Assembly: GCF_004362045.1 (NCBI RefSeq)
Contig: NZ_SNWX01000002.1
Location: 186,001-250,000, forward strand
DNA: 64,000 nucleotides
From: Halanaerobium saccharolyticum
GTDB taxonomy: Bacteria > Bacillota > Halanaerobiia > Halanaerobiales > Halanaerobiaceae
Direction: 5' to 3'
The notes under the pieces are model-generated. The model was not told the DNA's origin, made no database searches, and worked only from the letters and a program-made list of their open reading frames with translations. This document shows positions 1 through 64,000 of the stretch, piece by piece. Numbering within the stretch: the first letter of the stretch is position 1; each line of letters starts with the position of its first letter. The position numbers and the translations under genes are program-made.

Positions 1-114
1 CTGGAATGTCGTCCCTGTGGTGAGCACGAATGTCCTCTTGAGCATTTTAAGTGCATGCGGGAGCTGAGCCCTGAGATAATGGTCGAAAGAATTGAAAATG
101 GGGGAATGATATGA
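1..114 (+). CDS. GT9 heptosyltransferase-like protein, C-terminal end only
   Basis: The window opens inside this gene. Frame 1 reads 37 codons to a TGA at 112-114. The peptide starts LECRPCGEHECPLEHFKCM and continues RELSPEIMVERI; this cysteine-rich C..C...C....KCM pattern followed by a short helix is typical of the extreme C-terminus of glycosyltransferase family 9 proteins (WaaF/WaaC/RfaQ, ADP-heptose transferases of the LPS core). The stop overlaps the ATG of the next gene in an ATGA arrangement, so the two are translationally coupled. Family assignment rests on the tail only; donor sugar cannot be judged. Confidence 0.7.
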   Translation: MECRPCGEHECPLEHFKCMRELSPEIMVERIENGGMI

Positions 115-869
115 TGAAAAACCTTACAGCTTTAGTATTAACTTATAATGAGGAGGATAATATAGCTGACTGCCTGGACAGCATTAACTGGATCGAAAGG
201 GTTGTTGTAATTGATTCTTATAGTGATGATCGAACAGAGAAAATTTGTCAGCAGTATGATAAAGTAGATTTTTATGAAAATGAATTTAACGATTTTGCCT
301 CTCAAAGAAATTTTGGACTGGATAAAATTGAAACAGAATGGGTCTTTGTTATTGATGCTGATGAAAGAGTAACTGAGGAATTAAGAGATGAAATAAAAGA
401 TGTTTTAAATAAGCCTGAGGTAGAAGGTTATGAAATTTCCCGCAAAAATTATTTTTTAGGTAAATGGATTAAATACTGCGGCTGGTATCCTGATTATACT
501 TTAAGATTATTTAGGAGCAAATATAAATACAAGGGTTTAGTACACGAGTCACCTCAAATAAATGGAAGAATTGATAGGTTAAAAAATGACTTTATTCATT
601 ATACATATAAAGATTTGGAAAGTTATGTATCTAAAATGAATCAATATACTACTCTTGATGCTGAGAAGAAATATAGTGCTGGCAAAACAGTTGGAATCAG
701 TTATATTTTAAGTAGACCTTTTCTAGAATTTGTTAAAAAGTATATATTAAAAAGAGGATTTTTGCTTGGAAGCCAGGGTTTGATTTTATCTATTTTATCA
801 GCATATTATCAATTTCTTAAAAGTGTTAAACTATGGGAACTAAATAAATTTGGAGATGGGAATTTATGA
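111..869 (+). CDS. WaaE/KdtX-like family 2 glycosyltransferase
   Basis: A 252-residue cytoplasmic GT-A transferase that probably adds a hexose to the inner core of LPS. It opens with LTYNEEDNIADC (nucleotide-sugar binding), then DSYSDDRTE, the FASQRNFGL motif and FVIDADERVT, the DxD metal site near residue 80. This motif series is that of the LPS core beta-1,4-glucosyltransferase WaaE (KdtX) family, and the length is normal. Two adjacent ATGs (111 and 114) are possible; GGGGGA at 99-104 serves either. It overlaps the preceding gene by ATGA and its own stop overlaps the next start by 4 nt, so all three are one operon. Acceptor specificity is inferred from the family. Confidence 0.8.
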   Translation: MMKNLTALVLTYNEEDNIADCLDSINWIERVVVIDSYSDDRTEKICQQYDKVDFYENEFNDFASQRNFGLDKIETEWVFVIDADERVTEELRDEIKDVLNKPEVEGYEISRKNYFLGKWIKYCGWYPDYTLRLFRSKYKYKGLVHESPQINGRIDRLKNDFIHYTYKDLESYVSKMNQYTTLDAEKKYSAGKTVGISYILSRPFLEFVKKYILKRGFLLGSQGLILSILSAYYQFLKSVKLWELNKFGDGNL

Positions 870-1963
870 AAAGTATAGTATTTTTAAATACCTGTCCTGT
901 TTGGGGTGGTGGCGAAAAATGGACTTTTACAACTGCTAAAATTTTAAATGAAGATCCAGAATTTAATGTTTATATTGCTACAGGAAGTGATACTGAATTA
1001 TTTAAGAGAGCAGAAAAAGCAGGAATTAAAACTAAAGAAGTTAAAGTTAAAAGCGGAATAACAGTTTTAAACTTGTTTAAAGTTTTCAGATTTAAAAATT
1101 TTTTGAAAGAAAAAGATATTGATATATTGTTTTTGAATATGTCCCAGGATTTGAAATTTGGTGGGATTACCGGTAAATTAGCTAGTTTGGATAGAATAAT
1201 TTATAGGCGTGGTAGTGCAATCCCGATTAAAGATAGATTTTATAATAAATATTTGTTAACTAAGTGTGTGACAGATATTATTGCTAATTCTAAAGCTACT
1301 AAAGAAACAATATTAAGGAACACATCACATTGGTTAAATGAAGATAAAATTGAGTTAATTTATAATGGGATTGATTTGGCTAAGATTGATAAGGCATTAG
1401 AAAACCCGGTTGATATAGGACAGGAATTTGGAATTGCTGATAATAAGATGATTATAGGAAATATTGGGCGCCTCAGTTATCAAAAAGGGCATGAATTTTT
1501 AATTGAAGCTGTAGAATTATTAAAGCAAGAAAGAAATGACTTTGTTGTTTTAATAATTGGTGATGGAGAAAGAGAAGAAGAATTAAAGAATTTAGTTAGT
1601 GCGAAAGAATTAGATGATTATATAATTTTTACTGGTTTTAGAGATGATGTTTATAATATTTTACCAGGTCTTGATTTTTTAGTACATACTGCAAGATGGG
1701 AAGGTTTTGGTTTTGTAATTGCAGAAGCAATGGCAGCAGGGATACCTGTTGTTAGTACTGATGTTAGTAATATCTCGGAGATAGTTGTTGATGGTGAAAG
1801 TGGTTATTTAGCTGAAGCTAGGAATGTTGAAGATATAGCTTTTAATGTATTGAAAATGATAGATCATAAAAATAAAGATTATTTTGGAAAAAACGGAAGG
1901 AAAATTATAGAAAATAATTACAAAATTAGTATTATGATGGATAAATTTAAAAAAATTATTTAG
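866..1963 (+). CDS. GT4 glycosyltransferase
   Basis: A 365-residue GT-B retaining glycosyltransferase. The N-terminal half begins MKSIVFLNTCPVWGGGEKW, with the glycine loop that contacts the acceptor. The C-terminal half has the GT4 core: GNIGRLSYQKGHEFLIEA, VLIIGDGERE, FTGFRDDV, then the donor-binding EGFGFVIAEAMAAGIPVV (E-x7-E) and SGYLAEARN. It starts in an ATGA overlap with the previous gene. It is a close paralogue of the IS4-interrupted gene at 5223-7889, which has the same domain order and, once repaired, the same length. It likely extends the LPS core or O-chain; the sugar is unknown. Confidence 0.85.
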   Translation: MKSIVFLNTCPVWGGGEKWTFTTAKILNEDPEFNVYIATGSDTELFKRAEKAGIKTKEVKVKSGITVLNLFKVFRFKNFLKEKDIDILFLNMSQDLKFGGITGKLASLDRIIYRRGSAIPIKDRFYNKYLLTKCVTDIIANSKATKETILRNTSHWLNEDKIELIYNGIDLAKIDKALENPVDIGQEFGIADNKMIIGNIGRLSYQKGHEFLIEAVELLKQERNDFVVLIIGDGEREEELKNLVSAKELDDYIIFTGFRDDVYNILPGLDFLVHTARWEGFGFVIAEAMAAGIPVVSTDVSNISEIVVDGESGYLAEARNVEDIAFNVLKMIDHKNKDYFGKNGRKIIENNYKISIMMDKFKKII

Positions 1964-1987
1964 CATTAAAATTAAGGAGGGAAATTA

Positions 1988-3157
1988 TTGTCAATTAATA
2001 AAGATAAAGTGATAGATAAATTAGATTTATTATTGAAAGGACTTTTATATTTACTTATATTTACCCTTCCGATTTCAATAGGAGGATTTAATACGGTTAT
2101 TGCTTTACTTTTTTTATTATCATTAATTCGAATATTAATAAAAAAAGATTTTAATTTACTAAAAAATAATTTAGATAAAGGAATAATTATTTTTTCATTT
2201 GTTATATTAATATCTTTAATACCAGCTTATGATAAATATAGAGTGCTTGATTCTTTTATAAGTCCTTATTTGAAATATGTAATTTTATATTTTTTAATTA
2301 ACAATATTCTTAAAACAAAAAAAGATATTATTAATTCATTAATCATTTACATTATATCTAATCTAATAAGTGCTGGTTATGTAACATATTTATATTTTTT
2401 TGTTGGAATGAATCGGCCGAGTGCTTTTACACATAACCCAAATCGTCTAGGCGGAATGATGGTTATGTTTATAATATTTAGTTATACAGGCCTTTTATTT
2501 GCTAAAAATTTAAAAATTAAAGGACTTTCATTTTTTTCAGGTTTATTAGGCTTTTTTGCTCTTTTTTCTACTCAATCAAGAGGGGCTTTATTGTCATTGA
2601 TAGTGGGTTTGTTTGTTGTCTCAATTTTAAAAAATAAAAAAGCTATAATGTATTTTATTCTTGTTATAATTTTGGTTGTTTTTGCTCTACCAAACAATTT
2701 TTTATCTAGATTAAAAGATTTAGCAAATTTTGAAAGTAATAATGTAAAACAACGATGGTTAATGTATACATATGGACTAAAAATATTCGCAGATAATTTT
2801 TTATTAGGTATTGGATTTAATAATATTGCTGTAGTTTATGATTTTTATGACTTACCACAATTAATTGACAGATATAGAAATTTTCACAATATATATATCA
2901 ATATTGCTGTAGAGTTAGGAATTGCAGGGTTATTAGCTTTTTTTAATTTGATTTATTATAATCTCAAGTATATAGCTATTAGATTAAAAAAGAAAAAAGA
3001 TCTTTATACTGTTTCATTTTCTGGAATATTTGCTGCTACTGCTTTTCATAATATGGTAGATTTAACTTTGCATGGTTCAGAAATAGGTTTAACATTTGTC
3101 TTCTTTATTTCTATATTTATTTTTTTATTTAACAATGATATAGTTATTGATTTATAA
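1988..3157 (+). CDS. O-antigen ligase / Wzy-like polytopic membrane protein
   Basis: A 389-residue very hydrophobic protein with roughly ten to eleven predicted membrane segments and one large periplasmic loop before FHNIYINIAVELGIAGLLAF, the Wzy_C signature in which the His is conserved. Such proteins join O-antigen to lipid A-core (WaaL) or polymerise repeat units (Wzy); sequence alone cannot separate them, but the surrounding core transferases favour ligase. The start is TTG at 1988, chosen because AAGGAGG at 1974-1980 is spaced 7 nt upstream and no ATG fits. It follows the GT4 gene by 24 nt in the same operon. This stretch is visibly richer in A+T than the purine island, as is common in O-antigen loci. 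Confidence 0.8.
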   Translation: MSINKDKVIDKLDLLLKGLLYLLIFTLPISIGGFNTVIALLFLLSLIRILIKKDFNLLKNNLDKGIIIFSFVILISLIPAYDKYRVLDSFISPYLKYVILYFLINNILKTKKDIINSLIIYIISNLISAGYVTYLYFFVGMNRPSAFTHNPNRLGGMMVMFIIFSYTGLLFAKNLKIKGLSFFSGLLGFFALFSTQSRGALLSLIVGLFVVSILKNKKAIMYFILVIILVVFALPNNFLSRLKDLANFESNNVKQRWLMYTYGLKIFADNFLLGIGFNNIAVVYDFYDLPQLIDRYRNFHNIYINIAVELGIAGLLAFFNLIYYNLKYIAIRLKKKKDLYTVSFSGIFAATAFHNMVDLTLHGSEIGLTFVFFISIFIFLFNNDIVIDL

Positions 3158-3171
3158 AGGATGGTGATTAG

Positions 3172-3900
3172 ATGAATAACTTATGTAAAAAGGTAAAGGT
3201 TTATATAATACATGTGAAAGGTAATAATGAAAGAAAAAAATATATTGAGAAACAATTAAAAAAAATTGACTTTGAATATGAATATATTTTAGAAGGAAAT
3301 GTGGAAGACTTAAATAAGGAGCTATTAAACAAATATTTTGTCGGAGAAATGAATAAAATACAACCTAAAACTTCATGTGCGATAAAGCATCTGAAAGCTT
3401 ATCAAAGAATTATAGAGGATAATATTTCTTATGGTTTAATACTGGAAGATGACATAAAATTATTTGATAATTTTAATAATCTATTTAAAAGCAGCATTAA
3501 TGAAGTCAAAAATAAAAGATTATCAAATATTCTTATCTCATATGAAGACTCGAATTTGAGATATGTAAAAAGAAGTGAGAAAGAAAAAAATAAGTTATTA
3601 TATTCAAAAGAAAAAGGTCGTCTGGCAGGGGCATATGCTATTGATAAATTAGCTGCAAAGAATATGATTAATTACATTAAAAAAAACAAATATGACAAAC
3701 CTATTGATTGGTTTCATATTGATTGTTCTAAAGAAAATATAATTAATATTTACTGGATTGATCCACCAATAGCAAGACAGGGAAGTTTAAGCGGCGATTT
3801 TTCAAGTATGCTAACAGAAAAAAGGACTAATAATCTTAGACGCAAAATTGATTTTAATTTACAGAGAATTTACAAAAAAATATTATATTTTTTAAGATAG
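3172..3900 (+). CDS. GT25 family glycosyltransferase (LPS biosynthesis)
   Basis: A 242-residue GT25 protein, a family that includes LPS galactosyl- and glucosyltransferases such as LgtB/Lex2B. Visible landmarks are VYIIHVKGNNERKKYIEKQL at the N-terminus, SCAIKHLKAYQRII with LILEDDIKLF (the EDD metal-binding motif near residue 100), and GRLAGAYAIDKLAAK. The C-terminus is basic and ends RIYKKILYFLR, as in membrane-associated members. It starts 15 nt after the ligase gene with GGATGGTG in front. Only 8 nt separate its stop from the left end of the IS30 element, so the operon it belonged to was probably cut there. Confidence 0.8.
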   Translation: MNNLCKKVKVYIIHVKGNNERKKYIEKQLKKIDFEYEYILEGNVEDLNKELLNKYFVGEMNKIQPKTSCAIKHLKAYQRIIEDNISYGLILEDDIKLFDNFNNLFKSSINEVKNKRLSNILISYEDSNLRYVKRSEKEKNKLLYSKEKGRLAGAYAIDKLAAKNMINYIKKNKYDKPIDWFHIDCSKENIINIYWIDPPIARQGSLSGDFSSMLTEKRTNNLRRKIDFNLQRIYKKILYFLR

Positions 3901-3908
3901 AATTTTTC

Positions 3909-5120
<1,212 letters not shown>

Positions 5121-5218
5121 CTAATATTTCTAAAAAGATCATAAATGATTACAGCTCACTGAAGTGGAAAGATCGAGGAGAAAAGATACTTAATTCTATA
5201 GAAATAAATGGGGAGTAA
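5121..5218 (+). pseudogene. C-terminal remnant of a lost gene, probably a glycosyltransferase
   Basis: Directly outside the right IS30 end a frame runs NISKKIINDYSSLKWKDRG and then EKILNSIEINGE to a TAA at 5216-5218. The pattern (helix, Y/D, SLxWxxRGEKIL) is like the last helix of GT4 transferases, and its stop overlaps the SD of the next glycosyltransferase gene as expected for an operon neighbour. The upstream coding part is absent: only 8 nt separate the GT25 gene from the left IS30 end. I infer that an IS30-linked deletion removed most of this gene. The stub is short, so the family call is tentative. Confidence 0.4.
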
Positions 5219-5395
5219 AAAAATGAAAAATATATTATTTTTGAACACAGGTATTATCTGGGGAGGAGTTGAGGGTTGGCATTATAAAACTGCAAAAGAA
5301 TTACTGAAACGAGGATATAATGTTAAAATACTAGCTGTAAAAAATACACCTTTCCATAAGAGATGTCAATCAGCTGGACTTGATGTTGACTTTAT

Positions 5396-5404
5396 AAAAA
5401 AGAT
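5396..5404. repeat. Left 9-bp target duplication of the IS4 element
   Basis: AAAAAAGAT directly outside the left inverted repeat; identical to 6965-6973 on the other side. Nine to twelve base pairs is usual for IS4-family insertions. Confidence 0.9.
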
Positions 5405-6964
5405 CACTAGCATTGCATAAAAATATTTAAGCATTGTCAAATTTAAGTTATTGAGAACATATACTATCTACAGAATATTCAGTCACTACCTTATCCTTTT
5501 TTAAGAAAAAGAGATAATGGAGTATTAAGAGATAGTCTTTATCCACATTTTACCATAATATATTTGCTCTTTTTACAGAATTACTGGATTGAATTCTGTT
5601 GAATATAAAAGCTCTGTTTCTCCTGCCATCACCTGCCTTTCTAGTAGCTGATAGATTTTTTCGTAATCTATCACTCTCCGACCTTTAGACGAGCGTGATG
5701 GTGGTCGATTTATCTTTCTGATAAAAGCTTTTAAACTCTCAAACTTACAGGCTCTAAAATATTTAAGCACCTTAAATAAACTCTTATCTGTATTGGCTTC
5801 TCTTTTTAAGAGAGTAAGTAATACAAAGCTGATTAAAGCAGTAAATATCTGTGATTTAACAGCATTCTCACTGTGTCCATAAAAGACTTTAACATGCAGA
5901 TGCTGTTTGATCCACTTAAAGAAAATCTCTATCTGCCAGCGATCTCTGTAGTATCTGCTGATTAATGCTGCAGAATGTTCAAAGTCATTTGTAATTAATC
6001 TAATTGTACTGCCAGGGTTTTCTCTGTCAGGTATTTCTAAGATCCTTAAGATATTATCCATCTGTTTGTCCTGTTTTTTATCACCTAAAAGAACAATCGA
6101 ATCTTTAACTTCCTGGCCATCAATAATTACAGTTTTAGATTTTAGAACTTTAATTTTAGCATTACTCTTAAGCCTTGATAAAAAGAGAATACCAGCATCA
6201 CAGTAATTATCAAAGCCTTTATAGTCAACATAAGCTCTATCAAAGACATGGAGAGTATTTTTATCCTGAACAATGAGATTATCCATCTTGGTTTTATCTG
6301 CACCCTTAGCTGGAGTAATCTCAACTTTATCAGGCATAATTTCTCCATCATAAATAATGCGGGTATGTATTTTAATTCCTGCTTTTGTTGATCTAAAATC
6401 AGCCCAGGGATAATTACTTAAAGCCATAGAGACAGTTGATGCATCAATGATGTTTAGCTGGCCAAGATTATTTCTGTAGAAATTAGAACCTCTTTTTGCC
6501 AGAGCTTCAAGTTTAATCTGATTAAATATTTCTTCAAAGATCACTGGTGGAATATCTCTTAATTTTCTTGAAAGCTGAGAGGCACTTATAGAGTCCAGGC
6601 CAATTTCTTTTTTAAGATCAGACCTATTGCTGACATCAATGCTTAAACTGTCAAGAGAGCTAACAGATTCAAGCTGACCATAGAGTAAAATTAAGAATAA
6701 TCTTTTTGTTGTAAGTTTTTTAGTATATTTATCCAGTTCAAGTTCAGTAACAATTTTTGAGAATAAATTAAAATTTATTGAAACAAGTAGTTGATTAAAT
6801 GTGGTTTCTGTGATATCTTTGTCCATAGTATATGCTCCTTATTTTTTGGGATTTGGACAAAGACTATCCTAATCCCAATTATAAGGAGTTTTTCTAATTT
6901 AAGCAAGTATTTTCGCTAAAAATCGAACTTGACTTTTCTTAAATATTTTTATGCAATGCTAGTG
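5405..6964 (-). mobile_element. IS4-family insertion sequence, apparently complete
   Basis: A 1560-bp element bounded by perfect 27-bp inverted repeats: CACTAGCATTGCATAAAAAT with TATTTAAG at 5405-5431 and its complement at 6938-6964. It is flanked by the direct duplication AAAAAAGAT. It carries one intact transposase gene on the minus strand. Perfect ends, perfect duplication and an intact frame point to a recent insertion that may still be mobile. It sits inside a glycosyltransferase gene and is transcribed against it. Confidence 0.93.
5573..6826 (-). CDS. IS4-family DDE transposase
   Basis: A 417-residue transposase. Visible catalytic landmarks are LNIIDASTVS (first Asp, near residue 128), LHVFDRAYVDY (second Asp, near residue 195) and YYRDRWQIEIFFKWIK, the Y-(2)R-(3)E-(6)K signature that defines IS4-type transposases. 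The N-terminal 100 residues are helical and bind DNA in this family; the C-terminus is basic (KINRPPSRSSKGRRVIDYEK). The gene fills most of the element and shows no frameshift. ATG at 6824-6826 lies behind AAGGAGCATA. It should be functional. Confidence 0.93.
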   Translation of the reverse strand: MDKDITETTFNQLLVSINFNLFSKIVTELELDKYTKKLTTKRLFLILLYGQLESVSSLDSLSIDVSNRSDLKKEIGLDSISASQLSRKLRDIPPVIFEEIFNQIKLEALAKRGSNFYRNNLGQLNIIDASTVSMALSNYPWADFRSTKAGIKIHTRIIYDGEIMPDKVEITPAKGADKTKMDNLIVQDKNTLHVFDRAYVDYKGFDNYCDAGILFLSRLKSNAKIKVLKSKTVIIDGQEVKDSIVLLGDKKQDKQMDNILRILEIPDRENPGSTIRLITNDFEHSAALISRYYRDRWQIEIFFKWIKQHLHVKVFYGHSENAVKSQIFTALISFVLLTLLKREANTDKSLFKVLKYFRACKFESLKAFIRKINRPPSRSSKGRRVIDYEKIYQLLERQVMAGETELLYSTEFNPVIL

Positions 6965-6973
6965 AAAAAAGAT
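6965..6973. repeat. Right 9-bp target duplication of the IS4 element
   Basis: AAAAAAGAT, the second copy of the sequence at 5396-5404, lying immediately outside the right inverted repeat. Confidence 0.9.
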
Positions 6974-7921
6974 AAATAGTGGTACTTTTTTAAATCCAAT
7001 AAAAATATTCAAACTAAGTAGATATTTAAAAAAAGAAAAAATAGATGTAATGTTTTTTTGTCAATCTTCACATTTTAAAATTGGATCTGTGGCTGGATAT
7101 TTGGCTGGAGTTGAAAGAATTATCTATAGAAGAGCTTTAGCCAAACCAATAAATAATCATTTTTATAATAGAATTTTTTTAAACAAGTTTATAACCGATT
7201 TTATGGCGATTTCTAGAACAACATTAGAAAAAAGCTTCGAAAAACTTCCAAAAAATGTTATTTCGAACAGTAAAATAAAGTTGATTTATAATGGAGTAAA
7301 AAAGTCAGATTTTTTGAAGTCAAAAGCAGATTCAAATTTAAGGAAAGAATTTAATATTAAAGATGATGAACTATTGATAGCTAATATTGGAAGACTTGAA
7401 AATCAGAAAGCACAACAAGATTTGCTATATGCAGTTGGTGTTTTAAAGAATGAATTCACCAAATTTAAGGTTTTGATTGTTGGAAAAGGTAATAGGATTA
7501 ATGAATATAAAGATATTGTGAATAAATTAAATTTGAGTGATAAAGTGATTTTTACGGGTTTTCGTAAGGATATACCATCAATTTTGAAACAAATTGATTT
7601 TGTTGTACATACTGCATTATATGAAGGATGTCCTTGGATTGTTTTAGAAACGATGGCTGCTGGTAAACCAATAGTAGCTGTTGATATTCCTAGTATAGAT
7701 GAATTAGTTATAGATGGAGAGACAGGTTATCTTTCTCCAAGAAATAGAAATGAATTAGCAGACAATATTTTTCGAATGATTAAAAGCAAAAACAAAGAAG
7801 AAATGGGAAAAAAAGCAAAAAGCATTTTTGAAAAAAATTATACTTTTGAATTGATGATTAATAAAATAGAAGATTACTTTTTAAGTTGATAATAGATAAT
7901 AAAATATAGGGGTGTTTATAG

Positions 7922-8863
7922 GTGAAACATTTAATAACAGGGTCAGCAGGTTTTATAGGATCAAATTTAGCTAAAAAGTTATTGGCAGAGGGCGAAGAAG
8001 TCATAGGTGTAGACTGCTTTACAGATTATTATGCCAGAGAATTAAAAGAAAACAACATAAAAGAAATTTTAAATAATCCTAAATTTACTTTTATTGAAAA
8101 AGATCTTTTAAAAACAGATCTAGAAGAGTTAATAAAAGATGTAGATTATATTTATCACCAGGCAGCACAGGCAGGTGTCCGTTCCAGCTGGGGAGAGGAC
8201 TTTAAAATTTATAATCAAAATAACATTCTCTTGACTCAAAAACTTTTAGAAGCTGCAAAAGAAAGCAAAAGATTAAAAAAGTTTGTTTATGCTTCTTCAT
8301 CTTCGGTTTATGGTGATACTGATCAAATACCTATGACAGAAGAACAGAGGCTGCAGCCGGTTTCACCTTATGGTGTTTCAAAACTTGCTGGAGAAAATCT
8401 CTGCTATTTATATTATAAAAATTTTAAGGTACCCACAGTATCATTAAGATATTTTACTGTTTTTGGTGAAGGCCAGAGACCTGATATGGCTTTTCATATA
8501 TTTATTAAGGCTTTTTTGCAGGGAGAAAGCATTAATGTTTTTGGTGATGGTGAGCAAAGCCGAAATTTTACTTATGTAGGTGATATTGCCCGTGCTAATA
8601 TTCTTGCAGCTCAAAAAGCTCCGGCTGGAGAAATTATTAATATCGGGGGGACTAATACTGTTAAATTGAATCAGAGCCTTGAATTAATGAAACAAATAAT
8701 TGGTAGTGCTCCAAAAATCATTTATTCAAACAAAGTTAAGGGTGATGTTAAGCATACTGCTGCAGATATTAGTAAAGCAGATCAACTGCTGGGCTATTCT
8801 CCTCAGCTTACCTTTAAAGAAGCTTTAGAAAGGGAAGTTAACTGGCTTCAGAAAATTTATTAA
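7922..8863 (+). CDS. NAD-dependent sugar-nucleotide epimerase/dehydratase
   Basis: A 313-residue extended short-chain dehydrogenase that converts nucleotide sugars for the glycan locus. It shows the Rossmann motif GSAGFIGSNLAKKLL, KFVYASSSSVYGD, the catalytic YGVSKLAGE (Tyr-x3-Lys), and RYFTVFGEGQRPDMA, all typical of the GalE/WbpP-like UDP-hexose 4-epimerase group and UDP-glucuronate 4-epimerases. Start is GTG at 7922. It follows the interrupted glycosyltransferase by 32 nt and belongs to the same transcription unit. Exact substrate (UDP-Glc, UDP-GlcNAc or UDP-GlcA) cannot be read from sequence; the length suits any of them. Confidence 0.85.
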   Translation: MKHLITGSAGFIGSNLAKKLLAEGEEVIGVDCFTDYYARELKENNIKEILNNPKFTFIEKDLLKTDLEELIKDVDYIYHQAAQAGVRSSWGEDFKIYNQNNILLTQKLLEAAKESKRLKKFVYASSSSVYGDTDQIPMTEEQRLQPVSPYGVSKLAGENLCYLYYKNFKVPTVSLRYFTVFGEGQRPDMAFHIFIKAFLQGESINVFGDGEQSRNFTYVGDIARANILAAQKAPAGEIINIGGTNTVKLNQSLELMKQIIGSAPKIIYSNKVKGDVKHTAADISKADQLLGYSPQLTFKEALEREVNWLQKIY

Positions 8864-8907
8864 TTACTTTTAATTAGAAATTGGAGTTCAAAAAAGGAGG
8901 GGTTTGC

Positions 8908-10500
8908 GTGTCTTTATTTAATAATAAATTAAGGGATACTTATATTTATCTGCTAATACTAATTGTTTTTAGTATTATTTTATTTGTTCCTTCAACTCTG
9001 GATCGAGATCTTCACTATCGTGATGAGTTAAGATATACAGAGGTTGCCAGAGAGATGGAGAATAGTGGCGATTATTTTGTTCCACAGCTTGGTGGTAGAA
9101 ATTATACAGATAAACCTCCCTTTTATTTCTGGTTTTTAATTTTAACTAAAAAAATTTTTGGTGAGTATTCTGCGTCAGCAATGGTTAGCCCCAGTATTAT
9201 TTCAGCGATAATAATTATATTACTGACTTTTTATTTTGCTAGATCTTTTTTAGAAGAGAAATATGCTTTTTTAGCCGGTATAATTTTAGCCACAACTGTA
9301 TTATTTTTTAGTTTATCTATATTTGTAAGAATGGATTTATTGATGATGGTTTTTATAACAGCTGCTTTATTTACTTTTTTTAAAGCATATCAAAATCAAA
9401 AAGACTATTTATATTTTCTAACTTATTTATTTATTGGTTTTGCAACTGCTATTAAGGGGCCTGCTGGATTTTTGATTCCTTTAATAACCATTCTCGGATT
9501 TCTTATCTGGGATAATAAGCTAGAAAAATTAAAAGAAATCAAATTGGTTCAGGGATTAATTATCTTTTTATCAGTAATTTTATTATGGTTAATACCTGCC
9601 TTTATTTTTGGTGGTAAAGAATATATTTATGAATTGTTAGTTCTGCAGACTTTTGGGAGAGCGGTTAATTCTTTTGCCCACAGTGAGCCTTTTTATTATT
9701 ATTTTACTACACTTCCACTAACTCTTTTACCCTGGACATTTTTATTAATTTCAAGTTTTTTTTACATAATTAAATATTACAGAAATATTAATCCAGAACT
9801 TAAATTTATATTAAGCTGGTTTTTCTGGCCTCTGCTTTTATTTTCTATTTTTAGTGGTAAATTAGTATTTTATCTGCTGCCAATTTATCCGGCGGCTTCA
9901 ATTTTGATTGCATATTTATGTCAGCAGATTATAGTTAATCAGGATAATAAAAAATTTATAGTTATTCCAGTTCTGTTAACCATAATAGTAATTATAGCCG
10001 GCAGTTTTTTTATTCCCGCAAATATTGAAGGTTATAATCTTAGGAATTTATTAAAGCCAACAATTATAGCATCTGTTTTTATTTTATTGGCAGCTGCGGC
10101 TTTATATTTTAAAAACAAATATTTATCTCTAATTTATCTTCTACCAGCTTTGATGCTGATTTTTTCTCTTAATTTAAGTCTTGTAATAGTTCCTACAGCA
10201 AGCCAGAGTTATAGTAAACGACCAATTGGTGAAGAATTAAAAGAGCTCAGAGAAAAGGAGAATATTGAAAACATTGCTGCTTTTAGATATGGACAGCCTG
10301 AAACTCTGGCTGTTTATACTGACTTTTTTATTAAAGACCTAGGTAATGAAGAAACACTTATTAATTATCTTCAAGAAAAGCAAGAAGCGGTTATTCTAGT
10401 CCGGGACAGTGATTTAAAAAGAATCAGAGATATTTTTGTCCAGAAAAAAGTTATATATCATTCAAATGGATATAATCTGGTTTATCATTTAGTTGAATAG
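8908..10500 (+). CDS. ArnT-like GT39/GT83 lipid-linked glycosyltransferase, copy 1
   Basis: A 530-residue polytopic membrane enzyme with about twelve transmembrane segments, of the PMT/ArnT type that moves a sugar from a polyprenyl phosphate carrier to lipid A or another periplasmic acceptor. The first periplasmic loop holds DRDLHYRDELRYTEVAREME, with the acidic pair that is catalytic in ArnT; KPPFYFWFL and the AIKGPAGFLIPL loop are also typical. The upstream frame begins at TTG 8881, but AGGAGGGG at 8895-8902 points to GTG 8908. It is a tandem paralogue of the next gene. Together with the ArnC-like and LAB_N genes it suggests a lipid A or core decoration pathway; the sugar is not known. Confidence 0.82.
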   Translation: MSLFNNKLRDTYIYLLILIVFSIILFVPSTLDRDLHYRDELRYTEVAREMENSGDYFVPQLGGRNYTDKPPFYFWFLILTKKIFGEYSASAMVSPSIISAIIIILLTFYFARSFLEEKYAFLAGIILATTVLFFSLSIFVRMDLLMMVFITAALFTFFKAYQNQKDYLYFLTYLFIGFATAIKGPAGFLIPLITILGFLIWDNKLEKLKEIKLVQGLIIFLSVILLWLIPAFIFGGKEYIYELLVLQTFGRAVNSFAHSEPFYYYFTTLPLTLLPWTFLLISSFFYIIKYYRNINPELKFILSWFFWPLLLFSIFSGKLVFYLLPIYPAASILIAYLCQQIIVNQDNKKFIVIPVLLTIIVIIAGSFFIPANIEGYNLRNLLKPTIIASVFILLAAAALYFKNKYLSLIYLLPALMLIFSLNLSLVIVPTASQSYSKRPIGEELKELREKENIENIAAFRYGQPETLAVYTDFFIKDLGNEETLINYLQEKQEAVILVRDSDLKRIRDIFVQKKVIYHSNGYNLVYHLVE

Positions 10501-10528
10501 AAATAAATATCAATAAAATTATTAAATT

Positions 10529-12154
10529 TTGAGGGAGGGAAGTTCAATCAAATCAATAAATAAGCACAAGAAAGTTTATCTGTATATTTTAATAATTATA
10601 ATTTGTGGTGCAGCTATTTATTTGCCAGCTACATTTTATAGAGATTTACACTGGGAAGAAGAAATGAAATATGTTGAAGTTGCTAAAGAAATGTATGATA
10701 CTGGAAACTGGCTGGTTCCACATTTTGGAGGAAACTTGTATTCTCATAAACCTCCCTTTTATTTTCACTTTTTAAATCTCAGTAGATTTTTGGCCGGGAG
10801 TTATTCGGTAACCGCAATGGTTATGATTAGTTTAATTTCGGGAATCTTAATTGCAATAGTTACTTTTTTCTGGGGTAGTTTAAATTTTAATAAGAGATAC
10901 GGATTTTTATCGGCGCTAATTTTAATGATAACTTTTTACTTTTTTGCTCTCTCAATTACAGTGCGAATGGATCATTTAATGGGATTTTTTATTATTTCTG
11001 CTCTATTTTCTTTTTATCTGGGGTATTCTTCAGAAGCAGAAGGGAGAGATAGGTTCTATTATTTGGTTTATTTATTTATGGCCCTGGCAACATGGATCAA
11101 AGGCCCAGCTGGATTTTTAATTCCTTTAGTTGTTATTCCTGTTTATTTGTTAATTCAAAAAGATTTGAGTGAATTTAAAAATTTACAGTTAAAAAAGGGT
11201 ATTTTAATTTTTATAGGTGTAATTTTATTATGGCTGGTTCCTGCTTTAATTAAAGGGGGAAAAGAATATGCATATCAATTATTAGTTATCCAGACTTTTG
11301 GTAGAACTGTTAATTCTTTTGCTCACCAGAAAGCATTTTATTATTATTTAACAACTTTTTCTTTTACTTTTTTACCCTGGTCTTTCTTTCTTTATTCAAC
11401 ATTTATTTACTGTTTTAAAAACAGGAGAAAACTGCCTCAATTTATAAAGTTTTTGCTCAGCTGGTTTATTGTCACTTTTATTTTGTTTTCTTTAATAAGT
11501 GGTAAGCTTGATATATATCTTTTACCAATTTATCCAGCTGGAGCACTTTTGGTTGCTTATTTATTTAAAGAGATTTCGAATCAGCGGGCATCTAAATATT
11601 ATATTATAATTCCAGCAGTTATTACTTTTGCATTTTTTGCTGTAGGCAGCTTTTTTATTCCTCAAAACTTAAATGGAATAGCATTAAAAAGTCTTCTGAT
11701 GCCAACAATTATAGCCTGGATTCTGGGAGGAATAGCAGGGATATTTCTTCTATTTAAAAAGAAGTATAATTATATTTCATATCTGGTTATTATAATGTTT
11801 TCAGTTTTTCTGCTCAATTTCTCTTTTTCTATGGCTCAGCCTTTTAATCAAAGTTATACTCTTAAAGAAACTGCTGCAGAATTGAAGCATTTACATGTCC
11901 AGAGCGTTAATAAAATTGCTACATATAAGTATGATGGTGATTCTGATGCACTTGGTATTTATCTTGATTTCTGGCCGGAAGTGATTGAGGATCGGGTTGA
12001 ATTTTCAAATTATCTTAAGCAGGATAAATTTGCAGTTATGATGGAACTTGCAGACTGGCAGCAGATCAGGGGGGATTTAAATAATATAAAAAGTGAATTC
12101 GAAGTATTACAATTTGATCAAAGTTATATAATTATTACTAATTATAGTAACTGA
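10529..12154 (+). CDS. ArnT-like GT39/GT83 lipid-linked glycosyltransferase, copy 2
   Basis: A protein of up to 541 residues, a paralogue of the preceding one: FYRDLHWEEEMKYVEVAKEM matches its catalytic loop, followed by KPPFYFHFLNL and WIKGPAGFLIPLVV, and again about twelve membrane segments. Tandem duplication with divergence suggests two sugars or two acceptor positions. The start is unclear. TTG 10529 has no ribosome site in front; AGGGAGGG at 10532-10539 lies downstream of it and is correctly spaced for the in-frame ATC at 10547, giving MKSINKHKKVYLYILI. No ATG, GTG or other TTG fits. I keep the TTG as the conventional choice. Confidence 0.8.
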   Translation: MREGSSIKSINKHKKVYLYILIIIICGAAIYLPATFYRDLHWEEEMKYVEVAKEMYDTGNWLVPHFGGNLYSHKPPFYFHFLNLSRFLAGSYSVTAMVMISLISGILIAIVTFFWGSLNFNKRYGFLSALILMITFYFFALSITVRMDHLMGFFIISALFSFYLGYSSEAEGRDRFYYLVYLFMALATWIKGPAGFLIPLVVIPVYLLIQKDLSEFKNLQLKKGILIFIGVILLWLVPALIKGGKEYAYQLLVIQTFGRTVNSFAHQKAFYYYLTTFSFTFLPWSFFLYSTFIYCFKNRRKLPQFIKFLLSWFIVTFILFSLISGKLDIYLLPIYPAGALLVAYLFKEISNQRASKYYIIIPAVITFAFFAVGSFFIPQNLNGIALKSLLMPTIIAWILGGIAGIFLLFKKKYNYISYLVIIMFSVFLLNFSFSMAQPFNQSYTLKETAAELKHLHVQSVNKIATYKYDGDSDALGIYLDFWPEVIEDRVEFSNYLKQDKFAVMMELADWQQIRGDLNNIKSEFEVLQFDQSYIIITNYSN

Positions 12155-12194
12155 TTTAAATTTAAAGATGTATTTGAATTAAGGATGGTGGAAA

Positions 12195-12914
12195 ATGCAG
12201 AATTATAAATATGATTTTTCAATAGTGGTACCCATTTACAATGAAATTAAAAATTTGTCTCCTCTAACAGATAGTATCATGAATGAATTAAATGAGGATG
12301 AATTTAATTATCAAATAATTTATGTTGATGATGGAAGTCAGGACGGAACCAGCCAAAAGATAGATCTGCTGCAGGAAAAAATAGATAAACTTTCAGCAAT
12401 ACATTTTACTAAAAATAATGGCCAGACTGCTGCTTTTTTAGCTGGTTTTAAAGAAGCGGAAGGAAAATATATAATAACTTTAGATGCTGATCTCCAGGTT
12501 AGTCCGGCTGACATTCCAAAACTGATTCCCTTTTTAAAAGATTATGATATGGTAATAGGGATGAGGACAAATCGGAATGATGGTCTGATAAAGAAATTAT
12601 CTTCAGTAGTTGGTAATGGGGTTCGGAATTTTATTACTGGTGAAAAGATTACTGATACCGGCTGTCCTTTAAAAATTTTCAAAAATGAGATTCATAAAGA
12701 ATTTTATCCTTTTAAAGGCATGCACAGATTTTATCCTACTTTAGCCAGAATTAATGGATATAATGTGAAGCAGGTTCCGGTTGACCATTATCCCCGCAAG
12801 TATGGTCAGTCTAAGTATGGGATTAATAATAGGATGTGGAGAGGATTATTTGATACTCTGGTTATGCTGTGGATGAAAAAAAGAATTATTAATTATAATA
12901 TAAAGAGGGATTAA
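12195..12914 (+). CDS. Family 2 glycosyltransferase, ArnC/DPM1-like
   Basis: A 239-residue GT-A enzyme with FSIVVPIYNEIKNL, IYVDDGSQDGTSQ, GQTAAFLAGFKEAEGKYIIT, the LDADLQVSP metal motif and TDTGCPLKIF. This is the signature of polyprenyl-phosphate glycosyltransferases (DPM1, ArnC), which load a sugar from a nucleotide donor onto undecaprenyl phosphate at the inner face of the membrane. Unlike full-length ArnC it lacks the two C-terminal membrane segments, so it may act with the small membrane protein that follows 3 nt later. It would supply the lipid-linked donor for the two ArnT-like proteins upstream. Confidence 0.82.
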   Translation: MQNYKYDFSIVVPIYNEIKNLSPLTDSIMNELNEDEFNYQIIYVDDGSQDGTSQKIDLLQEKIDKLSAIHFTKNNGQTAAFLAGFKEAEGKYIITLDADLQVSPADIPKLIPFLKDYDMVIGMRTNRNDGLIKKLSSVVGNGVRNFITGEKITDTGCPLKIFKNEIHKEFYPFKGMHRFYPTLARINGYNVKQVPVDHYPRKYGQSKYGINNRMWRGLFDTLVMLWMKKRIINYNIKRD

Positions 12915-12917
12915 TTT

Positions 12918-13181
12918 ATGATATGGATAATAATTGGTTTTGTTGGTCAGGCAATGTTCACCTTACGTTTTGTTATTCAGTGGATTGCGTCAGAAAGAGC
13001 CAAAAAAAGTATAGTCCCAAATGCTTTCTGGTATTTTAGTATTGCAGGAAGTCTTACTTTGTTAGTTTATGCAGTTCATCGGCGGGATCCGGTCTTTATT
13101 GTGGGACAGTCAACCGGTTCTTTTATTTATCTGCGTAACTTATATTTGATTAAAAAAAATAGAAAAAGCGCAAATAGTTAA
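12918..13181 (+). CDS. LAB_N (lipid A biosynthesis N-terminal domain) membrane protein
   Basis: An 87-residue protein with about three membrane segments. The sequence FVGQAMFTLRFVIQWIASER followed by KKSIVPNAFWYFSIAGSLTL is the conserved LAB_N domain, found alone or at the N-terminus of membrane proteins near ArnC/ArnT-type genes. Its role is thought to be in handling of lipid-linked sugars at the membrane, comparable with small ArnE/F-like flippases, but this is family-level knowledge. It starts 3 nt after the ArnC-like stop and is surely co-translated. Length is normal for stand-alone members. Confidence 0.85.
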   Translation: MIWIIIGFVGQAMFTLRFVIQWIASERAKKSIVPNAFWYFSIAGSLTLLVYAVHRRDPVFIVGQSTGSFIYLRNLYLIKKNRKSANS

Positions 13182-13316
13182 TATAATTAGATTAGTTTAC
13201 TTCAGACGCCTCATATGAGTTAAGTACCCCAATAACAGTAATTAGAGCTCAACCGGAAAAGATTCTGAGAAGAAATAATTTATTTGATTAAATTTATTCA
13301 AAAAGGGGATTTCTTT

Positions 13317-15440
13317 ATGAGTACTTATTATAATTATCTAATATCATTAATTCAAAATTTCTCTAGCTTGGGCTATCTAATAATTGCTATTCTGGCTTTT
13401 TTTGAATCTTTTGCTTTTATAGGTTTAATAGTACCCGGAAGTATAGCGGTTATTATTGGAGGCTTTTTGTCAGCTCACGGCGGTTTGAATATTGTAATTT
13501 TGTATATTTTAGTTTTTTTGGCTGCTGTTTTAGGAGATAATTATAGTTTTTATTTAGGGAAAAATAAAAAAGTCCCATTTAATCAGGGCGGAAAAATATT
13601 TAATCAGGAGATTTTTATAAAAGGCAGAAAGTTTTTTGAACATTATGGAGCTAAAAGTGTTTTTCTGGGTCGATTTGTTGGCTGGGTAAGACCCATTATA
13701 CCATTTATTGCAGGTTTTTTTGAGTTAGATAGTAAAGTTTTTTTACTGTGGAATATTTTAAGCAGCATATTATGGGCAGCATCTCATATTGCTCTTGGTT
13801 ACTTTTTTGGGAGGACCTGGCAGCTTGTTGCCCTCTGGTCCACAAGATTTACAATTTTCTTTACAGGATTAATTACCTTTATAATCTTAATATATTTACT
13901 CAAGCATTTTGCATTGAGCAGGGGGAAGGAACTTTTAACTTTAATTGTTTCAATAAGTAAATCGATAAAAACTGCTGTGGTAGAGAATAAAGAAGTAAAA
14001 GAATTTGTTGAGCAGCATAAGACTTTCTTTTCATTTTTAAGAAAAAGATTTGATAGGGGTAATTTTTTTGGCCTTCCAGTTACCCTTTTTGTTTTTTCTT
14101 TATTCTACGTAATGGCTCTTTTAGGAGGTATTATTGAAGATTTTCTAACTACTGATCTAATTATTAGTGTAGATCATAGAATAGCAAATCTTTTGACTGT
14201 TTTTAGAAATGAAACTCTTACAGATATATTTTTCTGGATTACTTTTCTTGGCAAATGGCAGGTTATATTAGTTTTTACATTTAGCATAATTTTGATTTTA
14301 TGGCTCTGGAATAAGAAATCATATATATTTCCAATCCTGACTAGTATTACAGGTAGTGTGTTATTTACCTATATCGGTAAATTGCTTTTTCATAGGCCAA
14401 GGCCAGCTGTTGCAATTTATCAAGAAAGTTCTTTTTCTTTTCCCAGCGGCCATGCTACAATTTCAGTTGCTTTTTATGGTTTCTTAACTTATTTTTTAGT
14501 GAAAGAAATTTCTAACTGGAAAAACAAAATAAATATATTTTTTACGGGCCTGATATTAATTATTGCCATCGGTTTCAGCAGGCTTTACCTGGGTGTACAC
14601 TTTTTAAGTGATGTCTGGGCTGGATATTTAGTTGGAGCCCTCTGGTTGATTATCGCAATAAGTATTTCAGAATATTTAAGTCTTAATCAAAAAAAAATTT
14701 TTCAGAGATTTAACGATATAAAGTTATCTGTGCCAGTAAAAAAGATAATCTCAATTATTATAATATTTTTAGCAGTGGGTTCATATACATTTATTTCTTT
14801 AGATTATCAGATTCCTTATCGAACAACTAACCCACAGAAGCCGCTTATTGTTAGTGAAGCCTTCAATATTTTTGAGGATAATCAGCTTAAGTACACAGAG
14901 ACTCTTTTAGGAAAAAAAGAGGAACCGATAAGTTTCATTATTATAGCTAATAATGAAAAACAATTAATTAGAACTTTTCAAAATGCTGGCTGGAGTCTAG
15001 CAGATGAAATTAATATATATACTTTATATAAAGCGGCAAAAGCGGCTTTATTAAAAAAACCATACCAAAATGCTCCGGTTACACCTGATTTCTGGAATTC
15101 AAAGGTTCATGATCTTGCTTTTGAAAAACCAGATTCCAGTGATAATATTAGAGTTCGACATCATGCTCGTTTCTGGGAGACTAACTTTATAACAAATGAA
15201 GGGAAAATAATATATCTAGGTACGGCAAGTTTTGACAGCGGTATTAAGTGGGGTATAACTCATAAGATTGATCCTAATATTGATAGTGAGCGGGAATATC
15301 TTTTTGAGGATCTACAGACTATTTCCATGATCAAATCTGCAGAAAAACATCAACTTGTTGAGCCCAAACTGGGAATTAATTTTGTAGGAGATCCTTTTTT
15401 TACTGATGGCAAAGCATATTTTATAGTTATAAAATATTGA
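13317..15440 (+). CDS. DedA-PAP2-LssY C-terminal domain fusion membrane protein
   Basis: A 707-residue three-domain protein. Residues about 1-200 are a DedA/SNARE-associated domain (FFESFAFIGLIVPGS, GDNYSFYLGK, FLGRFVGWVRPIIPFIAG), a family with undecaprenyl-phosphate/phospholipid translocation roles. Residues about 255-455 are a PAP2 phosphatase with all three motifs: KLLFHRPRP, SFPSGHA and SRLYLGVHFLSDV. The final 220 residues match the LssY C-terminal domain (IIIANNEKQLIRTFQNAGWS, RVRHHARFWET). It probably dephosphorylates and moves a lipid carrier or lipid A phosphate. ATG 13317 is chosen over TTG 13284 because AAAGGGG at 13301-13307 precedes it. Confidence 0.85.
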   Translation: MSTYYNYLISLIQNFSSLGYLIIAILAFFESFAFIGLIVPGSIAVIIGGFLSAHGGLNIVILYILVFLAAVLGDNYSFYLGKNKKVPFNQGGKIFNQEIFIKGRKFFEHYGAKSVFLGRFVGWVRPIIPFIAGFFELDSKVFLLWNILSSILWAASHIALGYFFGRTWQLVALWSTRFTIFFTGLITFIILIYLLKHFALSRGKELLTLIVSISKSIKTAVVENKEVKEFVEQHKTFFSFLRKRFDRGNFFGLPVTLFVFSLFYVMALLGGIIEDFLTTDLIISVDHRIANLLTVFRNETLTDIFFWITFLGKWQVILVFTFSIILILWLWNKKSYIFPILTSITGSVLFTYIGKLLFHRPRPAVAIYQESSFSFPSGHATISVAFYGFLTYFLVKEISNWKNKINIFFTGLILIIAIGFSRLYLGVHFLSDVWAGYLVGALWLIIAISISEYLSLNQKKIFQRFNDIKLSVPVKKIISIIIIFLAVGSYTFISLDYQIPYRTTNPQKPLIVSEAFNIFEDNQLKYTETLLGKKEEPISFIIIANNEKQLIRTFQNAGWSLADEINIYTLYKAAKAALLKKPYQNAPVTPDFWNSKVHDLAFEKPDSSDNIRVRHHARFWETNFITNEGKIIYLGTASFDSGIKWGITHKIDPNIDSEREYLFEDLQTISMIKSAEKHQLVEPKLGINFVGDPFFTDGKAYFIVIKY

Positions 15441-15468
15441 ATTTAATTCAATTATTGGAGTTGATTCT

Positions 15469-16857
15469 ATGATTAATATAGAGCTAAAGAATGATTCTAA
15501 AACTTTATTTTTCTTAATCCATGGTTATACAGGTAGTCCAACTGATTTTAATGGTTTACCGGAATATTTAAGTAATACTCTTGCTGCAGATGTTAAGGTG
15601 ATGCTTCTTAAAGGTCATGGAAATAAAATTCAGGATTTGGATGATCTAGAATTAAAAGATTTTATTAATCAAATTGAAGCTGAACTAAAAAATGATCTAG
15701 AAAAGTATGAGGAAGTCATTCTCGGAGGTGTTTCTTTTGGGGCTCAAATGGCACTTCATTTTGCCAGTGAATTTCCTATAGATGGAGTTTTTAGTGTTTG
15801 TCTGCCTTATAAACTTAAATTCCCTTTTAATATTCCTGGTTTATCAACACTTAGTTTTTTCAAAAAATACTGGCCAAAACCATTATCAGAGGAAGAAGAA
15901 AAAGTACGCCAAAATACATTTTATTATAATCAAATGCATGCAAATGGATTAAAAATTGTTAAAAAAGCAAATGGATTATTAAAAAATGAACTTTCTAAAA
16001 TAACATGTCCAGTTTTTACAATTTATTCAAAAAATGATCCAATAGGCAATTATAAAGCAATTGGATATATCAGCCGTAAAATTGAAGCCCCTCATTATAT
16101 AAAAATTATAGATAATAAAAATCATAATCTATTTTTCTCAGCTAAAAGTTCTGAAATTTACAAAAATATCAAAGATTTTTATCAAAATATTAATAAAGAA
16201 AAAAATAAGAAAGAGGATACAATAGCTGCTATCATACCAGCTTATAATGAAGCTCAGAATATAGATCGGGTTTTGGATGTTTTAACTCAGGCTGATTTTT
16301 TAAACGAAATTATTGTTATTGATGATGGATCAACAGATAATACTGCAGAGGTGGTAAGCAGATTTGAAGAAGTTAAATTGATAAAAAATGATACCAACAG
16401 AGGGAAGGCTCAGTCAATGCAGCAGGGAGTTGAGAATACTGATGCAGATATATTATTTTTCTGTGATGCTGATCTAAAGGATCTGACTGTTGAAATTGTT
16501 GGTCGGATTATTCAACCTGTTGCTAAAAGAAAATATGATATGTATATCGGAGTTAGGAATAATTTTATGCAGAAAGCAGTAACTTTATTTGCCCTAAACT
16601 CTGGTGAGCGTGCGGTAAGACGTGAACTCTGGAATAAACTACCAGAACATTTTAAATATCGTTATCGGATAGAAGCAGGTCTTAATTTTATTGCTAAAAG
16701 ACGAGGTAATGGCTATGGATGGAATAAATTTGAATACTATCAAACACTTAAAGAAAAAAAGTACGGAGTTCTAAAAGGTACTCTATTACGCTGGTGGATG
16801 AATCTTGATGTTGCTTATGCTTATTTGCTTACTATCTTTCAAAGATTAAAAAGGTAG
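15469..16857 (+). CDS. Fusion of an alpha/beta hydrolase (esterase) with a family 2 glycosyltransferase
   Basis: A 462-residue two-domain protein. Residues about 1-240 form an alpha/beta hydrolase of the monoacylglycerol-lipase/carboxylesterase type: FLIHGYTGSPTDFNGL (oxyanion loop), GGVSFGAQMA (nucleophile Ser) and a C-terminal NKNHNLFF (His). Residues about 248-462 form a GT2 domain: AAIIPAYNEAQNIDRVL, IVIDDGSTDNT, NRGKAQSMQQGV and FFCDADLKDL (metal site). No frame break lies between them, so it is one polypeptide. It starts 28 nt after the DedA-PAP2 gene. An enzyme that both trims an acyl chain and transfers a sugar would suit lipid glycan remodelling, but the function is unknown. Confidence 0.82.
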   Translation: MINIELKNDSKTLFFLIHGYTGSPTDFNGLPEYLSNTLAADVKVMLLKGHGNKIQDLDDLELKDFINQIEAELKNDLEKYEEVILGGVSFGAQMALHFASEFPIDGVFSVCLPYKLKFPFNIPGLSTLSFFKKYWPKPLSEEEEKVRQNTFYYNQMHANGLKIVKKANGLLKNELSKITCPVFTIYSKNDPIGNYKAIGYISRKIEAPHYIKIIDNKNHNLFFSAKSSEIYKNIKDFYQNINKEKNKKEDTIAAIIPAYNEAQNIDRVLDVLTQADFLNEIIVIDDGSTDNTAEVVSRFEEVKLIKNDTNRGKAQSMQQGVENTDADILFFCDADLKDLTVEIVGRIIQPVAKRKYDMYIGVRNNFMQKAVTLFALNSGERAVRRELWNKLPEHFKYRYRIEAGLNFIAKRRGNGYGWNKFEYYQTLKEKKYGVLKGTLLRWWMNLDVAYAYLLTIFQRLKR

Positions 16858-16902
16858 TTTTATCAAAACTCTACAGGGTATTTGCTGTTGATGTAAGAAG
16901 AG

Positions 16903-16925
16903 GCAAAATAAACTAGTTATTTTGC
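16903..16925. terminator. Hairpin between convergent genes, overlapping the waaA stop
   Basis: GCAAAATAA, loop ACTAG, TTATTTTGC: a 9-bp perfect stem in the 55-nt gap between two convergent genes. The loop contains the waaA stop codon. The T-tract is poor on both sides, so it may act as a weak bidirectional terminator or 3' stabiliser. Confidence 0.45.
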
Positions 16926-18211
16926 TTCTGCTTGAGTACTTTTAAAGTATGATCAAGAATTCTTTTAGATGCACCTTTATTATTTAAAATTACTTTTCTG
17001 GCCTTTTCACCTTTACTATTTAAGTCATTTATATTATTTAAATAATATAGGAGTTGCTTTTTTAAACTCTGCCAGCTGTTAACCTGTATTCCGGCATCAT
17101 TTTTAAGTAAAAGATCTCTGCTGTCTTTAAAATTAGACATATCTGGCCCGAAAAAGACTAATTTACCGTGGGCTGCAGGTTCTAAAATGTTATGTCCGCC
17201 TTTACCCATCATACTGCCTCCGACAAAAACCAGATCAGCAATACTATATATTTGTGCCAGTTCTCCAATTGTATTTAAAATAAGGGCATCAATTTTGTCA
17301 GAGCTTTCACTTTTAAGCTCTGATTTTTTTATGTAATCAATGTTATTTTTTTGAAAAAGATCTGCAATTTCTGCTGCTCTTTCAATATCGCGCGGTGCAA
17401 CAATAAAATATAACTCTGGGAATTTTGTTTTTAAATCTTTATAAATTTGAATTAGATGTTTTTCTTCATCAGCATGGGTGCTGCCGGCAACAAAGACTAA
17501 ATTATCTTCATTAATTTTAAATTTGTTTCTATAATCTTCTTTTTTACTTTCAGAGATTGAAGAATAGTTCTGATCAAATTTGGTGTTACCTAAGTTAAGT
17601 ACTTTTTCTGCATCAGCGCCAAGTTCTATCACTCTTTCCTTATCCTGTGCAGACTGCATGGCCAGACAGTCGATATTATTAAGCATCTCAGGCAAAATTG
17701 AACCTAAATATTTATATTTTTTAAAGCTGCTGTCACTAATTCTACCATTTGCATAGATGATTTTATGACCCTTATTTTTCGCTATTTTGATAAAATTTGG
17801 CCAGAGCTCGGTTTCGATAATCATTATGAGCTCAGGATTTATTGTTTTTAAAGCCTTTTTAACAGCAAAGGTTAGGTCAAAGGGGAAATAAACAACAGCA
17901 TCAGCATCCTTAATTATTTTGTGAGCCATATTTTGTCCGGTGTAGGTAGTGGTTGAGAAAATTATTTTATATTCAGGCATTTCTTTTTTTAACTCTTTTA
18001 CAACTGGACTTGCGGCAACAGTTTCACCAACAGAAACTGCATGGATCCAGATGATTTTATTATTTTCAGCTAATTTTTTTATATCATTAGAATAAAAACC
18101 AAACATTTCTTTAATATTTTTTTTATTTGAATTAGTAATTTTTTTGTATATTAAAATTGGTGAGTATACTACTAAGATGATGAAAAGTAGTAAATTATAA
18201 ATTATGTACAT
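16913..18211 (-). CDS. waaA: 3-deoxy-D-manno-octulosonic acid (Kdo) transferase
   Basis: A 432-residue GT30 enzyme that adds Kdo from CMP-Kdo to lipid A precursor at the cytoplasmic face of the inner membrane. It has an N-terminal membrane anchor (about residues 1-22), then WIHAVSVGETVAASPVVKEL with the catalytic base Glu near residue 63, ETELWPNFIKIAKNKGHKII, ANGRISDSSFKKYK, AGSTHADEE and GGSMMGKGGHNILEPAAHGK for CMP-Kdo binding. Length is normal. Presence of waaA shows that this Firmicute-like genome makes Kdo-lipid A, hence a true outer membrane. It is transcribed towards the esterase-GT2 gene. Confidence 0.92.
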   Translation of the reverse strand: MYIIYNLLLFIILVVYSPILIYKKITNSNKKNIKEMFGFYSNDIKKLAENNKIIWIHAVSVGETVAASPVVKELKKEMPEYKIIFSTTTYTGQNMAHKIIKDADAVVYFPFDLTFAVKKALKTINPELIMIIETELWPNFIKIAKNKGHKIIYANGRISDSSFKKYKYLGSILPEMLNNIDCLAMQSAQDKERVIELGADAEKVLNLGNTKFDQNYSSISESKKEDYRNKFKINEDNLVFVAGSTHADEEKHLIQIYKDLKTKFPELYFIVAPRDIERAAEIADLFQKNNIDYIKKSELKSESSDKIDALILNTIGELAQIYSIADLVFVGGSMMGKGGHNILEPAAHGKLVFFGPDMSNFKDSRDLLLKNDAGIQVNSWQSLKKQLLYYLNNINDLNSKGEKARKVILNNKGASKRILDHTLKVLKQKQNN

Positions 18212-18384
18212 TATTAAAAAACCCCTTTTGTTAACTGCTAACTGAATTATATCAGAACTGAAAAATTAAGACAAATTTCAATAGATAAGTGGATAGGTTC
18301 ATGGTATTTGTACAATAAAAAAAATACAAATTGATATAATCAAAAACAATTGGTAAAAATTGGGTCGGTAAACGGTACCTGCAC

Positions 18385-18414
18385 ACAAAAAAAAGACAGC
18401 CGATTGGCTGTCTT
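18385..18414 (-). terminator. Intrinsic terminator of tRNA-Glu
   Basis: On the minus strand AAGACAGCC, loop AATC, GGCTGTCTT followed by eight T. The stem is 9 bp and perfect; it lies 10 nt beyond the CCA end of the tRNA. Confidence 0.9.
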
Positions 18415-18424
18415 AATCTCAAAA

Positions 18425-18500
18425 TGGTACCCTCAAGGGGATTCGAACCCCTGCCGCTAGGATGAAAACCTAGTGTCCTAGACCCCTAGACGATGAGGGC
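18425..18500 (-). tRNA. tRNA-Glu (anticodon TTC), CCA encoded
   Basis: Reading the minus strand: acceptor GCCCTCA pairs with TGAGGGT, then A and an encoded CCA at 18425-18427. The anticodon arm is CTAGG-TTTTCAT-CCTAG, giving anticodon TTC (Glu). The T arm AGGGG-TTCGAAT-CCCCT is standard. The gene stands alone, followed by its own terminator, in the gap between waaA and the flavoprotein gene. Only 60-70 nt upstream on the same strand are non-coding. Confidence 0.95.
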
Positions 18501-18772
18501 AAATTTTTATACAGTTTTGTTGACTGCAATAAATATAATAGCATAAGAAATAGCTTCCGTCAAGAAATTTTCTGAAGAAATATAATTTAAAATTTTCGCT
18601 CTATTATGGCTGTGAGTATAGTAATTCTGGGGGGCCTAAAATTTATATTTTAATCTGAATTTGTTAATTAATAATGAGAACCAATTTTAGGACAAGGAAG
18701 TAACCGATAAATCTAGAATAATATATTTAGAGCAGAAATTACTTATAATATTTTCAACTGGAGGAATTTAAA

Positions 18773-20119
18773 ATGAAAATTGCAGTTATTGGTGCTGTAG
18801 CAGCAGGTACAAGTGCAGCTGCTAAAGCGAGAAGAACCGACAAAGACGCAGAAATAGTAGTTTTTGAAAAAGATACAGATATTTCCTATGCGGGCTGTGG
18901 ACTTCCTTATTATATTTCAGGAGTAACTCCAACTCGGGATAAAGTTGTAATGAATACGGCTCAGGATTTCAAGGAAAAATATAATGTAGAAGTACGCCTG
19001 CAGCATGAAGTAACTAAAATTAATAAAGATGATAAAAAACTTTCTTATAAAAACCTTAACAGTGGAGAAAATGGGGAATATCAATTTGATAAATTAATTA
19101 TTAGTACTGGCGCTTCAGCAATTAAGCCGCCATTTGCTGGACTTGATTTAGAAAACATATTTACACTGAGATCAGTAGAAAGTGCTGATCAGATTAAAGT
19201 AGCTGTCAGTAGACAGGAAACGAAAAAGGTTGTAATTATTGGTGCCGGTCTGATTGGCCTGGAAATGGCAGAGGCTTTTAGTAAATTAGGGTTGGAGGTT
19301 ACAGTAGTTGAACTTGAAGACCAGGTTTTACCACCATTTAGTAAAGAAATGGCTGATCTTGTCGCTGAACACTTAAAAGAAAAGGGTGTTAATTTAATTT
19401 TAGATGATGGTATAGACCATTTTGAAGGTTCAGGCAGGGTAGAAAAAATTGTAACAGCTTCTGGTAGAGAAGTTGAAGCTGATCTGGCACTGCTTTCAAT
19501 TGGAGTTAAACCTAACTCGAAACTGGCTCAGGAGGCCGGAATCGAAGTTGGTGAGACAGGGGCAATTAAAGTCAATGAAAAATTAGAGACTAATGTTAAA
19601 GATATTTATGCTGCCGGTGACTGTGCTGAATCAACAGATCTTCTGACAAATAAAGATGTCTGGGTTCCGCTGGGCTCAACTGCTAATAAACAGGGAAGGA
19701 CTGCCGGCGAAAATGCTGCTGGTGGAGAGGCAGAGCATTATGGAATTTTAAAAACTGGAATCACCAAGATTTTTGAGCTCACAGCTGCTAAAACTGGTTT
19801 AGGATTAAAAGAAGCTAAAGCAGAAGGTATTGATGCAGCTGCAGTTAAAATTAAGGCCCACAATCATGCCAGCTATTATCCCGGAACAGACTCTATTCAT
19901 CTCAGAGGTATTTTTGATAAAGAAAATGGTGTTATAGTGGGAGCAGAAGTAATTGGTGGTGATGGGTCTGATAAAAGAATTGATGTTCTGGCAACAGCAG
20001 TTTATAATCGTATGACAGCAGATGAACTTTTCCAGGTTGACCTTGCTTATGCACCTCCTTATTCCGGACCCAAAGATGCTGTGGCTATTCTGGGAATGGT
20101 TGCTGAAAAGAAATTATGA
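18773..20119 (+). CDS. CoA-disulfide reductase / NADH oxidase-like flavoprotein
   Basis: A 448-residue FAD- and NAD(P)H-binding oxidoreductase. It has the N-terminal FAD motif VIGAVAAGTSAAAKAR, the single redox-active cysteine at residue 42 in SYAGCGLPYYISG, a second dinucleotide motif IIGAGLIGLEMAEAF, the FAD-binding YAAGDCAE near residue 280, and a C-terminal dimerisation domain. One cysteine rather than a CxxxxC pair places it with CoA-disulfide reductases, NADH oxidases (Nox) and NADH peroxidases. In an anaerobe it likely removes oxygen or disulfides. GGAGGAAT precedes the ATG. It is the first gene after a 270-nt non-coding gap. Confidence 0.85.
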   Translation: MKIAVIGAVAAGTSAAAKARRTDKDAEIVVFEKDTDISYAGCGLPYYISGVTPTRDKVVMNTAQDFKEKYNVEVRLQHEVTKINKDDKKLSYKNLNSGENGEYQFDKLIISTGASAIKPPFAGLDLENIFTLRSVESADQIKVAVSRQETKKVVIIGAGLIGLEMAEAFSKLGLEVTVVELEDQVLPPFSKEMADLVAEHLKEKGVNLILDDGIDHFEGSGRVEKIVTASGREVEADLALLSIGVKPNSKLAQEAGIEVGETGAIKVNEKLETNVKDIYAAGDCAESTDLLTNKDVWVPLGSTANKQGRTAGENAAGGEAEHYGILKTGITKIFELTAAKTGLGLKEAKAEGIDAAAVKIKAHNHASYYPGTDSIHLRGIFDKENGVIVGAEVIGGDGSDKRIDVLATAVYNRMTADELFQVDLAYAPPYSGPKDAVAILGMVAEKKL

Positions 20120-20121
20120 TT

Positions 20122-20150
20122 TTGTTCTTTTCTCACCAATCTGTTATAAT
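20122..20150 (+). promoter_or_regulatory. Possible sigma-A promoter for the DUF134 gene
   Basis: TATAAT at 20145-20150 with TTGTTC at 20122-20127, 17 nt apart, located 55 nt upstream of the DUF134 start. The -10 is perfect; the -35 is weak. Confidence 0.5.
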
Positions 20151-20205
20151 AAATATATCAAAGTATTTTACTTAACTTTAAATAAATGTAACAGGAGTGA
20201 GCATT

Positions 20206-20613
20206 ATGGCACGTCCAACCAAGGATCGAATAATAGAGAAATTACCAGAAATCAGGTTTTTCAAACCGGCAGGAGTCCCCGGTCATCAGCTGGAAACAGT
20301 AGAGATGACTATGGAAGAAGTAGAGGCTCTGCGCTTAAAGGATGTTGAAGGTTTAAAACAGGCCGAAGCTGCAGAGGTGATGAATGTTTCCAGACCTACT
20401 TTTCAGCGGGTACTGACTTCAGCTCGTCAGAAGGCGGCAGAAGCCTTAACCTGTGGTAAAGCGATTAAATTTGCGGGTGGAGATTATAGATTAGTCCGTC
20501 CCGGTCACTGTCCCAAATGTGGTAAAAAAATGAAAACGGGTAGAACCCGACGACATGGTGAGGAATCCAGGGAAAAGCCATGTCATGATTGTGATGACAG
20601 TCAGGATTCTTAA
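20206..20613 (+). CDS. DUF134 DNA-binding protein
   Basis: A 135-residue protein of the DUF134 family, predicted sigma-70-region-4-like DNA-binding proteins. Residues about 1-90 carry MARPTKDRIIEKLP, then MTMEEVEALRLKDVEGLKQ and the helix-turn-helix AEVMNVSRPTFQRVLTSAR. The C-terminus holds a putative zinc ribbon, CPKCGKKMK with CHDCD. The start is ATG 20206 rather than GTG 20197, because AGGAG at 20193-20197 is then correctly spaced. DUF134 genes often lie beside NifX/dinitrogenase cofactor or redox genes, but no target can be named here. The OsmC gene follows 100 nt later. Confidence 0.85.
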   Translation: MARPTKDRIIEKLPEIRFFKPAGVPGHQLETVEMTMEEVEALRLKDVEGLKQAEAAEVMNVSRPTFQRVLTSARQKAAEALTCGKAIKFAGGDYRLVRPGHCPKCGKKMKTGRTRRHGEESREKPCHDCDDSQDS

Positions 20614-20715
20614 ATTTTTAGCTGGATTTCCGGCTTAGTATTAATAATAATTTATAAAGTTAATTGAAGTAAATTGTCCTGAAGAGATTAGAGCAAATCC
20701 AGAGGAGGCACAATT

Positions 20716-21129
20716 ATGAAAATTAATGTAGACTGGCAGGGAGATTTAGAATTTAAAAACCAGCTGGCATCAGGTCATGATTTAACTATCGATGCAGCAG
20801 AAAAAAGCGGGGGTCATAATAAGGGTCCAAGGCCAATGGAACTGCTGCTTGCTGGACTGGCTGGCTGTACCGGTATTGATATTGTTTTAATTTTAAAGAA
20901 AATGAAAACAGAGCTGGAAGATTTTGAGATGGATGTTGAGGCAGAGCGAGCAGAGGAGGCTCCCAAGCGTTTTACTAAAATCCATATCAAGTATAAACTA
21001 AAGGGTAAAAAACTGGATGATCGAAAAGTAGAAAGAGCAATTAATCTTTCTGAAGAAAAGTACTGTTCAGCCAGCAACTCCCTCAATGCGGAAATTACTT
21101 CCAGTTATGAAATAGAACACACAGATTAA
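20716..21129 (+). CDS. OsmC/Ohr-family peroxiredoxin-like protein
   Basis: A 137-residue OsmC-type protein that likely reduces organic hydroperoxides. It shows GPRPMELLLAGLAGCTGIDIV, with the first conserved Cys near residue 51 in the central helix, and KYCSASNSLNAEI, with the second Cys near residue 117. Spacing and length fit the YhfA/OsmC group. AGAGGAGGCAC precedes the ATG. With the flavoprotein upstream it forms a plausible oxidative-stress neighbourhood. A strong terminator follows, so this unit ends here. Confidence 0.85.
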   Translation: MKINVDWQGDLEFKNQLASGHDLTIDAAEKSGGHNKGPRPMELLLAGLAGCTGIDIVLILKKMKTELEDFEMDVEAERAEEAPKRFTKIHIKYKLKGKKLDDRKVERAINLSEEKYCSASNSLNAEITSSYEIEHTD

Positions 21130-21141
21130 TAGATATTATTC

Positions 21142-21169
21142 AATACCCGGGTATACGGGTATTTTTTTT
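21142..21169 (+). terminator. Intrinsic terminator after the OsmC gene
   Basis: AATACCCG, loop GGTATA, CGGGTATT and then eight T. It separates the stress genes from the purine island. Confidence 0.92.
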
Positions 21170-21284
21170 ATTTTATCTGCGGAATATTGCAGGATTAATT
21201 TAAATCTCATTGAATATATAAAGTGTGATTTAATTTTTTAAGCAGACAATTTTTCAAATACTCTTACTATAAAAAGGGAGGAAA

Positions 21285-22760
21285 ATGATGATTAATTTAG
21301 ATTTAAACGAAAAACAGTTAGAAAAAGCAGTTGAGCGTGCCCGGGAGGAGAACATAATTCTGCCAACTTTTAAGCAGATGAAAAACCCGGAGCTTATTCC
21401 AGATAAGATCAAAGAACAGCTGAAAGATATCGGTCTCTGGGATGTAAACAGCTATAATTTATTCCGCATCAGCTGGAAAAATGAGCCTAAAAAAGATGGA
21501 GGCCTTTATGATGGTGTAAATTATATAGAATTCCCTTCAGAACTGACAGGTGTTGAGGCTCGAATTTTTGCGATAGTTGGTAAATGGTTTCCTACCGGAG
21601 CCCACAAGGTGGGAGCTACCTATGGCTGTCTTGCTCCCCAGCTGGTAACAGGACAATTTGATCCAACTTCCAGCCATGCAGTCTGGCCTTCAACCGGTAA
21701 TTACTGCCGTGGTGGAGCTTACAACTCTCAGCTTTTAGCCTGTGATTCAATTGCAATTTTACCCGAAGGGATGAGTAAGGAGCGTTTTGACTGGCTCCAG
21801 AAAGTTGCAGGTGAGGTGATTTCTACTCCCGGAACAGAAAGTAATGTTAAGGAAATTTTCGATAAGGTTTGGGAACTGAGAGAAACCAGGGATAATATTA
21901 CAGTTTTCAATCAGTTTGAAGAATTCGGCAACCACCTCTGGCATTATGAGGTTACAGGTGCTGCAATGGAAGAAGTTATCAGATCTGAAATGGGTGAAAA
22001 AGATAATTACTTTGGTTTTTTTGCTACCTCAGGTTCTGCTGGTACTTTAGGAGCTGGTGATCATCTTAAAGATCAGTTCCCTCAGAGTAAAATCGCTGTT
22101 GGGGAAGCACTGCAGTGTCCAACAATTTTAAGCAATGGTTTTGGTGCCCACAGAATTGAAGGTATTGGTGATAAACATATTCCCTGGATTCATAATGTTA
22201 AAAATACTGATATGGCAGTCGCTATTGATGATGAGAGAGCAGTTTCTCTGCTGAGATTATTTAACGAAGAAGCTGGAAGAGAGTATCTAATCGAGCAGGG
22301 TGTTCCCAGTGAATTTGTCGAAAAACTTGAACTGATGGGAATTTCTGGGATAGCAAATCTGGTTGGAGCAATTAAAATGGCCAAGTACTATGAGCTTGAT
22401 CAAAACCAGATGCTGATGACCGTTTTAACTGATTCGCTGGAATTATATTCCTCCCGCCTGGAAGAAATGAGAGAAGACAGAGGAGAATACACAAGGGAAG
22501 ATGCGATTAAGGATTATCAGCGTTATTTAAAAGGTATAAATACAGAAAATATTTTAGAGATGGGACTTGAAGAAAGACATAGGGTTCATAATCTTAAATA
22601 TTATACCTGGATTGAACAGCAGGGTAGAGATTCGGAAGAATTAAATGCTCAGTGGTATGATTATGAAAATTACTGGGGCGGAATTCATTCTCAGGCAGCA
22701 GAAATTGATAAATTAATAGAAGAGTTTAACCGGAGAACAGGTTTATTAGAAGAACTGTAG
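21285..22760 (+). CDS. Fold-type II PLP-dependent enzyme of the purine island
   Basis: A 491-residue PLP enzyme of the tryptophan synthase beta/cysteine synthase superfamily. The Schiff-base lysine is probably K108 in WFPTGAHKVGATYG; the phosphate-binding STGN lies at 136-139. The long N-terminal arm (about 75 residues) and C-terminal extension make it larger than cysteine synthase or the 398-residue E. coli YgeX. Its place beside YgeY and YgeW homologues, where E. coli has the diaminopropionate ammonia-lyase YgeX, suggests a related beta-elimination on an amino acid from purine breakdown; this is inference. AGGGAGG precedes ATG 21285/21288. First gene of the island, 116 nt after a terminator. 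Confidence 0.8.
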   Translation: MMINLDLNEKQLEKAVERAREENIILPTFKQMKNPELIPDKIKEQLKDIGLWDVNSYNLFRISWKNEPKKDGGLYDGVNYIEFPSELTGVEARIFAIVGKWFPTGAHKVGATYGCLAPQLVTGQFDPTSSHAVWPSTGNYCRGGAYNSQLLACDSIAILPEGMSKERFDWLQKVAGEVISTPGTESNVKEIFDKVWELRETRDNITVFNQFEEFGNHLWHYEVTGAAMEEVIRSEMGEKDNYFGFFATSGSAGTLGAGDHLKDQFPQSKIAVGEALQCPTILSNGFGAHRIEGIGDKHIPWIHNVKNTDMAVAIDDERAVSLLRLFNEEAGREYLIEQGVPSEFVEKLELMGISGIANLVGAIKMAKYYELDQNQMLMTVLTDSLELYSSRLEEMREDRGEYTREDAIKDYQRYLKGINTENILEMGLEERHRVHNLKYYTWIEQQGRDSEELNAQWYDYENYWGGIHSQAAEIDKLIEEFNRRTGLLEEL

Positions 22761-22821
22761 AATTGTATAAGCAATATATATATGTTGTAGAAATATATAA
22801 ATAGTAATTGAGGTGAAGCAG

Positions 22822-24069
22822 ATGAAATATGTAACAGGGCTGCACTGTATTAAGTGTGGTAAGGAATATGAAGCAGATCCTGAACGTTATCTCTGTGATG
22901 ACTGTGAGGATGGAATTTTGGATGTTGATTATGATTATCAAAAAATTAAGGCTGAGTGGTCAAAGGCGGATCTTAAGGCAAATTCCGACCGGCGAATCTG
23001 GCGTTTTGAACCACTGCTGCCAATCAATCCAGAAACAGAAAAACCAAAACTTGCTGTTGGCAATACTCCAATTTATAATTCACAGGTCCTTGCAGATGAG
23101 TTTGGGATTAAAGAATTGATCATAAAAGATGATGGTTTAAATCCGACTGCATCTTTAAAAGACCGGGCTTCAGCGATGGCTGTGGTTAAGGCTCAGGAAG
23201 CAGGTGCAACAACTGTTGCCTGTTCATCGACAGGTAATGCCGCTTCTTCTCTGGCCGGCAATATCGCCTCGATGGGAGGCCGAATGAATGCTGTGATTTT
23301 TGTGCCCGATCGGGCTCCAGCCGGTAAGCTGGCCCAGCTTTTAATTTACGGGGCTGATGTAGTTTCTGTTAAAGGATCATATGAAGAAGCATTTTATCTT
23401 TCAGCAGCTGCTATTGATAAATGGGGTTGGTATAACCGCAATGCTGCTATTAACTCCTATCTGGTTGAAGGGAAAAAAACAGTTTCTCTGGAGCTGGCAG
23501 AACAGCTGCAGTGGGAAATGCCGGATTGGGTTGTATTTTCTGTTGGTGATGGCTGTACTCTTGCCGGAGCCTATAAAGGTTTATTTGATCTCAAAGAAAT
23601 TGGCTTTATTGATAGAATACCAAAACTTCTGGGAGTTCAGGCTGCAGGCTGTGCCCCAATTACCGAGGCTTTTAGAAGCGGAAAAGATCTGGAAGTAACA
23701 GCTGAAAACACTATTGCCGACAGTATTGCTGTGGGGAAACCACGCAACTGGCTGAAGGCAGTAAGAGCAGTCAGAGATTCTGAGGGTGAGATGATTAATG
23801 TCAGTGATGAGCAGATTCTGGCGATGATGAGAACTCTGGGCAAAAAGACCGGCATTTTTGGTGAGCCGGCAGGTGTTGCCGGACTGGCTGGACTTAAAAA
23901 AGCAGCAGCCGCAGGAATTGTAAAGACAGATCAGACTGCAGCAGTTGTAATTACCGGGAATGGACTTAAAGATGTCAAAAATGCTCGCCGGGCTGCCGGA
24001 GATCCAATTGAAGTTGAGCCGGATCTTGAAAAACTAACCAGGGTTTTTGCCGAAAAGGGTGTGACTTAA
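22822..24069 (+). CDS. Threonine synthase-like PLP enzyme with zinc-ribbon N-terminus
   Basis: A 415-residue fold-type II enzyme. It begins with a zinc ribbon, CIKCGKEY and CDDCEDG (Cys 9, 12, 25, 28), as in archaeal/clostridial threonine synthases. The PLP lysine is K113 in NPTASLKDRASAMA, and the phosphate loop is CSSTGNAASSLAG. ATG 22822 is preferred over GTG 22813 since GAGGTG at 22810-22815 is then spaced properly. No homoserine kinase or dehydrogenase gene is near, and the neighbours are purine-degrading genes, so a role other than threonine synthesis, such as acting on diaminopropionate-type compounds, is likely but unproven. Its stop is 1 nt from the regulator gene. Confidence 0.82.
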   Translation: MKYVTGLHCIKCGKEYEADPERYLCDDCEDGILDVDYDYQKIKAEWSKADLKANSDRRIWRFEPLLPINPETEKPKLAVGNTPIYNSQVLADEFGIKELIIKDDGLNPTASLKDRASAMAVVKAQEAGATTVACSSTGNAASSLAGNIASMGGRMNAVIFVPDRAPAGKLAQLLIYGADVVSVKGSYEEAFYLSAAAIDKWGWYNRNAAINSYLVEGKKTVSLELAEQLQWEMPDWVVFSVGDGCTLAGAYKGLFDLKEIGFIDRIPKLLGVQAAGCAPITEAFRSGKDLEVTAENTIADSIAVGKPRNWLKAVRAVRDSEGEMINVSDEQILAMMRTLGKKTGIFGEPAGVAGLAGLKKAAAAGIVKTDQTAAVVITGNGLKDVKNARRAAGDPIEVEPDLEKLTRVFAEKGVT

Positions 24070-24070
24070 G

Positions 24071-24622
24071 ATGAGTGATAATACAAAATTAGGTCAGCGG
24101 ATCAGACAAAAACGCAAGGCCAAAGGGATGAGCTTAAATGATGTGGCAGAGAAAATTCAAAAAACATCAAGTTATTTAAGTCAGGTGGAACGGGGACTGG
24201 CCGAACCTTCAATTACTGCACTGCGGGAGATCGCCAGAGCTTTAGAGGTTCCAATTTTCTACTTTTTAATTGAGGAAGAAAACCACAATGCAGTTGTCCG
24301 CAAAGATGAGCGCCGAATTTTAAATTTTCCCGGTTCACATCTAACTTTTGAGCTGCTTTCTCCAGATTTAAATAGGGAGATGGAAGTGATTGCAGCTACT
24401 TTAGAACCCGGGGCTGCTACCTCGGATGATCCACTCAATCATCTAGGAGAAGAATGTACCATTGTGGTGGAGGGTAAAATGTATATTAAGATTGGAGATC
24501 AGGAATATGAATTAGAACCAGGGGACAGCATTTATTATAAAGCAAGTCTACCTCATAAGATTAAGAGTATTGGTGAGGAAGACCTGCATTTTATTTCTGC
24601 CATTACTCCACCTAATTTTTAA
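24071..24622 (+). CDS. XRE-family regulator with C-terminal cupin domain
   Basis: A 183-residue regulator. Residues about 8-62 form a Cro/CI helix-turn-helix (LGQRIRQKRKAKGMSLNDVA, TSSYLSQVERGLAEPSI), followed by a linker and a cupin barrel (residues about 105-180, HLGEECTIVVEGKMYIKIGD, LEPGDSIYYKASLPHKI). This PuuR/SutR-like architecture senses a small metabolite with the cupin. It starts 1 nt after the threonine synthase-like gene and lies within the island, so it is a good candidate for a local regulator responding to a purine breakdown product. The ligand is not deducible. Confidence 0.88.
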   Translation: MSDNTKLGQRIRQKRKAKGMSLNDVAEKIQKTSSYLSQVERGLAEPSITALREIARALEVPIFYFLIEEENHNAVVRKDERRILNFPGSHLTFELLSPDLNREMEVIAATLEPGAATSDDPLNHLGEECTIVVEGKMYIKIGDQEYELEPGDSIYYKASLPHKIKSIGEEDLHFISAITPPNF

Positions 24623-24734
24623 AATTGTACTTATTTAAAAAAGAAAGTGTTTACTAAGCATTTGGGTAATAAAATTTTAAAGAATTATCGATTAATTTTT
24701 AGTGAGCAAATTTATTTATGGAGGTGCCAGTTAA

Positions 24735-25976
24735 GTGATAGAATTTGACAAAATTGTTGAACAGGCTGAAAACTATAAATCTGAGATCAGTTCATTTTTG
24801 AGAGATATGATTCGAATTCCCAGTGAGAGCTGTGAGGAAGAGAAAGTTGTTTTAAGAATTAAAGAAGAGATGGAAAAGGTTGGTTTTGACAAAATCGAGA
24901 TTGATGAGATGGGTAATATTTTAGGATATATCGGCCACGGCAGTCATGTGATTGCTATGGATGCTCATATTGATACTGTTGGAGTTGGTGATCAATCTCT
25001 CTGGGATTATGATCCTTTTGAGGGTTATGAAGATGATGAGATAATTGTTGGTCGTGGAGCCAGCGATCAGGAAGGCGGCATGGCCTCAATGGTTTATGCC
25101 GGCAAAATTATTAAGGATTTAGGCTTAGAAGATGACTATACTCTGATTATTACCGGTACAGTTCAGGAAGAAGATTGTGATGGACTCTGCTGGCATTATA
25201 TGATTGAAGAAAATGATATTCGACCGGAATTTGTAGTAATTACTGAACCATCTTCCTGTAATATTTACCGCGGTCACCGGGGTAGAATGGAAATCAAGGT
25301 TAGTACTCATGGAGTCAGCTGTCATGGTTCTGCTCCCGAAAGAGGAGAAAATGCAATTTACAAGATGGCCCCGATTATCAATGAGCTCAAGGCTCTGCAT
25401 CCCAATTTAACTCCACATGAGTTTCTGGGTAAGGGCAGCCTGACGGTTTCTGAGGTTTTCTTCAGTTCACCTTCCCGCTGTGCAGTAGCTGATGGCTGCA
25501 GTATTTCTATTGACCGCCGCCTGACTGCAGGAGAAAGCTGGCAGTTTGCAGTCCAGCAGGTTAAAAATTTACCTGCAGTTAATGATGCAGAAGCAGAAGT
25601 TGAGATGTACCAGTATGAGAGACCATCTTATACCGATTTTCAATATCCAATCGAAGCCTATTTTCCAACCTGGTTGATCGAAGAGGAGCATCCGGTCTGC
25701 CAGACAACAGTGGAAGCCTATCAGGAATTATTTAAAGAAGAGCCGCTGGTTGATAAGTGGACCTTTTCGACCAATGGAGTTTCAATTATGGGACGCCACG
25801 GGATTCCCTGTATTGGTTTTGGACCGGGCCATGAAGATCAGGCTCATGCCCCAAATGAAAAAACATGGAAATCAGAACTTGTTAAAGCAGCTGCAATTTA
25901 TGCTGCAATTCCAAAATTATTTGTAGAAAAGTATGCTGATCAAATGCCCGAGAAAACAGAAAATTTATTAGCTTAA
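24735..25976 (+). CDS. ygeY: YgeY-family M20 peptidase/deacylase
   Basis: A 413-residue M20 zinc hydrolase (ArgE/DapE/carboxypeptidase type). Metal and catalytic residues are visible: DAHIDTVG (H78, D80), [10 protein letters not shown] (D111, bridging), TVQEEDCDG (E145 base, E146) and [15 protein letters not shown]. The match in length and the pairing with YgeW identify it as YgeY, which in E. coli and gut anaerobes belongs to the urate-degradation cluster and is proposed to remove a carbamoyl/acyl group from a diaminopropionate derivative. Start GTG 24735 has GGAGGTG in front. It precedes ygeW with a palindromic repeat in the gap. Confidence 0.85.
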
Positions 25977-25982
25977 ATTAAA

Positions 25983-26062
25983 TGGTACCGGGTACTTGGA
26001 AATTATTTCCATATTAAAACAGGTGATAATAAAAGGAAATAATCTCCAAGTACCCGGTGCCA
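25983..26062. repeat. KpnI-site palindrome, copy A (long loop)
   Basis: Left arm TGGTACCGGGTACTTGGAAA with TTATTTCC, right arm GGAAATAATCTCCAAGTACC with CGGTGCCA, loop of about 24 nt. It starts 6 nt after the ygeY stop and ends before the ygeW ribosome site. Member of a dispersed family seen also at 27092, 30277, 52213 and 53536. Confidence 0.85.
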
Positions 26063-26097
26063 ATCAACTAACCAAAATTCAAAGGAGGAATTTTTAA

Positions 26098-27081
26098 ATG
26101 GAAACTCAATTAAAAGGAAGAGATTTTATAACACTACAGGAATGGACAAAAGATGAGATTGATACATTGCTGGATGTTTCATTTGATCTAAAAAGAAAAT
26201 TTGCGATGGGAGAGCCAACTCCATATTTGAGAGATAAAACAGCATTTTTAATGTTTTTTGAGCAGTCAACCAGAACCAGAAATTCAATGGAGGCTGGACT
26301 GGCTCAGTTAGGTGGTCATGCCAACTTTTTAGATACCAGCACCATGCAGGTTTCTCACGGTGAGGTAGCAAAAGATACAGGTGTTATTTTAGGAAGTTAT
26401 GGACATGCAATTGCCTGCCGTAACTGTGTCTGGGAAATTGGAAATAAGTATCTGCGTTCACTGGCCAATCATGCAAAAGTTCCGGTAATGAACTTACAGT
26501 GTGATCTTTACCATCCAATGCAGGGTATTGCAGATTTAATGACAATAAAAGAAAAGAAAAAGAGAACTGATAATCTTAAAGTATCAATTATCTGGGCTTA
26601 TGCAACAAGTCACAAAAAGCCAATTTCTGTCCCCTTAACTCAGGCACTACTTTTCCCCCGTTATGGTATGGATGTAACTCTGGCTTACCCAGAAGGATAT
26701 GAGATGCCGGAATGGGTAATTGAACAGGCCCGGGAAAACGCTGAGAAAAATAATGGAACTTTCAAAATTACTCATGATCAGGATGAAGCCTATCGTGAAG
26801 CTGATATCGTTATACCTAAAAACTGGGGCAGCTGGGTTACCAATCAGGATGATGCAGTAATTGATGATCTTTTAGAATCAAATAAACACTGGAAGTGCAC
26901 AGAAGAGAGAATGGCCATGGCCGATGCTGATGTAATGTACATGCATGCTCTGCCTGCTGACCGCGGGAATGAGGTAGAGGATTCTGTAATAGATGGAGAA
27001 CACTCAATAGTCTTTACAGAAGCAGAAAATAGATTACACACAGCTAAAGCTGTAATGACTTTAACAATGGGTGGTAAGTAA
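26098..27081 (+). CDS. ygeW: YgeW-type knotted carbamoyltransferase
   Basis: A 327-residue transcarbamylase. The carbamoyl phosphate loop FFEQSTRTRNSMEAG (STRTR, residues 57-61) and MHALPADRG (HALP) are present, and the region VSHGEVAKDTGVILGSYG matches the knotted YgeW/UTC group rather than ornithine or aspartate carbamoyltransferases. In bacterial urate-degradation clusters YgeW is thought to run phosphorolytically, moving the carbamoyl group of a ureido intermediate to phosphate and so allowing ATP formation by a carbamate kinase; no kinase gene is in the window. AAAGGAGG precedes the ATG. Flanked by palindromic repeats on both sides. Confidence 0.87.
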   Translation: METQLKGRDFITLQEWTKDEIDTLLDVSFDLKRKFAMGEPTPYLRDKTAFLMFFEQSTRTRNSMEAGLAQLGGHANFLDTSTMQVSHGEVAKDTGVILGSYGHAIACRNCVWEIGNKYLRSLANHAKVPVMNLQCDLYHPMQGIADLMTIKEKKKRTDNLKVSIIWAYATSHKKPISVPLTQALLFPRYGMDVTLAYPEGYEMPEWVIEQARENAEKNNGTFKITHDQDEAYREADIVIPKNWGSWVTNQDDAVIDDLLESNKHWKCTEERMAMADADVMYMHALPADRGNEVEDSVIDGEHSIVFTEAENRLHTAKAVMTLTMGGK

Positions 27082-27091
27082 AATTGGATTG

Positions 27092-27133
27092 GATACCGGG
27101 CACCTGGAAAAAATTTCTAAGTACCCGGTACTC
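27092..27133. repeat. KpnI-site palindrome family, copy B (diverged)
   Basis: GATACCGGGCACCTGG, loop AAAAAATTT, CTAAGTACCCGGTACTC. The left arm has lost the KpnI site. Begins 10 nt after the ygeW stop. Confidence 0.75.
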
Positions 27134-27291
27134 TTTAAAAGGGGGTGCTGTTAAAAATTAAAGTAATAGTTTCTGGACTCCAGGATTAGTAATCTGATGG
27201 GAATGGCTGGCAGTAATCGAGTAGATAGTAGTAAAAGTTGTTTTTGATGAGTCTGTTTGCTTTCAAGTAAAAACTAAGGAGGAAATTTGAA

Positions 27292-28335
27292 ATGAGAAAA
27301 ATATTAATAATTACTTTAATTTTAGCACTGGTGAGTACAGCATCTCTGACAGTGATGGCCCAGGATTCGAAGGTTTTAAAACTCAGTCATTTAAATCCAC
27401 AGCAGCCAAAAGAAGTTGCAACAGCAGCAATGGCCGAGGTATTTAAGTCGATGGTCGAAAGTGGAACCAACGGCCGAATTACTGTCGAAATTTATCCAAA
27501 TGGAGTTCTGGGTAATGAAAGAGAAAGTATGGAACAGGTGCAGAGTGGAGTAACCCACAGTTATATAGCATCTGGTGGTGGGATGGCTACCTTTTATCCA
27601 ATGTTTTCCATAGTTAACATTCCATTTTCAATTACCAATTATTCGGTTGCTTATGAGGTATATGATGGTGCATTTGGCCAGCAGATGGCAGCGGATATTG
27701 AAGAAAAAACAGGATTTAAAGTGCTCGGTTTTGGCGAATCAGGAGGATTTTTTCAGCTCACCAATAGTGTGCGGCCAATTAGAACTCCAGAAGATATGGA
27801 AGGTTTAAAATTTAGAACAATGACCATTCCTATTCATATGGAATTTATGCGTTCTCTTGGTGCCTCACCTACTCCAATTGCCTGGGCTGAATTATACACA
27901 GCTCTGCAGACAGGTGTAGTAGACGGACAGCATAATCCAATTCCAATTATTAAAATCGGTAAACTAGAAGAAGTTCAGGATTATTTAACTTTGACCAACC
28001 ATATGTATACTCCTTATGTCTGGGTCTTAAATTCTGATTTTTATTCTGCACTAACTACTGAAGAAAAGATAGTAATTGAAGAGGCAGCAAGAGTTGCAAA
28101 TCTGGCAGGCCGTGGTGTTAATAGGTTAATAGAGGCTTCTGATGATGGACTTCCCTATTTAGCAAAAGAAATGGAAGTTTATAAGCCAACTGCAGAAGAA
28201 ATTCAGATGTTTAAAGATGCAGCAATACCAGCCTCAATGGACTTTATTGAAGCAGAATATGGAGCAGAAGGGGCTAAACTGGCTCAGGATTATCTTGATG
28301 CAATAGAAGCTGCTCAGGAAAAATTTGGTATGTAA
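27292..28335 (+). CDS. TRAP transporter substrate-binding protein (DctP family)
   Basis: A 347-residue periplasmic binding protein. The first 24 residues (MRKILIITLILALVSTASLT then VMAQD) are a classic Sec signal peptide with an AxA-type cleavage site and no lipobox Cys, so the mature protein is soluble in a periplasm. The core shows LKLSHLNPQQPKEVATAAMA, IEVYPNGVLGNERE-like IYPNGVLGNERESMEQVQ, the DctP anchor LKFRTMTIPIHMEF (Arg that binds a carboxylate) and LYTALQTGVVDGQHNP. It delivers an organic acid to the DctQM pair. Given the neighbours, the substrate could be urate, a ureido acid or lactate, which cannot be decided here. Confidence 0.9.
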   Translation: MRKILIITLILALVSTASLTVMAQDSKVLKLSHLNPQQPKEVATAAMAEVFKSMVESGTNGRITVEIYPNGVLGNERESMEQVQSGVTHSYIASGGGMATFYPMFSIVNIPFSITNYSVAYEVYDGAFGQQMAADIEEKTGFKVLGFGESGGFFQLTNSVRPIRTPEDMEGLKFRTMTIPIHMEFMRSLGASPTPIAWAELYTALQTGVVDGQHNPIPIIKIGKLEEVQDYLTLTNHMYTPYVWVLNSDFYSALTTEEKIVIEEAARVANLAGRGVNRLIEASDDGLPYLAKEMEVYKPTAEEIQMFKDAAIPASMDFIEAEYGAEGAKLAQDYLDAIEAAQEKFGM

Positions 28336-28344
28336 CTAAAAATT

Positions 28345-28373
28345 AAAAGGGGTAGTTTTATTCTACCCCTTTT
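28345..28373 (+). terminator. Hairpin between dctP and dctQ
   Basis: AAAAGGGGTAG, loop TTTTATT, CTACCCCTTTT: an 11-bp perfect stem 10 nt after the dctP stop. Typical of a partial terminator or mRNA stabiliser that keeps the binding protein more abundant than the membrane subunits. Confidence 0.85.
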
Positions 28374-28395
28374 ATTCAGTTGAGAGGTGGGCAAA

Positions 28396-28980
28396 TTGGA
28401 TAATACTAGTATCTTTGACAGACTGGAAGCCTTTGGAGACTGGCTGGGCAAAATAACTTTATTTGTAGTAATCATTTTAACTGGAATTCTGGTAATAACA
28501 GTATTAACCGGAGTCTTTTTTCGTTATATAATTCGGGATTCCTTAAGCTGGACTGAGGAGCTGGCCCGCTATTTGATGATCTGGGCTGCCCTGCTGGCAG
28601 TTAGTGTGGGAATTAAGGATAAGGAACATGTCGGGATTCAGCTTTTAATCAAACAGTTTCCACCAGTTATAACTAAATTAATCACTTTTGTGGTTTATCT
28701 AATTACAATTATTTTTCTGGGAGTTTTAACGGTTAAAGGTTATCAGGTGGCAGATAAAGCACAAAATCAACTTTCTCTTGCCTTAAATATTTCAATGTAC
28801 TGGCCCTTAATGAGCATCCCGGTTTCTGGCTCTCTGGCAATTATCCAGCAGTTGATCCAGACAATCTTAATTTTCAAACCAGGAATAGAAGTTTCAGAAA
28901 TATTAGGAGAAACAGAAGTAGATGAAGCTTTAAGAGAAGTTAAAGAAATTCAGATAGAAACAGAAAAGGGTCAGGGGTGA
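28396..28980 (+). CDS. TRAP transporter small membrane subunit (DctQ family)
   Basis: A 194-residue protein with four membrane segments. RYIIRDSLSWTEELARYLMIWAALLAVSVG is recognisable in pieces as the DctQ core (SWTEELARYLMIWA). The C-terminal 35 residues are acidic and cytoplasmic. A GTG at 28387 gives three extra residues, but AGAGGTGG at 28383-28390 fits the TTG at 28396 better (MDNTSIFDRLEAFG). It ends 6 nt before dctM. It pairs with DctM to form the sodium-driven permease. Confidence 0.87.
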   Translation: MDNTSIFDRLEAFGDWLGKITLFVVIILTGILVITVLTGVFFRYIIRDSLSWTEELARYLMIWAALLAVSVGIKDKEHVGIQLLIKQFPPVITKLITFVVYLITIIFLGVLTVKGYQVADKAQNQLSLALNISMYWPLMSIPVSGSLAIIQQLIQTILIFKPGIEVSEILGETEVDEALREVKEIQIETEKGQG

Positions 28981-28986
28981 TTTTAG

Positions 28987-30270
28987 ATGATGGTAACAAT
29001 TGTAATTACATTTTTAATTTTATTATTTGCCGGAATGCCGATTGGTTTTACCATTGGTAGTGTGGCATTATTCGCAATCTATCAGATGGATATGCCGGTA
29101 ATGTTTAATATGGTGCCCCAGAGATTTTTTGCTGGATTAAATATGTTTACCCTGATGGCAATGCCCTTTTTTATTCTTGCCGGCCAGATTATGAACAAAT
29201 CGGGTATAACTCACCGACTTGTTAATTTCGCCAATGTTTTAGTTGGTCATCTGCGCGGAGGCCTGGCTCATGCTAATATTATTGCCAGTATTTTCTTTGC
29301 GGGAATGACCGGAGCTGCGGTTTCTGATACAGCAGCGATTGGTACAATGCTGATTCCTGCAATGGTTGAAGATGGTTATGATAAAGATTTCAGTGCAGCT
29401 GTCACAGCAGCCTCTTCTATTATTGGACCAACAATTCCTCCCAGCAACATGATGGTTATCTATGGGTCGCTGATGGGAGTTTCAATTGCCGGTTTATTTG
29501 CAGCCGGATTTATTCCCGGACTGCTGCTCGGTGGAATGCTGATGATTTTAGCCGGATATATTTCTAAAAAAAGAGGTTATCCAAAAAAAGAAAAACGCTC
29601 TTCAATCAAAGAAATGTTTGTGGCTTTTTGGAATGCAATTCTGGCGCTTTTAATGCCGGTTATTATTCTTGGTGGAATTTTATCAGGAGTTTTCACACCG
29701 ACAGAGGCGGCCTCAATTGCAGTTGCTTATGCATTTATTGTTGGCAAATTTGTTTTTAAATCTTTAAAGTTAAAGGATATTCCAGAACTTTTAGAACAGA
29801 CAGCCAGAACTACCGGAGTAGTGTTTTTAATCATTGCTTCTGCTTCTATTTTAGGCTGGATTCTGGCCTCTGAGCGGGTACCGGAACAGATAGCAAATAT
29901 GTTTATGCAGCTCAGCAATAATAAATATGTAATTTTACTGATGATCAATCTCTTGATGCTGGTTGTAGGTATGTTTATGGATATTGCAGCAGCTTTAGTA
30001 ATTCTGGGTCCCATCCTGCATCCACTTGCTGTCAGTATTGGTGTCCCTCCAATTCAATTTGGGATTATCATGGTCTTATCTTTAAATGTGGCTTTAATGA
30101 CACCACCGGTTGGAGCCTGTCTCTTTGTAGTCAGTGGAATTACAAAACTCTCGCTGGAACAGATATCAAAAGCGATCTGGCCCTTTATTGTGATTGAGGT
30201 AATTACTCTCTTTGCTATTACCTTTATTGAACCAATTTCGATGTTTTTACCCCGTTTATTAGGGTTTTAA
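28987..30270 (+). CDS. TRAP transporter large permease subunit (DctM family)
   Basis: A 427-residue protein with about twelve membrane segments. Typical DctM blocks are MPIGFTIGSVALFAI, LMAMPFFILAGQIMNKSGIT, GMTGAAVSDTAAIGTMLIPAM, SSIIGPTIPPSNMMVIYG and LNVALMTPPVGACLFV. Sodium-coupled TRAP transport suits a halophile. Directly follows dctQ. A palindromic repeat starts 7 nt after its stop, which may end the transcript. Confidence 0.9.
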   Translation: MMVTIVITFLILLFAGMPIGFTIGSVALFAIYQMDMPVMFNMVPQRFFAGLNMFTLMAMPFFILAGQIMNKSGITHRLVNFANVLVGHLRGGLAHANIIASIFFAGMTGAAVSDTAAIGTMLIPAMVEDGYDKDFSAAVTAASSIIGPTIPPSNMMVIYGSLMGVSIAGLFAAGFIPGLLLGGMLMILAGYISKKRGYPKKEKRSSIKEMFVAFWNAILALLMPVIILGGILSGVFTPTEAASIAVAYAFIVGKFVFKSLKLKDIPELLEQTARTTGVVFLIIASASILGWILASERVPEQIANMFMQLSNNKYVILLMINLLMLVVGMFMDIAAALVILGPILHPLAVSIGVPPIQFGIIMVLSLNVALMTPPVGACLFVVSGITKLSLEQISKAIWPFIVIEVITLFAITFIEPISMFLPRLLGF

Positions 30271-30276
30271 AATTTG

Positions 30277-30348
30277 GGTACCGGGTACCTGGGAATAATC
30301 TCCAATTTTAGGACCTGTAGGAGGGGATTATTTCAGCTGCCCGGTACT
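30277..30348. repeat. KpnI-site palindrome family, copy C
   Basis: Left arm GGTACCGGGTACCTGGGAAT with AATC, right arm GGATTATTTCAGCTGCCCGG with TACT, loop about 25 nt. Right arm is diverged. Begins 7 nt after the dctM stop. Confidence 0.78.
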
Positions 30349-30501
30349 TTTTAAGAGTTATTTTTCGGAAAATTTAGAATAATGAGGAGTTGTATACAGA
30401 TATAATAATTCTAAATCCAGGTATCCAGCCTGATTGAAGCAGGGAAATCCGTTTATTAGTATAATATATAAGTTAAGAACAAAACAAAAAGGAGTGTTTC
30501 T

Positions 30502-31848
30502 ATGCAAGCAAGTAGGGAGAAGAAAGAATTTGTTGTGGAAGAAGAACCTTTTTATGGATTAGAAGAAAAGCCACCGTTAGTTGAGACTTTGTTACTAGGA
30601 TTACAGCATATGCTGGCTATGTTTGTCGGAATTATAACCCCACCTTTAATTATAGCGGGAGTTGCCGGTTTAAATGCTGCAGAAACTGGATTTTTTGTCA
30701 GTATGGCTTTGATGGTTTCCGGAATCACCACCTATATTCAGGTCACAAAAATTGGGCCGGTCGGTTCAGGACTGCTGGCAGTTCATGGTACATCTTTTAC
30801 CTTTGTGCCAATGGCTATTGCAGCAGCAAGCGAGGGCGGTCTGCCTCTAGTTTTAGGAATGGGTTTGATCACATCACCGGTTGAGATGATCCTGAGCAGA
30901 TTTATCAGGCAGACCAGAAAAATCTTTCCACCAGTGGTTACCGGAACTGTTGTGATGTTAATTGGACTTGGTCTGATGGAAGTAGGAATAACTGACTTTG
31001 GTGGAGGAGCCGGTGCAGAAAATTATGGAGCACCTCAGAATCTGGTTCTGGGATTATTTGTTTTAACGATCATTATTATCGCCAACCGTTTTGGTAAGGG
31101 ATTGGTTAAAGTAGGAGCAGTGGCACTTGGTTTAATTGTCGGTTATCTTGTTTCTATTCCACTTGGTCTTGTTGATATGACAGAGGTTGCAAATGCAGGC
31201 TGGTTGACAATTCCCCGCCCCTTTAAGTATGGACTTTCATTTCAGTGGAGCCATTTATTACCCTGGGTGATGGCCTATATTATTACTACAGTCGAGTCAA
31301 TCGGTGATCTGACAGCTGTGGCAGAGGTTTCCGGAGAAGATGTAGCCAATGAACAGCATATAGAAAGATTGAGCGGTGGCATCATGGCCGATGGAGTGGG
31401 TAGTGCCCTGGCCGCAGTTTTCAATTCATTACCTAATTCAACTTTTAGCCAGAATATTGGAGTTATTCAGATTACAAAAGTAGGAAGTAGAGTAGTAGGA
31501 ATAGCAGTGGCTGCAATCTTATTTTTACTTGGTCTTGTCCCTAAAATTGGTGCTTTGGTCAGTGTAATGCCCAATCCTGTTTTAGGTGGAGCAACAATTG
31601 CTTTATTTGGAATGGTTGCTACCTCAGGTATGAAAATTGTAACTAAAGGTGGATTGACTGATAGAAAAATCTTTATTTTGTCAATCGCCCTCAGTTTTGG
31701 TCTTGGTGTAACCTTTAGACCGGATGTTGTAGCTCAGCTGCCGTCAGTAATCTCTACAGTTTTATCCTCGGGAATTACAGTGGGAGCAATAATTGCAATC
31801 GGATTAAACTTACTGCTGCCACATAAGGGTGAGCAAAAAATCTGTTAG
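30502..31848 (+). CDS. NCS2/NAT-family xanthine-uracil-type permease
   Basis: A 448-residue permease with about 14 membrane segments of the nucleobase-ascorbate transporter family. It has the QH motif LLLGLQHMLAMFVGI in TM1, a PVGSGLLAVHGTSFTFVP stretch, and the family signature SQNIGVIQITKVGSR (QNxGxxxxT). In this family these features go with xanthine, urate or uracil uptake by proton or sodium symport. Location between the TRAP operon and a molybdenum hydroxylase operon favours xanthine or urate. AAAGGAGTG precedes the ATG. Followed by a folded leader element for the next operon. Confidence 0.87.
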   Translation: MQASREKKEFVVEEEPFYGLEEKPPLVETLLLGLQHMLAMFVGIITPPLIIAGVAGLNAAETGFFVSMALMVSGITTYIQVTKIGPVGSGLLAVHGTSFTFVPMAIAAASEGGLPLVLGMGLITSPVEMILSRFIRQTRKIFPPVVTGTVVMLIGLGLMEVGITDFGGGAGAENYGAPQNLVLGLFVLTIIIIANRFGKGLVKVGAVALGLIVGYLVSIPLGLVDMTEVANAGWLTIPRPFKYGLSFQWSHLLPWVMAYIITTVESIGDLTAVAEVSGEDVANEQHIERLSGGIMADGVGSALAAVFNSLPNSTFSQNIGVIQITKVGSRVVGIAVAAILFLLGLVPKIGALVSVMPNPVLGGATIALFGMVATSGMKIVTKGGLTDRKIFILSIALSFGLGVTFRPDVVAQLPSVISTVLSSGITVGAIIAIGLNLLLPHKGEQKIC

Positions 31849-31893
31849 CAAATAGAAAAAATCATGTTAAAAATCTGTTAATTTAAAATATTT

Positions 31894-31904
31894 TGTTATA
31901 TAAT
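31894..31904 (+). promoter_or_regulatory. Possible extended -10 promoter for the hydroxylase operon
   Basis: TGTTATATAAT, containing TATAAT at 31899-31904 and a TG upstream. No good -35 is visible. If used, the transcript would start near 31911 and include the folded element at 31940-32091. Confidence 0.4.
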
Positions 31905-31939
31905 AAAGATAAAGAATTGAATATAGTAAAGTTTAATGC

Positions 31940-32091
31940 ATGGACTTTTTCCATTTTAACATTTCTCTCAACTAAAATTGAGAAAAATGCCCTGAGAACT
32001 CTTAATTTGTAGCGTCAGAACTGGTTTATTCCAGCCTGACTGACTACCAGCCAATTAAGAGCTGATCCTGGCAAAAATGGAGAAAGTCCAT
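31940..32091. other. Folded 152-nt leader element upstream of the molybdenum hydroxylase operon
   Basis: This 345-nt gene-free gap (31849-32193) holds a three-way fold. The closing stem pairs ATGGACTTTTTCCATTTT (31940-31957) with AAAATGGAGAAAGTCCAT (32074-32091), 17 of 18 matching. Inside are hairpin A (31960-31989, CATTT and TCTCAA pairing with TTGAGA and AAATG) and arm B (CTCTTAATT 31999-32007 with AATTAAGAG 32053-32061), which ends in GTCAG/CTGAC and CTGG/CCAG hairpins. It could be a metabolite-sensing leader RNA or a small palindromic transposable element. I recognise no known riboswitch core in it. No terminator-like T-run follows it before the gene start 102 nt downstream. Confidence 0.6.
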
Positions 32092-32193
32092 CTATTTAAT
32101 GGGGAGAATTTTTTGAAATTAAGTTTATTTTATTTTTTGTAAGAAGGCAGTTGGGCAGGATAATTTTTTGATTTTAATTATGGAGGTGCAGTA

Positions 32194-34485
32194 ATGGCTT
32201 TTAAACATGTTAACAAAGGTGTCAGGAGAGTAGATGCCTATGAGAAAGTTACCGGTAAGGCCAAATTTGGAGCAGATCTGGAATTTGCAAATATGCTTCA
32301 TGCTAAAGTACTGAGGACAGAATATCCTCATGCTGAAATTGAAAAAATTGAGACAGCTGCGGCAGAAGGGATGCCGGGTGTAAGAGGTGTATTTACAGCT
32401 AAGGATATTCCAAATAATCTCTTTGGAGTTATTGTTCAGGATCAGCAGGTACTGGCAGATAAGAAAGTGCTGCTGGCTGGAGATGGAGTGGCCATGGCTG
32501 TGGCAGAAACTGAAGCTCAGGCAGCGGCAGCTCTGGAAAAGATTAAGGTTGAATACAGAGAGCTGGAAGGAGTTTTTGATCCACTGGAATCTCGAAAAGA
32601 AGGTGCCCTGAAATTGCATCCGGAAAAAGATGATAACCAGGTGATCCACCATCCGCTGCGTAAAGGGGATGTGAAAAAAGGTTTTGCAGAAGCAGATGTA
32701 ATTTTAGAAAGAGAATATACAACTCAGTTTATTGAACATAGTTATCTAGAGCCGGAAGCAGTTGTAGTGGTTCCCAATGAGGAAAACCATCTGGTTTCAG
32801 TTTATGGTTCAATTCAGAATCCCTATGCAACGAGAAATGCTGTTTCGGCGGTGCTGGAAGTTGAACTGGCTGAAGTAAGGGTTATTCAAAATCATATTGG
32901 TGGCTCTTTTGGCGGTAAAGATGAGGTTGTTTCGGCAATGGCTGCCCGGGCAGCAGTGATGGCGCTGAAAACCGGGAGACCGGTTAAGATGGTCAACAGC
33001 AGAGAGGAGTCGTTTACCGAAAGTTATAAGCGGCATCCCTATCATTTAACATATAAGATAGGAGCCACAAAAGAAGGTAAGCTGACGGCAATGGAAATTG
33101 CGGCAGTTGCAGATAGTGGTGGCTATGCCTGTCAGACTCCTTTTGTAACCTGGCGCAGTGTGGTTCAGGCCACAGGTCCCTATGAAGTAGAAAATGTTAA
33201 AACTGATACCTATGGTTATTATACCAATAATCCCTATACCGGGGCGATGCGCGGTTATGGTTCACCTCAGGTGATTTTTGCCCAGGAATCCTTAATGGAT
33301 GAACTGGCAGCTGAGCTTGGTTTAGAACCAGTTGAACTGCGAAAAAGAAATATGTATTCGCAGGGTTCGGTTACAGCCAGCGGTCAGAAGCTGGAGCGGC
33401 ACACTGTTTCCTTAAATGAAGTTATGTCTAAGGCGATGGAGGCCATAGATTATAAGAAGAAATATGAAGAATATTCCAGGGAACAGCCAGGAGATAAAAA
33501 GAAGGGAATTGGACTTTCCATTTCTTTTAGAGGCTGCAGCCTGGGAGCAGAGGCAATAGATGCAGCAGCTTCTGTAATTCAGATTAATAAAGATGGCAGT
33601 GTGGCAGTTTACAGTGGCCTGGCTGAAAATGGTCAGGGATTAAAAACAATCTTTTCCCAGATAGCAGCTGAAGTTTTAGGTGTCCCGATGAGCGAAGTTG
33701 AGTTTAAGGAACTGGACACCAGCTTTACCCCTGACAGCGGCTCAACAGTTGCCTCCCGGGCTACCTTAATCGGTGGTAATGCGATTAAGGATGCAGCGGA
33801 GAAATTGAAGGGTAGAATTATGGATTTTGCCGCAGGTAAATATGATTTTAAGATAGATCAGCTGGAACTAAAAGATGGCTTTTTATATGACGGTCAGGGT
33901 AACAGACTGGCAACCTTTGCTGATCTAACAGGAGAAATGGGCAATACCGGTATTTTAATGTCAGCTTACGGCTGGTATAAATCACCTCCAATCTCCTGGG
34001 ATGAAGAAAAAGGATCCGGCAACCCTTATTTTACCTATGTCTACGGCTGTCAGATAGCTGAAGTTGAAGTTGATACAGGAACCGGTGAGCTGAGCGTGCT
34101 CAATATGGCGGCTGCTCATGATGTCGGTCGGGCAATTAACCCGGAAAATGTTAAAGGTCAGATTTATGGTGGAGTCATGATGGGCTTAGGTTATGGAATT
34201 ATGGAAGAACTTGAAGTTAGAGATGGAGTAATTCAGGGAACTAACTTCCATGATTATATGATTCCCACCATTAAAGATATGCCGGATATTAAACCGGTAA
34301 TTGTAGAAAATCCTGATCCGGATGGCCCTTTTGGTGCTAAATCAATTGGGGAGCCAACTCTGGAATTAGGTAGTGCAGCAATAGCAAATGCAGTAGCTCA
34401 TGCTTCAGGCAGGAGAATTCGTTCTCTACCCCTTAACTTAGAGCGGGTTTTAATTGGTCGTGCTCTGCATAAGGGAGGTAAATAA
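32194..34485 (+). CDS. Molybdenum hydroxylase large subunit (xanthine dehydrogenase family)
   Basis: A 763-residue molybdopterin-binding subunit, single chain. Residues about 1-125 form the a/b hammerhead domain (VDAYEKVTGKAKFGADLEF); the Mo domains follow with HIGGSFGGKDEVVSAMAAR, TGAMRGYGSPQVIFAQE and the C-terminal FGAKSIGEPTLELG holding the catalytic Glu. It would hydroxylate a purine (hypoxanthine/xanthine) or, run reductively, act on urate. The next two genes encode the FAD and 2Fe-2S subunits, so the order is Mo-FAD-FeS. GGAGGTG precedes the ATG. Substrate within the family is not certain; the accessory genes for a selenium-dependent form (yqeB, yqeC) are not in the window. Confidence 0.87.
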   Translation: MAFKHVNKGVRRVDAYEKVTGKAKFGADLEFANMLHAKVLRTEYPHAEIEKIETAAAEGMPGVRGVFTAKDIPNNLFGVIVQDQQVLADKKVLLAGDGVAMAVAETEAQAAAALEKIKVEYRELEGVFDPLESRKEGALKLHPEKDDNQVIHHPLRKGDVKKGFAEADVILEREYTTQFIEHSYLEPEAVVVVPNEENHLVSVYGSIQNPYATRNAVSAVLEVELAEVRVIQNHIGGSFGGKDEVVSAMAARAAVMALKTGRPVKMVNSREESFTESYKRHPYHLTYKIGATKEGKLTAMEIAAVADSGGYACQTPFVTWRSVVQATGPYEVENVKTDTYGYYTNNPYTGAMRGYGSPQVIFAQESLMDELAAELGLEPVELRKRNMYSQGSVTASGQKLERHTVSLNEVMSKAMEAIDYKKKYEEYSREQPGDKKKGIGLSISFRGCSLGAEAIDAAASVIQINKDGSVAVYSGLAENGQGLKTIFSQIAAEVLGVPMSEVEFKELDTSFTPDSGSTVASRATLIGGNAIKDAAEKLKGRIMDFAAGKYDFKIDQLELKDGFLYDGQGNRLATFADLTGEMGNTGILMSAYGWYKSPPISWDEEKGSGNPYFTYVYGCQIAEVEVDTGTGELSVLNMAAAHDVGRAINPENVKGQIYGGVMMGLGYGIMEELEVRDGVIQGTNFHDYMIPTIKDMPDIKPVIVENPDPDGPFGAKSIGEPTLELGSAAIANAVAHASGRRIRSLPLNLERVLIGRALHKGGK

Positions 34486-34487
34486 TA

Positions 34488-35363
34488 ATGGTCGAATATC
34501 AATTATTGAGAGCTCATAGTTTAGAAGAAGTATTGGAAATTCTGGCTGAAAAAAAGAAGGTGCAGATTCTGGCAGGAGGAACTGATCTACTGGTTGACCT
34601 CCACCAGCAGGATCCAAAATTTGAAAATATAGATTATCTTTTAGATATTACCGATGTAGCTGAACTTAAGGGAATCAAACTGGGCCCAGAAGAGGGCGAG
34701 ATTGGTGCTCTGACAACTCATGCAGAATTGTTAAGCAGCCCGGAAATAAAAGAAAAGCTGCCCTTTATTGGAGCAGCAGCCAGCAGTATTGGCTCAACTC
34801 AAATTAGAAATCGGGCCACTATTGGTGGTAATCTGGTCAATGCAGCAGCCTGTGCTGATTCATTTTCACCTCTGATTGCTCTGGGAGCAGAACTTGTTCT
34901 GCGCAATAAAGGTGGAGCCCGCAGGGTTCTGCTGGAAGATTTTGTGGAATGGCCAAATCAGACGGTACTTAAAGATAATGAAGTTCTGGAAAAAATAGTT
35001 TTTAAAATGCCTCAGGGAGAATATTACAGCAGTTATCAGAAGATTGGGCGCCGCAATGCGGTAAGTATTTCCAGACTTTCTTTAACCCTGCTGGCTGAAG
35101 TAGAAAATGAAGCGATAAAAAATGTTCAGGTTGTTTCTGGAGCTGCAACTCCTGCGCCTGTACCTTTTAGAGAGGTAAATAAGTATTTAACGGCTAAAAC
35201 TTTTGCTGAGATAGATCCGGCAGAGGCCGGGGAGATAGCAGCAGATGAGATGGTAGGAATTACAGGGGAAAGATGGTCAACCCCCTATAAACGGCCTGCT
35301 CTGAGTAAACTGGTAGAAAGAGCAGTAAAAGATTTATTGGAGGAGGCAGGATATAATGGCTAA
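34488..35363 (+). CDS. Molybdenum hydroxylase FAD-binding subunit, first set
   Basis: A 291-residue FAD subunit (CoxM/XdhB type). The FAD motifs are ILAGGTDLLVDLHQ near residue 30 and IRNRATIGGNLVNAAACADS near residue 105; a CO_deh_flav_C domain follows (KIGRRNAVSISRLSLTLL, SGAATPAPVPFREV). It passes electrons from the 2Fe-2S clusters to NAD or another acceptor. It starts 2 nt after the large subunit and overlaps the next gene by 8 nt, so the three subunits are made together. Confidence 0.9.
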   Translation: MVEYQLLRAHSLEEVLEILAEKKKVQILAGGTDLLVDLHQQDPKFENIDYLLDITDVAELKGIKLGPEEGEIGALTTHAELLSSPEIKEKLPFIGAAASSIGSTQIRNRATIGGNLVNAAACADSFSPLIALGAELVLRNKGGARRVLLEDFVEWPNQTVLKDNEVLEKIVFKMPQGEYYSSYQKIGRRNAVSISRLSLTLLAEVENEAIKNVQVVSGAATPAPVPFREVNKYLTAKTFAEIDPAEAGEIAADEMVGITGERWSTPYKRPALSKLVERAVKDLLEEAGYNG

Positions 35364-35829
35364 GTTAGAGGTAGAAATCACAGTTAATGGAGAACAGCAT
35401 AAATTAAAAGTGGGCAGTCAGGAAAGACTTTTAGATACCCTCAGAGATGAGCTGAAGCTGACCGGAACCAAAGAAGGCTGCAGTGTTGGTGAATGTGGGG
35501 CCTGCACGGTAATTGTCGATGATCAGGCAGTTAATTCCTGTCTGGTGCTCACAGCTCAGGTAGATGGCAGTGAGATTATCACAGTTGAGGGTCTGGAAAG
35601 CAAAAGCGGTCTGCATCCACTGCAGAAAGCTTTTATCGAAAAACAGGCTGTCCAGTGTGGTTTCTGTACTCCAGGAATGCTGATGTCAGCTCTGGCACTT
35701 TTAAATACCAATCCGACTCCGACTAAGGAAGAGATCAAAACAGCTCTGGAAGGAAATTTATGCCGCTGCACAGGTTATCAGCAGATAATTGATGCAGTTG
35801 AGATGGCAGCCGAAGAATGGGGTGTCTGA
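35356..35829 (+). CDS. Molybdenum hydroxylase 2Fe-2S subunit, first set
   Basis: A 157-residue subunit with two [2Fe-2S] clusters. The plant-type ferredoxin domain has CSVGECGACTVIVDDQAVNS followed by C (four Cys), and the helical domain has VQCGFCTPGM and NLCRCTGYQ (four Cys). All eight ligands are present. Length is normal for CoxS/XdhC-type subunits. It overlaps the FAD-subunit gene and ends 1 nt before the next GTG. Confidence 0.92.
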   Translation: MAKLEVEITVNGEQHKLKVGSQERLLDTLRDELKLTGTKEGCSVGECGACTVIVDDQAVNSCLVLTAQVDGSEIITVEGLESKSGLHPLQKAFIEKQAVQCGFCTPGMLMSALALLNTNPTPTKEEIKTALEGNLCRCTGYQQIIDAVEMAAEEWGV

Positions 35830-35830
35830 G

Positions 35831-37195
35831 GTGGCTAAAATTTTAATTAAAAATGTAAAAGAGATTATTACGATGAATAAAAATCGAGATCGGCTCAAAA
35901 ATGCTGACCTTTTGATTGAAGATGGAAAAATTTCACGAATGGGTAGAGATATCGAGGTTGAAGGAGAAGTGGATCGAACTATTAATGGTCGTGATTACTT
36001 TCTTTTTCCGGGTCTGGTTAATCTGCACCATCACTTTTATCAGGCTTTAACCCGCAACTTACCTGAGGCCCAGGAATCAGAACTTTTTGACTGGTTAAAA
36101 TATCTTTATCCAATCTGGTCCCGGGTTAATCCGGATGCAGTCTACTATTCGACTCTGCTGGCAGCAGGGGAACTTTTAAAAACAGGCTGTACAACGACCA
36201 GTGATCACTTTTATGTTTTTCCTAAATCACAGCCTTCAAACCTAATTGATAATCAGTTTGAAGCTGCAAAAGAAATCGGGATCCGCTTCCACGGTACCCG
36301 GGGCAGTATGTCCTTAAGTGAAAAAGATGGAGGTCTGCCGCCAGATTCAGTGGTGCAGACTGATCAGGAGATACTCAAAGATTCCCGCCGGGTAATTGAA
36401 AAATATCATGATAGCTCTCCTTTTGCCATGCAGCGGGTAGCTCTAGCTCCCTGTTCACCCTTTTCGGTGACTGAAGAGCTGATGATAGAGTCAGTTGAGC
36501 TGGCCCGGGACTATGGAGTCCAGGCCCACACTCATCTGGCAGAGACTAAAGATGAGGAACAGTTTGTTTTAGAGAAAACAGGTCTCAGACCTTTAGCCTA
36601 TATGGAAAAGCTGGGCTGGGTTGGCAGTGATATCTGGTATGCCCATGGAGTCCATCTGACCAGTGATGAACTGAGTCGGATGGCCGAAACAGGAACTGGA
36701 GTTTCCCACTGTCCGGTTTCTAACATGAAGCTTTCCTCGGGAGCAGCAAAAGTGCCGGAAATGATCAAAAAAGGAGTTCCGGTTGGCCTGGGAGTTGACG
36801 GCAGTGCCAGCAATGATTCCTCCAATATGATTTTAGAAATGAAGGCGGCCTTTTTGATGCACCGTCTGGTCCACGGCATGAAGTCAATTACAGCCGAAGA
36901 TGTGCTGGCCCTGGCCACAAATGGGGGTCGGGATGTTTTGTCTCAGCCAGAAATTGGAAGCCTGGAAGTTGGTAAAGCGGCAGATATGTTTCTGGTTAAT
37001 TCTAAAAGGCTTGGCTTTGCCGGTGGCTTATATGATCCGGTTTCAGCGATAATTAATACTGGTGATACTCAGATTGTTGATTACACAATTGTTAATGGTG
37101 AGATTGTGGTTGAAGAGGGAGAGCTGACAAGGGTTGATGAAGCTGAGATTATAGCAAAGGCTAATTCTATTTCTGCTGAGATGGTAGAAGGCTAA
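35831..37195 (+). CDS. SsnA-like aminohydrolase, 8-oxoguanine deaminase type
   Basis: A 454-residue metal-dependent hydrolase of the amidohydrolase superfamily (ATZ/TRZ-like). Metal ligands are visible in GLVNLHHHFYQALTRN (HxH), AHTHLAET, and GVDGSASND (Asp); YAHGVHLTSDEL supplies the second His. The LHHHFYQALTRNLPEAQ and LYPIWSRVNPDAVYYS stretches are those of 8-oxoguanine deaminases and hydroxydechloroatrazine-type hydrolases. It likely deaminates guanine-like or oxidised purines, or opens a nitrogen heterocycle. GTG 35831 is taken as start, immediately after the 2Fe-2S stop; a longer frame from 35789 would overlap that gene with no ribosome site. Paralogous to ssnA at 38124. Confidence 0.82.
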   Translation: MAKILIKNVKEIITMNKNRDRLKNADLLIEDGKISRMGRDIEVEGEVDRTINGRDYFLFPGLVNLHHHFYQALTRNLPEAQESELFDWLKYLYPIWSRVNPDAVYYSTLLAAGELLKTGCTTTSDHFYVFPKSQPSNLIDNQFEAAKEIGIRFHGTRGSMSLSEKDGGLPPDSVVQTDQEILKDSRRVIEKYHDSSPFAMQRVALAPCSPFSVTEELMIESVELARDYGVQAHTHLAETKDEEQFVLEKTGLRPLAYMEKLGWVGSDIWYAHGVHLTSDELSRMAETGTGVSHCPVSNMKLSSGAAKVPEMIKKGVPVGLGVDGSASNDSSNMILEMKAAFLMHRLVHGMKSITAEDVLALATNGGRDVLSQPEIGSLEVGKAADMFLVNSKRLGFAGGLYDPVSAIINTGDTQIVDYTIVNGEIVVEEGELTRVDEAEIIAKANSISAEMVEG

Positions 37196-37244
37196 GAAAA
37201 GTTTTCTCAATTTCAAATTTAACTGTTTAATTTATTCAAATAAT

Positions 37245-37452
37245 ATCAGCTTGAGAGTTTAATTTCATTCCAGTTTTTTATTCAAGAACAACTAAGACTC
37301 ATATTGTTGTTAAATTTATCTACCTTCCCGATTGCTGCCTCCTGCAGCACGGTCAGTTCAGGGCGTCCTGCCCTTCAGATAAATTTAACTTAATATTCAT
37401 CAAGTTGTTCTAAAAATAAAAATAGTCATTTCAATTAAAATCTCAAGCTGAT
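37245..37452. repeat. Long nested inverted repeat with GC-rich double-hairpin tip
   Basis: The 432-nt gap 37196-37627 has no gene. It contains ATCAGCTTGAGA (37245-37256) against TCTCAAGCTGAT (37441-37452), AGAACAACT (37285-37293) against AGTTGTTCT (37403-37411), and GTTAAATTTATCT (37309-37321) against AGATAAATTTAAC (37377-37389), all perfect and nested. The 55-nt tip is GC-rich, unlike the arms, and holds two hairpins: GCTGC-CTCCT-GCAGC (37334-37348) and GGGC-GTCCT-GCCC (37361-37373). It may be a MITE-like element or a structured RNA. On the minus strand the two loops read AGGAG and AGGAC. Confidence 0.75.
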
Positions 37453-37627
37453 ACTTAAAATAATTACAAAATTTAAAAATTTGAGATTGAGCAACTTTAT
37501 TAAGTAACTTTTCTTAGCCTCAACAGGCAAGCGCAGAAATTGAATTATCCTTGCCTGGGGTAGATTTGTAATGTTAATTAAAATCTTGATCTGACGAGAG
37601 AAGATACACGCAGGTAGGAGGAAAATT

Positions 37628-38008
37628 ATGATACATGGAGGCAAGACTGCGCAGGAGTTTTTAGACAAGCTGGAAAACGATTGGAGAAAGGAAAAATTGT
37701 TAGAAGTACGACAATTGATTCTTAAGCATCCCCAACTCCAGGAAGGAATGAATTACGGAATGCTGGCGTATGGAGACGGAACAGAAGCAGAGCCCTTGTT
37801 TCATCTGAATGCCCAGAAGAATTATGTAAGCCTGTATGTCGGTGACATTCAAAAAATTGATCCGGATAGCAGTTTGTTGAAAGGACTGAACCTTGGTAAA
37901 GGATGCATCCGAATTTCAAAATCAAAGAAGATCCCAGAAACTGGCTTGACGGAATTTATCCAGAAAGCTGTTGATTTATGGCTTGCCGGGGAAGATACTT
38001 CTTGTTAA
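37628..38008 (+). CDS. DUF1801 / YdhG-like small protein
   Basis: A 126-residue protein of the DUF1801 (YdhG/YjbR-like, iron-chaperone-like) fold. Landmarks are QEGMNYGMLAYGDG, LFHLNAQKNYVSLYVGD and GCIRISKSKKIPETGL, as in the family, whose biochemical role is poorly known. GTAGGAGG precedes the ATG. It interrupts a run of purine enzymes and sits just after the long inverted repeat, and its base usage (several CG-containing codons) looks a little different, so it may have arrived with that element. Nothing links it to purine metabolism. Confidence 0.75.
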   Translation: MIHGGKTAQEFLDKLENDWRKEKLLEVRQLILKHPQLQEGMNYGMLAYGDGTEAEPLFHLNAQKNYVSLYVGDIQKIDPDSSLLKGLNLGKGCIRISKSKKIPETGLTEFIQKAVDLWLAGEDTSC

Positions 38009-38123
38009 ATTAATAGTCATAGTCTAGTCAATGCTGGTTATAGGCGGACAGATGGTCTTATTTATTTTATTAAATTTTATTCAAATTTTCGATCTGAAAA
38101 ATCAGAAAGAAAGGAGTGGTTTC

Positions 38124-39455
38124 TTGCTCTTATTAACCAACGGAACAGTAATTACTCATGACGAAGATAATCGAGTTATTAAAAATGGAGCAGTTTTAAT
38201 TGAGGGAGAAGAAATTAAGGCTTTAGGAGAATCTGAGCTTTTAAAATCAAAGTATCCGGAAGCAGAAGTTAAAGATGTTCAGGGCAAAATTATTATGCCG
38301 GGAATGATCAATACTCACATGCATATCTACAGCACCTTTGCCCGGGGCATGGATTTAAAAACTGAGCAGCCGCCCCGACATTTTTTAGAAATTCTGGAGA
38401 AAATGTGGTGGCGGGTAGACAGCACATTAAAAGCAGATGATATTTATTACAGTGCTCTTTATGCCTTTCTGACAGGACTAAAACAGGGTGTGACCTCTGT
38501 TTTTGACCACCATGCAAGCTACGGACAGGTAAGTTATTCGCTTGATCTGGTAGCTAAAGCAGTGGAGGAACTGGGTATTAGAGCTGATCTCTGTTATGAG
38601 ATTTCTGACCGCAATGGTCAGGAGCAGTCTCAGGCAGCGGTTAAAGAAACTGAGAAATTTTTAAAGAAGATTAGGGAGAAAAATTCAAATCATTTAAATG
38701 GTAGAATTGGATTACATGCTTCATTTACCTTAGAAGATGAGACTTTAGAGCAAGTTTCAGCCCTGGCCGATGAATTAGACAGCAGTTTCCATATTCATGT
38801 AGCTGAAGGACGAACTGATTTAGAAGACAGCCGGCTCCGCGGTTACAATGGAGCGGTTAAGCGTCTTGATCAGTACAATATCTGGCGGCCGGGAACTATT
38901 GCTGTTCACGGGGTCCATCTGCAGGAAGGTGAGCTGGAGATTTTAAGAGACAATGATTGTTATCTGATTAATAATCCGGAATCCAATATGGGAAATGCGG
39001 TAGGAGCAGCACCCTTAAAGCAAGCTCTGGACAAAGGTCTCAAAGTTGGACTGGGTACAGATGGTTATACAACTGATATGTTTGAGAGCATCAAGGTTGC
39101 TAATTTAATGCTCAAACATCAGAATCGAGATCCCCGTCTGGGCTGGACTGAAATTCCCCAGATGGTTTTTAAGACAAATGCAAAGCTGGCCAGTGAGAGC
39201 TTTGGCACTCAGCTTGGTGTTTTAAAAGAGGGGGCAGCTGCAGACATTATTGTAGTTGATTACAGCCCGCCAACGGAAATAAATAGTGATAATACTTATG
39301 CCCACATCTTATTTGGAATCAATGGCGGCATGGTTGAGACAACAATTGTTAATGGTAAAATATTAATGGAAAATCGGGAGGTGCAGGTAGTTGATGATCA
39401 GAAAATCACCCATGAAACAAGAGAACAGGCAGACGATTTCTGGAGCAGATTTTGA
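38124..39455 (+). CDS. ssnA: SsnA family aminohydrolase
   Basis: A 443-residue amidohydrolase, nearly the length of E. coli SsnA (442). It shares GMINTHMHIYSTFARGM (HxH metal site), the segment LEKMWWRVDSTLKADDIYYS, VTSVFDHHAS, FHIHVAEG, AVHGVHLQEGEL and GTDGYTTDMFE. SsnA is a standard member of bacterial urate/purine degradation clusters. Its exact reaction is not settled; hydrolysis or deamination of a purine-derived ring is assumed. The start is TTG 38124, with AAGGAG at 38111-38116 spaced 7 nt; the longer frame from 38031 has no ribosome site and adds hydrophobic residues absent from the family. Confidence 0.87.
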   Translation: MLLLTNGTVITHDEDNRVIKNGAVLIEGEEIKALGESELLKSKYPEAEVKDVQGKIIMPGMINTHMHIYSTFARGMDLKTEQPPRHFLEILEKMWWRVDSTLKADDIYYSALYAFLTGLKQGVTSVFDHHASYGQVSYSLDLVAKAVEELGIRADLCYEISDRNGQEQSQAAVKETEKFLKKIREKNSNHLNGRIGLHASFTLEDETLEQVSALADELDSSFHIHVAEGRTDLEDSRLRGYNGAVKRLDQYNIWRPGTIAVHGVHLQEGELEILRDNDCYLINNPESNMGNAVGAAPLKQALDKGLKVGLGTDGYTTDMFESIKVANLMLKHQNRDPRLGWTEIPQMVFKTNAKLASESFGTQLGVLKEGAAADIIVVDYSPPTEINSDNTYAHILFGINGGMVETTIVNGKILMENREVQVVDDQKITHETREQADDFWSRF

Positions 39456-40305
39456 GGAATATTTTCAGCCTCAGAATTTAGAGAAGGCTCTGGAAATTAA
39501 AGCAGAATATTCGGACCAGATTGAGGTGGCAGCAGGTACTACAGATTTGCTGGTAGCAAATTATGAGCAGCTGCATCAAATTAAAAATTGGCTGGATCTG
39601 GATAAAATAGATGAACTGCGCAAAATTGAAATTTTGGAGAATGAGCTGCATATAGGAGCAATGGTAACTCATCTGCAGCTGATGAAATCAGATTTGATTA
39701 AAGAAAAATTGGCGGTTCTGGCTGCAGCAGCTGAAGATGTTGGTTCACCACAAATTAGAAGCAGGGGTACAATTGGCGGCAATATCTGTACTTCTTCACC
39801 AGCAGGAGATCTCCTGGCTCCTCTTTTAAGCTATGAGGCCAGCTTTAAACTTCAGAAAGCAGGAGCAGAAAGAATTGTGAGAGCTGAAGACTTTTTTACC
39901 GGGCCAAAAAGAAATTTAATGGAAGCTGATGAACTTTTAACAGAAATCATTATTCCGCTGACGGAAAACGAACGCGAAGGTGCCTGGGTTAAAGTTGGAC
40001 GCCGCAAGGCTCTCGTTATTTCTACCCTGACTCTTTCGGTAGTGCTGGAATTTGAAGCTGATAAGATAATCGAAGCTGGAATAGCTCTGGGTTCTGTTGC
40101 CCCAACACCGATCAGGTTGTGGGAAGTTGGAGAGCTGATGCTCGGAAGCAGCTTAACAGAACTGGATTACAAACAGCTGGGCCAGGAAGTCAAAGCCCGG
40201 ATTAATCCCATTGATGATTTAAGAGGTACCAGAGAATACAGAGAAGATGTAGCAGCTGATGTAATGGTCAGAGCTTTAAATGAGATTGAAAGGAAAAGGG
40301 GGTGA
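39412..40305 (+). CDS. Molybdenum hydroxylase FAD-binding subunit, second set
   Basis: A subunit of about 297 residues. FAD motifs are EVAAGTTDLLVANYEQ and SPQIRSRGTIGGNICTSSPA; the C-terminal flavoprotein domain contains VKVGRRKALVISTLTLSV. The family core begins at FEEYFQPQNLEKAL, about 15 residues after ATG 39412. The gene overlaps the end of ssnA by 44 nt, so translation is coupled. Start is uncertain: ATG 39391 is also in frame and no clear ribosome site favours either. It heads the second hydroxylase set, order FAD-FeS-Mo(N)-Mo(C), different from the first set. Confidence 0.85.
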   Translation: MKQENRQTISGADFEEYFQPQNLEKALEIKAEYSDQIEVAAGTTDLLVANYEQLHQIKNWLDLDKIDELRKIEILENELHIGAMVTHLQLMKSDLIKEKLAVLAAAAEDVGSPQIRSRGTIGGNICTSSPAGDLLAPLLSYEASFKLQKAGAERIVRAEDFFTGPKRNLMEADELLTEIIIPLTENEREGAWVKVGRRKALVISTLTLSVVLEFEADKIIEAGIALGSVAPTPIRLWEVGELMLGSSLTELDYKQLGQEVKARINPIDDLRGTREYREDVAADVMVRALNEIERKRG

Positions 40306-40312
40306 GCAGCTG

Positions 40313-40798
40313 ATGCAGATTACATTTACAGTTAATGGAGAAGAAAGAGAATTGGAAGTTACTCCCTATACCAGGCTGCTCGATTTATTGAGAGAAGATC
40401 TCGGCTTAACAGGAGTTAAAGAAGGCTGTGGTAAAGGTGAGTGCGGAGCCTGTACAGTAATTATGAATGGAGAACTAACAGCTTCCTGTCTGGTTCCAGC
40501 TCCCCAGGCAGACCAGGCAGAGATTCTAACGGTAGAAGGATTGGGAACAAGGGATGATCTACATCCAATTCAGGAATCATTTGTGGAAGCAGGAGCAGTT
40601 CAATGCGGCTACTGTATTCCCGGTATGATATTAGCAGGAAAAAGATTGCTGGATGAGAATCCTCAGCCAACAGAAAAAGAAGTACGCTATGGATTATCCG
40701 GTAATATCTGCCGCTGTACCGGTTATGCGAAGATTATCGATGCTGTAATGATGGCAGCAGATAAACTTGCAGTCGAAGGAAGTGATAGTAATGACTGA
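40313..40798 (+). CDS. Molybdenum hydroxylase 2Fe-2S subunit, second set
   Basis: A 161-residue subunit with all eight cluster cysteines: CGKGECGACTVIMNGELTAS plus C, VQCGYCIPGM and NICRCTGYAK. ATG 40313 is chosen (MQITFTVNGEERELEV) since AAGGGGGTG lies upstream; a longer frame from 40280 overlaps the FAD gene. Overlaps the next gene by 8 nt. Confidence 0.9.
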   Translation: MQITFTVNGEERELEVTPYTRLLDLLREDLGLTGVKEGCGKGECGACTVIMNGELTASCLVPAPQADQAEILTVEGLGTRDDLHPIQESFVEAGAVQCGYCIPGMILAGKRLLDENPQPTEKEVRYGLSGNICRCTGYAKIIDAVMMAADKLAVEGSDSND

Positions 40799-42137
40799 TC
40801 AGAATAAAAGAATTAAGGATTATTTCTGTAAACATACAACCCGCTGTACAATTGAAGGAGTTAAAAAAAGCAAGCGTTTTGTGGGCCATGATGTATTGAA
40901 GGCAGATGCCTGGGACAAGGTGACTGGAGAAGCAGTTTATCCTGATGATATATTTTTCGATGATCTGCTTTACGTTAAAATTAAAAGAGCAGTCCATCCC
41001 CATGCTATTTTAAAAGATATAGATATTTCGCAGGCTAAAAAAGTAGAGGGTGTAGTTGATATTGTTATTGCCGAAGATATTCCGGATGTCAGACAGTTTG
41101 GTCTGATTATCAGAGATCAACCCGTTTTAATTGCGCCCGGAGAAAAGATGCGCTATATGGGAGATCCGCTGGCGATAGTTGTTGCTGAGACAAAGGAAGC
41201 AGCTAAAAAAGCAAGGGATCTAATTAAAGTAAAGGTGGAAGAATTAGAAGTTATCACCGACCCCTTCCGGGCGATGGAGGATGATGCTCCGGATATTCAT
41301 CCAGATGGAAATATTGTAATCACCCATCATTTAAATCGGGGTGATGTTGATGAGGCTTTTAAAAATTCAGCAATAGTTGAAGAAAATCGCTATCAAACTC
41401 AATTTATCGATCAGCTGCCGATGCAGAATGAAGCCGGAGTTGCTCTCTACGATGAGCGTCGGGGAGTAATTAATATCTGGGCTGCAACTCAGTGGCTGCA
41501 TGATACTCAGGCCGATGTTGCTCAGTCTTTAAGATTATCAAAAGATCAAATTAGAATTATTCAGCCTACAATTGGTGGCGCCTTTGGGAAAAAAGAGGAT
41601 GTTTCGGTTCATATTCATCTGGCTATTGCAGCAATGAGGACCGGGAGACCGGTTAAGCTCTGTTTTACCAGAGAAGAATCGATGATTACTCAATCCAAAC
41701 GGCATCCAATTACAATTATCAATAAAACTGGTGTGGACCGTGATGGCTATTTAACCGCCTGGGAAACCAAATTTATTGGAGACACCGGAGCCTATGCTTC
41801 CAGTGGACCGGCAGTTGTGCACAAGGGAATGTACCATGCAACAGGACCCTATAACTGTCCCAATTTACGTGGTGTCTCCCATGCAGTTTATACCAATAAT
41901 ACCTATGCTGGTGCGATGCGCGGTTTTGGTACTGCTCAGGGAGCTTTTGCCTATGAACAGCAGATGGATATTCTGGCAGAAAAGTTAAGTATAGATCCGG
42001 CAGAATTTAGACTCAAAAACATCTATCAAAAAGATTCGATTACTCCTAACGGTCAGCAGCTTACTCACAGTGTAAATGCAGAAGAAACAATCAAAAGAGT
42101 GATGGAGCTCAGTGACTGGAAAGGGGGCAGAAAATAA
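40791..42137 (+). CDS. Molybdenum hydroxylase large subunit, N-terminal half
   Basis: A 448-residue protein that corresponds to the hammerhead and first Mo-binding domain of the 763-residue paralogue at 32194. Visible motifs are FVGHDVLKADAWDKVTGEAV, PTIGGAFGKKEDVSVHIHLA, TNNTYAGAMRGFGTAQGAFA and NIYQKDSITPNGQQL. It then stops at a clean TAA (42135-42137), exactly where the domain boundary to MoCoBD_2 is expected. It lacks the catalytic GEPT segment, which lies in the next gene. An N-terminal extension of about 30 residues with three Cys/His (FCKHTTRCTIEG) precedes the family core and is not in the paralogue. Confidence 0.85.
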   Translation: MTDQNKRIKDYFCKHTTRCTIEGVKKSKRFVGHDVLKADAWDKVTGEAVYPDDIFFDDLLYVKIKRAVHPHAILKDIDISQAKKVEGVVDIVIAEDIPDVRQFGLIIRDQPVLIAPGEKMRYMGDPLAIVVAETKEAAKKARDLIKVKVEELEVITDPFRAMEDDAPDIHPDGNIVITHHLNRGDVDEAFKNSAIVEENRYQTQFIDQLPMQNEAGVALYDERRGVINIWAATQWLHDTQADVAQSLRLSKDQIRIIQPTIGGAFGKKEDVSVHIHLAIAAMRTGRPVKLCFTREESMITQSKRHPITIINKTGVDRDGYLTAWETKFIGDTGAYASSGPAVVHKGMYHATGPYNCPNLRGVSHAVYTNNTYAGAMRGFGTAQGAFAYEQQMDILAEKLSIDPAEFRLKNIYQKDSITPNGQQLTHSVNAEETIKRVMELSDWKGGRK

Positions 42138-43138
42138 TGAAAAAATTTGGACGCGGACTGGCAACAATTATGTTTGGATTTGGTTATGGTGAGGGTTTTC
42201 CTGACCATTCTATTGCCTCAATTGAAATTAAAGAAGATGAGCGGATAGTTATCAGAACAGCTGCAGCCGATGTTGGGCAGGGAGTTATTACAACTGTGAT
42301 TCAGATTGCAGCAGAGATTTTAAGAATAAATCCAAACTATTTTGAAGTGGTTCAGGGTGATACCCATAAAACTAAAAACTCAGGTTCAACCTCTGCTACC
42401 CGGCAGACCTATTTTACCGGTAATGCAGTTAAAAAAGCAGCCGAAGATCTGCTGGCTAATCTATACCACTACGGCAGTTTAGAATTTCGCAGCAACCATC
42501 CTGAAATTGCAATTGAGGATGGAAAAATCTATATGTATGATGACCCGGACGATTATATTAGCTACTGGGAAATGGCAGAAAGAGTTAGAGAAAGAGGTAA
42601 AAAATTAGAAGCAGAAGGAAGTTTCTTTCCTGTAACCTACAGTCCTGATCAAAATGGTCAGGCAGACAAAGTCTATGTAGCCTATACTTTCCTCTCTCAG
42701 GTGATTGATATTGAAATTGATACAGATACCGGAACAATTGATCTCCTGGATGTTTATACAGCTGTTGACCTTGGTAAAGCAATTAATCCCAAAAATGTTG
42801 AAGGCCAGATTGAAGGTGGAACTGTTCAGGGACTGGGAATGGGAATGATGGAAGACCAGGTGATTCGCAATGGTAAAACACTCAATGCAGGCATGACAGA
42901 TTATCTGGTGCCGACAAGTGTTGATATTCCCAAATTCAAGCACTATCTGGTTGAAGAAGAGGATTCTGAAGGACCGTTTGGAGCCAAAGGAGTTGGGGAA
43001 CCGACTTTAATTGCTGCTGCCCCGGCACTGGCCAATGCTGTTTATGATGCAATCGGAGTTAGATTTTTTGATTTACCGATTAGTCCCTCAAAGATCAAAA
43101 AGGCTTTAAAAGAGAAAGAAAAGGAAGAAAATAGTTAA
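42137..43138 (+). CDS. Molybdenum hydroxylase large subunit, C-terminal half
   Basis: A 333-residue protein that starts with ATG overlapping the previous stop by 1 nt and carries the second Mo-binding domain: IRTAAADVGQGVITTVIQIA, SGSTSATRQTYFTGNA, AINPKNVEGQIEGGTVQGLG and the catalytic FGAKGVGEPTLIAAA. It has its own ribosome site (AAGGGGG at 42121-42127, 9 nt spacing), so this is a true two-gene arrangement rather than a frameshift: the two halves are out of frame and meet at a domain boundary. Together they give 781 residues, near the 763 of the fused paralogue. Confidence 0.85.
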   Translation: MKKFGRGLATIMFGFGYGEGFPDHSIASIEIKEDERIVIRTAAADVGQGVITTVIQIAAEILRINPNYFEVVQGDTHKTKNSGSTSATRQTYFTGNAVKKAAEDLLANLYHYGSLEFRSNHPEIAIEDGKIYMYDDPDDYISYWEMAERVRERGKKLEAEGSFFPVTYSPDQNGQADKVYVAYTFLSQVIDIEIDTDTGTIDLLDVYTAVDLGKAINPKNVEGQIEGGTVQGLGMGMMEDQVIRNGKTLNAGMTDYLVPTSVDIPKFKHYLVEEEDSEGPFGAKGVGEPTLIAAAPALANAVYDAIGVRFFDLPISPSKIKKALKEKEKEENS

Positions 43139-43274
43139 AGCCAGAGATTTACCTGAGATCATCCCCGCTCATTGACATAAGCGAAACTTTCTCGGCTAAA
43201 TTCGGTAAGTTAACTGAAAGCAGATAAACCAGTCGAAATTAGAGCAATTAAATATAAATAGGAGAGTGAAGAAA

Positions 43275-44360
43275 ATGGCTGATTTAAGTGTTAAATTGTT
43301 TGACTTTACACTAAAAAATCCGGTAATGCCGGCTGCTGGACCACCAATTAAAGATGCAAAAATGGCAGCGAAAGCAAAAGCTGGCGGCACAGGAGCAATT
43401 GTAACCAAGACTATTTCTACTAAAGCAGCAGAGGTTCCCCGGCCCAATATGGCCCAGACCAGAGGTGGTTTTATGAACACAGAGCTCTGGTCAGAAATGG
43501 GACCTGATCACTGGTTAGAAAACGAATATCCAAAAATTAAAGATTTGGGGCTGCCGGTAATCGTTGGTCTGGGCTACAGTGCTGAGCAGATTAGTGAACT
43601 GGTCAAAAAAACTGAAGCCTATGCTGATGCTTTTGAGCTGTCAACCCATTATTTAGGCAGTGATACTTCTCCGGTCGTAGAAAGTATCAAAGCTGCAAAA
43701 AAAGCCACTGATAAACCGGTAATGGTTAAGCTCAGTCCGCAGATTGATATTCCCAAATTTGCCAGGGCTGCGGCAGAGGCTGGAGCAGATGGACTTGTTT
43801 TGATTAATTCATTTGGGCCAACCCTTGATTTTGATATAGACAGCGGCAGACCGCTGATGGGAAGTGCAGATGGTTATGGCTGGCTTTCCGGAGAAGCAAT
43901 TTTTCCGCTGGCCTTAAGGGCAGTTTTCCAGGCTGTTCAGACTGTGGATATTCCTGTTTTAGCTGTTGGCGGAATTTCTACCGGAGCTGATGCAGTTAAG
44001 ATGATCATGGCTGGAGCCCAGGCAGTACAGACCTGTACAGCCGCTATCCTGAAAGGTCCTCAGGTTTATGGTAAAATTGCAGAAGAAATTGATCAATATT
44101 TAGAAAAGCATGGTTATCAGAATCTGGATCAGATCAGAGGTCTGGCTCAGAAGGCAGCTCCGGAAGCAGCAAATTACGAAACAAGGGTGCCTAAAATCAA
44201 AAGAGATAACTGTACTGGCTGTAGACTCTGTATTATCAGCTGTGTTTATGATGCCAACTATTTAGATCAGGAAAATAGAATTGTGATCGATGCTGAAAAA
44301 TGTGCCGGCTGCGGCCTCTGTGTTACCCGCTGTAACTTTGAAGCTCTGGCACTGGCATAA
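43275..44360 (+). CDS. PreA-like dihydroorotate/dihydropyrimidine dehydrogenase with two 4Fe-4S clusters
   Basis: A 361-residue flavoprotein. Residues about 1-290 form the FMN-binding TIM barrel of class 1B dihydroorotate dehydrogenase and PreA (LKNPVMPAAGPPIKDAK, VMVKLSPQIDIPKFAR, LVLINSFGPTLDF, VLAVGGISTGADAVKMIMAGA). The last 60 residues are a two-cluster ferredoxin: CTGCRLCIISC and CAGCGLCVTRC. E. coli PreA acts with PreT to reduce uracil; no PreT is seen here, so another electron partner is needed. In this island it may reduce a purine or hydantoin ring. ATG 43275 is chosen over GTG 43266, as TAGGAGAG at 43259-43266 fits it. Confidence 0.85.
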   Translation: MADLSVKLFDFTLKNPVMPAAGPPIKDAKMAAKAKAGGTGAIVTKTISTKAAEVPRPNMAQTRGGFMNTELWSEMGPDHWLENEYPKIKDLGLPVIVGLGYSAEQISELVKKTEAYADAFELSTHYLGSDTSPVVESIKAAKKATDKPVMVKLSPQIDIPKFARAAAEAGADGLVLINSFGPTLDFDIDSGRPLMGSADGYGWLSGEAIFPLALRAVFQAVQTVDIPVLAVGGISTGADAVKMIMAGAQAVQTCTAAILKGPQVYGKIAEEIDQYLEKHGYQNLDQIRGLAQKAAPEAANYETRVPKIKRDNCTGCRLCIISCVYDANYLDQENRIVIDAEKCAGCGLCVTRCNFEALALA

Positions 44361-44383
44361 TAGGATAGAGAAAGGGGGAGCTT

Positions 44384-46135
44384 ATGCTGAGAAAAGAATT
44401 ACTAAAACAGGCCCGAGGACTGGAAAAAGCTGATAAAGTATTTAAAAATGCGGTAATTGTTGATGTGTTTAATGAACGATTAATCGAAAATGATATTGCA
44501 GTTGCAGATGGGATTATCATTGGAATTGGTGATTATGAAGGAAAAGAAGAAATCGATCTGGGAGGGAGAATAGTTACTCCTGGCTTAATTGATGCTCATC
44601 TGCATCTGGAATCTTCAATGACCAATGTAGATGAGTTTGCCCGGGTGATTATTCCCCGGGGGACAACTACCATTGTAGCTGATCCCCACGAAATTGCCAA
44701 TGTAGCAGGTTTAACCGGGATTAAATACCTGCTGAAAGCCGGTAATTCTCAGCCCTGGAATTTTAATCTGATGCTCCCTTCCTGTGTGCCAGCTTCTAAA
44801 TTTGAAAATTCAGGGGCTAAACTTTCGGCAGCTGATCTCAAGACATTAATTGATGAAAAGGGCATTTTTGGGCTGGGAGAAGTGATGGATTTTCAGTCAG
44901 TAATTAATGGTGAGCCTGGAATCTGGGATAAAATTGAAATGGCTTCTGACTTATTTAAAGATGGTCATTCTCCAGGTTTATCGGAGAAAGATTTAAATGC
45001 CTATTTACTGGCAGATATTAAAGCAGATCATGAGGCAACAACTGCTGCAGAAGCTTTAGAGAAGGTTTCTAAAGGAATGTATATTATGATCAGAGAAGGT
45101 TCGGTTACCAGAGATTTAGTCAGCCTGCTGCCCGCTGTTAACAGCAGCAATTCTTCCCGATTCCTGTTTGCAACAGATGACAGACATCCGGGAGATCTGA
45201 TCAGCGAAGGTCAGATTGATTTTGCTGTCCGGAAGGCAATTCAGTATGGTCTTTCTCCTTTAAGAGCAGTTAAGATGGCGACAATTAATGCCGCTGAAGC
45301 TCTGGGGATGAAAAAACTGGGAGCCATTGCCCCCGGTTATCAGGCAGATTTATTAGTTTTTGATAATTTAAGAGAATTTGAAGTAAAGAAAGTTTATAAG
45401 GATGGGCGTCTGGTCGCTGAAGACGGAACTTTGCTTAAATCAATTGATGATAAAATCTCCCTGGATCAAGAAGATTTTATGAATCAGGAAATTGAAGAAA
45501 AAATCTTTAACTCAATCAGAGTTGGAGAAATTTCGGAAGCTGATTTTCTACTGCCGGCTGCCAGCAAATATAGGGTTATAGAACTGATCAAAGATCAGGT
45601 AGTAACTGGAGAGTCCCTTTATCAGACGGAGGCAGAATATGAGGAAGAACCGCCTGCAATCGAGCTGATTGGTCACAATCTGGTTAAACTGGCTGTTGTA
45701 GAAAGACACCACAAAACCGGAAATGTTGGTCTGGGTCTGCTCCGCAATTTTGGCCTGCGTCAGGGGGCAATTGCAACTTCGATCGGACATGATGCTCACA
45801 ATATAATTGTGGCAGGAGTGGGAGCTAAAGATATGGAGCTTGCTGTTAGAGAAATCGAAAAGATGCAGGGCGGCCTGGTGATAGTTGTTGACGGGAAAGT
45901 AAAAGCATCACTGGCTTTACCGGTAGCTGGATTAATGGCTGTTAAGTCGGTCAAAGAGGTTGCAAACTGCTTAAATAAAATGAGGGAAATCGCAAATGAT
46001 CTGGGAGTTAGCAGGGATGGTCCTTTTATGACTTTATCCTTTATGGCCTTAACTGTAATTCCAGAACTCAAATTGACTGATCAGGGATTATTTGATGTTA
46101 ATAAATTTGAAAAGGTTGAGTTGATTATAGAATGA
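44384..46135 (+). CDS. ade: Adenine deaminase
   Basis: A 583-residue amidohydrolase that converts adenine to hypoxanthine plus ammonia. It has GLIDAHLHLESSMTNVDEF (HxH metal ligands), ADPHEIANVAGL, FGLGEVMDF, FATDDRHPGDL (Asp/His) and the C-terminal adenine deaminase domain (NVGLGLLRNFGL, ATSIGHDAHNIIVAG). Length and motif set match bacterial AdeC. GGGGGAG precedes the ATG, 23 nt after the PreA-like gene. It ends the enzyme block; a new promoter and riboswitch follow. Confidence 0.93.
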   Translation: MLRKELLKQARGLEKADKVFKNAVIVDVFNERLIENDIAVADGIIIGIGDYEGKEEIDLGGRIVTPGLIDAHLHLESSMTNVDEFARVIIPRGTTTIVADPHEIANVAGLTGIKYLLKAGNSQPWNFNLMLPSCVPASKFENSGAKLSAADLKTLIDEKGIFGLGEVMDFQSVINGEPGIWDKIEMASDLFKDGHSPGLSEKDLNAYLLADIKADHEATTAAEALEKVSKGMYIMIREGSVTRDLVSLLPAVNSSNSSRFLFATDDRHPGDLISEGQIDFAVRKAIQYGLSPLRAVKMATINAAEALGMKKLGAIAPGYQADLLVFDNLREFEVKKVYKDGRLVAEDGTLLKSIDDKISLDQEDFMNQEIEEKIFNSIRVGEISEADFLLPAASKYRVIELIKDQVVTGESLYQTEAEYEEEPPAIELIGHNLVKLAVVERHHKTGNVGLGLLRNFGLRQGAIATSIGHDAHNIIVAGVGAKDMELAVREIEKMQGGLVIVVDGKVKASLALPVAGLMAVKSVKEVANCLNKMREIANDLGVSRDGPFMTLSFMALTVIPELKLTDQGLFDVNKFEKVELIIE

Positions 46136-46195
46136 TTTAAAAGCCTATTTAAAATATTGTATTTATGTATTTCAGGAACTGATTTTAAAAGTTTA

Positions 46196-46224
46196 TTGAC
46201 AAGCTGCTCAACATTATCTATAAT
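46196..46224 (+). promoter_or_regulatory. Sigma-A promoter of the riboswitch-controlled permease
   Basis: TTGACA at 46196-46201 and TATAAT at 46219-46224, spacer 17 nt: a consensus promoter. Transcription should begin near 46231, about 70 nt before the aptamer. Confidence 0.9.
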
Positions 46225-46301
46225 AATAGATGGAATTAAAATCAGCTCATTATTTTTAAAGATGTAAATAATTATAAATTTAATCTATAAATTTAAATAG
46301 G

Positions 46302-46368
46302 CCTCGTATAATTGTGATGATATGGTTCACAAGTTTCTAGTGTCAGCCGATAACTGACAACTATGAGG
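46302..46368 (+). promoter_or_regulatory. Purine riboswitch aptamer, guanine class
   Basis: All three stems are visible. P1 is CCTCGTA (46302-46308) with TATGAGG (46362-46368); P2 is TTGTGA with TCACAA enclosing TGATATGG; P3 is TGTCAG with CTGACA enclosing CCGATAA; the joining AAGTTTCTA is conserved. The specificity base before TATGAGG is C (46361), the guanine/hypoxanthine class; adenine aptamers have U. Bases 46359-46368 can instead pair with 46501-46510 inside the terminator (9 of 10), giving the antiterminator. Ligand binding would therefore switch the downstream permease off. Confidence 0.95.
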
Positions 46369-46482
46369 GAAATAAATTAGTCTATCTGTTTTGAAAAAGG
46401 GAAATCTTTATCAATTTTTAATGGATAAAGAAAGCAGTAGAGCTAATTTATACATGGAGTACATGTTTTATCTTGCGGATAT

Positions 46483-46537
46483 AACCCGTGAAGGTAGATT
46501 CCTCTTAGTTGAGGTCTCTATTTTTGCGGGTTTTTTT
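46483..46537 (+). terminator. Riboswitch-controlled intrinsic terminator
   Basis: A segmented stem: AACCCG/CGGGTT (46483-46488, 46527-46532), TAGA/TCTA (46495-46498, 46517-46520) and CCTC/GAGG (46501-46504, 46511-46514), followed by seven T. The segment CCTCTTAGTT at 46501-46510 is complementary to the 3' side of aptamer P1, so folding of terminator and antiterminator exclude each other. Confidence 0.88.
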
Positions 46538-46630
46538 ATTTTTGATAGATCAGAATTATGGGCGAAGGGCGGTGAAAACTTTAATTCAGTTTTAGATATC
46601 TAGATAAAAAATAAGGAGGGTATTTAATTA

Positions 46631-47947
46631 ATGACTAATAACAATGGAACTTTAGAAAATTTATTTAAGTTAAAAGAAAACAATACTGATGTAAAGACTG
46701 AGGTTATTGCTGGTTTCACTACTTTTATGACAATGGCTTATATTATTTTTGTTAATCCGAATATTTTAAGTGCTGCAGGAATGCCTTTTGATGGAGTATT
46801 TATTGCTACTATTATGGGTGCAATTTTAGGTACCCTGGCCATGGCGTTTTTAACAAACTATCCCTTTGCTCTTGCTTCTGGAATGGGTCTTAATGCATTT
46901 TTTGCCTATTCTGTAGTTATTGGGATGGGAGTTACCTGGCAGGCGGCACTGGGAATTATATTCCTGGAAGGTATTATCTTTATTATTTTGAGTGTGACCC
47001 CTGTTAGAGAAATGATTGTAAACAGTATTCCGATGGCTCTAAAAACAGGTATCAGTACTGGTATCGGTTTGTTTATTGCCTTTATCGGTCTGCAGAATGC
47101 AGGAATAGTTGTAGCAGATCAGGCAACATTAGTTTCAATGGGTAGTGTTTTAACAGGTCCTGGTCTGGTTGCTTTATTTGGTCTGATCTTAACAGGTATT
47201 TTACATGCCAAAAGGGTAAAAGGTGCGCTGCTCTGGGGTATCCTGGCATCTACAGCTTTTGGCTGGATTAATGGTGTAACTCCTGCATTTAGTGGAGTAG
47301 TTGCAATGCCGCAGATGGCTGACTGGTCAGAAGTATTATTTCAGTTAGATATTGGCTCAGCTTTAAGTATGGGAATGTTTGGAGTTTTACTTTCATTCCT
47401 CTTTGTAGATATGTTTGATACAGCCGGGACTTTAGTTGGTGTAAGTCAGCAGGCTGGTTACTTAGATGAAAATGGAGATTTACCAAAAGCAAGTAAAGCT
47501 CTTTTAGCTGATGCTATTGGTACTACTGGTGGTGCTTTATTCGGTACCAGTACAGTAACAACATATGTTGAGTCTGCTTCTGGTGTAGCTGAAGGTGGAC
47601 GTACAGGTCTAACCGGAGTTGTAGTTTCTATACTATTCTTCCTGGCTTTATTCTTTAGACCTTTAATTGGAATAGTTCCTGGAGCTGCAACTGCACCAGC
47701 CTTAATTGTTGTTGGTACAATGATGATGACAAATATTACAAAGCTGGACTGGGATGACTTTACTGAAATTCTGCCTGCTTTTATAGCGATGATTGCTATG
47801 CCTTTAACCTATTCAATCTCTAATGGTATTGCACTTGGATTTATCGTTTATCCATTAGTTAAGCTCTTTACTGGTAAGGGTAAAGATGTTCACTGGTTGG
47901 TATATGTCCTGGGTATAGTATTTGTATTCTATTTTATTGTGCACTAA
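46631..47947 (+). CDS. AzgA-type (NCS2) guanine/hypoxanthine permease
   Basis: A 438-residue permease with about 13 membrane segments. TEVIAGFTTFMTMAYIIFVN, PFALASGMGLNAFFAYSVV, DMFDTAGTLVGVSQQAGYL and STVTTYVESASGVAEGGRTG are hallmarks of the AzgA branch (PbuG, PbuO, AdeQ, GhxP), which takes up guanine, hypoxanthine or adenine. The guanine-class riboswitch 260 nt upstream agrees with guanine/hypoxanthine. TAAGGAGGG precedes the ATG. A strong terminator follows, so it is monocistronic. Confidence 0.92.
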   Translation: MTNNNGTLENLFKLKENNTDVKTEVIAGFTTFMTMAYIIFVNPNILSAAGMPFDGVFIATIMGAILGTLAMAFLTNYPFALASGMGLNAFFAYSVVIGMGVTWQAALGIIFLEGIIFIILSVTPVREMIVNSIPMALKTGISTGIGLFIAFIGLQNAGIVVADQATLVSMGSVLTGPGLVALFGLILTGILHAKRVKGALLWGILASTAFGWINGVTPAFSGVVAMPQMADWSEVLFQLDIGSALSMGMFGVLLSFLFVDMFDTAGTLVGVSQQAGYLDENGDLPKASKALLADAIGTTGGALFGTSTVTTYVESASGVAEGGRTGLTGVVVSILFFLALFFRPLIGIVPGAATAPALIVVGTMMMTNITKLDWDDFTEILPAFIAMIAMPLTYSISNGIALGFIVYPLVKLFTGKGKDVHWLVYVLGIVFVFYFIVH

Positions 47948-47994
47948 CAGTTATTCAAGCTTCAAATGATTTTAAAAAGGTAATAATATTTTTT

Positions 47995-48038
47995 AAGCGG
48001 TTAAAGCTCTTTTTACTGGGCTAAAACCGCTTTTTTTA
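47995..48038 (+). terminator. Intrinsic terminator of the purine permease
   Basis: AGCGGTT (47996-48002) pairs with AACCGCT (48025-48031), with inner AGCTC/GGGCT pairing, then a run of T at 48031-48037. Lies between convergent genes. Confidence 0.88.
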
Positions 48039-48113
48039 ATTTCTAATAAATTATCCTGGTAATTTATTGTAAAGATTGATATTTTCTATTTTTAGTTATT
48101 TATAGATATTCAG

Positions 48114-49373
48114 TTAAGAACTATGGCTGTAAAACAACTTTCTTCCTAAAGTTGCCAGGATTAGTAAAATAGTCAGGGTTATAATTATTTCTAGATCCCG
48201 CTGTAAAAATCGAATGAATAATAAAACTGAAGCAAGTGCTGCTCCAGCCCCTCCTAAAAAGGAGATGATCTTAGTTTTAGCAATCTTTTTAAAGGCTACA
48301 AAATTGACAATAGCGAAGGTAACTAAGAAGATAAAACTGGCTGCCTCTACCAGAGAAGAAAGATTTCCAAAGGCTGCAAGTAGTGCTCCAACTCCCCCTA
48401 TTATATAAATTGATCTATCAGGAATACCGGCCTGGTTTTTGTGTGCTAGAAATGAAGGCAGTTCTCCATCGTCAGCTACCTTAATAGCCAGTCTTGAAGT
48501 AGCAAAGATTGTCGAGTTGATGGCAGAACCAGTTGAAAACAGAGCCGCAATTGAAGCAATTATTAGACCGGCTGTTCCCAGAATATTTTTTCCAGCAATT
48601 GCCAGCACAACTTCTTTTTCTTCAATAATTGTTTGATAACTGACCAGATTAATCGTCCCCAGGGTAACTATAATGTAGACAATAATAACAGAAATAACTG
48701 CCAGTATTTCAGCTTTATAAATTGTATTATCAGGATCTTTTATTTCATTATAGTCATAAGTTATCAGCTGAAATCCTTCATAAGCCATAAAAATCGTTGA
48801 GGCCCCAATAATAGCATTAACAAAAGTCCCCCCCGACCTCATTGGTTGACTGTTAACCATTTCTGGGTTAAAATTCGACAATCCTACTCCGGCAATTGCT
48901 ACTAAAATGGCCAGCTTGGCCCAGACAATAAAAACTTCTAAATGAGATGCGTCACTAACACCTCTCAGATTAAAGTACATAAAAATAAGAATAATAGAAA
49001 TAGAAACAAGCCTGGGGAACCAGGGACCAAAATTTAATAGCTGCTCTAAATACTGACCAAAAGTAAATGCATAAACTGAAAGAGTAAGAATATATCCTAT
49101 AATTAAAAGCCAGGAAAGTCCACCGGCTAAACCTTCATGGTTAATATCTTTGATATAAGTAAAGGCTCCCCCACCTTCTTCAAATTTATTTGTTAGCCTG
49201 GAATAGCTAATTCCTGTGGCCAGCGCAATTAAACCGGCAATTAAAAAACTTAACCAGGCTAGATTACCAGCAGTAGCAATGATCACTCCCAGGACAGAGA
49301 AGATACCGCCCCCTATCATTCCGCCAACAGCCATACTCCAAGTTTCGTTTAAACCCATTTTGTTATTATCCAT
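48114..49373 (-). CDS. APC-family amino acid permease
   Basis: A 419-residue transporter with about twelve membrane segments. The N-terminal MAVGGMIGGGIFSVLGVII holds the unwound GxxxGxGIF substrate loop of the APC superfamily; FEEGGGAFTYIKDIN, IFMAYEGFQLITYDYNEIKD and TGSAINSTIFATSRLA are also typical. The substrate is probably an amino acid or amine. It is convergent with the purine permease and has no visible link to purines. GAGGGGAGGAAAAA lies before the ATG on the minus strand. It is the only gene of its unit. Confidence 0.87.
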   Translation of the reverse strand: MDNNKMGLNETWSMAVGGMIGGGIFSVLGVIIATAGNLAWLSFLIAGLIALATGISYSRLTNKFEEGGGAFTYIKDINHEGLAGGLSWLLIIGYILTLSVYAFTFGQYLEQLLNFGPWFPRLVSISIILIFMYFNLRGVSDASHLEVFIVWAKLAILVAIAGVGLSNFNPEMVNSQPMRSGGTFVNAIIGASTIFMAYEGFQLITYDYNEIKDPDNTIYKAEILAVISVIIVYIIVTLGTINLVSYQTIIEEKEVVLAIAGKNILGTAGLIIASIAALFSTGSAINSTIFATSRLAIKVADDGELPSFLAHKNQAGIPDRSIYIIGGVGALLAAFGNLSSLVEAASFIFLVTFAIVNFVAFKKIAKTKIISFLGGAGAALASVLLFIRFLQRDLEIIITLTILLILATLGRKLFYSHSS

Positions 49374-49590
49374 TTTTTCCTCCCCTCATAGGACAATCTT
49401 ATTAAATCCATTTTGAAATTATATGTTCTAGTATATTTTTTTAAAAAAGAACCGCTAATTTTTAATTTGAATCAATAACTGATATAATTAGTTTAACAAA
49501 AATAAATAATAATTTTGATTAATTATTTAACAATTTGGTCCAAAAAAGTGATAAGTTGAAGTGAAATCTGAAAGAAAAGGAGTGTTAATT

Positions 49591-49941
49591 ATGGAAAAAT
49601 TTAATTTAGCCGATTATACTACAGTTCCCGAAAAAAGTGTAGCCAAAAGAGTTATCTATTCTGATCAAAATACGCTGGCCTTTGTCTTAAATATAGCACC
49701 TGGTGAATCACTGCCTGATCACACTCATTTTGAGTCTACAGTGCTGCTGCAGGTGATCAGCGGTATGGCCAGATTAATTGTCGATGATAAGTCTTTTAAT
49801 ATTCAGGAAAAAGATTTAACTAAAATTGATGGTCCGGAAACTATGTCGATCCATAATACTGGTCGTGAAGATTTAGTTCTTTATGTTACTATATCTCCTC
49901 TACCATCTGATGAAAAATATGCAAAAGAAGCTGATTTTTAA
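49591..49941 (+). CDS. Small single-domain cupin protein
   Basis: A 116-residue cupin. LNIAPGESLPDHTHFESTVL carries the HxH metal-binding motif of cupin 1 and LLQVISGMARLIVDD the sheet that follows; MSIHNTGREDLVLYVTISPL is the second motif. Stand-alone cupins of this size bind a metal and a small ligand or act as isomerases; no function can be assigned. ATG 49591 is preferred over GTG 49561 because AAAAGGAG precedes it. It is followed by a terminator shared with the convergent thioredoxin gene. Confidence 0.8.
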   Translation: MEKFNLADYTTVPEKSVAKRVIYSDQNTLAFVLNIAPGESLPDHTHFESTVLLQVISGMARLIVDDKSFNIQEKDLTKIDGPETMSIHNTGREDLVLYVTISPLPSDEKYAKEADF

Positions 49942-50010
49942 GCTTGATTAGCTGAACTCTTTAGCAGTAGAAATCATTACTATAGCAGTGGACATCAAAA
50001 GCAAATATAA

Positions 50011-50047
50011 AAGCCACATGCGGATTGAATAAATCTACATGTGGCTT
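50011..50047. terminator. Bidirectional terminator
   Basis: AAGCCACATG (50011-50020) pairs with CATGTGGCTT (50038-50047), 10 bp perfect, between convergent genes. Reading the minus strand it is followed by TTTATATTT; reading plus, by CATTTAATT. Confidence 0.82.
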
Positions 50048-50072
50048 CATTTAATTAAACTAATTATTTAAT

Positions 50073-50594
50073 TTATTCTTCTATTCTATTTAATTCCAGC
50101 ATTCTCTGATAACTAATTGCACCTACAACTTTTTCCTGAATTACACCATTCTGATCCAGAAAATAACTGGTCGGGATTCCTCTAACTAAATAATTTTGAG
50201 CTGTGCTTTTATCAGTATCCAGCAGCACAGAAAACTCAAGTCCATTTTCCATCATAAAATTAGCAGCTGCCGATTTACTTTCGCCAACATTTACTGCCAG
50301 AATTACAACTTCATCTCCATATTCCTCATGGAGTTTTTGCATATCCGGCATTTCTTTTCTACAGGGAGGACACCAGCTGGCCCAGAAGTTAAGAAAAACT
50401 TTCTTGCCCCGGTAATCACTCAGACTTACCTCCTGATCATTCATGTTTTTTAAAGTGAAATCAGGTGCCTGCATTCCTATTTCGGTACCTACTGCAGCAG
50501 AAACTACTGCATTTCCGGGTGACTGCAGAAAGAAAAAAGAAAGCCCACCTACTATCAGAGCAGCTATTAAAAATATTGATATTTTTTTGTTCAT
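50073..50594 (-). CDS. TlpA/ResA-like membrane-anchored thiol-disulfide oxidoreductase
   Basis: A 173-residue protein with an N-terminal anchor or uncleaved signal (ISIFLIAALIVGGLSFFF, residues 5-22) and a thioredoxin-fold domain from about residue 37. The active site is NFWASWCPPCRKEMPD (Cys 75 and 78). The cis-Pro segment is LVRGIPTSYFLD. It works on the outer side of the cytoplasmic membrane, reducing disulfides during protein or haem maturation. Length is normal. It is divergent from the adenosylhomocysteinase-like gene with a 361-nt gap between. Confidence 0.9.
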   Translation of the reverse strand: MNKKISIFLIAALIVGGLSFFFLQSPGNAVVSAAVGTEIGMQAPDFTLKNMNDQEVSLSDYRGKKVFLNFWASWCPPCRKEMPDMQKLHEEYGDEVVILAVNVGESKSAAANFMMENGLEFSVLLDTDKSTAQNYLVRGIPTSYFLDQNGVIQEKVVGAISYQRMLELNRIEE

Positions 50595-50940
50595 TAATTA
50601 TCCCTCCATTCTTAAACTTATTATATAAGTAAAACACTCAAATTTCCAGTTTTTTAGATAAAATATCGCAAAAAACAGATGTAATTTTAAATTAAATGCA
50701 ATAAGATTTTTATAAATATTTCGGATAAACTTTAATTTATAACTGCTTTTTCAATAAGTTCTTTACTTTTTTGCAATAAACTCAGGATAATAGTTGATTT
50801 TTCTTTTCATTACTCTAATCTATGATAAAATGATAATAAGAGGAAAATTCGGATAATTATTTTAGTAATAGATTGATTAATAAAGATTTTTTTAATCGGA
50901 ATTTTATTTCTTAAATCACTTATTATATTTATAAAATTTA
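50595..50940. other. Gene-free AT-rich gap between divergent genes
   Basis: This stretch separates the TlpA-like gene from the adenosylhomocysteinase-like gene and must hold both promoters. It is very rich in A and T. I see AT-rich -10-like boxes (for example TATGATAAAAT near 50823) but no convincing -35 at the right distance, no RNA gene and no long ORF. GATTAA and TTAATC near 50876-50898 make only a weak dyad. Confidence 0.4.
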
Positions 50941-50955
50941 ATGAGGAGGACGATT

Positions 50956-52206
50956 ATGATTACTAAATCAACACTTAGAAACCCAGAATTAGCAGAAGAG
51001 GGCTGGCGCAAGATCCAGTGGGTAGCAGATAAAATGGACATTTTAAATGAAATCTTAAAAGAACATAAAGACTCACAGCCGCTGGCAGGTAAAAAGGTGG
51101 CTATCTGCCTCCATTTAGAAGCTAAAACTGCCTATATGGCTTATGTGATCAGTCAGCTTGGAGCAGATGTGGCTATTGCGGGTAGTAACCCACTTTCAAC
51201 TCAGGATGATGTGGCAGCAGGACTGGCTGCTCACGGAATAATGGTTCACAGCTGGTATGGTTCAACACCAGAAGAATATAAGGAGCATTTAAATAAAGTT
51301 TTAAATATTGAGCCGGATTTGATTATCGATGATGGTGGAGATATGGTTGAGACTCTACATACAGAGAGAAAAGAGCTTTTAGAAAACATTATCGGTGGGG
51401 CAGAAGAAACAACAACCGGAATTCACCGCCTGGAAGCAATGGAAGGTGATGGGACTCTTGCTTTTCCCATGATGGCAGTTAATGATGCTAAATGTAAATC
51501 ACTATTTGATAACCGCTATGGTACCGGTCAGTCTGTCTGGGATGGAATAATGAGAACAACAAACCTGGTAGTTGCCGGTAAAACTGCAGTTGTTGCTGGT
51601 TATGGCTGGTGTGGAAAAGGTGTAGCTATGAGAGCAAAAGGTCTGGGAGCCAGAGTAATAGTAACCGAAATTGATCCCATTAAGGCAAGTGAAGCCTGGA
51701 TGGACGGTTTTGAGGTAATGCCGATGCAGGAAGCAGCTAAAAAAGGAGACTTCTTTATTACAGTTACCGGCTGCAGAGATGTAATTGACGAAGAAGATCT
51801 GCGGGTAATGAAGGATGGAGCTATAATGTGCAATGCAGGTCATTTTGATGTAGAGGTTTCCAAACCTGCTTTAAATAAGCTGGCAGTAGAAGTTAGTGAA
51901 GCCAGAAAAAACATCAGGAAATTTGAACTAAAAGATGGGCGCAAGCTTTATTTACTGGCAGATGGCAGACTTGTTAACCTGGCAGCAGGAGATGGCCATC
52001 CAGCAGAAATAATGGACATGACCTTTGCCCTGCAGTTATCATCACTGTTATATTTAAATCACATTCAGAATCTGGATGCTCAGGTCTATAATATTCCTGA
52101 TGATATCGACAATATGGTAGCAGAATACAAATTAAAGTCATTAGGACTGGAAATTGATCAGCTGACAGAAGAGCAGGAAACTTACATCAACAGCTGGGAG
52201 AACTAA
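50956..52206 (+). CDS. Adenosylhomocysteinase-family protein
   Basis: A 416-residue S-adenosylhomocysteine hydrolase homologue. The NAD-binding site is VVAGYGWCGKGVAMRAKGLG; upstream are LHLEAKTAYMAYVISQLGA, DDGGDMVETLH and GAEETTTGIHRL; downstream are CNAGHFDVEV and NLAAGDGHPAEIMDMTFALQ. It would split adenosylhomocysteine to adenosine and homocysteine in the methyl cycle, linking purine salvage. The family GGDxT region here reads DGGDMVETL, close to archaeal/Thermotoga forms. ATG 50956 is preferred over 50941, whose bases form the GAGGAGG ribosome site. It is followed by a palindrome and then the LarA-like gene. Confidence 0.85.
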   Translation: MITKSTLRNPELAEEGWRKIQWVADKMDILNEILKEHKDSQPLAGKKVAICLHLEAKTAYMAYVISQLGADVAIAGSNPLSTQDDVAAGLAAHGIMVHSWYGSTPEEYKEHLNKVLNIEPDLIIDDGGDMVETLHTERKELLENIIGGAEETTTGIHRLEAMEGDGTLAFPMMAVNDAKCKSLFDNRYGTGQSVWDGIMRTTNLVVAGKTAVVAGYGWCGKGVAMRAKGLGARVIVTEIDPIKASEAWMDGFEVMPMQEAAKKGDFFITVTGCRDVIDEEDLRVMKDGAIMCNAGHFDVEVSKPALNKLAVEVSEARKNIRKFELKDGRKLYLLADGRLVNLAAGDGHPAEIMDMTFALQLSSLLYLNHIQNLDAQVYNIPDDIDNMVAEYKLKSLGLEIDQLTEEQETYINSWEN

Positions 52207-52212
52207 CCGGAA

Positions 52213-52257
52213 TTGGTACCGGGTTCTTGGTAAATTTTACCAAGTACCCGGTACCAA
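52213..52257. repeat. KpnI-site palindrome, copy D
   Basis: TTGGTACCGGGTTCTTGGTA and, inverted, TACCAAGTACCCGGTACCAA with a 5-nt AT loop: almost perfect 45-nt palindrome starting 7 nt after the stop of the adenosylhomocysteinase-like gene. Confidence 0.88.
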
Positions 52258-52281
52258 GAGAATTGAGGAGTAAAAGCAGAA

Positions 52282-53532
52282 ATGAAATTAAAATATGGAA
52301 GAGAAAATTTAGAATTTGAGATTGAGAGTAGTAGAGTATTAGATGTTTTAAAGGCAAATGAAAAAGAAGGGGTAAAAGATCCTCTTGCAGAAGTGGAAAG
52401 TTCCTTAGAGGTTCCGATTGGTACAGCTTCACTGGCAGAGCTTTTAGCTGCCAGTGAAATAAATGAGCTGGTAATTATAGTTAATGATGTAACCCGCTAT
52501 ACCCCCTATGATTATCTGCTGCCACCACTGCTAAAAACTATTTCTGAGGCCGGGATTAAAAATGAGCAGGTAACATTCATTGTTGCGACCGGGGTCCACA
52601 GTCCCCATTCTGATGAGCAGAACAGAGAAATTTTTGGGGAAGAGATAGATGACAATTATAATTTTATTCATCATGACTGTGATCAGGATCTGGCTGACTT
52701 AGGTCAACTGAGTACCGGCAATCAGCTTCAGATCAATAAAAAGGTTGTAGATGCAGATTTTTTAATTACTACCGGGGTTATTTTACCCCATTATATGGCC
52801 GGGTTTTCTGGAGGGAGAAAATCTATACTGCCGGGAGTTGCAGGCAGAGAAAGTATTGAAAACAATCATGCAATGATGGTTGAGGTGACAGAAGAAAAAC
52901 CTGCTTTAAAGAATAATCCAATCAGTCAGGAAATGTTTGAGGCGGCAGAAAAAGTAGGAGTAGATTTTATTCTCAATGTGGTTACCAACAGCAGGCGGGA
53001 AATAGTGCAGGTGGTTGGCGGTGATTATCGTCAGGCCTGGGAAGCAGGAATCGCTAAATCAGCAGAGATGTATCATCTATCTCTAGCGGAAAAAGCTGAA
53101 GCTGCAATTGTTAGTTCAGGAGGATTCCCCCGGGATATCAACCTTTATCAGGCACAGAAAGCTTTAGATCATGCAGATCATGCTGTCCAGAAAGGTGGAA
53201 CAATTATCTGGGTTGCAGAATGTTTGGAAGGCTACGGAGAAGAGCGGTTTCAAAAATGGATGGATCAGGCTCAAAAGCCGGAAGACAATATTGACAGGAT
53301 TAAAAAGAAGTTTTTAATCGGCGGCCATAAAGCATTTGCTATTTCTAAAGTAGCAGCCGAAAAAGAGATAATCTTAATTTCAAGTTTAAATCAGGAACAG
53401 ACAGAGAATATATTTGCTAAAAAAATGGAGACTATTCAGGAGGCAGTTGATTATCTGGAAGCTAAACATCAGGCAGATTATTCAGCTTACATTATGCCCC
53501 AGGGTAGTTTAACAGTACCGGTTGTAAAATAA
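52282..53532 (+). CDS. LarA-family (lactate racemase-like) nickel-pincer protein
   Basis: A 416-residue LarA-like protein. The N-terminal DUF2088 domain contains IVATGVHSPHSDEQNREIFG with catalytic-type histidines, FIHHDC, and VILPHYMAGFSGGRKSILPG, where the Lys matches the residue that holds the nickel pincer nucleotide cofactor in lactate racemase. The C-terminal half has AIVSSGGFPRDINLYQAQKA. Family members racemise or epimerise 2-hydroxy acids. No larB/C/E cofactor genes lie in the window. Substrate is unknown; pairing with the adenosylhomocysteinase-like gene is unusual. Begins 24 nt after a palindrome and ends 4 nt before another. Confidence 0.83.
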   Translation: MKLKYGRENLEFEIESSRVLDVLKANEKEGVKDPLAEVESSLEVPIGTASLAELLAASEINELVIIVNDVTRYTPYDYLLPPLLKTISEAGIKNEQVTFIVATGVHSPHSDEQNREIFGEEIDDNYNFIHHDCDQDLADLGQLSTGNQLQINKKVVDADFLITTGVILPHYMAGFSGGRKSILPGVAGRESIENNHAMMVEVTEEKPALKNNPISQEMFEAAEKVGVDFILNVVTNSRREIVQVVGGDYRQAWEAGIAKSAEMYHLSLAEKAEAAIVSSGGFPRDINLYQAQKALDHADHAVQKGGTIIWVAECLEGYGEERFQKWMDQAQKPEDNIDRIKKKFLIGGHKAFAISKVAAEKEIILISSLNQEQTENIFAKKMETIQEAVDYLEAKHQADYSAYIMPQGSLTVPVVK

Positions 53533-53535
53533 TAT

Positions 53536-53578
53536 TGGTACCGGGTACTTGGTAATTTTTACCAAGTACCCGGTACCA
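53536..53578. repeat. KpnI-site palindrome, copy E (most perfect)
   Basis: TGGTACCGGGTACTTGGTAA, then TTTT, then TACCAAGTACCCGGTACCA: a perfect palindrome beginning 4 nt after the LarA-like stop and ending 22 nt before the moxR start. Nearly identical to copy D, 1.3 kb upstream. Confidence 0.92.
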
Positions 53579-53599
53579 TAATAATAAGAGGTGTAGTAA

Positions 53600-54538
53600 T
53601 TGCAGAATATAGAAAAAGTACAGAAAATTATTGATAATGTGGAAGAAGTAATTTTAGGTAAAAACCGGGTAATCAAACTTGCTCTGGCAGCTATGATGGC
53701 TGAAGGACATATCTTATTTGAGGATGTACCGGGAGTTGGAAAAACAATTCTGGTGCGTTCGCTGGCCCAATCAATTGGCTGTTCCTTTAAAAGAGTTCAG
53801 TTTACACCCGATCTTTTACCATCTGATATTACAGGTGTTTCCATTTATAATCAAAAGAACAATGAATTTGAATTTAGAGAGGGTCCAATTTTATCACAGG
53901 TGGTGCTGGCAGATGAGATAAATAGAGCTACACCCAGAACTCAGTCAGCACTTTTAGAGAGTATGGCTGAAAAACAGATTACGGTCGAGGGCATAAGCCG
54001 CAGGCTTTCTGACCCCTTTATTGTGATGGCAACTCAAAATCCGATTGAATATGATGGAACCTTTCCCCTGCCGGAAGCACAGCTTGACCGCTTTTTAATC
54101 AGGCTGGAAATTGGTTATCCGGAATCAGTAGATGAACAGCAGATTTTAGAGAATTTACAGCTGCAGCACCCGGTGGAAACACTGGAAGCAGTGATGACTG
54201 ATCAGGAATTTATTGAGCTGCAGGATGAGGTTAAAAAAGTTCATGTTGATCAGAAATTGAGAAAATATATTGTTTCACTGGTTAATCAGAGCCGGAACCA
54301 CAGCGACCTGGAGCTGGGAGCCAGCCCCAGAGGAAGTATTGCCTTAATGAAGATGGCGCAGGCCTGGGCGGTAGTTAATGAGCGGGATTATATTATTCCA
54401 GATGATATTAAAGAAATTGCCCCTGCTGTCCTTGCTCACCGCTTAATTATTAAATCCAAGAGCCGTTTACGAGGTGCAGATAAAGAAAAAATCATTGATG
54501 AGATTGTCAGAAGAACCGAGGTGCCGGTAATTGATTAA
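53600..54538 (+). CDS. MoxR-family AAA+ ATPase
   Basis: A 312-residue AAA+ protein. Walker A is FEDVPGVGKTILVRSLA, Walker B is VVLADEINRATPRTQSALLE, sensor 1 lies in IVMATQNPIEYDGTFPLPEAQLDRF, and the lid domain has LGASPRGSIALMKMAQAWA. MoxR proteins act as chaperones with a von Willebrand or DUF58 partner; here the partner gene follows in an 8-nt overlap. The start is TTG 53600 with AAGAGGTG at 53587-53594. The three-gene unit MoxR-DUF58-DUF4129 is common and probably acts in envelope protein processing. Confidence 0.92.
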   Translation: MQNIEKVQKIIDNVEEVILGKNRVIKLALAAMMAEGHILFEDVPGVGKTILVRSLAQSIGCSFKRVQFTPDLLPSDITGVSIYNQKNNEFEFREGPILSQVVLADEINRATPRTQSALLESMAEKQITVEGISRRLSDPFIVMATQNPIEYDGTFPLPEAQLDRFLIRLEIGYPESVDEQQILENLQLQHPVETLEAVMTDQEFIELQDEVKKVHVDQKLRKYIVSLVNQSRNHSDLELGASPRGSIALMKMAQAWAVVNERDYIIPDDIKEIAPAVLAHRLIIKSKSRLRGADKEKIIDEIVRRTEVPVID

Positions 54539-55874
54539 TTTTTTAGCACTTGGTTTAGTAACCTACCTGGGAGGAGCAGTCCTGCAGCGTACAATTTTAT
54601 TTAAGCTGGCCTATTTTTTCCTCCTTTTTCATTTTATAATTAAATATTATCATTATAATATTTCTAAAAACTTAAAAATATCTCATCAATTAAAAAATGA
54701 CCATCTATTTTTTAATGAACAAATCGAGACAATCATTGAGGTTGAAAATAACAGTTTTCTGCCCATTCTCTGGCTCAAATTAGAGGAATTTCTGCCGGGA
54801 GAGCTGACAACTTTAGAAGAACAGCATTTAAGTTATTTTAAAGCAGGAGAAAAGAAGGAATGGCGTTTTCAGCTGCGAGCAAAAAAGAGGGGTCTTTACA
54901 ATATTGGTCCCCTGAGATGGGAAATGGGAGATTTTCTGGGCTATGAGCTGACAAAAGGCGAGCTGGAGGAACTTGAAGTTTATATTTATCCAAAAATTAT
55001 GGATTTAGAAGAGCTGGGACTTGCTTCCAGAATACCCTTTGGTAATTCTAAATGGCCTCAGCCAATTTACAAGGATCCCTACCGCAATGCAGGGATTAGA
55101 GAATATCAGCCTTCTGATCGGTTAAATAAAATTCACTGGAAAGCTACAGCCAAAACAGGTGAACTTAAATCCCGCAAAAATGAATCAACAGTTTCGATAG
55201 ATACAGCCTTAGTTTTAAATATGTCGCAGAAAGACTATGGTCTTAAATTCCTGGAGAGAAAGACTGAGCTGGCGGTAACTGCAGCTGCTTCGATGGCCTA
55301 TTATTTAAATCGAGCCGGCCACAGCTATAAGTTTTTGAGTAATGCAGTTATTGAAGGTAAAGATAAGGAAGAATTTAATGCCTATCAGGCTCAGGTTTCG
55401 GAAAACGAAGCCGCTGAACAGGATTCTAAGATTGAAGAGAATGACAAAAACACAAATAATGAACTGGAAAAAAATGAGCAGGAGCAGTCAGTTCAGCAAA
55501 ATGAAGCCGCAGAGCTAAGTGATGATTTTGAAAGCTATCTAAAACTGCCTTCGGGAAGTGGGGATGCCCACCTGCAGGAACTTTTAGAACTGCTGGCCAG
55601 AGCTGAAATTTCAAAAGCCGATAATTTTCTCAATCTGCTGACGGAAGAGCTTGATCTGGGCTGGGGTGGAACCCTAATTATTTTTACAGAAAAAGATGAC
55701 CAGGAATTAATGCAGGTTGTGCAAAATCTGCTGCGTCGGGGATATAACATCAAAATCATGATTATGGGTGAGGAGCTGGTTCACAGAGAATATCAGCATA
55801 AACCATTTACAGCTCCCCTTTCTATCCATCACCTCAGGCAGGAGCGTGATTTAAATGAAAGCAAAAGAATATAA
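54531..55874 (+). CDS. DUF58 domain protein with acidic insert
   Basis: A 447-residue protein. Two membrane segments come first, then a beta-rich region, then the DUF58 signature DPYRNAGIREYQPSDRLNKI with HWKATAKTGELKSR (residues about 180-215), and a von Willebrand-like part with NMSQKDYG. Between residues about 285 and 335 lies a low-complexity acidic stretch rich in E, N and Q that is not normal for the family; it looks like a halophile-style surface insert. Start TTG 54531 overlaps the moxR stop by 8 nt; its own stop overlaps the next gene by 20 nt. Confidence 0.82.
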   Translation: MINFLALGLVTYLGGAVLQRTILFKLAYFFLLFHFIIKYYHYNISKNLKISHQLKNDHLFFNEQIETIIEVENNSFLPILWLKLEEFLPGELTTLEEQHLSYFKAGEKKEWRFQLRAKKRGLYNIGPLRWEMGDFLGYELTKGELEELEVYIYPKIMDLEELGLASRIPFGNSKWPQPIYKDPYRNAGIREYQPSDRLNKIHWKATAKTGELKSRKNESTVSIDTALVLNMSQKDYGLKFLERKTELAVTAAASMAYYLNRAGHSYKFLSNAVIEGKDKEEFNAYQAQVSENEAAEQDSKIEENDKNTNNELEKNEQEQSVQQNEAAELSDDFESYLKLPSGSGDAHLQELLELLARAEISKADNFLNLLTEELDLGWGGTLIIFTEKDDQELMQVVQNLLRRGYNIKIMIMGEELVHREYQHKPFTAPLSIHHLRQERDLNESKRI

Positions 55875-57309
55875 TTTTAAATATAACTATCTATATCCGC
55901 TGTTGGGAGTTCTGCTGTATTTTATCCTTTCATTAATGTTTTTCTATCTAATCGAGGTTAAATTTGAATTTATGCAGCTGAACAATACCCTGTATCTGCT
56001 GTTTTTTATATTTTTAATTGAAGCAATTTTACATGCTAATGCAGCTCAGGAACTTAAGATTCCGGCCTTAACCTTTATTCTGGAATTTGCAGTTTATCTA
56101 TTTGCAATAATTATTTTTAGTGGTCGTTATCAGGGACTTGACTCTATTTTAACTCTGAATAATCTGGATCTTTTTTTATTCTGGGGTTTCAGTATTTTTA
56201 TCTGGTATCAGACAGCAGAATTATGCAGACTTCTGGAATATTTTCGCAAAGATTTTGATAAAATATATGATCGTTCAAGTGAAAATTGGAATCTGGAAGA
56301 ATTTCGCCGCTTGCTTGATTATCCAGTAATCTGGCCCAGGCTGACCCAGAAGATTAGCTGGCTTAATCTGTCGCTTTTTATAATCTGGGCTGCTGTGGGA
56401 GAAATGAATTCGACGATTATTGTGCTGACAATTCTGTTTTTAGTAATCGAGGTTTTTTTGCTGGCGCTGACTTATCTGGATAAGAAAACAGTTGACTGGC
56501 GGGTTAATCGGATTAAAGAACCGGCTGCAATCAAGAGCGGCTGGCGTAAATTTCTATTATTTTTCATTATTTCTGCTCTTCTGCTGGCTTTTCTGCTGCC
56601 GGCAAATTATCAGCCTCTGCCCATGGATCGGATTAACAGCTTTTTAGCTCAGCGGCTGGCACTAACCGAAATGCCGGAAATAAATCCGGAAGCAAATTTG
56701 CCGGAAAATTCAAATTCAGGAAAAGTTCCGTCTGCAGTTGAGGATGAAGAATCGCTTCTGATAGAAATATTATTTATTATAATTCAGGTTGCTCTGACAC
56801 TGTTTCTGGGCTTTATTTTGCTGGCTTTAATCCTCTTTTTAATTAAATCTGAACTGAGCAAAATCAAAAATCTACCTCAGTTTTTTAAGTCTTTTTACAC
56901 TTTTTTAATAAAAGCACTTAAAGATATTTTTGCTTCAGTTAAGGAAATGAACTTTAATTTAAGTTCCAGCTGGAAGAAGAGACGAGAGAAAAAGAAGAAT
57001 AAAAAATTGAATAAAAAAGAAGTAAAAGATATAAAAAATATTGACTTAAGTGGAGAGAGTAACTCGATTATTATTAGAATCTATAATTCACTCTTAAAAC
57101 TACTCTCACTTAAAGGGATAGGCAAAGATCCGGCTGCAACCCCCTATGAGTACAGCTCCTACCTGCAGGATAAATACCAGGATTTAAAAGAAGAGATTAA
57201 TAACCTGACCGATATCTTTGTAGAAAGTGCTTACAGTAATCACTCACTCGGAGAAAATGCAGTTAAAGCAGCAAAATCAATCTGGAAAATCTTGAAAAAG
57301 AAAATTTAG
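55855..57309 (+). CDS. Polytopic membrane protein, DUF4129/transglutaminase-like operon partner
   Basis: A 484-residue protein with about eight membrane segments in the first 345 residues, a short lysine-rich cytoplasmic linker (SSWKKRREKKKNKKLNKKE) and a C-terminal helical domain with KGIGKDPAATPYEYSSYLQD and YSNHSLGENAVKAAKSIW. The last part resembles the DUF4129 domain found at the end of transglutaminase-like TgpA proteins in MoxR-DUF58 operons. I do not see a transglutaminase core (Cys-His-Asp), so it is a core-less form. Overlaps the DUF58 gene by 20 nt. A weak terminator follows. Confidence 0.7.
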   Translation: MKAKEYNFKYNYLYPLLGVLLYFILSLMFFYLIEVKFEFMQLNNTLYLLFFIFLIEAILHANAAQELKIPALTFILEFAVYLFAIIIFSGRYQGLDSILTLNNLDLFLFWGFSIFIWYQTAELCRLLEYFRKDFDKIYDRSSENWNLEEFRRLLDYPVIWPRLTQKISWLNLSLFIIWAAVGEMNSTIIVLTILFLVIEVFLLALTYLDKKTVDWRVNRIKEPAAIKSGWRKFLLFFIISALLLAFLLPANYQPLPMDRINSFLAQRLALTEMPEINPEANLPENSNSGKVPSAVEDEESLLIEILFIIIQVALTLFLGFILLALILFLIKSELSKIKNLPQFFKSFYTFLIKALKDIFASVKEMNFNLSSSWKKRREKKKNKKLNKKEVKDIKNIDLSGESNSIIIRIYNSLLKLLSLKGIGKDPAATPYEYSSYLQDKYQDLKEEINNLTDIFVESAYSNHSLGENAVKAAKSIWKILKKKI

Positions 57310-57384
57310 ACAATCAGACTTTAAATTCTTCAAAATAGTATGAGATTAAACTAGAACAGTAGATTATTAAAATAGTAATTTATG

Positions 57385-57407
57385 ATCTGCTGATCAGATA
57401 TTTTTTT
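57385..57407 (+). terminator. Terminator after the MoxR operon
   Basis: ATCTG, loop CTGAT, CAGAT, then A and seven T. Stem is only 5 bp but the T-run is good. Confidence 0.6.
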
Positions 57408-57436
57408 GAAGATTAATGAAGACAGGGAGTGTTTAA

Positions 57437-58198
57437 ATGTATAGTTACGGAGAAAAAGTGATAAAAATTAATCAAAATGGGCGTCAAATTCACGGTGTTT
57501 TGTATCTTCCCAAAAGGGAAAGTAAATCACCACTGGTGATATTCAGCCATGGTTATAATGGCTCAAATGAGGATTTTAGAATGAATAGTGAATATCTGGC
57601 AGCAAGGGGGATAGCAGCCTATTCCTTTGATTTCTGTGGTGGATCAGTTAATTCCAAAAGTGATTTAAAGACAACAGAGATGACTCTATTTACCGAAAAA
57701 GAAGATCTATGTGCAGTAATTAATCATTTTCAGGGCAGAGAAAAGATAGATCAAAATAATATATTTTTATTTGGTGGAAGTCAGGGTGGTCTGGTTTCTG
57801 CTCTGACAGCTGAAGAGCGTCGAGAAGATATTAAAGGGCTCCTGCTCTTATTTCCGGCATTCTGTATAGCGGATAACTGGAATCAAAAATTTCCGGACTC
57901 TGAAGATATTCCCGAAACTCATGAATTCTGGGGGATGAGACTGGGGAGAAAGTTTTTTGAGACAATTCAGGGCTATGATGTTTATAAAAATATAGGTAAA
58001 TACAATAAAAATGTGCAGATATTTGTAGGAGATCAGGATTCGATTGCTACAGCTGCTTCCTGTAAAAAAGCTTCAAAATTGTATTCAGATGTGGAACTTG
58101 AAATATTTGATGGAGAAGGACATGGATTTTCGGAGGCAGGCAACAGAAAAGTTGCAGAGATGACATATCAATTTGTGGAGCACAACAGCGGCAGCTAA
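57437..58198 (+). CDS. Alpha/beta hydrolase (esterase-like)
   Basis: A 253-residue hydrolase. Oxyanion region VIFSHGYNGSNEDFRMNSEY, nucleophile elbow FLFGGSQGGLVSAL (Ser in GGSQGG, near residue 116), acid Asp in FVGDQDSIA and catalytic His in DGEGHGFSEAG are all present, as in BAAT/prolyl oligopeptidase-like esterases. No signal peptide, so cytoplasmic. The gene is single, with a terminator in front and a regulator gene behind. Substrate unknown; a role in deacetylating imported sugars is possible given the downstream glycoside genes. Confidence 0.82.
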   Translation: MYSYGEKVIKINQNGRQIHGVLYLPKRESKSPLVIFSHGYNGSNEDFRMNSEYLAARGIAAYSFDFCGGSVNSKSDLKTTEMTLFTEKEDLCAVINHFQGREKIDQNNIFLFGGSQGGLVSALTAEERREDIKGLLLLFPAFCIADNWNQKFPDSEDIPETHEFWGMRLGRKFFETIQGYDVYKNIGKYNKNVQIFVGDQDSIATAASCKKASKLYSDVELEIFDGEGHGFSEAGNRKVAEMTYQFVEHNSGS

Positions 58199-58330
58199 AA
58201 CAGACTGAAATTAGTGATTTTTGATCAGTGAAATAAAATATTATAGTATTTCTAAATCCTCTCCAGTTGTAACGATTGGGGAGTTATTTTTATAAGTAGT
58301 TAAAATGAAGAATTAAAGATTTAGATTTAA

Positions 58331-58359
58331 TTGCTTTTTACTTTAATAATTGTTAAAAT
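58331..58359 (+). promoter_or_regulatory. Possible sigma-A promoter for the ArsR-type regulator
   Basis: TTGCTT at 58331-58336 and TAAAAT at 58354-58359, spacer 17 nt, 37 nt upstream of the start codon. Confidence 0.5.
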
Positions 58360-58395
58360 AAAGACAGAAAATGTAAGATGAGTGGAGGTATAAAA

Positions 58396-59328
58396 ATGAA
58401 GGGTAATATAATGGAACTAAAAGATGAAGAACAGATTATTGATGTTCTTAAAGCTCTGGGATCAGAATCCAGAATGAAAATTATTGAAGTTTTACAGAAT
58501 GAAGATATGAATTTAAATCAGATTTCTGAATTTATAAATATGCCGGCTTCTTCAGTCACAGTAAATATTAAAAAGCTGGAAGAGGCAGGTTTAATTGAAA
58601 CAGAATATAAGCCGGGAAATCATGGATCTCAAAAAATATGCAGTTTGAACTATGATAAGATATTAATTAATTTACCTGGAAATAGAGAACTAAAAGATAA
58701 AAATTTAATTGAAACATCGATGCCAATTGGTAACTATAAGGATTTTGAAGTCAGCCCCACCTGTGGTCTGGCCTCCGAAAAAGCAGTAATTGGAGAATTA
58801 GATGATGTTAAGTCTTTTCTGCATCCAGAACATATTCATGCTCAGATACTCTGGTTTGGCAAGGGTTATGTTAAATATGTTTTTCCAAATAACCTGCCCA
58901 AAAACTCTCAGGCAGCAAAACTGGAATTGAGTATGGAAATTTGCTCAGAAACTTCGGATTATAATGAAGACTGGCCTTCTGATATTTCTCTCTGGATTAA
59001 TGGTGTGGAAATAGGTGTCTGGACTTCTCCTGGAGATTTTGGGGAGAAAAGAGGAATTTTAAATCCGGACTGGTGGTATTTTGATCAGACTCAGCATGGA
59101 TTATTAAAAATCTGGAAAGTTACAGAAGAAGGTACTTATGTAGATGGCAATAAAATTTCGAATGTGACTTTAAATGAGCTAAACCTTGAAAAAGAGGATT
59201 TTATCGATGTAAAGATTGGTGTAAAAGAAGATGCCCGCAATGTAGGTGGAGTCAATCTTTTCGGCCGTAAATTCGGTAATTATAGACAGGATATTATGCT
59301 CAGATATAGATATAAATTCAATGATTAA
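58396..59328 (+). CDS. ArsR-type regulator with large C-terminal domain
   Basis: A 310-residue regulator. The first 75 residues are a winged helix: LKALGSESRMKIIEVLQNED, LNQISEFINMPASSVTVNIK and LEEAGLIETEYKPG. The remaining 220 residues are beta-rich and tryptophan-rich (LWINGVEIGVWTSPGDFGEK, NPDWWYFDQTQHGLLKIW), like a carbohydrate-binding jelly roll. This architecture is seen in regulators placed beside sugar ABC importers and glycosidases, so it likely senses a sugar and controls the operon downstream. ATG 58396 is chosen because GGAGG at 58384-58388 fits; earlier in-frame ATG 58378 lacks a site. Confidence 0.8.
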   Translation: MKGNIMELKDEEQIIDVLKALGSESRMKIIEVLQNEDMNLNQISEFINMPASSVTVNIKKLEEAGLIETEYKPGNHGSQKICSLNYDKILINLPGNRELKDKNLIETSMPIGNYKDFEVSPTCGLASEKAVIGELDDVKSFLHPEHIHAQILWFGKGYVKYVFPNNLPKNSQAAKLELSMEICSETSDYNEDWPSDISLWINGVEIGVWTSPGDFGEKRGILNPDWWYFDQTQHGLLKIWKVTEEGTYVDGNKISNVTLNELNLEKEDFIDVKIGVKEDARNVGGVNLFGRKFGNYRQDIMLRYRYKFND

Positions 59329-59566
59329 TGAATTAAATCAAAAAAATATAAAATAAAAGCAGGAATTTCAGATTTAGTGTTGAATAGTAATAATAGAGCC
59401 AAATAGTCAGATCAATTTTTTAGGTGCTTTAATTCAACTTTTATTAAACTAAAGCAGTAATACATAAACTAAAGAGGGGGCGATATTTTTTCGGTGATTA
59501 ATATTCGCAATATTGTTAATTGAAAAAGTAGTTGGGCAATCTAAAAATTCTTAAGGGGGATTTATA

Positions 59567-60808
59567 ATGAAGAAAAAGATTTTGTTTTTAGTTTTAGCTG
59601 CTGTATTGGTTGGATTTACTTCAAATGCACTGGCTGAAACAGTAACTGTTGAGTACTGGAATCTCTTTGGTGGTGGAGATGCTGAATTTATGGACGCAAT
59701 TGTAGAAGAATTTAATGCCAGTCATGAAAACATCGAAGTAGATGTAACAAGATTGGAATGGGAAGAATATTATACTAAATTGAAAACTGCAACTGCCAGT
59801 GGTAATGGACCTGATCTTGCAATCAGTCATGTGACCAGAGTTAAAGAACTTGCAGATGAGGGCTTAATTGTTCCTTTAAATGAACTGGGAGAAAAGGTTG
59901 GAATTAATTGGACTGAGTATAATAAAAATATTTTAAGTGGGGCAGAAATTAATGGCGAAATTTATGCGGTGCCGCTGGATACTCATCCACTTGTTTATTA
60001 TTATAATAAGGATCTATTAGCTGAGGCTGATTTGCTTGCAGAAGATGGAACTCCTAAAATTGAGGGTTCATTTAAAGATTTTCTGGCAAAATTAAAGTCT
60101 GATTCTTCTGCCAAATATCCAATGACAAACTGGACAAAATTAACTGCCGAAGGTCACTACAGAGTCTGGTGGAGTCTTTACAACCAGCTTAATGGATCGC
60201 CTGTTGTAACGGGAGATAAAGTTACCATTGATCAGGCAAAAGCAGTTGAGGCAATTAAATACATGAAAGACCTTTATGATAAAAAATATTCGCCACTGCA
60301 CTCAGAGTATATGGAAAATATTAATTTATTTAGAAATGGAGAAGCAGCTTCCTTATTAACTGGGGTCTGGATTACCGGTACTTTAGAAAATACAGAGAAC
60401 CTTGATTTTGGTGTTATTCCGATGCCGCAGATTTTTGACAATCGATCTGTCTGGGGTGACTCTCATACTTTAGTAATCCCCTATGCAAGAAGTATTGACC
60501 AGGAAAAGAGAGAGGCGGCTTTAACCTTTGCTAAGTGGGCTACAGATCACGGTGAGCTCTGGGCTAAGGCAGGTCATATCCCAAGTAAAGAAACAGTGAT
60601 CGAAAAAGAAGCATTTCAGAATATGCCTTACAGAATGGATTATGTTAAGGCAGCAGATTATGTAACCTTTGATAGTGCTGGTTCTGATACCTGGGGGATT
60701 AGAACAGAAATAACTACCGCTTTAAGTAGAGTCTGGAATGACGAAATTACTGCAGAAGAAGCAGTAGAACAGGCAGTTAAAGGTATCGAGAGATTATTGA
60801 GCAGATAA
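59567..60808 (+). CDS. Sugar ABC transporter substrate-binding protein
   Basis: A 413-residue family 1 binding protein. Residues 1-24 (MKKKILFLVLAAVLVGFTSN with ALA) form a signal peptide with an AxA site and no lipobox, so the protein is free in the periplasm. The body shows VTVEYWNLFGGGDAEFMDAI, the AVPLDTHPLVYYYNKDLL binding segment and an LLTGVWITG stretch. These go with oligosaccharide uptake. AAGGGGGAT precedes the ATG. The GH2 enzyme downstream suggests a beta-galactoside or beta-glucuronide. A 238-nt gap with no recognised feature precedes it. Confidence 0.88.
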   Translation: MKKKILFLVLAAVLVGFTSNALAETVTVEYWNLFGGGDAEFMDAIVEEFNASHENIEVDVTRLEWEEYYTKLKTATASGNGPDLAISHVTRVKELADEGLIVPLNELGEKVGINWTEYNKNILSGAEINGEIYAVPLDTHPLVYYYNKDLLAEADLLAEDGTPKIEGSFKDFLAKLKSDSSAKYPMTNWTKLTAEGHYRVWWSLYNQLNGSPVVTGDKVTIDQAKAVEAIKYMKDLYDKKYSPLHSEYMENINLFRNGEAASLLTGVWITGTLENTENLDFGVIPMPQIFDNRSVWGDSHTLVIPYARSIDQEKREAALTFAKWATDHGELWAKAGHIPSKETVIEKEAFQNMPYRMDYVKAADYVTFDSAGSDTWGIRTEITTALSRVWNDEITAEEAVEQAVKGIERLLSR

Positions 60809-60827
60809 GAAGAAAACTGTTAATTGT

Positions 60828-60854
60828 GCACAGGTGCCGTGGTGGTGCCTGTGC
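60828..60854 (+). terminator. Hairpin between binding protein and permease genes
   Basis: GCACAGGTGCC, loop GTGGT, GGTGCCTGTGC: an 11-bp stem with two wobble pairs and no T-run. Probably slows or protects mRNA so that the binding protein is made in excess, not a full stop. Confidence 0.7.
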
Positions 60855-60887
60855 CTGATTAACTAGATTAAACGAGGAGGTATTATT

Positions 60888-61778
60888 TTGAAAAGTTATA
60901 ATCAGTTATCAGATAGGTACCCATTTTTAAAAGCTTTACCTTTCATGCTGCCATTTGCTCTAGTTTACGGTATATTTTTGATTTATCCAATTTTTCGAGG
61001 TTTCTGGATGAGTTTACACCGCTGGACAATGATCAGAAATATGGGGTTTGTAGGGTTGGATAACTATCTTTATATGATTAAAGATCCGGCATTTTGGGGG
61101 TCGCTGGGAAACACTTTGCTGTTTGTTATTATTTCCACACCTACAATTGTTATTGGAGGATTAGTTTTAGCATTACTGGCAAATCAAAAAATTAAAGGTC
61201 AATTATTTATTAAAATAGCATTTTTTCTTCCCTATGTTTTATCGGTTGCAGTAATTTCTTCAATTATGGTTTACTTTTTTCAGCCCCACAGTGGACTTTT
61301 AAATGGTATTTTACAGAGTTATTTTGGTATGGAAGAGACTATTTTCTGGTTGGGAGAAACCAAACTGGCCTGGTTTGTAATCGTTTTTGCAACTCTCTGG
61401 TGGACAGTCGGTTTTAATATGGTCTTATATCTGGCCGCATTACAGGATATACCGGAGTCTTTTTATGAAGCAGCAGAAGTTGATGGGGCAACCAAACTCC
61501 AGCAGCTTTTATATATTACCTTGCCATCATTAAAACCGATAACCTGGGTAGTAACTCTGCTGCAAATCATATTTTCATTTAAAATTTTTGCCCAGGTCTG
61601 GTTAATCACCGGCGGTGGACCGGGTACAGATACCCGACCCATTGTTCAGTATATTTATGAAGTAAGTTTTAAACAAAACAGTATGGGTTATGGTGCAGCA
61701 ATGGCCTTTGCCTTTTTTATCATCTTAGTCTTAGTATCTATGGCACAAATTTACTTACGTAAAAGAGAGGAAGGTTAA
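60888..61778 (+). CDS. Sugar ABC transporter permease (MalF type)
   Basis: A 296-residue permease with six membrane segments. The EAA loop that contacts the ATPase reads YEAAEVDGATKLQQLLYITL. FLIYPIFRGFWMSLHRW and the NSMGYGAAMAFAFFIILVL end are typical. The start is TTG 60888 behind GAGGAGG at 60874-60880. It ends 1 nt before the second permease gene. Confidence 0.9.
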   Translation: MKSYNQLSDRYPFLKALPFMLPFALVYGIFLIYPIFRGFWMSLHRWTMIRNMGFVGLDNYLYMIKDPAFWGSLGNTLLFVIISTPTIVIGGLVLALLANQKIKGQLFIKIAFFLPYVLSVAVISSIMVYFFQPHSGLLNGILQSYFGMEETIFWLGETKLAWFVIVFATLWWTVGFNMVLYLAALQDIPESFYEAAEVDGATKLQQLLYITLPSLKPITWVVTLLQIIFSFKIFAQVWLITGGGPGTDTRPIVQYIYEVSFKQNSMGYGAAMAFAFFIILVLVSMAQIYLRKREEG

Positions 61779-61779
61779 T

Positions 61780-62610
61780 ATGGAAAATAAAACTTCACCA
61801 ACCGCTAAGGTCCTAAAATATTCCTTTTCTTATCTGCTGGCAGTACTATTTATTTTTCCTATATTATGGATGCTTTTTGCCTCACTAAAACCATCCGGCT
61901 ATCATGTTTCACAGATTATTGAGTGGTTTTTACCACCTTATTCTATTTCTAATTATTTCTCTGTTATTAATCAGGCACCTATCCTAAAATGGATGTTAAA
62001 CAGTTTTATTGTTTCAGCAAGTGTAACATTTATTGTTATTATCTTCGATTCACTGGCTGCCTTTGCTTTATCAGTAATTGATTTTAAACATAAAAACATA
62101 GTGTTTATCTTATTTACAATTGGCTTAATGGTTCCTACAGAAGCGAATGTAGTAGCTTTATTTGATATTGTACAGAAGTTAGGTCTAATTAATACTTATC
62201 CCGGTTTAATTTTACCAAGAATTGCAATTCCTTTAGGAATAGTAATCCTGAAAGAATTCTTTGACGCTATTCCAAGGGATTTAATTGACAGTGCTCGAAT
62301 TGATGGCTGCGGCTTATTTAGAATATATTTTTCTATATTCATGCCGCTTTCCAAAGCAGCAATTGCATCAATTGGTATTTTTACCTTTATTCAGTCCTGG
62401 AATGCTTTTTTATGGCCCTTTATATCAATAATGACCAAAGAAATGTTTACTCTACCTGTAGGTGTACCAACATTTACAGATGCTTATACACCGGATTATT
62501 CAATTCCGATGACAGTCAACATGATTGCTTCCTTACCAGCTATAGCAGCTTTCTTATTATTTCAAAAACAGATTATTCAGGGTATTAAGTTTACAGGAAT
62601 TAAAGGATAA
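61780..62610 (+). CDS. Sugar ABC transporter permease (MalG type)
   Basis: A 276-residue permease with six membrane segments and the EAA-type loop DSARIDGCGLFRIYFSIFMP. WMLNSFIVSASVTFIVIIFD and NAFLWPFISIM are family landmarks. AGGAAGG precedes the ATG. No ATPase gene lies in this operon within the window, so the importer probably uses a shared MsmX/UgpC-type ATPase coded elsewhere. Confidence 0.9.
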   Translation: MENKTSPTAKVLKYSFSYLLAVLFIFPILWMLFASLKPSGYHVSQIIEWFLPPYSISNYFSVINQAPILKWMLNSFIVSASVTFIVIIFDSLAAFALSVIDFKHKNIVFILFTIGLMVPTEANVVALFDIVQKLGLINTYPGLILPRIAIPLGIVILKEFFDAIPRDLIDSARIDGCGLFRIYFSIFMPLSKAAIASIGIFTFIQSWNAFLWPFISIMTKEMFTLPVGVPTFTDAYTPDYSIPMTVNMIASLPAIAAFLLFQKQIIQGIKFTGIKG

Positions 62611-62688
62611 GGCTTTTAGAAAAGTTGTAAACAGGATAATTTTCGCCTAGATTTTTTTAATTGAACTAATTATTTTAGGAGGTAGCAT

Positions 62689-64000
62689 ATGGAGAATAGA
62701 ATACCGAGGCCTGAACATCCAAAACCTCAGTTCCAGAGACATAACTGGCAGAATCTAAATGGAAGCTGGAACTTTGCCTTTGATGATCAGAATCAGGGAG
62801 AAAAAAATAAGTGGTATCAAAATAAGAAATTGGAAAAGGAAATAATAGTTCCCTTTACTTTTGAAACTGAAGCAAGCGGCATTGCTGACAGGAGTGAACA
62901 TAATTATATCTGGTATCAGAGGAGTTTTAAAGCAGAGGCTGAGTCTGAGCAGAAAGTAATTTTAAATTTTGGGGCAGTTGATTATCTGACCAAAGTCTGG
63001 ATTAACGGCAGCTTTATCGGCAGTCATACCGGAGGTTATGATTCTTTCAGTTTTGATATCAGTGACTTTGTCAATTATCAGGAGAAGAATAAGATTGTAG
63101 TTAAAGTTGAAGATTCACGCTCAAAAACTCAGCCCCGGGGTAAACAGACTTACAAAAAAGATAATTTTCTCTGCTGGTATACCAGAACTACAGGGATCTG
63201 GCAGACTGTCTGGCTGGAGTTTATGGATCAAAAGCTTCAATTTGAAAATATTAAAATCACACCAGATATAGATCAGAAGGAAGTTGAGCTGGAATACACT
63301 TTTGAGGCAGCTGATTTTAAAACCGGAGAATATAAACTTTTGACAGAGATCAAATTTGAAGGTGAGCTGATCAATAAATTTGAGTTTGAAATAAATAAAA
63401 AAAATCATAAATATAAAGTTAATCTAGATGATCATAATCAGATAAAACTCTGGTTACCGGAGCAGCCGGACTTATATGATCTGGAAATGACTGTTTATAA
63501 AGATAAAGAAGTAGTAGACCAGGTTAATTCCTATTTCGGGATGAGAAAAATTTCGATTGAGAAGGATAAAATATTATTGAATAATCAACCGCTTTATCAG
63601 AAATTAATACTTGATCAGGGTTACTGGCCGGAAAGTTTAATGACTCCTCCTTCTGATCAGGCCTTAAAAAAAGATGTAGAACTGATAAAAAAAATGGGCT
63701 TTAATGGTGCCAGGAAACATCAAAAAATAGAAGATGATCGTTTTTATTACTGGGCAGACAAATTAGGACTTTTAGTCTGGGCTGAAATTGGTTCTACATA
63801 TGAGTATAATGATCAGGCTGTAGAAAACTTCAGCAATCAGTGGCTTAAGGTGGTCAAAGAATTATATAATCACCCTTCAATAATCACCTGGGTTCCTTTT
63901 AATGAATCCTGGGGGATTGAAGATGTTGCAAAAAATATAAAACAGCAGAATTTTACTGAAAGCATTTATTATCTAACCAAAAGTATTGATCCTCAAAGGC
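62689..64000 (+). CDS. GH2 family glycosidase, 3' end beyond window
   Basis: At least 437 codons are open to the window end. The N-terminal sugar-binding domain reads HNWQNLNGSWNFAFDDQ, then YIWYQRSFKAE, VDYLTKVWINGSFIGSHTGG and LCWYTRTTGIWQTVWLEF; the TIM barrel follows with NGARKHQKIEDDRFYYWADK, LLVWAEI and the acid/base ITWVPFNESWGIED. These are GH2 hallmarks (beta-galactosidase, beta-glucuronidase or beta-mannosidase). No signal peptide, so it works on imported sugar in the cytoplasm. TTAGGAGG precedes ATG 62689. The nucleophile lies beyond the window; the exact activity cannot be judged. Confidence 0.87.
   Translation, partial: MENRIPRPEHPKPQFQRHNWQNLNGSWNFAFDDQNQGEKNKWYQNKKLEKEIIVPFTFETEASGIADRSEHNYIWYQRSFKAEAESEQKVILNFGAVDYLTKVWINGSFIGSHTGGYDSFSFDISDFVNYQEKNKIVVKVEDSRSKTQPRGKQTYKKDNFLCWYTRTTGIWQTVWLEFMDQKLQFENIKITPDIDQKEVELEYTFEAADFKTGEYKLLTEIKFEGELINKFEFEINKKNHKYKVNLDDHNQIKLWLPEQPDLYDLEMTVYKDKEVVDQVNSYFGMRKISIEKDKILLNNQPLYQKLILDQGYWPESLMTPPSDQALKKDVELIKKMGFNGARKHQKIEDDRFYYWADKLGLLVWAEIGSTYEYNDQAVENFSNQWLKVVKELYNHPSIITWVPFNESWGIEDVAKNIKQQNFTESIYYLTKSIDPQR

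What the first reader, a model, noticed from the sequence alone, without database searches (positions are those of the whole stretch)
21285..46135. Purine/urate degradation island with an unusual PLP-enzyme pair in place of classic YgeX
YgeY, YgeW, SsnA, molybdenum hydroxylases, adenine deaminase and purine permeases lie together, as in bacterial anaerobic urate degradation clusters. Instead of the 398-residue diaminopropionate ammonia-lyase there are two fold-type II enzymes: a 491-residue one with long extensions and a zinc-ribbon threonine synthase-like one, next to an XRE-cupin regulator. No hydantoinase, carbamate kinase or YgfK is in the window. This may be a variant route for the last carbon-nitrogen steps in a halophilic anaerobe.
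Basis: partly seen in the sequence, partly recalled or inferred. Interest (0 to 1): 0.72.

Follow-up and report, generated by a model that had tools for sequence, protein, structure and literature searches.

The report
Alternative enzyme pair for urate breakdown
Many anaerobic bacteria that carry the recently described oxygen-free uric acid breakdown genes lack the known final enzyme, YgeX, and instead carry two other vitamin-B6 enzymes of unknown activity, as in this Halanaerobium-like genome, so the last step of the pathway may run differently from the published scheme.

Summary
A Halanaerobium-like genome carries a purine/urate island (21285-46135) and no true YgeX. Two fold-type II PLP proteins lead the cluster: PLP1 (491 aa, CysK-type core with extra ends) and ThrCl (418 aa, zinc ribbon, threonine-synthase fold). 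The pair is widespread. In 398 genomes of the phylum PLP1 and ThrCl co-occur (72 both, 14 and 3 alone). Among 87 SsnA genomes 67 have both and 23 have YgeX. Of 38 SsnA families 23 have only the pair, 9 only YgeX, 6 both, none neither: the pattern of alternative solutions. ThrCl is a clade apart from threonine synthases and this genome has another threonine synthase. PLP1 carries, in 116 of 116 rows, the Asp that aligns with the key Asp232 of the cysteine hydroxyl lyase Fn1055. Best reading: the pair processes 2,3-diaminopropionate after YgeY, in place of YgeX. The exact reactions (serine intermediate, or racemase plus lyase) are inferred; nothing was assayed.

The parts
21285..22760 (+). PLP1: 491-aa fold-type II PLP protein, CysK-type core plus N- and C-terminal extensions
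22813..24069 (+). ThrCl: zinc-ribbon protein with threonine-synthase fold
24071..24622 (+). XRE-cupin regulator, 1 base after ThrCl
24735..25976 (+). YgeY hydrolase (69% identical to E. coli YgeY)
26098..27081 (+). short-form YgeW-like carbamoyltransferase
27292..30270 (+). TRAP transporter DctP, DctQ, DctM; substrate unknown
30502..31848 (+). xanthine permease PbuX-type
32194..35829 (+). molybdenum hydroxylase set 1 (three subunits)
35789..37195 (+). 8-oxoguanine deaminase
   Evidence: 598.9 bits, cut-off 532
38031..39455 (+). SsnA aminohydrolase
39391..43138 (+). molybdenum hydroxylase set 2; large subunit split in two ORFs at 42137
43266..44360 (+). UacX-type candidate: PyrD/PreA-like reductase with ferredoxin-like C-terminus
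   Evidence: not compared with C. difficile UacX
44384..46135 (+). adenine deaminase
   Evidence: 604.3 bits, cut-off 472.5
46631..47947 (+). second Xan_ur-type permease

Best explanation
A variant of the reductive (anaerobic) uric acid pathway in which the terminal YgeX step is taken over by a conserved two-protein PLP module, PLP1 + ThrCl. Shown here: the pair is present, YgeX is absent, the pair is genetically tied to SsnA/YgeY genomes over many families, and it complements YgeX. Inferred: YgeW-type phosphorolysis and YgeY hydrolysis give 2,3-diaminopropionate (published for E. coli). PLP1 binds it through Lys108, eliminates the beta-amino group to alpha-aminoacrylate and, with Asp296 placed like Asp232 of Fn1055, either adds water (serine + ammonia) or releases pyruvate + ammonia. 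ThrCl, a threonine-synthase fold with a changed distal pocket, completes the route, as a serine-type deaminase or as a D/L racemase. End products: pyruvate and ammonia.
For: PLP1 and ThrCl: 72 genomes with both, 14 and 3 with one, 309 with neither of 398. ThrCl with SsnA in 70 of 75. Family level: 23 pair only, 9 YgeX only, 6 both, 0 neither of 38 SsnA families, p = 3e-5. PLP1-ThrCl within 10 kb in 46 of 72 genomes, 20 families. YgeY over its cut-off in 68 of 69 ThrCl genomes tested. Own genome: YgeX absent, hydantoinase and carbamate kinase present, separate threonine synthase. Asp296, Lys297, Gln210, Ser136, Thr137 and Lys108 in 98 of 98 PLP1 and 18 of 18 second-branch rows; Asp296 aligns with the residue that differs between wild-type Fn1055 and its D232N entry, a key residue of a cysteine hydroxyl lyase (PMC12940168 passage). 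ThrCl is one clade against threonine-synthase-like controls.
Against: The pair coexists with YgeX in 12 of 87 SsnA genomes, in Desulfosporosinus-type clusters in one gene run. 4 of 87 SsnA genomes have neither, 5 only one of the two proteins. 14 of 86 PLP1 genomes lack ThrCl and 17 of 86 lack SsnA. 18 of 72 genomes have the two genes over 50 kb apart or on different contigs. The test limited to genes within 50 kb of SsnA is weak, p = 0.046. The Asp296 match rests on a low-identity alignment, and no substrate was tested.
Confidence: 0.65

Rival explanations
1. PLP1 alone is the diaminopropionate ammonia-lyase (a non-orthologous YgeX), and ThrCl is a racemase that turns a D-isomer into the L-isomer that a CysK-type enzyme needs.
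For: Bipolaricaulota loci L085 and L087 have PLP1 in a purine run without a labelled ThrCl; in G146 PLP1 lies between alanine dehydrogenase and an M20 hydrolase; serine and aspartate racemases are among the fold neighbours of ThrCl; YgeX acts on both isomers and the stereochemistry of the route is open (PMC12507026, PMC12990295).
Against: Threonine synthases are closer in fold to ThrCl than racemases; a racemase is not needed where YgeX is also present.
Confidence: 0.25
2. The pair diverts 2,3-diaminopropionate into biosynthesis (serine or cysteine by beta-replacement) and pyruvate formation is left to YgeX or to nothing.
For: PLP1 is CysK-like and coexists with YgeX in 12 SsnA genomes.
Against: At family level the pair and YgeX exclude each other more than chance, as expected of a substitute, not of an add-on.
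Confidence: 0.12
3. ThrCl and PLP1 are ordinary threonine and cysteine biosynthesis enzymes that happen to lie here.
For: ThrCl passes NCBIfam's thrC cut-off (215.4 of 167.1) and meets PRK08197 exactly (303).
Against: Association with SsnA (70 of 75 ThrCl genomes), separate clade, and a second threonine synthase over the cut-off in 10 of 11 pair genomes; G121, a draft 80% complete, shows only ThrCl.
Confidence: 0.04

Closest known systems
Reductive uric acid pathway of E. coli and C. difficile (Li et al. 2025, PMC12507026)
   Same: SsnA, YgeY, Mo hydroxylases, hydantoinase, carbamate kinase and a YgeW-like carbamoyltransferase in one genome, most in one gene run
   Different: No YgeX; PLP1 + ThrCl instead; UacX-type candidate instead of YgfK; hydantoinase and carbamate kinase away from the main run
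YgeX, 2,3-diaminopropionate ammonia-lyase
   Same: Fold-type II PLP proteins in an SsnA/YgeY genome; presumed substrate
   Different: Neither protein reaches the family cut-off; ThrCl and YgeX rows fall on different sides of the tree
Fn1055, cysteine hydroxyl lyase of Fusobacterium nucleatum
   Same: Fold (Z 33.8, rmsd 2.5, 313 residues); Asp232 and Gln147 equivalents; Thr73/Ser74 as Ser/Thr
   Different: About 23% identity; PLP1 has N- and C-terminal extensions; different gene context; activity untested
Threonine synthase
   Same: ThrCl fold (Z 37.2-45.3 in 11 of the first 12 rows), 33-35% identity to bacterial enzymes
   Different: Separate clade; Arg160 equivalent absent in 79 of 79 rows; another threonine synthase in the genome

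Membership tests
Reductive uric acid pathway cluster | SsnA | tested here: met
   TIGR03314 547.8 bits, cut-off 455.5
Reductive uric acid pathway cluster | YgeY | tested here: met
   TIGR03526 712.6 bits, cut-off 321.5
Reductive uric acid pathway cluster | Hydantoinase HyuA | tested here: met
   TIGR02033 407.1 bits, cut-off 393.25, on the same contig 60 kb before the window
Reductive uric acid pathway cluster | YgfK or UacX | tested here: inconclusive
   PyrD/PreA-type protein with ferredoxin-like end, below all PyrD/PreA cut-offs shown; not compared with UacX itself
Reductive uric acid pathway cluster | YgeX | tested here: not met
   No match over the NF006058 cut-off in the genome
Reductive uric acid pathway cluster | Degrades urate through yanthine | not testable with these tools
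   needs growth and metabolite analysis
YgeW | NCBIfam YgeW cut-offs | tested here: not met
   170.2 of 500 and 179.6 of 453 bits
YgeW | Groups with YgeW and not with OTC | tested here: inconclusive
   E. coli YgeW lies among these proteins, ArgI and PyrB outside, but the tree warns of long branches and the supporting fork is 94; shared stretches with 3q98
YgeX / diaminopropionate ammonia-lyase (PLP1, ThrCl) | NF006058 cut-off | tested here: not met
   ThrCl 49.9 bits of 276; PLP1 not listed at E <= 0.001
Threonine synthase (ThrCl) | NCBIfam thrC cut-off | tested here: met
   215.4 bits, cut-off 167.1
Threonine synthase (ThrCl) | Arg160 of the T. thermophilus enzyme (phosphate site, recalled) | tested here: not met
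   0 of 79 ThrCl rows, 7 of 10 controls
Threonine synthase (ThrCl) | Asn188 of the T. thermophilus enzyme (phosphate site, recalled) | tested here: inconclusive
   Asp in 79 of 79 ThrCl rows, but Asn in only 2 of 10 controls, so the position does not discriminate
Cysteine hydroxyl lyase (Fn1055) for PLP1 | Asp232, Gln147 and Thr73/Ser74 equivalents | tested here: met
   Asp296 and Gln210 in 116 of 116 rows; Ser136-Thr137 in the place of Thr-Ser
Cysteine hydroxyl lyase (Fn1055) for PLP1 | Converts L-cysteine and water to serine and H2S | not testable with these tools
   needs an assay

The most novel reading that the evidence does not exclude
PLP1 is a diaminopropionate hydroxy-lyase: 2,3-diaminopropionate + water gives serine + ammonia by the Fn1055-type mechanism, and ThrCl deaminates serine to pyruvate. 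Anaerobic uric acid breakdown in most SsnA lineages of this phylum sample would then run through serine, by an enzyme activity that I know of no description of, instead of by YgeX.
Probability: 0.25. Interest if true: 0.75.

Novelty: new variant of a known kind. Interest (0 to 1): 0.6.

Why it matters
The anaerobic urate pathway is of interest for gout and gut ecology, and its published form ends in YgeX. In this sample of 398 genomes YgeX is in only 23 of 87 SsnA genomes, while both PLP1 and ThrCl are in 67. Surveys that mark YgeX by Pfam PF00291, as in PMC12507026, cannot tell these proteins apart, since both pass that model. If the pair is the real last step, predicting uricolytic bacteria by ygeX alone misses most of these carriers, and two enzyme activities become directly testable.

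Tried and rejected
Selenocysteine in PLP1: rows with stops inside. In one search I translated minus-strand loci in the wrong direction, so those rows of that alignment are void. L007 (right strand) has its TGA at the normal end of the gene; for L004 and L020 the reading starts one codon in, past the end codon, and shows no internal stop. The TAG of L029 was not looked at on the right strand.

Link to a C. difficile cysteine desulfidase (CdsB): a lead only; no sequence compared. F420-type reductase in Chloroflexota: the recurrent neighbour d5 of about 320 aa reads as a glycosyltransferase by eye, so that idea was dropped. UacY in the own genome: PF07969 gives 15 partial amidohydrolase matches, none tested as D-aminoacylase. 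Insertion at tRNA-Glu: no second copy of the tRNA 3' end within the window at up to 5 mismatches of 23. Diaminopropionate lyase residues: no paper found. YgeX-type chains are not among the 50 listed fold rows of PLP1 or ThrCl, which excludes nothing.

Literature: the listings of searches showed me no paper that names a threonine-synthase-like or second PLP protein in these clusters. The library does not hold the two 2023 papers on the gene cluster and no supplement was read, so I do not claim that it is not in print. Seen: of PMC12507026 outline, part 1 of 3 of Results, Discussion and passages; of PMC12990295 part 1 of 2; of PMC11448449, PMC9600241 and PMC12940168 passages.

Rows dropped before counts: one search tested 69 of 75 ThrCl genomes (G238, G349, G379, G241, G345, G286 left out) plus 11 YgeX-only genomes. 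G349 (partial, 392 bits) was counted as ThrCl and G153 (SsnA fragment, 420.6 bits, under the cut-off) as SsnA. One search used every second ThrCl row and 11 of 20 fetched control loci; one search used 10 of 20. Rows were chosen by length and hold near-identical genomes (e.g. L033 and L084). In one search the ORF picker lost PLP1 to a longer antisense frame in some loci (e.g. L088, L109). One search kept the best 80 of 591 loci. Family labels for one search were copied by hand.
Full report
What is there. The window (contig C2:186001-250000 of a 3.36 Mb genome in 79 contigs) carries a run of purine genes on the + strand from 21285 to 47947. ORFs and families: PLP1, ThrCl, XRE-cupin regulator, YgeY, a YgeW-like carbamoyltransferase, a TRAP transporter, xanthine permease, Mo-hydroxylase set 1, 8-oxoguanine deaminase, a DUF1801 protein, SsnA, Mo-hydroxylase set 2 with a split large subunit, a UacX-type candidate, adenine deaminase and a second permease. 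The nearest named relative of PLP1 is in Halanaerobium kushneri, 93%, with the same order from the CoADR gene through OsmC, PLP1, ThrCl, XRE, YgeY and carbamoyltransferase to DctP and DctQ.

The pathway is nearly complete on paper. Li et al. 2025 (PMC12507026) describe urate to yanthine (XdhD), YgfK or UacX plus SsnA to ureidomethyl-hydantoin, HyuA to diureidopropionate, YgeW or UacY to albizziin, YgeY to 2,3-diaminopropionate and YgeX to pyruvate. Here Mo hydroxylases, a UacX-type candidate, SsnA, a YgeW-like protein and YgeY are in the window. A hydantoinase over its cut-off lies 60 kb before it, behind a TupA-like gene (241.1 bits, below the cut-off of 400) and with the same neighbours in two related genera. 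A carbamate kinase is on another contig. YgeX is the enzyme without any candidate over the cut-off. Which Mo hydroxylase would reduce urate is not known.

The YgeW question. The 327-aa protein fails both YgeW cut-offs. Aligned to the YgeW-type structure 3q98 it shares the stretches around WAY-S--KP-SVP, ADIV-PK-W and W-CTEE; the OTC alignments show a W-SMG-type stretch at the second place. In a quick tree E. coli YgeW falls among these proteins (fork support 94) while ArgI and PyrB lie outside, with a warning about long branches.

The pair is widespread. In 398 genomes drawn from the phylum, PLP1-family matches (E <= 1e-40) are in 86: 34 with 56% identity or more, the others a second branch at 34-44%. 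A ThrCl profile finds 74 genomes at 529 bits or more, the next full-length matches at 393 or less, plus one partial counted in. SsnA is in 87 (86 over the cut-off) and YgeX over its cut-off in 60. PLP1 and ThrCl: 72 both, 14 PLP1 alone, 3 ThrCl alone, 309 neither. Among the 87 SsnA genomes: 55 have PLP1 and ThrCl without YgeX, 12 all three, 11 YgeX only, 3 ThrCl only, 2 PLP1 only, 4 none. By family (38 with SsnA): 23 pair only, 9 YgeX only, 6 both, 0 neither, p = 3e-5. By genome, YgeX against PLP1-or-ThrCl p = 3.5e-5, against both together p = 0.003. Over all 398 genomes YgeX and PLP1 show no association (p = 0.31): the exclusion is seen among SsnA genomes. Limited to genes within 50 kb of SsnA: 15 genomes with YgeX, 45 with PLP1 or ThrCl, 4 with both, p = 0.046. 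PLP1 and ThrCl lie within 10 kb in 46 of 72 genomes and in 20 families; in 14 they are on different contigs and in 4 over 50 kb apart. In the named set, a ThrCl-like ORF lies in the fetched flank of PLP1 in 45 of 80 loci, among them Chloroflexota, Synergistota, Spirochaetota, Bacteroidota and Acidobacteriota. YgeY passes its cut-off in 68 of 69 ThrCl genomes tested and in 7 of 11 YgeX-only genomes.

ThrCl. It folds like threonine synthase: 11 of the first 12 rows, Z 37.2-45.3; the other is CapA2, Z 39.3 (model pLDDT 90.7). But 41 ThrCl rows form one side of a branch with SH-aLRT 99 against eleven threonine-synthase-like controls and three YgeX rows. At Arg160 of the T. thermophilus enzyme 0 of 79 rows has Arg, against 7 of 10 controls; at Asn188 all 79 have Asp, but only 2 of 10 controls have Asn, so this position says little; Arg209 is invariant in ThrCl and absent from the 10 controls. 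That Arg160 and Asn188 hold the phosphate of the normal substrate is recalled. The genome has a separate 504-508 aa threonine synthase, and 10 of 11 pair genomes searched have a second one over the cut-off.

PLP1. The model (pLDDT 88.5, pTM 0.91) matches cysteine-synthase-type enzymes over residues 35-413; the ends lie outside that span. Lys108, Ser136-Thr137-Gly138-Asn139, Gln210 and Asp296-Lys297 are in all 98 PLP1 and 18 second-branch rows; E. coli CysK has Ala-Gly at 296-297. Two Fn1055 chains, wild type and the one whose entry is titled D232N, differ in the column that aligns with Asp296. A 2026 review passage calls Fn1055 a cysteine hydroxyl lyase with Asp232, Ser74, Thr73 and Gln147 as key residues (PMC12940168). 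This is the ground for proposing water addition to an aminoacrylate; it is an inference from an alignment at low identity.

Against the simple reading. The pair coexists with YgeX in 12 SsnA genomes, in Desulfosporosinus-type clusters in one gene run. PLP1 occurs without ThrCl (14 of 86) and without SsnA (17 of 86). In G150 it precedes a glycyl-radical-enzyme gene although ThrCl, YgeY and SsnA lie together elsewhere in that genome. In G146 it sits between alanine dehydrogenase and an M20 hydrolase, and M20 proteins recur near it (L072-L074, L101, L108), which would fit a substrate freed by an M20 hydrolase.

Verdict. A real, conserved variant of a known pathway that I found named in none of the papers I could see. 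That the pair belongs to the pathway and substitutes for YgeX is well supported by genomics; which of the two does what is open.

Noticed in passing
40767-43138: The large subunit of Mo-hydroxylase set 2 is split into two ORFs overlapping by one base (TAATG). Split forms also occur in L037, L079 and L075, an unsplit one in L081 (759 aa), so this looks like a natural gene fission and not a sequencing error.
   Followed up: partly
18000-46135: G+C steps from 29.8% (1-18000) to 41.4% in the cluster, 36.4% after it, next to a tRNA-Glu gene at 18425-18500. Two genomes of the same genus in the sample lack PLP1, ThrCl and SsnA: a patchy, perhaps acquired island.
   Followed up: partly
L076:7267-11030: The genome's own hydantoinase follows a TupA-like tungstate-binding gene and an ABC transporter; the same order is in L077 and L078, a link between metal uptake for the Mo/W enzymes and the remote pathway step.
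   Followed up: no
L035:5283-12964: In G150 PLP1 precedes a glycyl radical enzyme (indoleacetate decarboxylase-like, 870.3 bits of 1100) and a double-cubane reductase (519.6 bits, cut-off 350). Function unknown.
   Followed up: no
L085, L087, L154: Bipolaricaulota and Ardenticatenia loci carry two tandem YgeW-like carbamoyltransferases beside carbamate kinase, as if each ureido group had its own enzyme.
   Followed up: no
52282-53532: Nickel-dependent malate racemase of the LarAH6 family (583.1 bits, cut-off 500), after adenosylhomocysteinase.
   Followed up: no

Follow-up and report, generated by a model that had tools for sequence, protein, structure and literature searches.

Within the 64,000-nucleotide stretch of the Halanaerobium saccharolyticum genome that we analysed (hereafter the window; the genome containing it is 3.36 Mb), two adjacent open reading frames, MoN and MoC, very probably encode the two halves of one xanthine oxidase family molybdopterin subunit as separately translated chains (Table 1). 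A domain search placed PF01315 and PF02738 on MoN and PF20256 on MoC, all well above cut-off, and the cut falls between PF02738 and PF20256, in agreement with the first-pass annotation, which had proposed a large subunit divided into two genes at a domain boundary. That annotation had also described frames that differ and overlap by a single nucleotide, and a strong ribosome site belonging to MoC; we find both, the overlap as TAATG and the ribosome site as a GGGGG/GGAGG-type sequence at about 42120–42128, ahead of the MoC ATG. MoN has 448 residues when read from the ATG at 40791, or 456 from an alternative TTG at 40767. The catalytic glutamate (GVGEP), correctly assigned beforehand to the second polypeptide, is E288 of MoC and is invariant in our alignment. 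Together with partner FAD and 2Fe-2S genes, the two products hold all three domains and the GxGEP glutamate of the xanthine oxidase family, and, as in two-chain genes of the NdhL/NdhM type, the halves on either side of the MoCoBD_1/MoCoBD_2 cut each have their own start and ribosome site. This layout matters for annotation: NCBIfam equivalog cut-offs, which expect a fused subunit of ~750 aa, put MoN and MoC below threshold.

Table 1. Features of the split-subunit locus and its surroundings (window coordinates).
Feature	Position	Strand	Support or remark
YgeY hydrolase	24735..25976	+	TIGR03526 713 bits (cut-off 321.5)
Carbamoyltransferase, possible YgeW role	26098..27081	+	OTC/YgeW-type matches below equivalog cut-offs
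Fused paralogue, xanthine dehydrogenase-type, 763 aa	32194..34485	+	Own FAD and Fe-S genes downstream, to 35829
SsnA aminohydrolase, reductive uric acid pathway marker	38031..39455	+	PRK07203 589 bits (cut-off 444); TIGR03314 548 bits (cut-off 455.5)
FAD subunit of same enzyme	39403..40305	+	XdhB-like NCBIfam matches; conserved neighbour
2Fe-2S subunit of same enzyme	40313..40798	+	XdhC/PucE-like NCBIfam matches; conserved neighbour
MoN, N-terminal molybdopterin chain, NdhL-like, 448 aa	40791..42137	+	PF01315 (a/b hammerhead), PF02738 (MoCoBD_1)
MoN tail, residues 1-26, KDYxCKHTTRC motif	40791..40868	+	Predicted disordered, pLDDT about 40
Shine-Dalgarno-like site AAAGGGGGC of MoC, within MoN 3' end	42120..42128	+	Kept in 41 split loci
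TAATG stop/start overlap of MoN and MoC, 1 nt	42135..42139	+	
MoC, C-terminal molybdopterin chain, NdhM-like, 333 aa	42137..43138	+	PF20256 (MoCoBD_2)
UacX-like dihydroorotate-dehydrogenase-type reductase, C-terminal ferredoxin-like region	43266..44360	+	PyrD/PreA-like; ferredoxin-type at residues 299-362; conserved neighbour

Most relatives keep the order ssnA, FAD, Fe-S, MoN, MoC, uacX-like, adenine deaminase and permease. All 18 untruncated neighbourhoods contain ssnA, and 16 of them a UacX homologue of at least 60% identity. The purine genes of the cluster comprise an adenine deaminase, an 8-oxoguanine deaminase and purine permeases. An ORF of 126 aa (37628–38008) sits between the 8-oxoguanine deaminase gene and ssnA and has no NCBIfam match. 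The fused paralogue reported in the first pass is present as well and is distant; it belongs to a three-subunit xanthine dehydrogenase of the XdhABC / PucCDE type (32194–35829) that shares superfamily and domain order with the split enzyme but differs in its fused molybdenum (Mo) subunit, which has about 35% identity to the split one across the C half and is far removed in the tree.

MoN begins with a Cys- and His-containing tail (CKHTTRC) which had been noticed at the outset as lacking in the paralogue, and which proves to be real. The motif KDYxCKHTTRC is near-invariant, with drifting flanks, in 10 genomes from three genera of the window's family; G012 has the variant KDYHCKHSTRC. Neither other families nor the fused paralogue have this motif, whose CKHTTRC part spans MoN residues 13–19. 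Our guess is that the CKHTTRC tail has a metal-binding or docking role.

Conservation of the split among relatives

Our search for the MoC half covered the genome of the window together with 60 relatives. The 26 best-matching genomes (the window's own included) have an open frame of about 330–360 residues for this half at 59–100% identity, and the second half is likewise separate in G039 and G042, at 51% identity. The split, found in at least 26 related genomes, is common to congeners (95–100% identity) and to most families of the class, and the ribosome site is kept with it, while overlap and relative frame vary; a search for the same arrangement in related genomes, which the first-pass annotation had advised, thus turned up both the split and its ribosome site. 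Across 41 split loci, predicted anti-Shine-Dalgarno pairing at the second start averaged -10.5 kcal/mol; the mean of 5752 background ATGs was -2.4, and just 0.8% of these pair as strongly as the split-locus median. The distance between the two genes in these loci ranges from -8 to +16 nt (overlap or gap), the relative frame is of one kind in 29, of another in 11 and in frame in 1, and the second start codon is GTG in two loci and TTG in one.

That the split recurs in relatives marks it as a genuine gene arrangement rather than a sequencing error. Some relatives (G029, G050, G057 and one family of the class) do carry a fused orthologue at this place in the cluster, as would be expected if the split came from faulty sequencing or assembly, or from a recent inactivating frameshift, in a normally fused gene. 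However, split and conserved ribosome site are shared by congeners at 95–100% identity and by many genera, both halves are full-length with all active-site motifs, and overlap and frame vary between lineages, leaving such an explanation a vanishing probability; an indel or pseudogene at MoN/MoC is ruled out by the conservation. A fused gene in relatives combined with an indel near 42130 had been put forward as the sign of an artefact. This pattern fails for close relatives, and what stands of it is a fused gene in several syntenic relatives farther away, namely G029, G050, G057, G040, G043, G047, G049 and G051. Their fused state shows the split to be a gene layout in evolution and not an essential feature.

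The two frames might also be joined during translation, through a programmed -1 frameshift on the run of Gs that precedes the stop codon, and in the window the MoC frame is indeed open for 7 codons 5' of its ATG, across the G5 run. Yet the relative frame is not conserved among the split loci, and the G run is missing from some of them, whereas the strong start site is present in every one, so that we consider frameshifting extremely improbable and reject it on the varying frame. More generally, since neither overlap or gap nor relative frame is fixed, the split is explained neither by an indel nor by a conserved frameshift signal. MoC would be translated from its own ribosome site, probably coupled to termination on MoN, and such coupling would yield comparable amounts of the two chains.

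Relation to nicotinate dehydrogenase and to fused subunits

A PDB sequence search returned the two Mo chains of Eubacterium barkeri nicotinate dehydrogenase (NDH; NdhL/NdhM/NdhF/NdhS, 3HRD) as the best solved-structure matches: the large subunit, 3HRD_A, for MoN (E 2.1e-96) and the medium subunit, 3HRD_B, for MoC (E 3.3e-63), with the alignment of MoC and NdhM beginning at the first residue of each. Foldseek likewise put 3HRD_A at the top (TM 0.85) for the fold predicted for MoN (pLDDT 84); an AlphaFold model of MoC alone was not taken as evidence, its pLDDT being about 30 over residues 209–292, in the active-site half, with a shallow alignment. Both enzymes are cut at the same linker (425 + 330 aa in NDH, 448 + 333 aa here), both have separate FAD and Fe-S subunits, and in both the second chain starts MKKxGxG. 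The second-best PDB sequence match for each half, the alpha subunit of 4-hydroxybenzoyl-CoA reductase (1RM6), differs in being fused and in its substrate.

NDH consists of four gene products of 50, 37, 33 and 23 kDa (review, PMC10331938), and the residues of its catalytic pocket, as given in a structure paper, come from NdhL as well as NdhM (PMC8305194). A two-chain Mo subunit is therefore an architecture already established by crystal structure 3HRD and is not new. By analogy, MoN and MoC would together replace one fused molybdopterin subunit in the NdhL/NdhM manner and would join the Fe-S (40313) and FAD (39403) subunits in an enzyme of four polypeptides. We infer that MoN and MoC assemble into one active site, in which the molybdenum would lie between the chains and MoC would supply the catalytic Glu288.

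The same four-subunit layout, the shared cut point and the best PDB match also raise the question whether the enzyme is a true selenium-containing NDH like that of E. barkeri, which we judge very improbable. The Halanaerobial proteins come out as a single, fully supported clade in maximum-likelihood trees. NDH is placed elsewhere, among sequences from Oscillospiraceae, Tissierellia and Desulfovibrio, and is closer to fused proteins, most of them from Thermodesulfobacteriota. A tree constrained to unite the two split groups is worse by 49 log units (AU p 0.0008; 31 rows, LG+G4), which places MoN and MoC outside the NDH clade. The pocket differs too. The position after GGxFGxK is Glu in 28 of 28 Halanaerobial rows and Leu in 6 of 6 NDH-clade rows, and the column of NdhM Tyr13 is Phe in the former (28 of 28) and Tyr in the latter (6 of 6). 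The enzyme of the window has the additional CKHTTRC N-terminal tail and lies in a purine gene context, and yqeB, a selenium-cofactor marker, is absent in 12 of 12 Halanaerobium genomes. No selD above cut-off was found in G006 and G010, both 99% complete and both with the split enzyme; selD, an indirect marker for labile selenium, is present in the window's genome. Tree and residues lead us to reject NDH membership, and selenium dependence finds no support within Halanaerobium.

As a separate observation, two selD matches (G000:C3:37869-38795 and G000:C10:88389-89315), each with an in-frame TGA that is probably a selenocysteine codon, occur in a genome without yqeB.

The Mo subunit of the Halanaerobial purine clade has switched between split and fused forms, and its otherwise conserved gene clusters allow the two states to be compared. 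The trees as a whole require 5–7 state changes, of which 5–6 are forced by well-supported branches, and thus at least five splits or fusions at one linker. Splits at the same linker occur elsewhere in Proteobacteria (Rhodospirillales, Burkholderiales, Xanthobacteraceae), in Clostridium rhizosphaerae and in others; L090 (Pelagibius), seemingly split but with an anomalous junction, was excluded from later trees. The simplest reading is that the linker between MoCoBD_1 and MoCoBD_2 tolerates a cut. In these unrooted trees splits and fusions look alike, and an ancestral split followed by several fusions could also be the history, although the AU test speaks against a single split origin common to the Halanaerobial group and NDH, since it does not accept them as a joint clade. 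The two-chain Mo subunit of NDH is hence not peculiar to one enzyme, its linker having been repeatedly cut or fused across Firmicutes and Proteobacteria.

The split molybdenum hydroxylases L083, L088, L089, L107 and L123 form a proteobacterial clade of their own, with an Asn/Tyr pocket signature and ATGA overlaps.

Possible substrate and pathway

The reductive uric acid pathway, in which UacX and SsnA also have roles, relies on a molybdenum enzyme for the reduction of uric acid to 2,8-dioxopurine; this enzyme is XdhD in E. coli and XdhAC in C. sporogenes (PMC12507026, PMC12990295). The neighbourhood of the split genes has the combination typical of this pathway, ssnA and a dearomatising reductase gene (ygfK or uacX), and the fixed place of the enzyme between ssnA and the uacX-like gene points to the XdhD role. 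On this gene context, we put the chances at about even that the split enzyme catalyses the first pathway step, the reductive dehydroxylation of uric acid to 2,8-dioxopurine, which would make it a candidate first enzyme of uric acid breakdown in halophilic anaerobes.

With the E. coli XdhD-YgfM uric acid reductase (XdhAC in C. sporogenes), the split enzyme shares as neighbours SsnA, a dearomatising reductase, YgeY and purine permeases. The proteins themselves differ: XdhD is one polypeptide that includes its Fe-S domain, whereas here the Mo subunit is two chains beside a separate Fe-S subunit, and XdhD stands on a long branch in the tree. Nor is its E606 common to the split enzyme, which has no counterpart of this residue in our alignment, the column falling in an insertion or gap; the importance of E606 is a model-based proposal, and the XdhD proteins of E. 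coli and C. difficile share only 26% identity (PMC12507026).

A two-chain hypoxanthine, xanthine or purine hydroxylase working in the oxidative direction, with the fused paralogue then performing another purine step, is a possible though somewhat doubtful alternative. The pocket residues are equally compatible with hypoxanthine or xanthine hydroxylation. The Glu after GGxFGxK falls at what we take to be the position of the purine-binding Glu802 of bovine xanthine oxidase. The cluster's adenine deaminase, 8-oxoguanine deaminase and purine permeases would suit such an enzyme, and in Clostridium purinolyticum a purine hydroxylase exists alongside a xanthine dehydrogenase. Against it, ssnA and a uacX homologue are constantly alongside, and the obvious candidate for a xanthine dehydrogenase is the fused paralogue, which adjoins the 8-oxoguanine deaminase. 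With the XdhD role as our working assignment, we tentatively picture a uric acid reductase with a two-chain Mo subunit, of a lineage apart from NDH and apparently without yqeB, whose linker has been repeatedly cut or rejoined and whose CKHTTRC tail may bind metal or dock partners.

YgeY in the window and a D-hydantoinase about 60 kb upstream of the window (407 bits, cut-off 393) speak for the uric acid pathway. On the other side, the classical diaminopropionate ammonia-lyase YgeX (TIGR01747) has no match above cut-off in the window's genome, the hydantoinase is not a clear HyuA equivalog, and the carbamoyltransferase at 26098–27081 is not a clear YgeW equivalog. This divergent carbamoyltransferase adjoins ygeY and may perform the YgeW step. 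Near ygeY and the carbamoyltransferase gene we also find a threonine synthase-like PLP enzyme, in two distant families (22813–24069 in the window, and L142:7228-8487), and it lies near ygeY in G039; it is a candidate stand-in for the missing diaminopropionate ammonia-lyase. Elsewhere in the window, 52282–53532 encodes a nickel-dependent malate racemase of the LarAH6 family (NF052593, 583 bits; cut-off 500).
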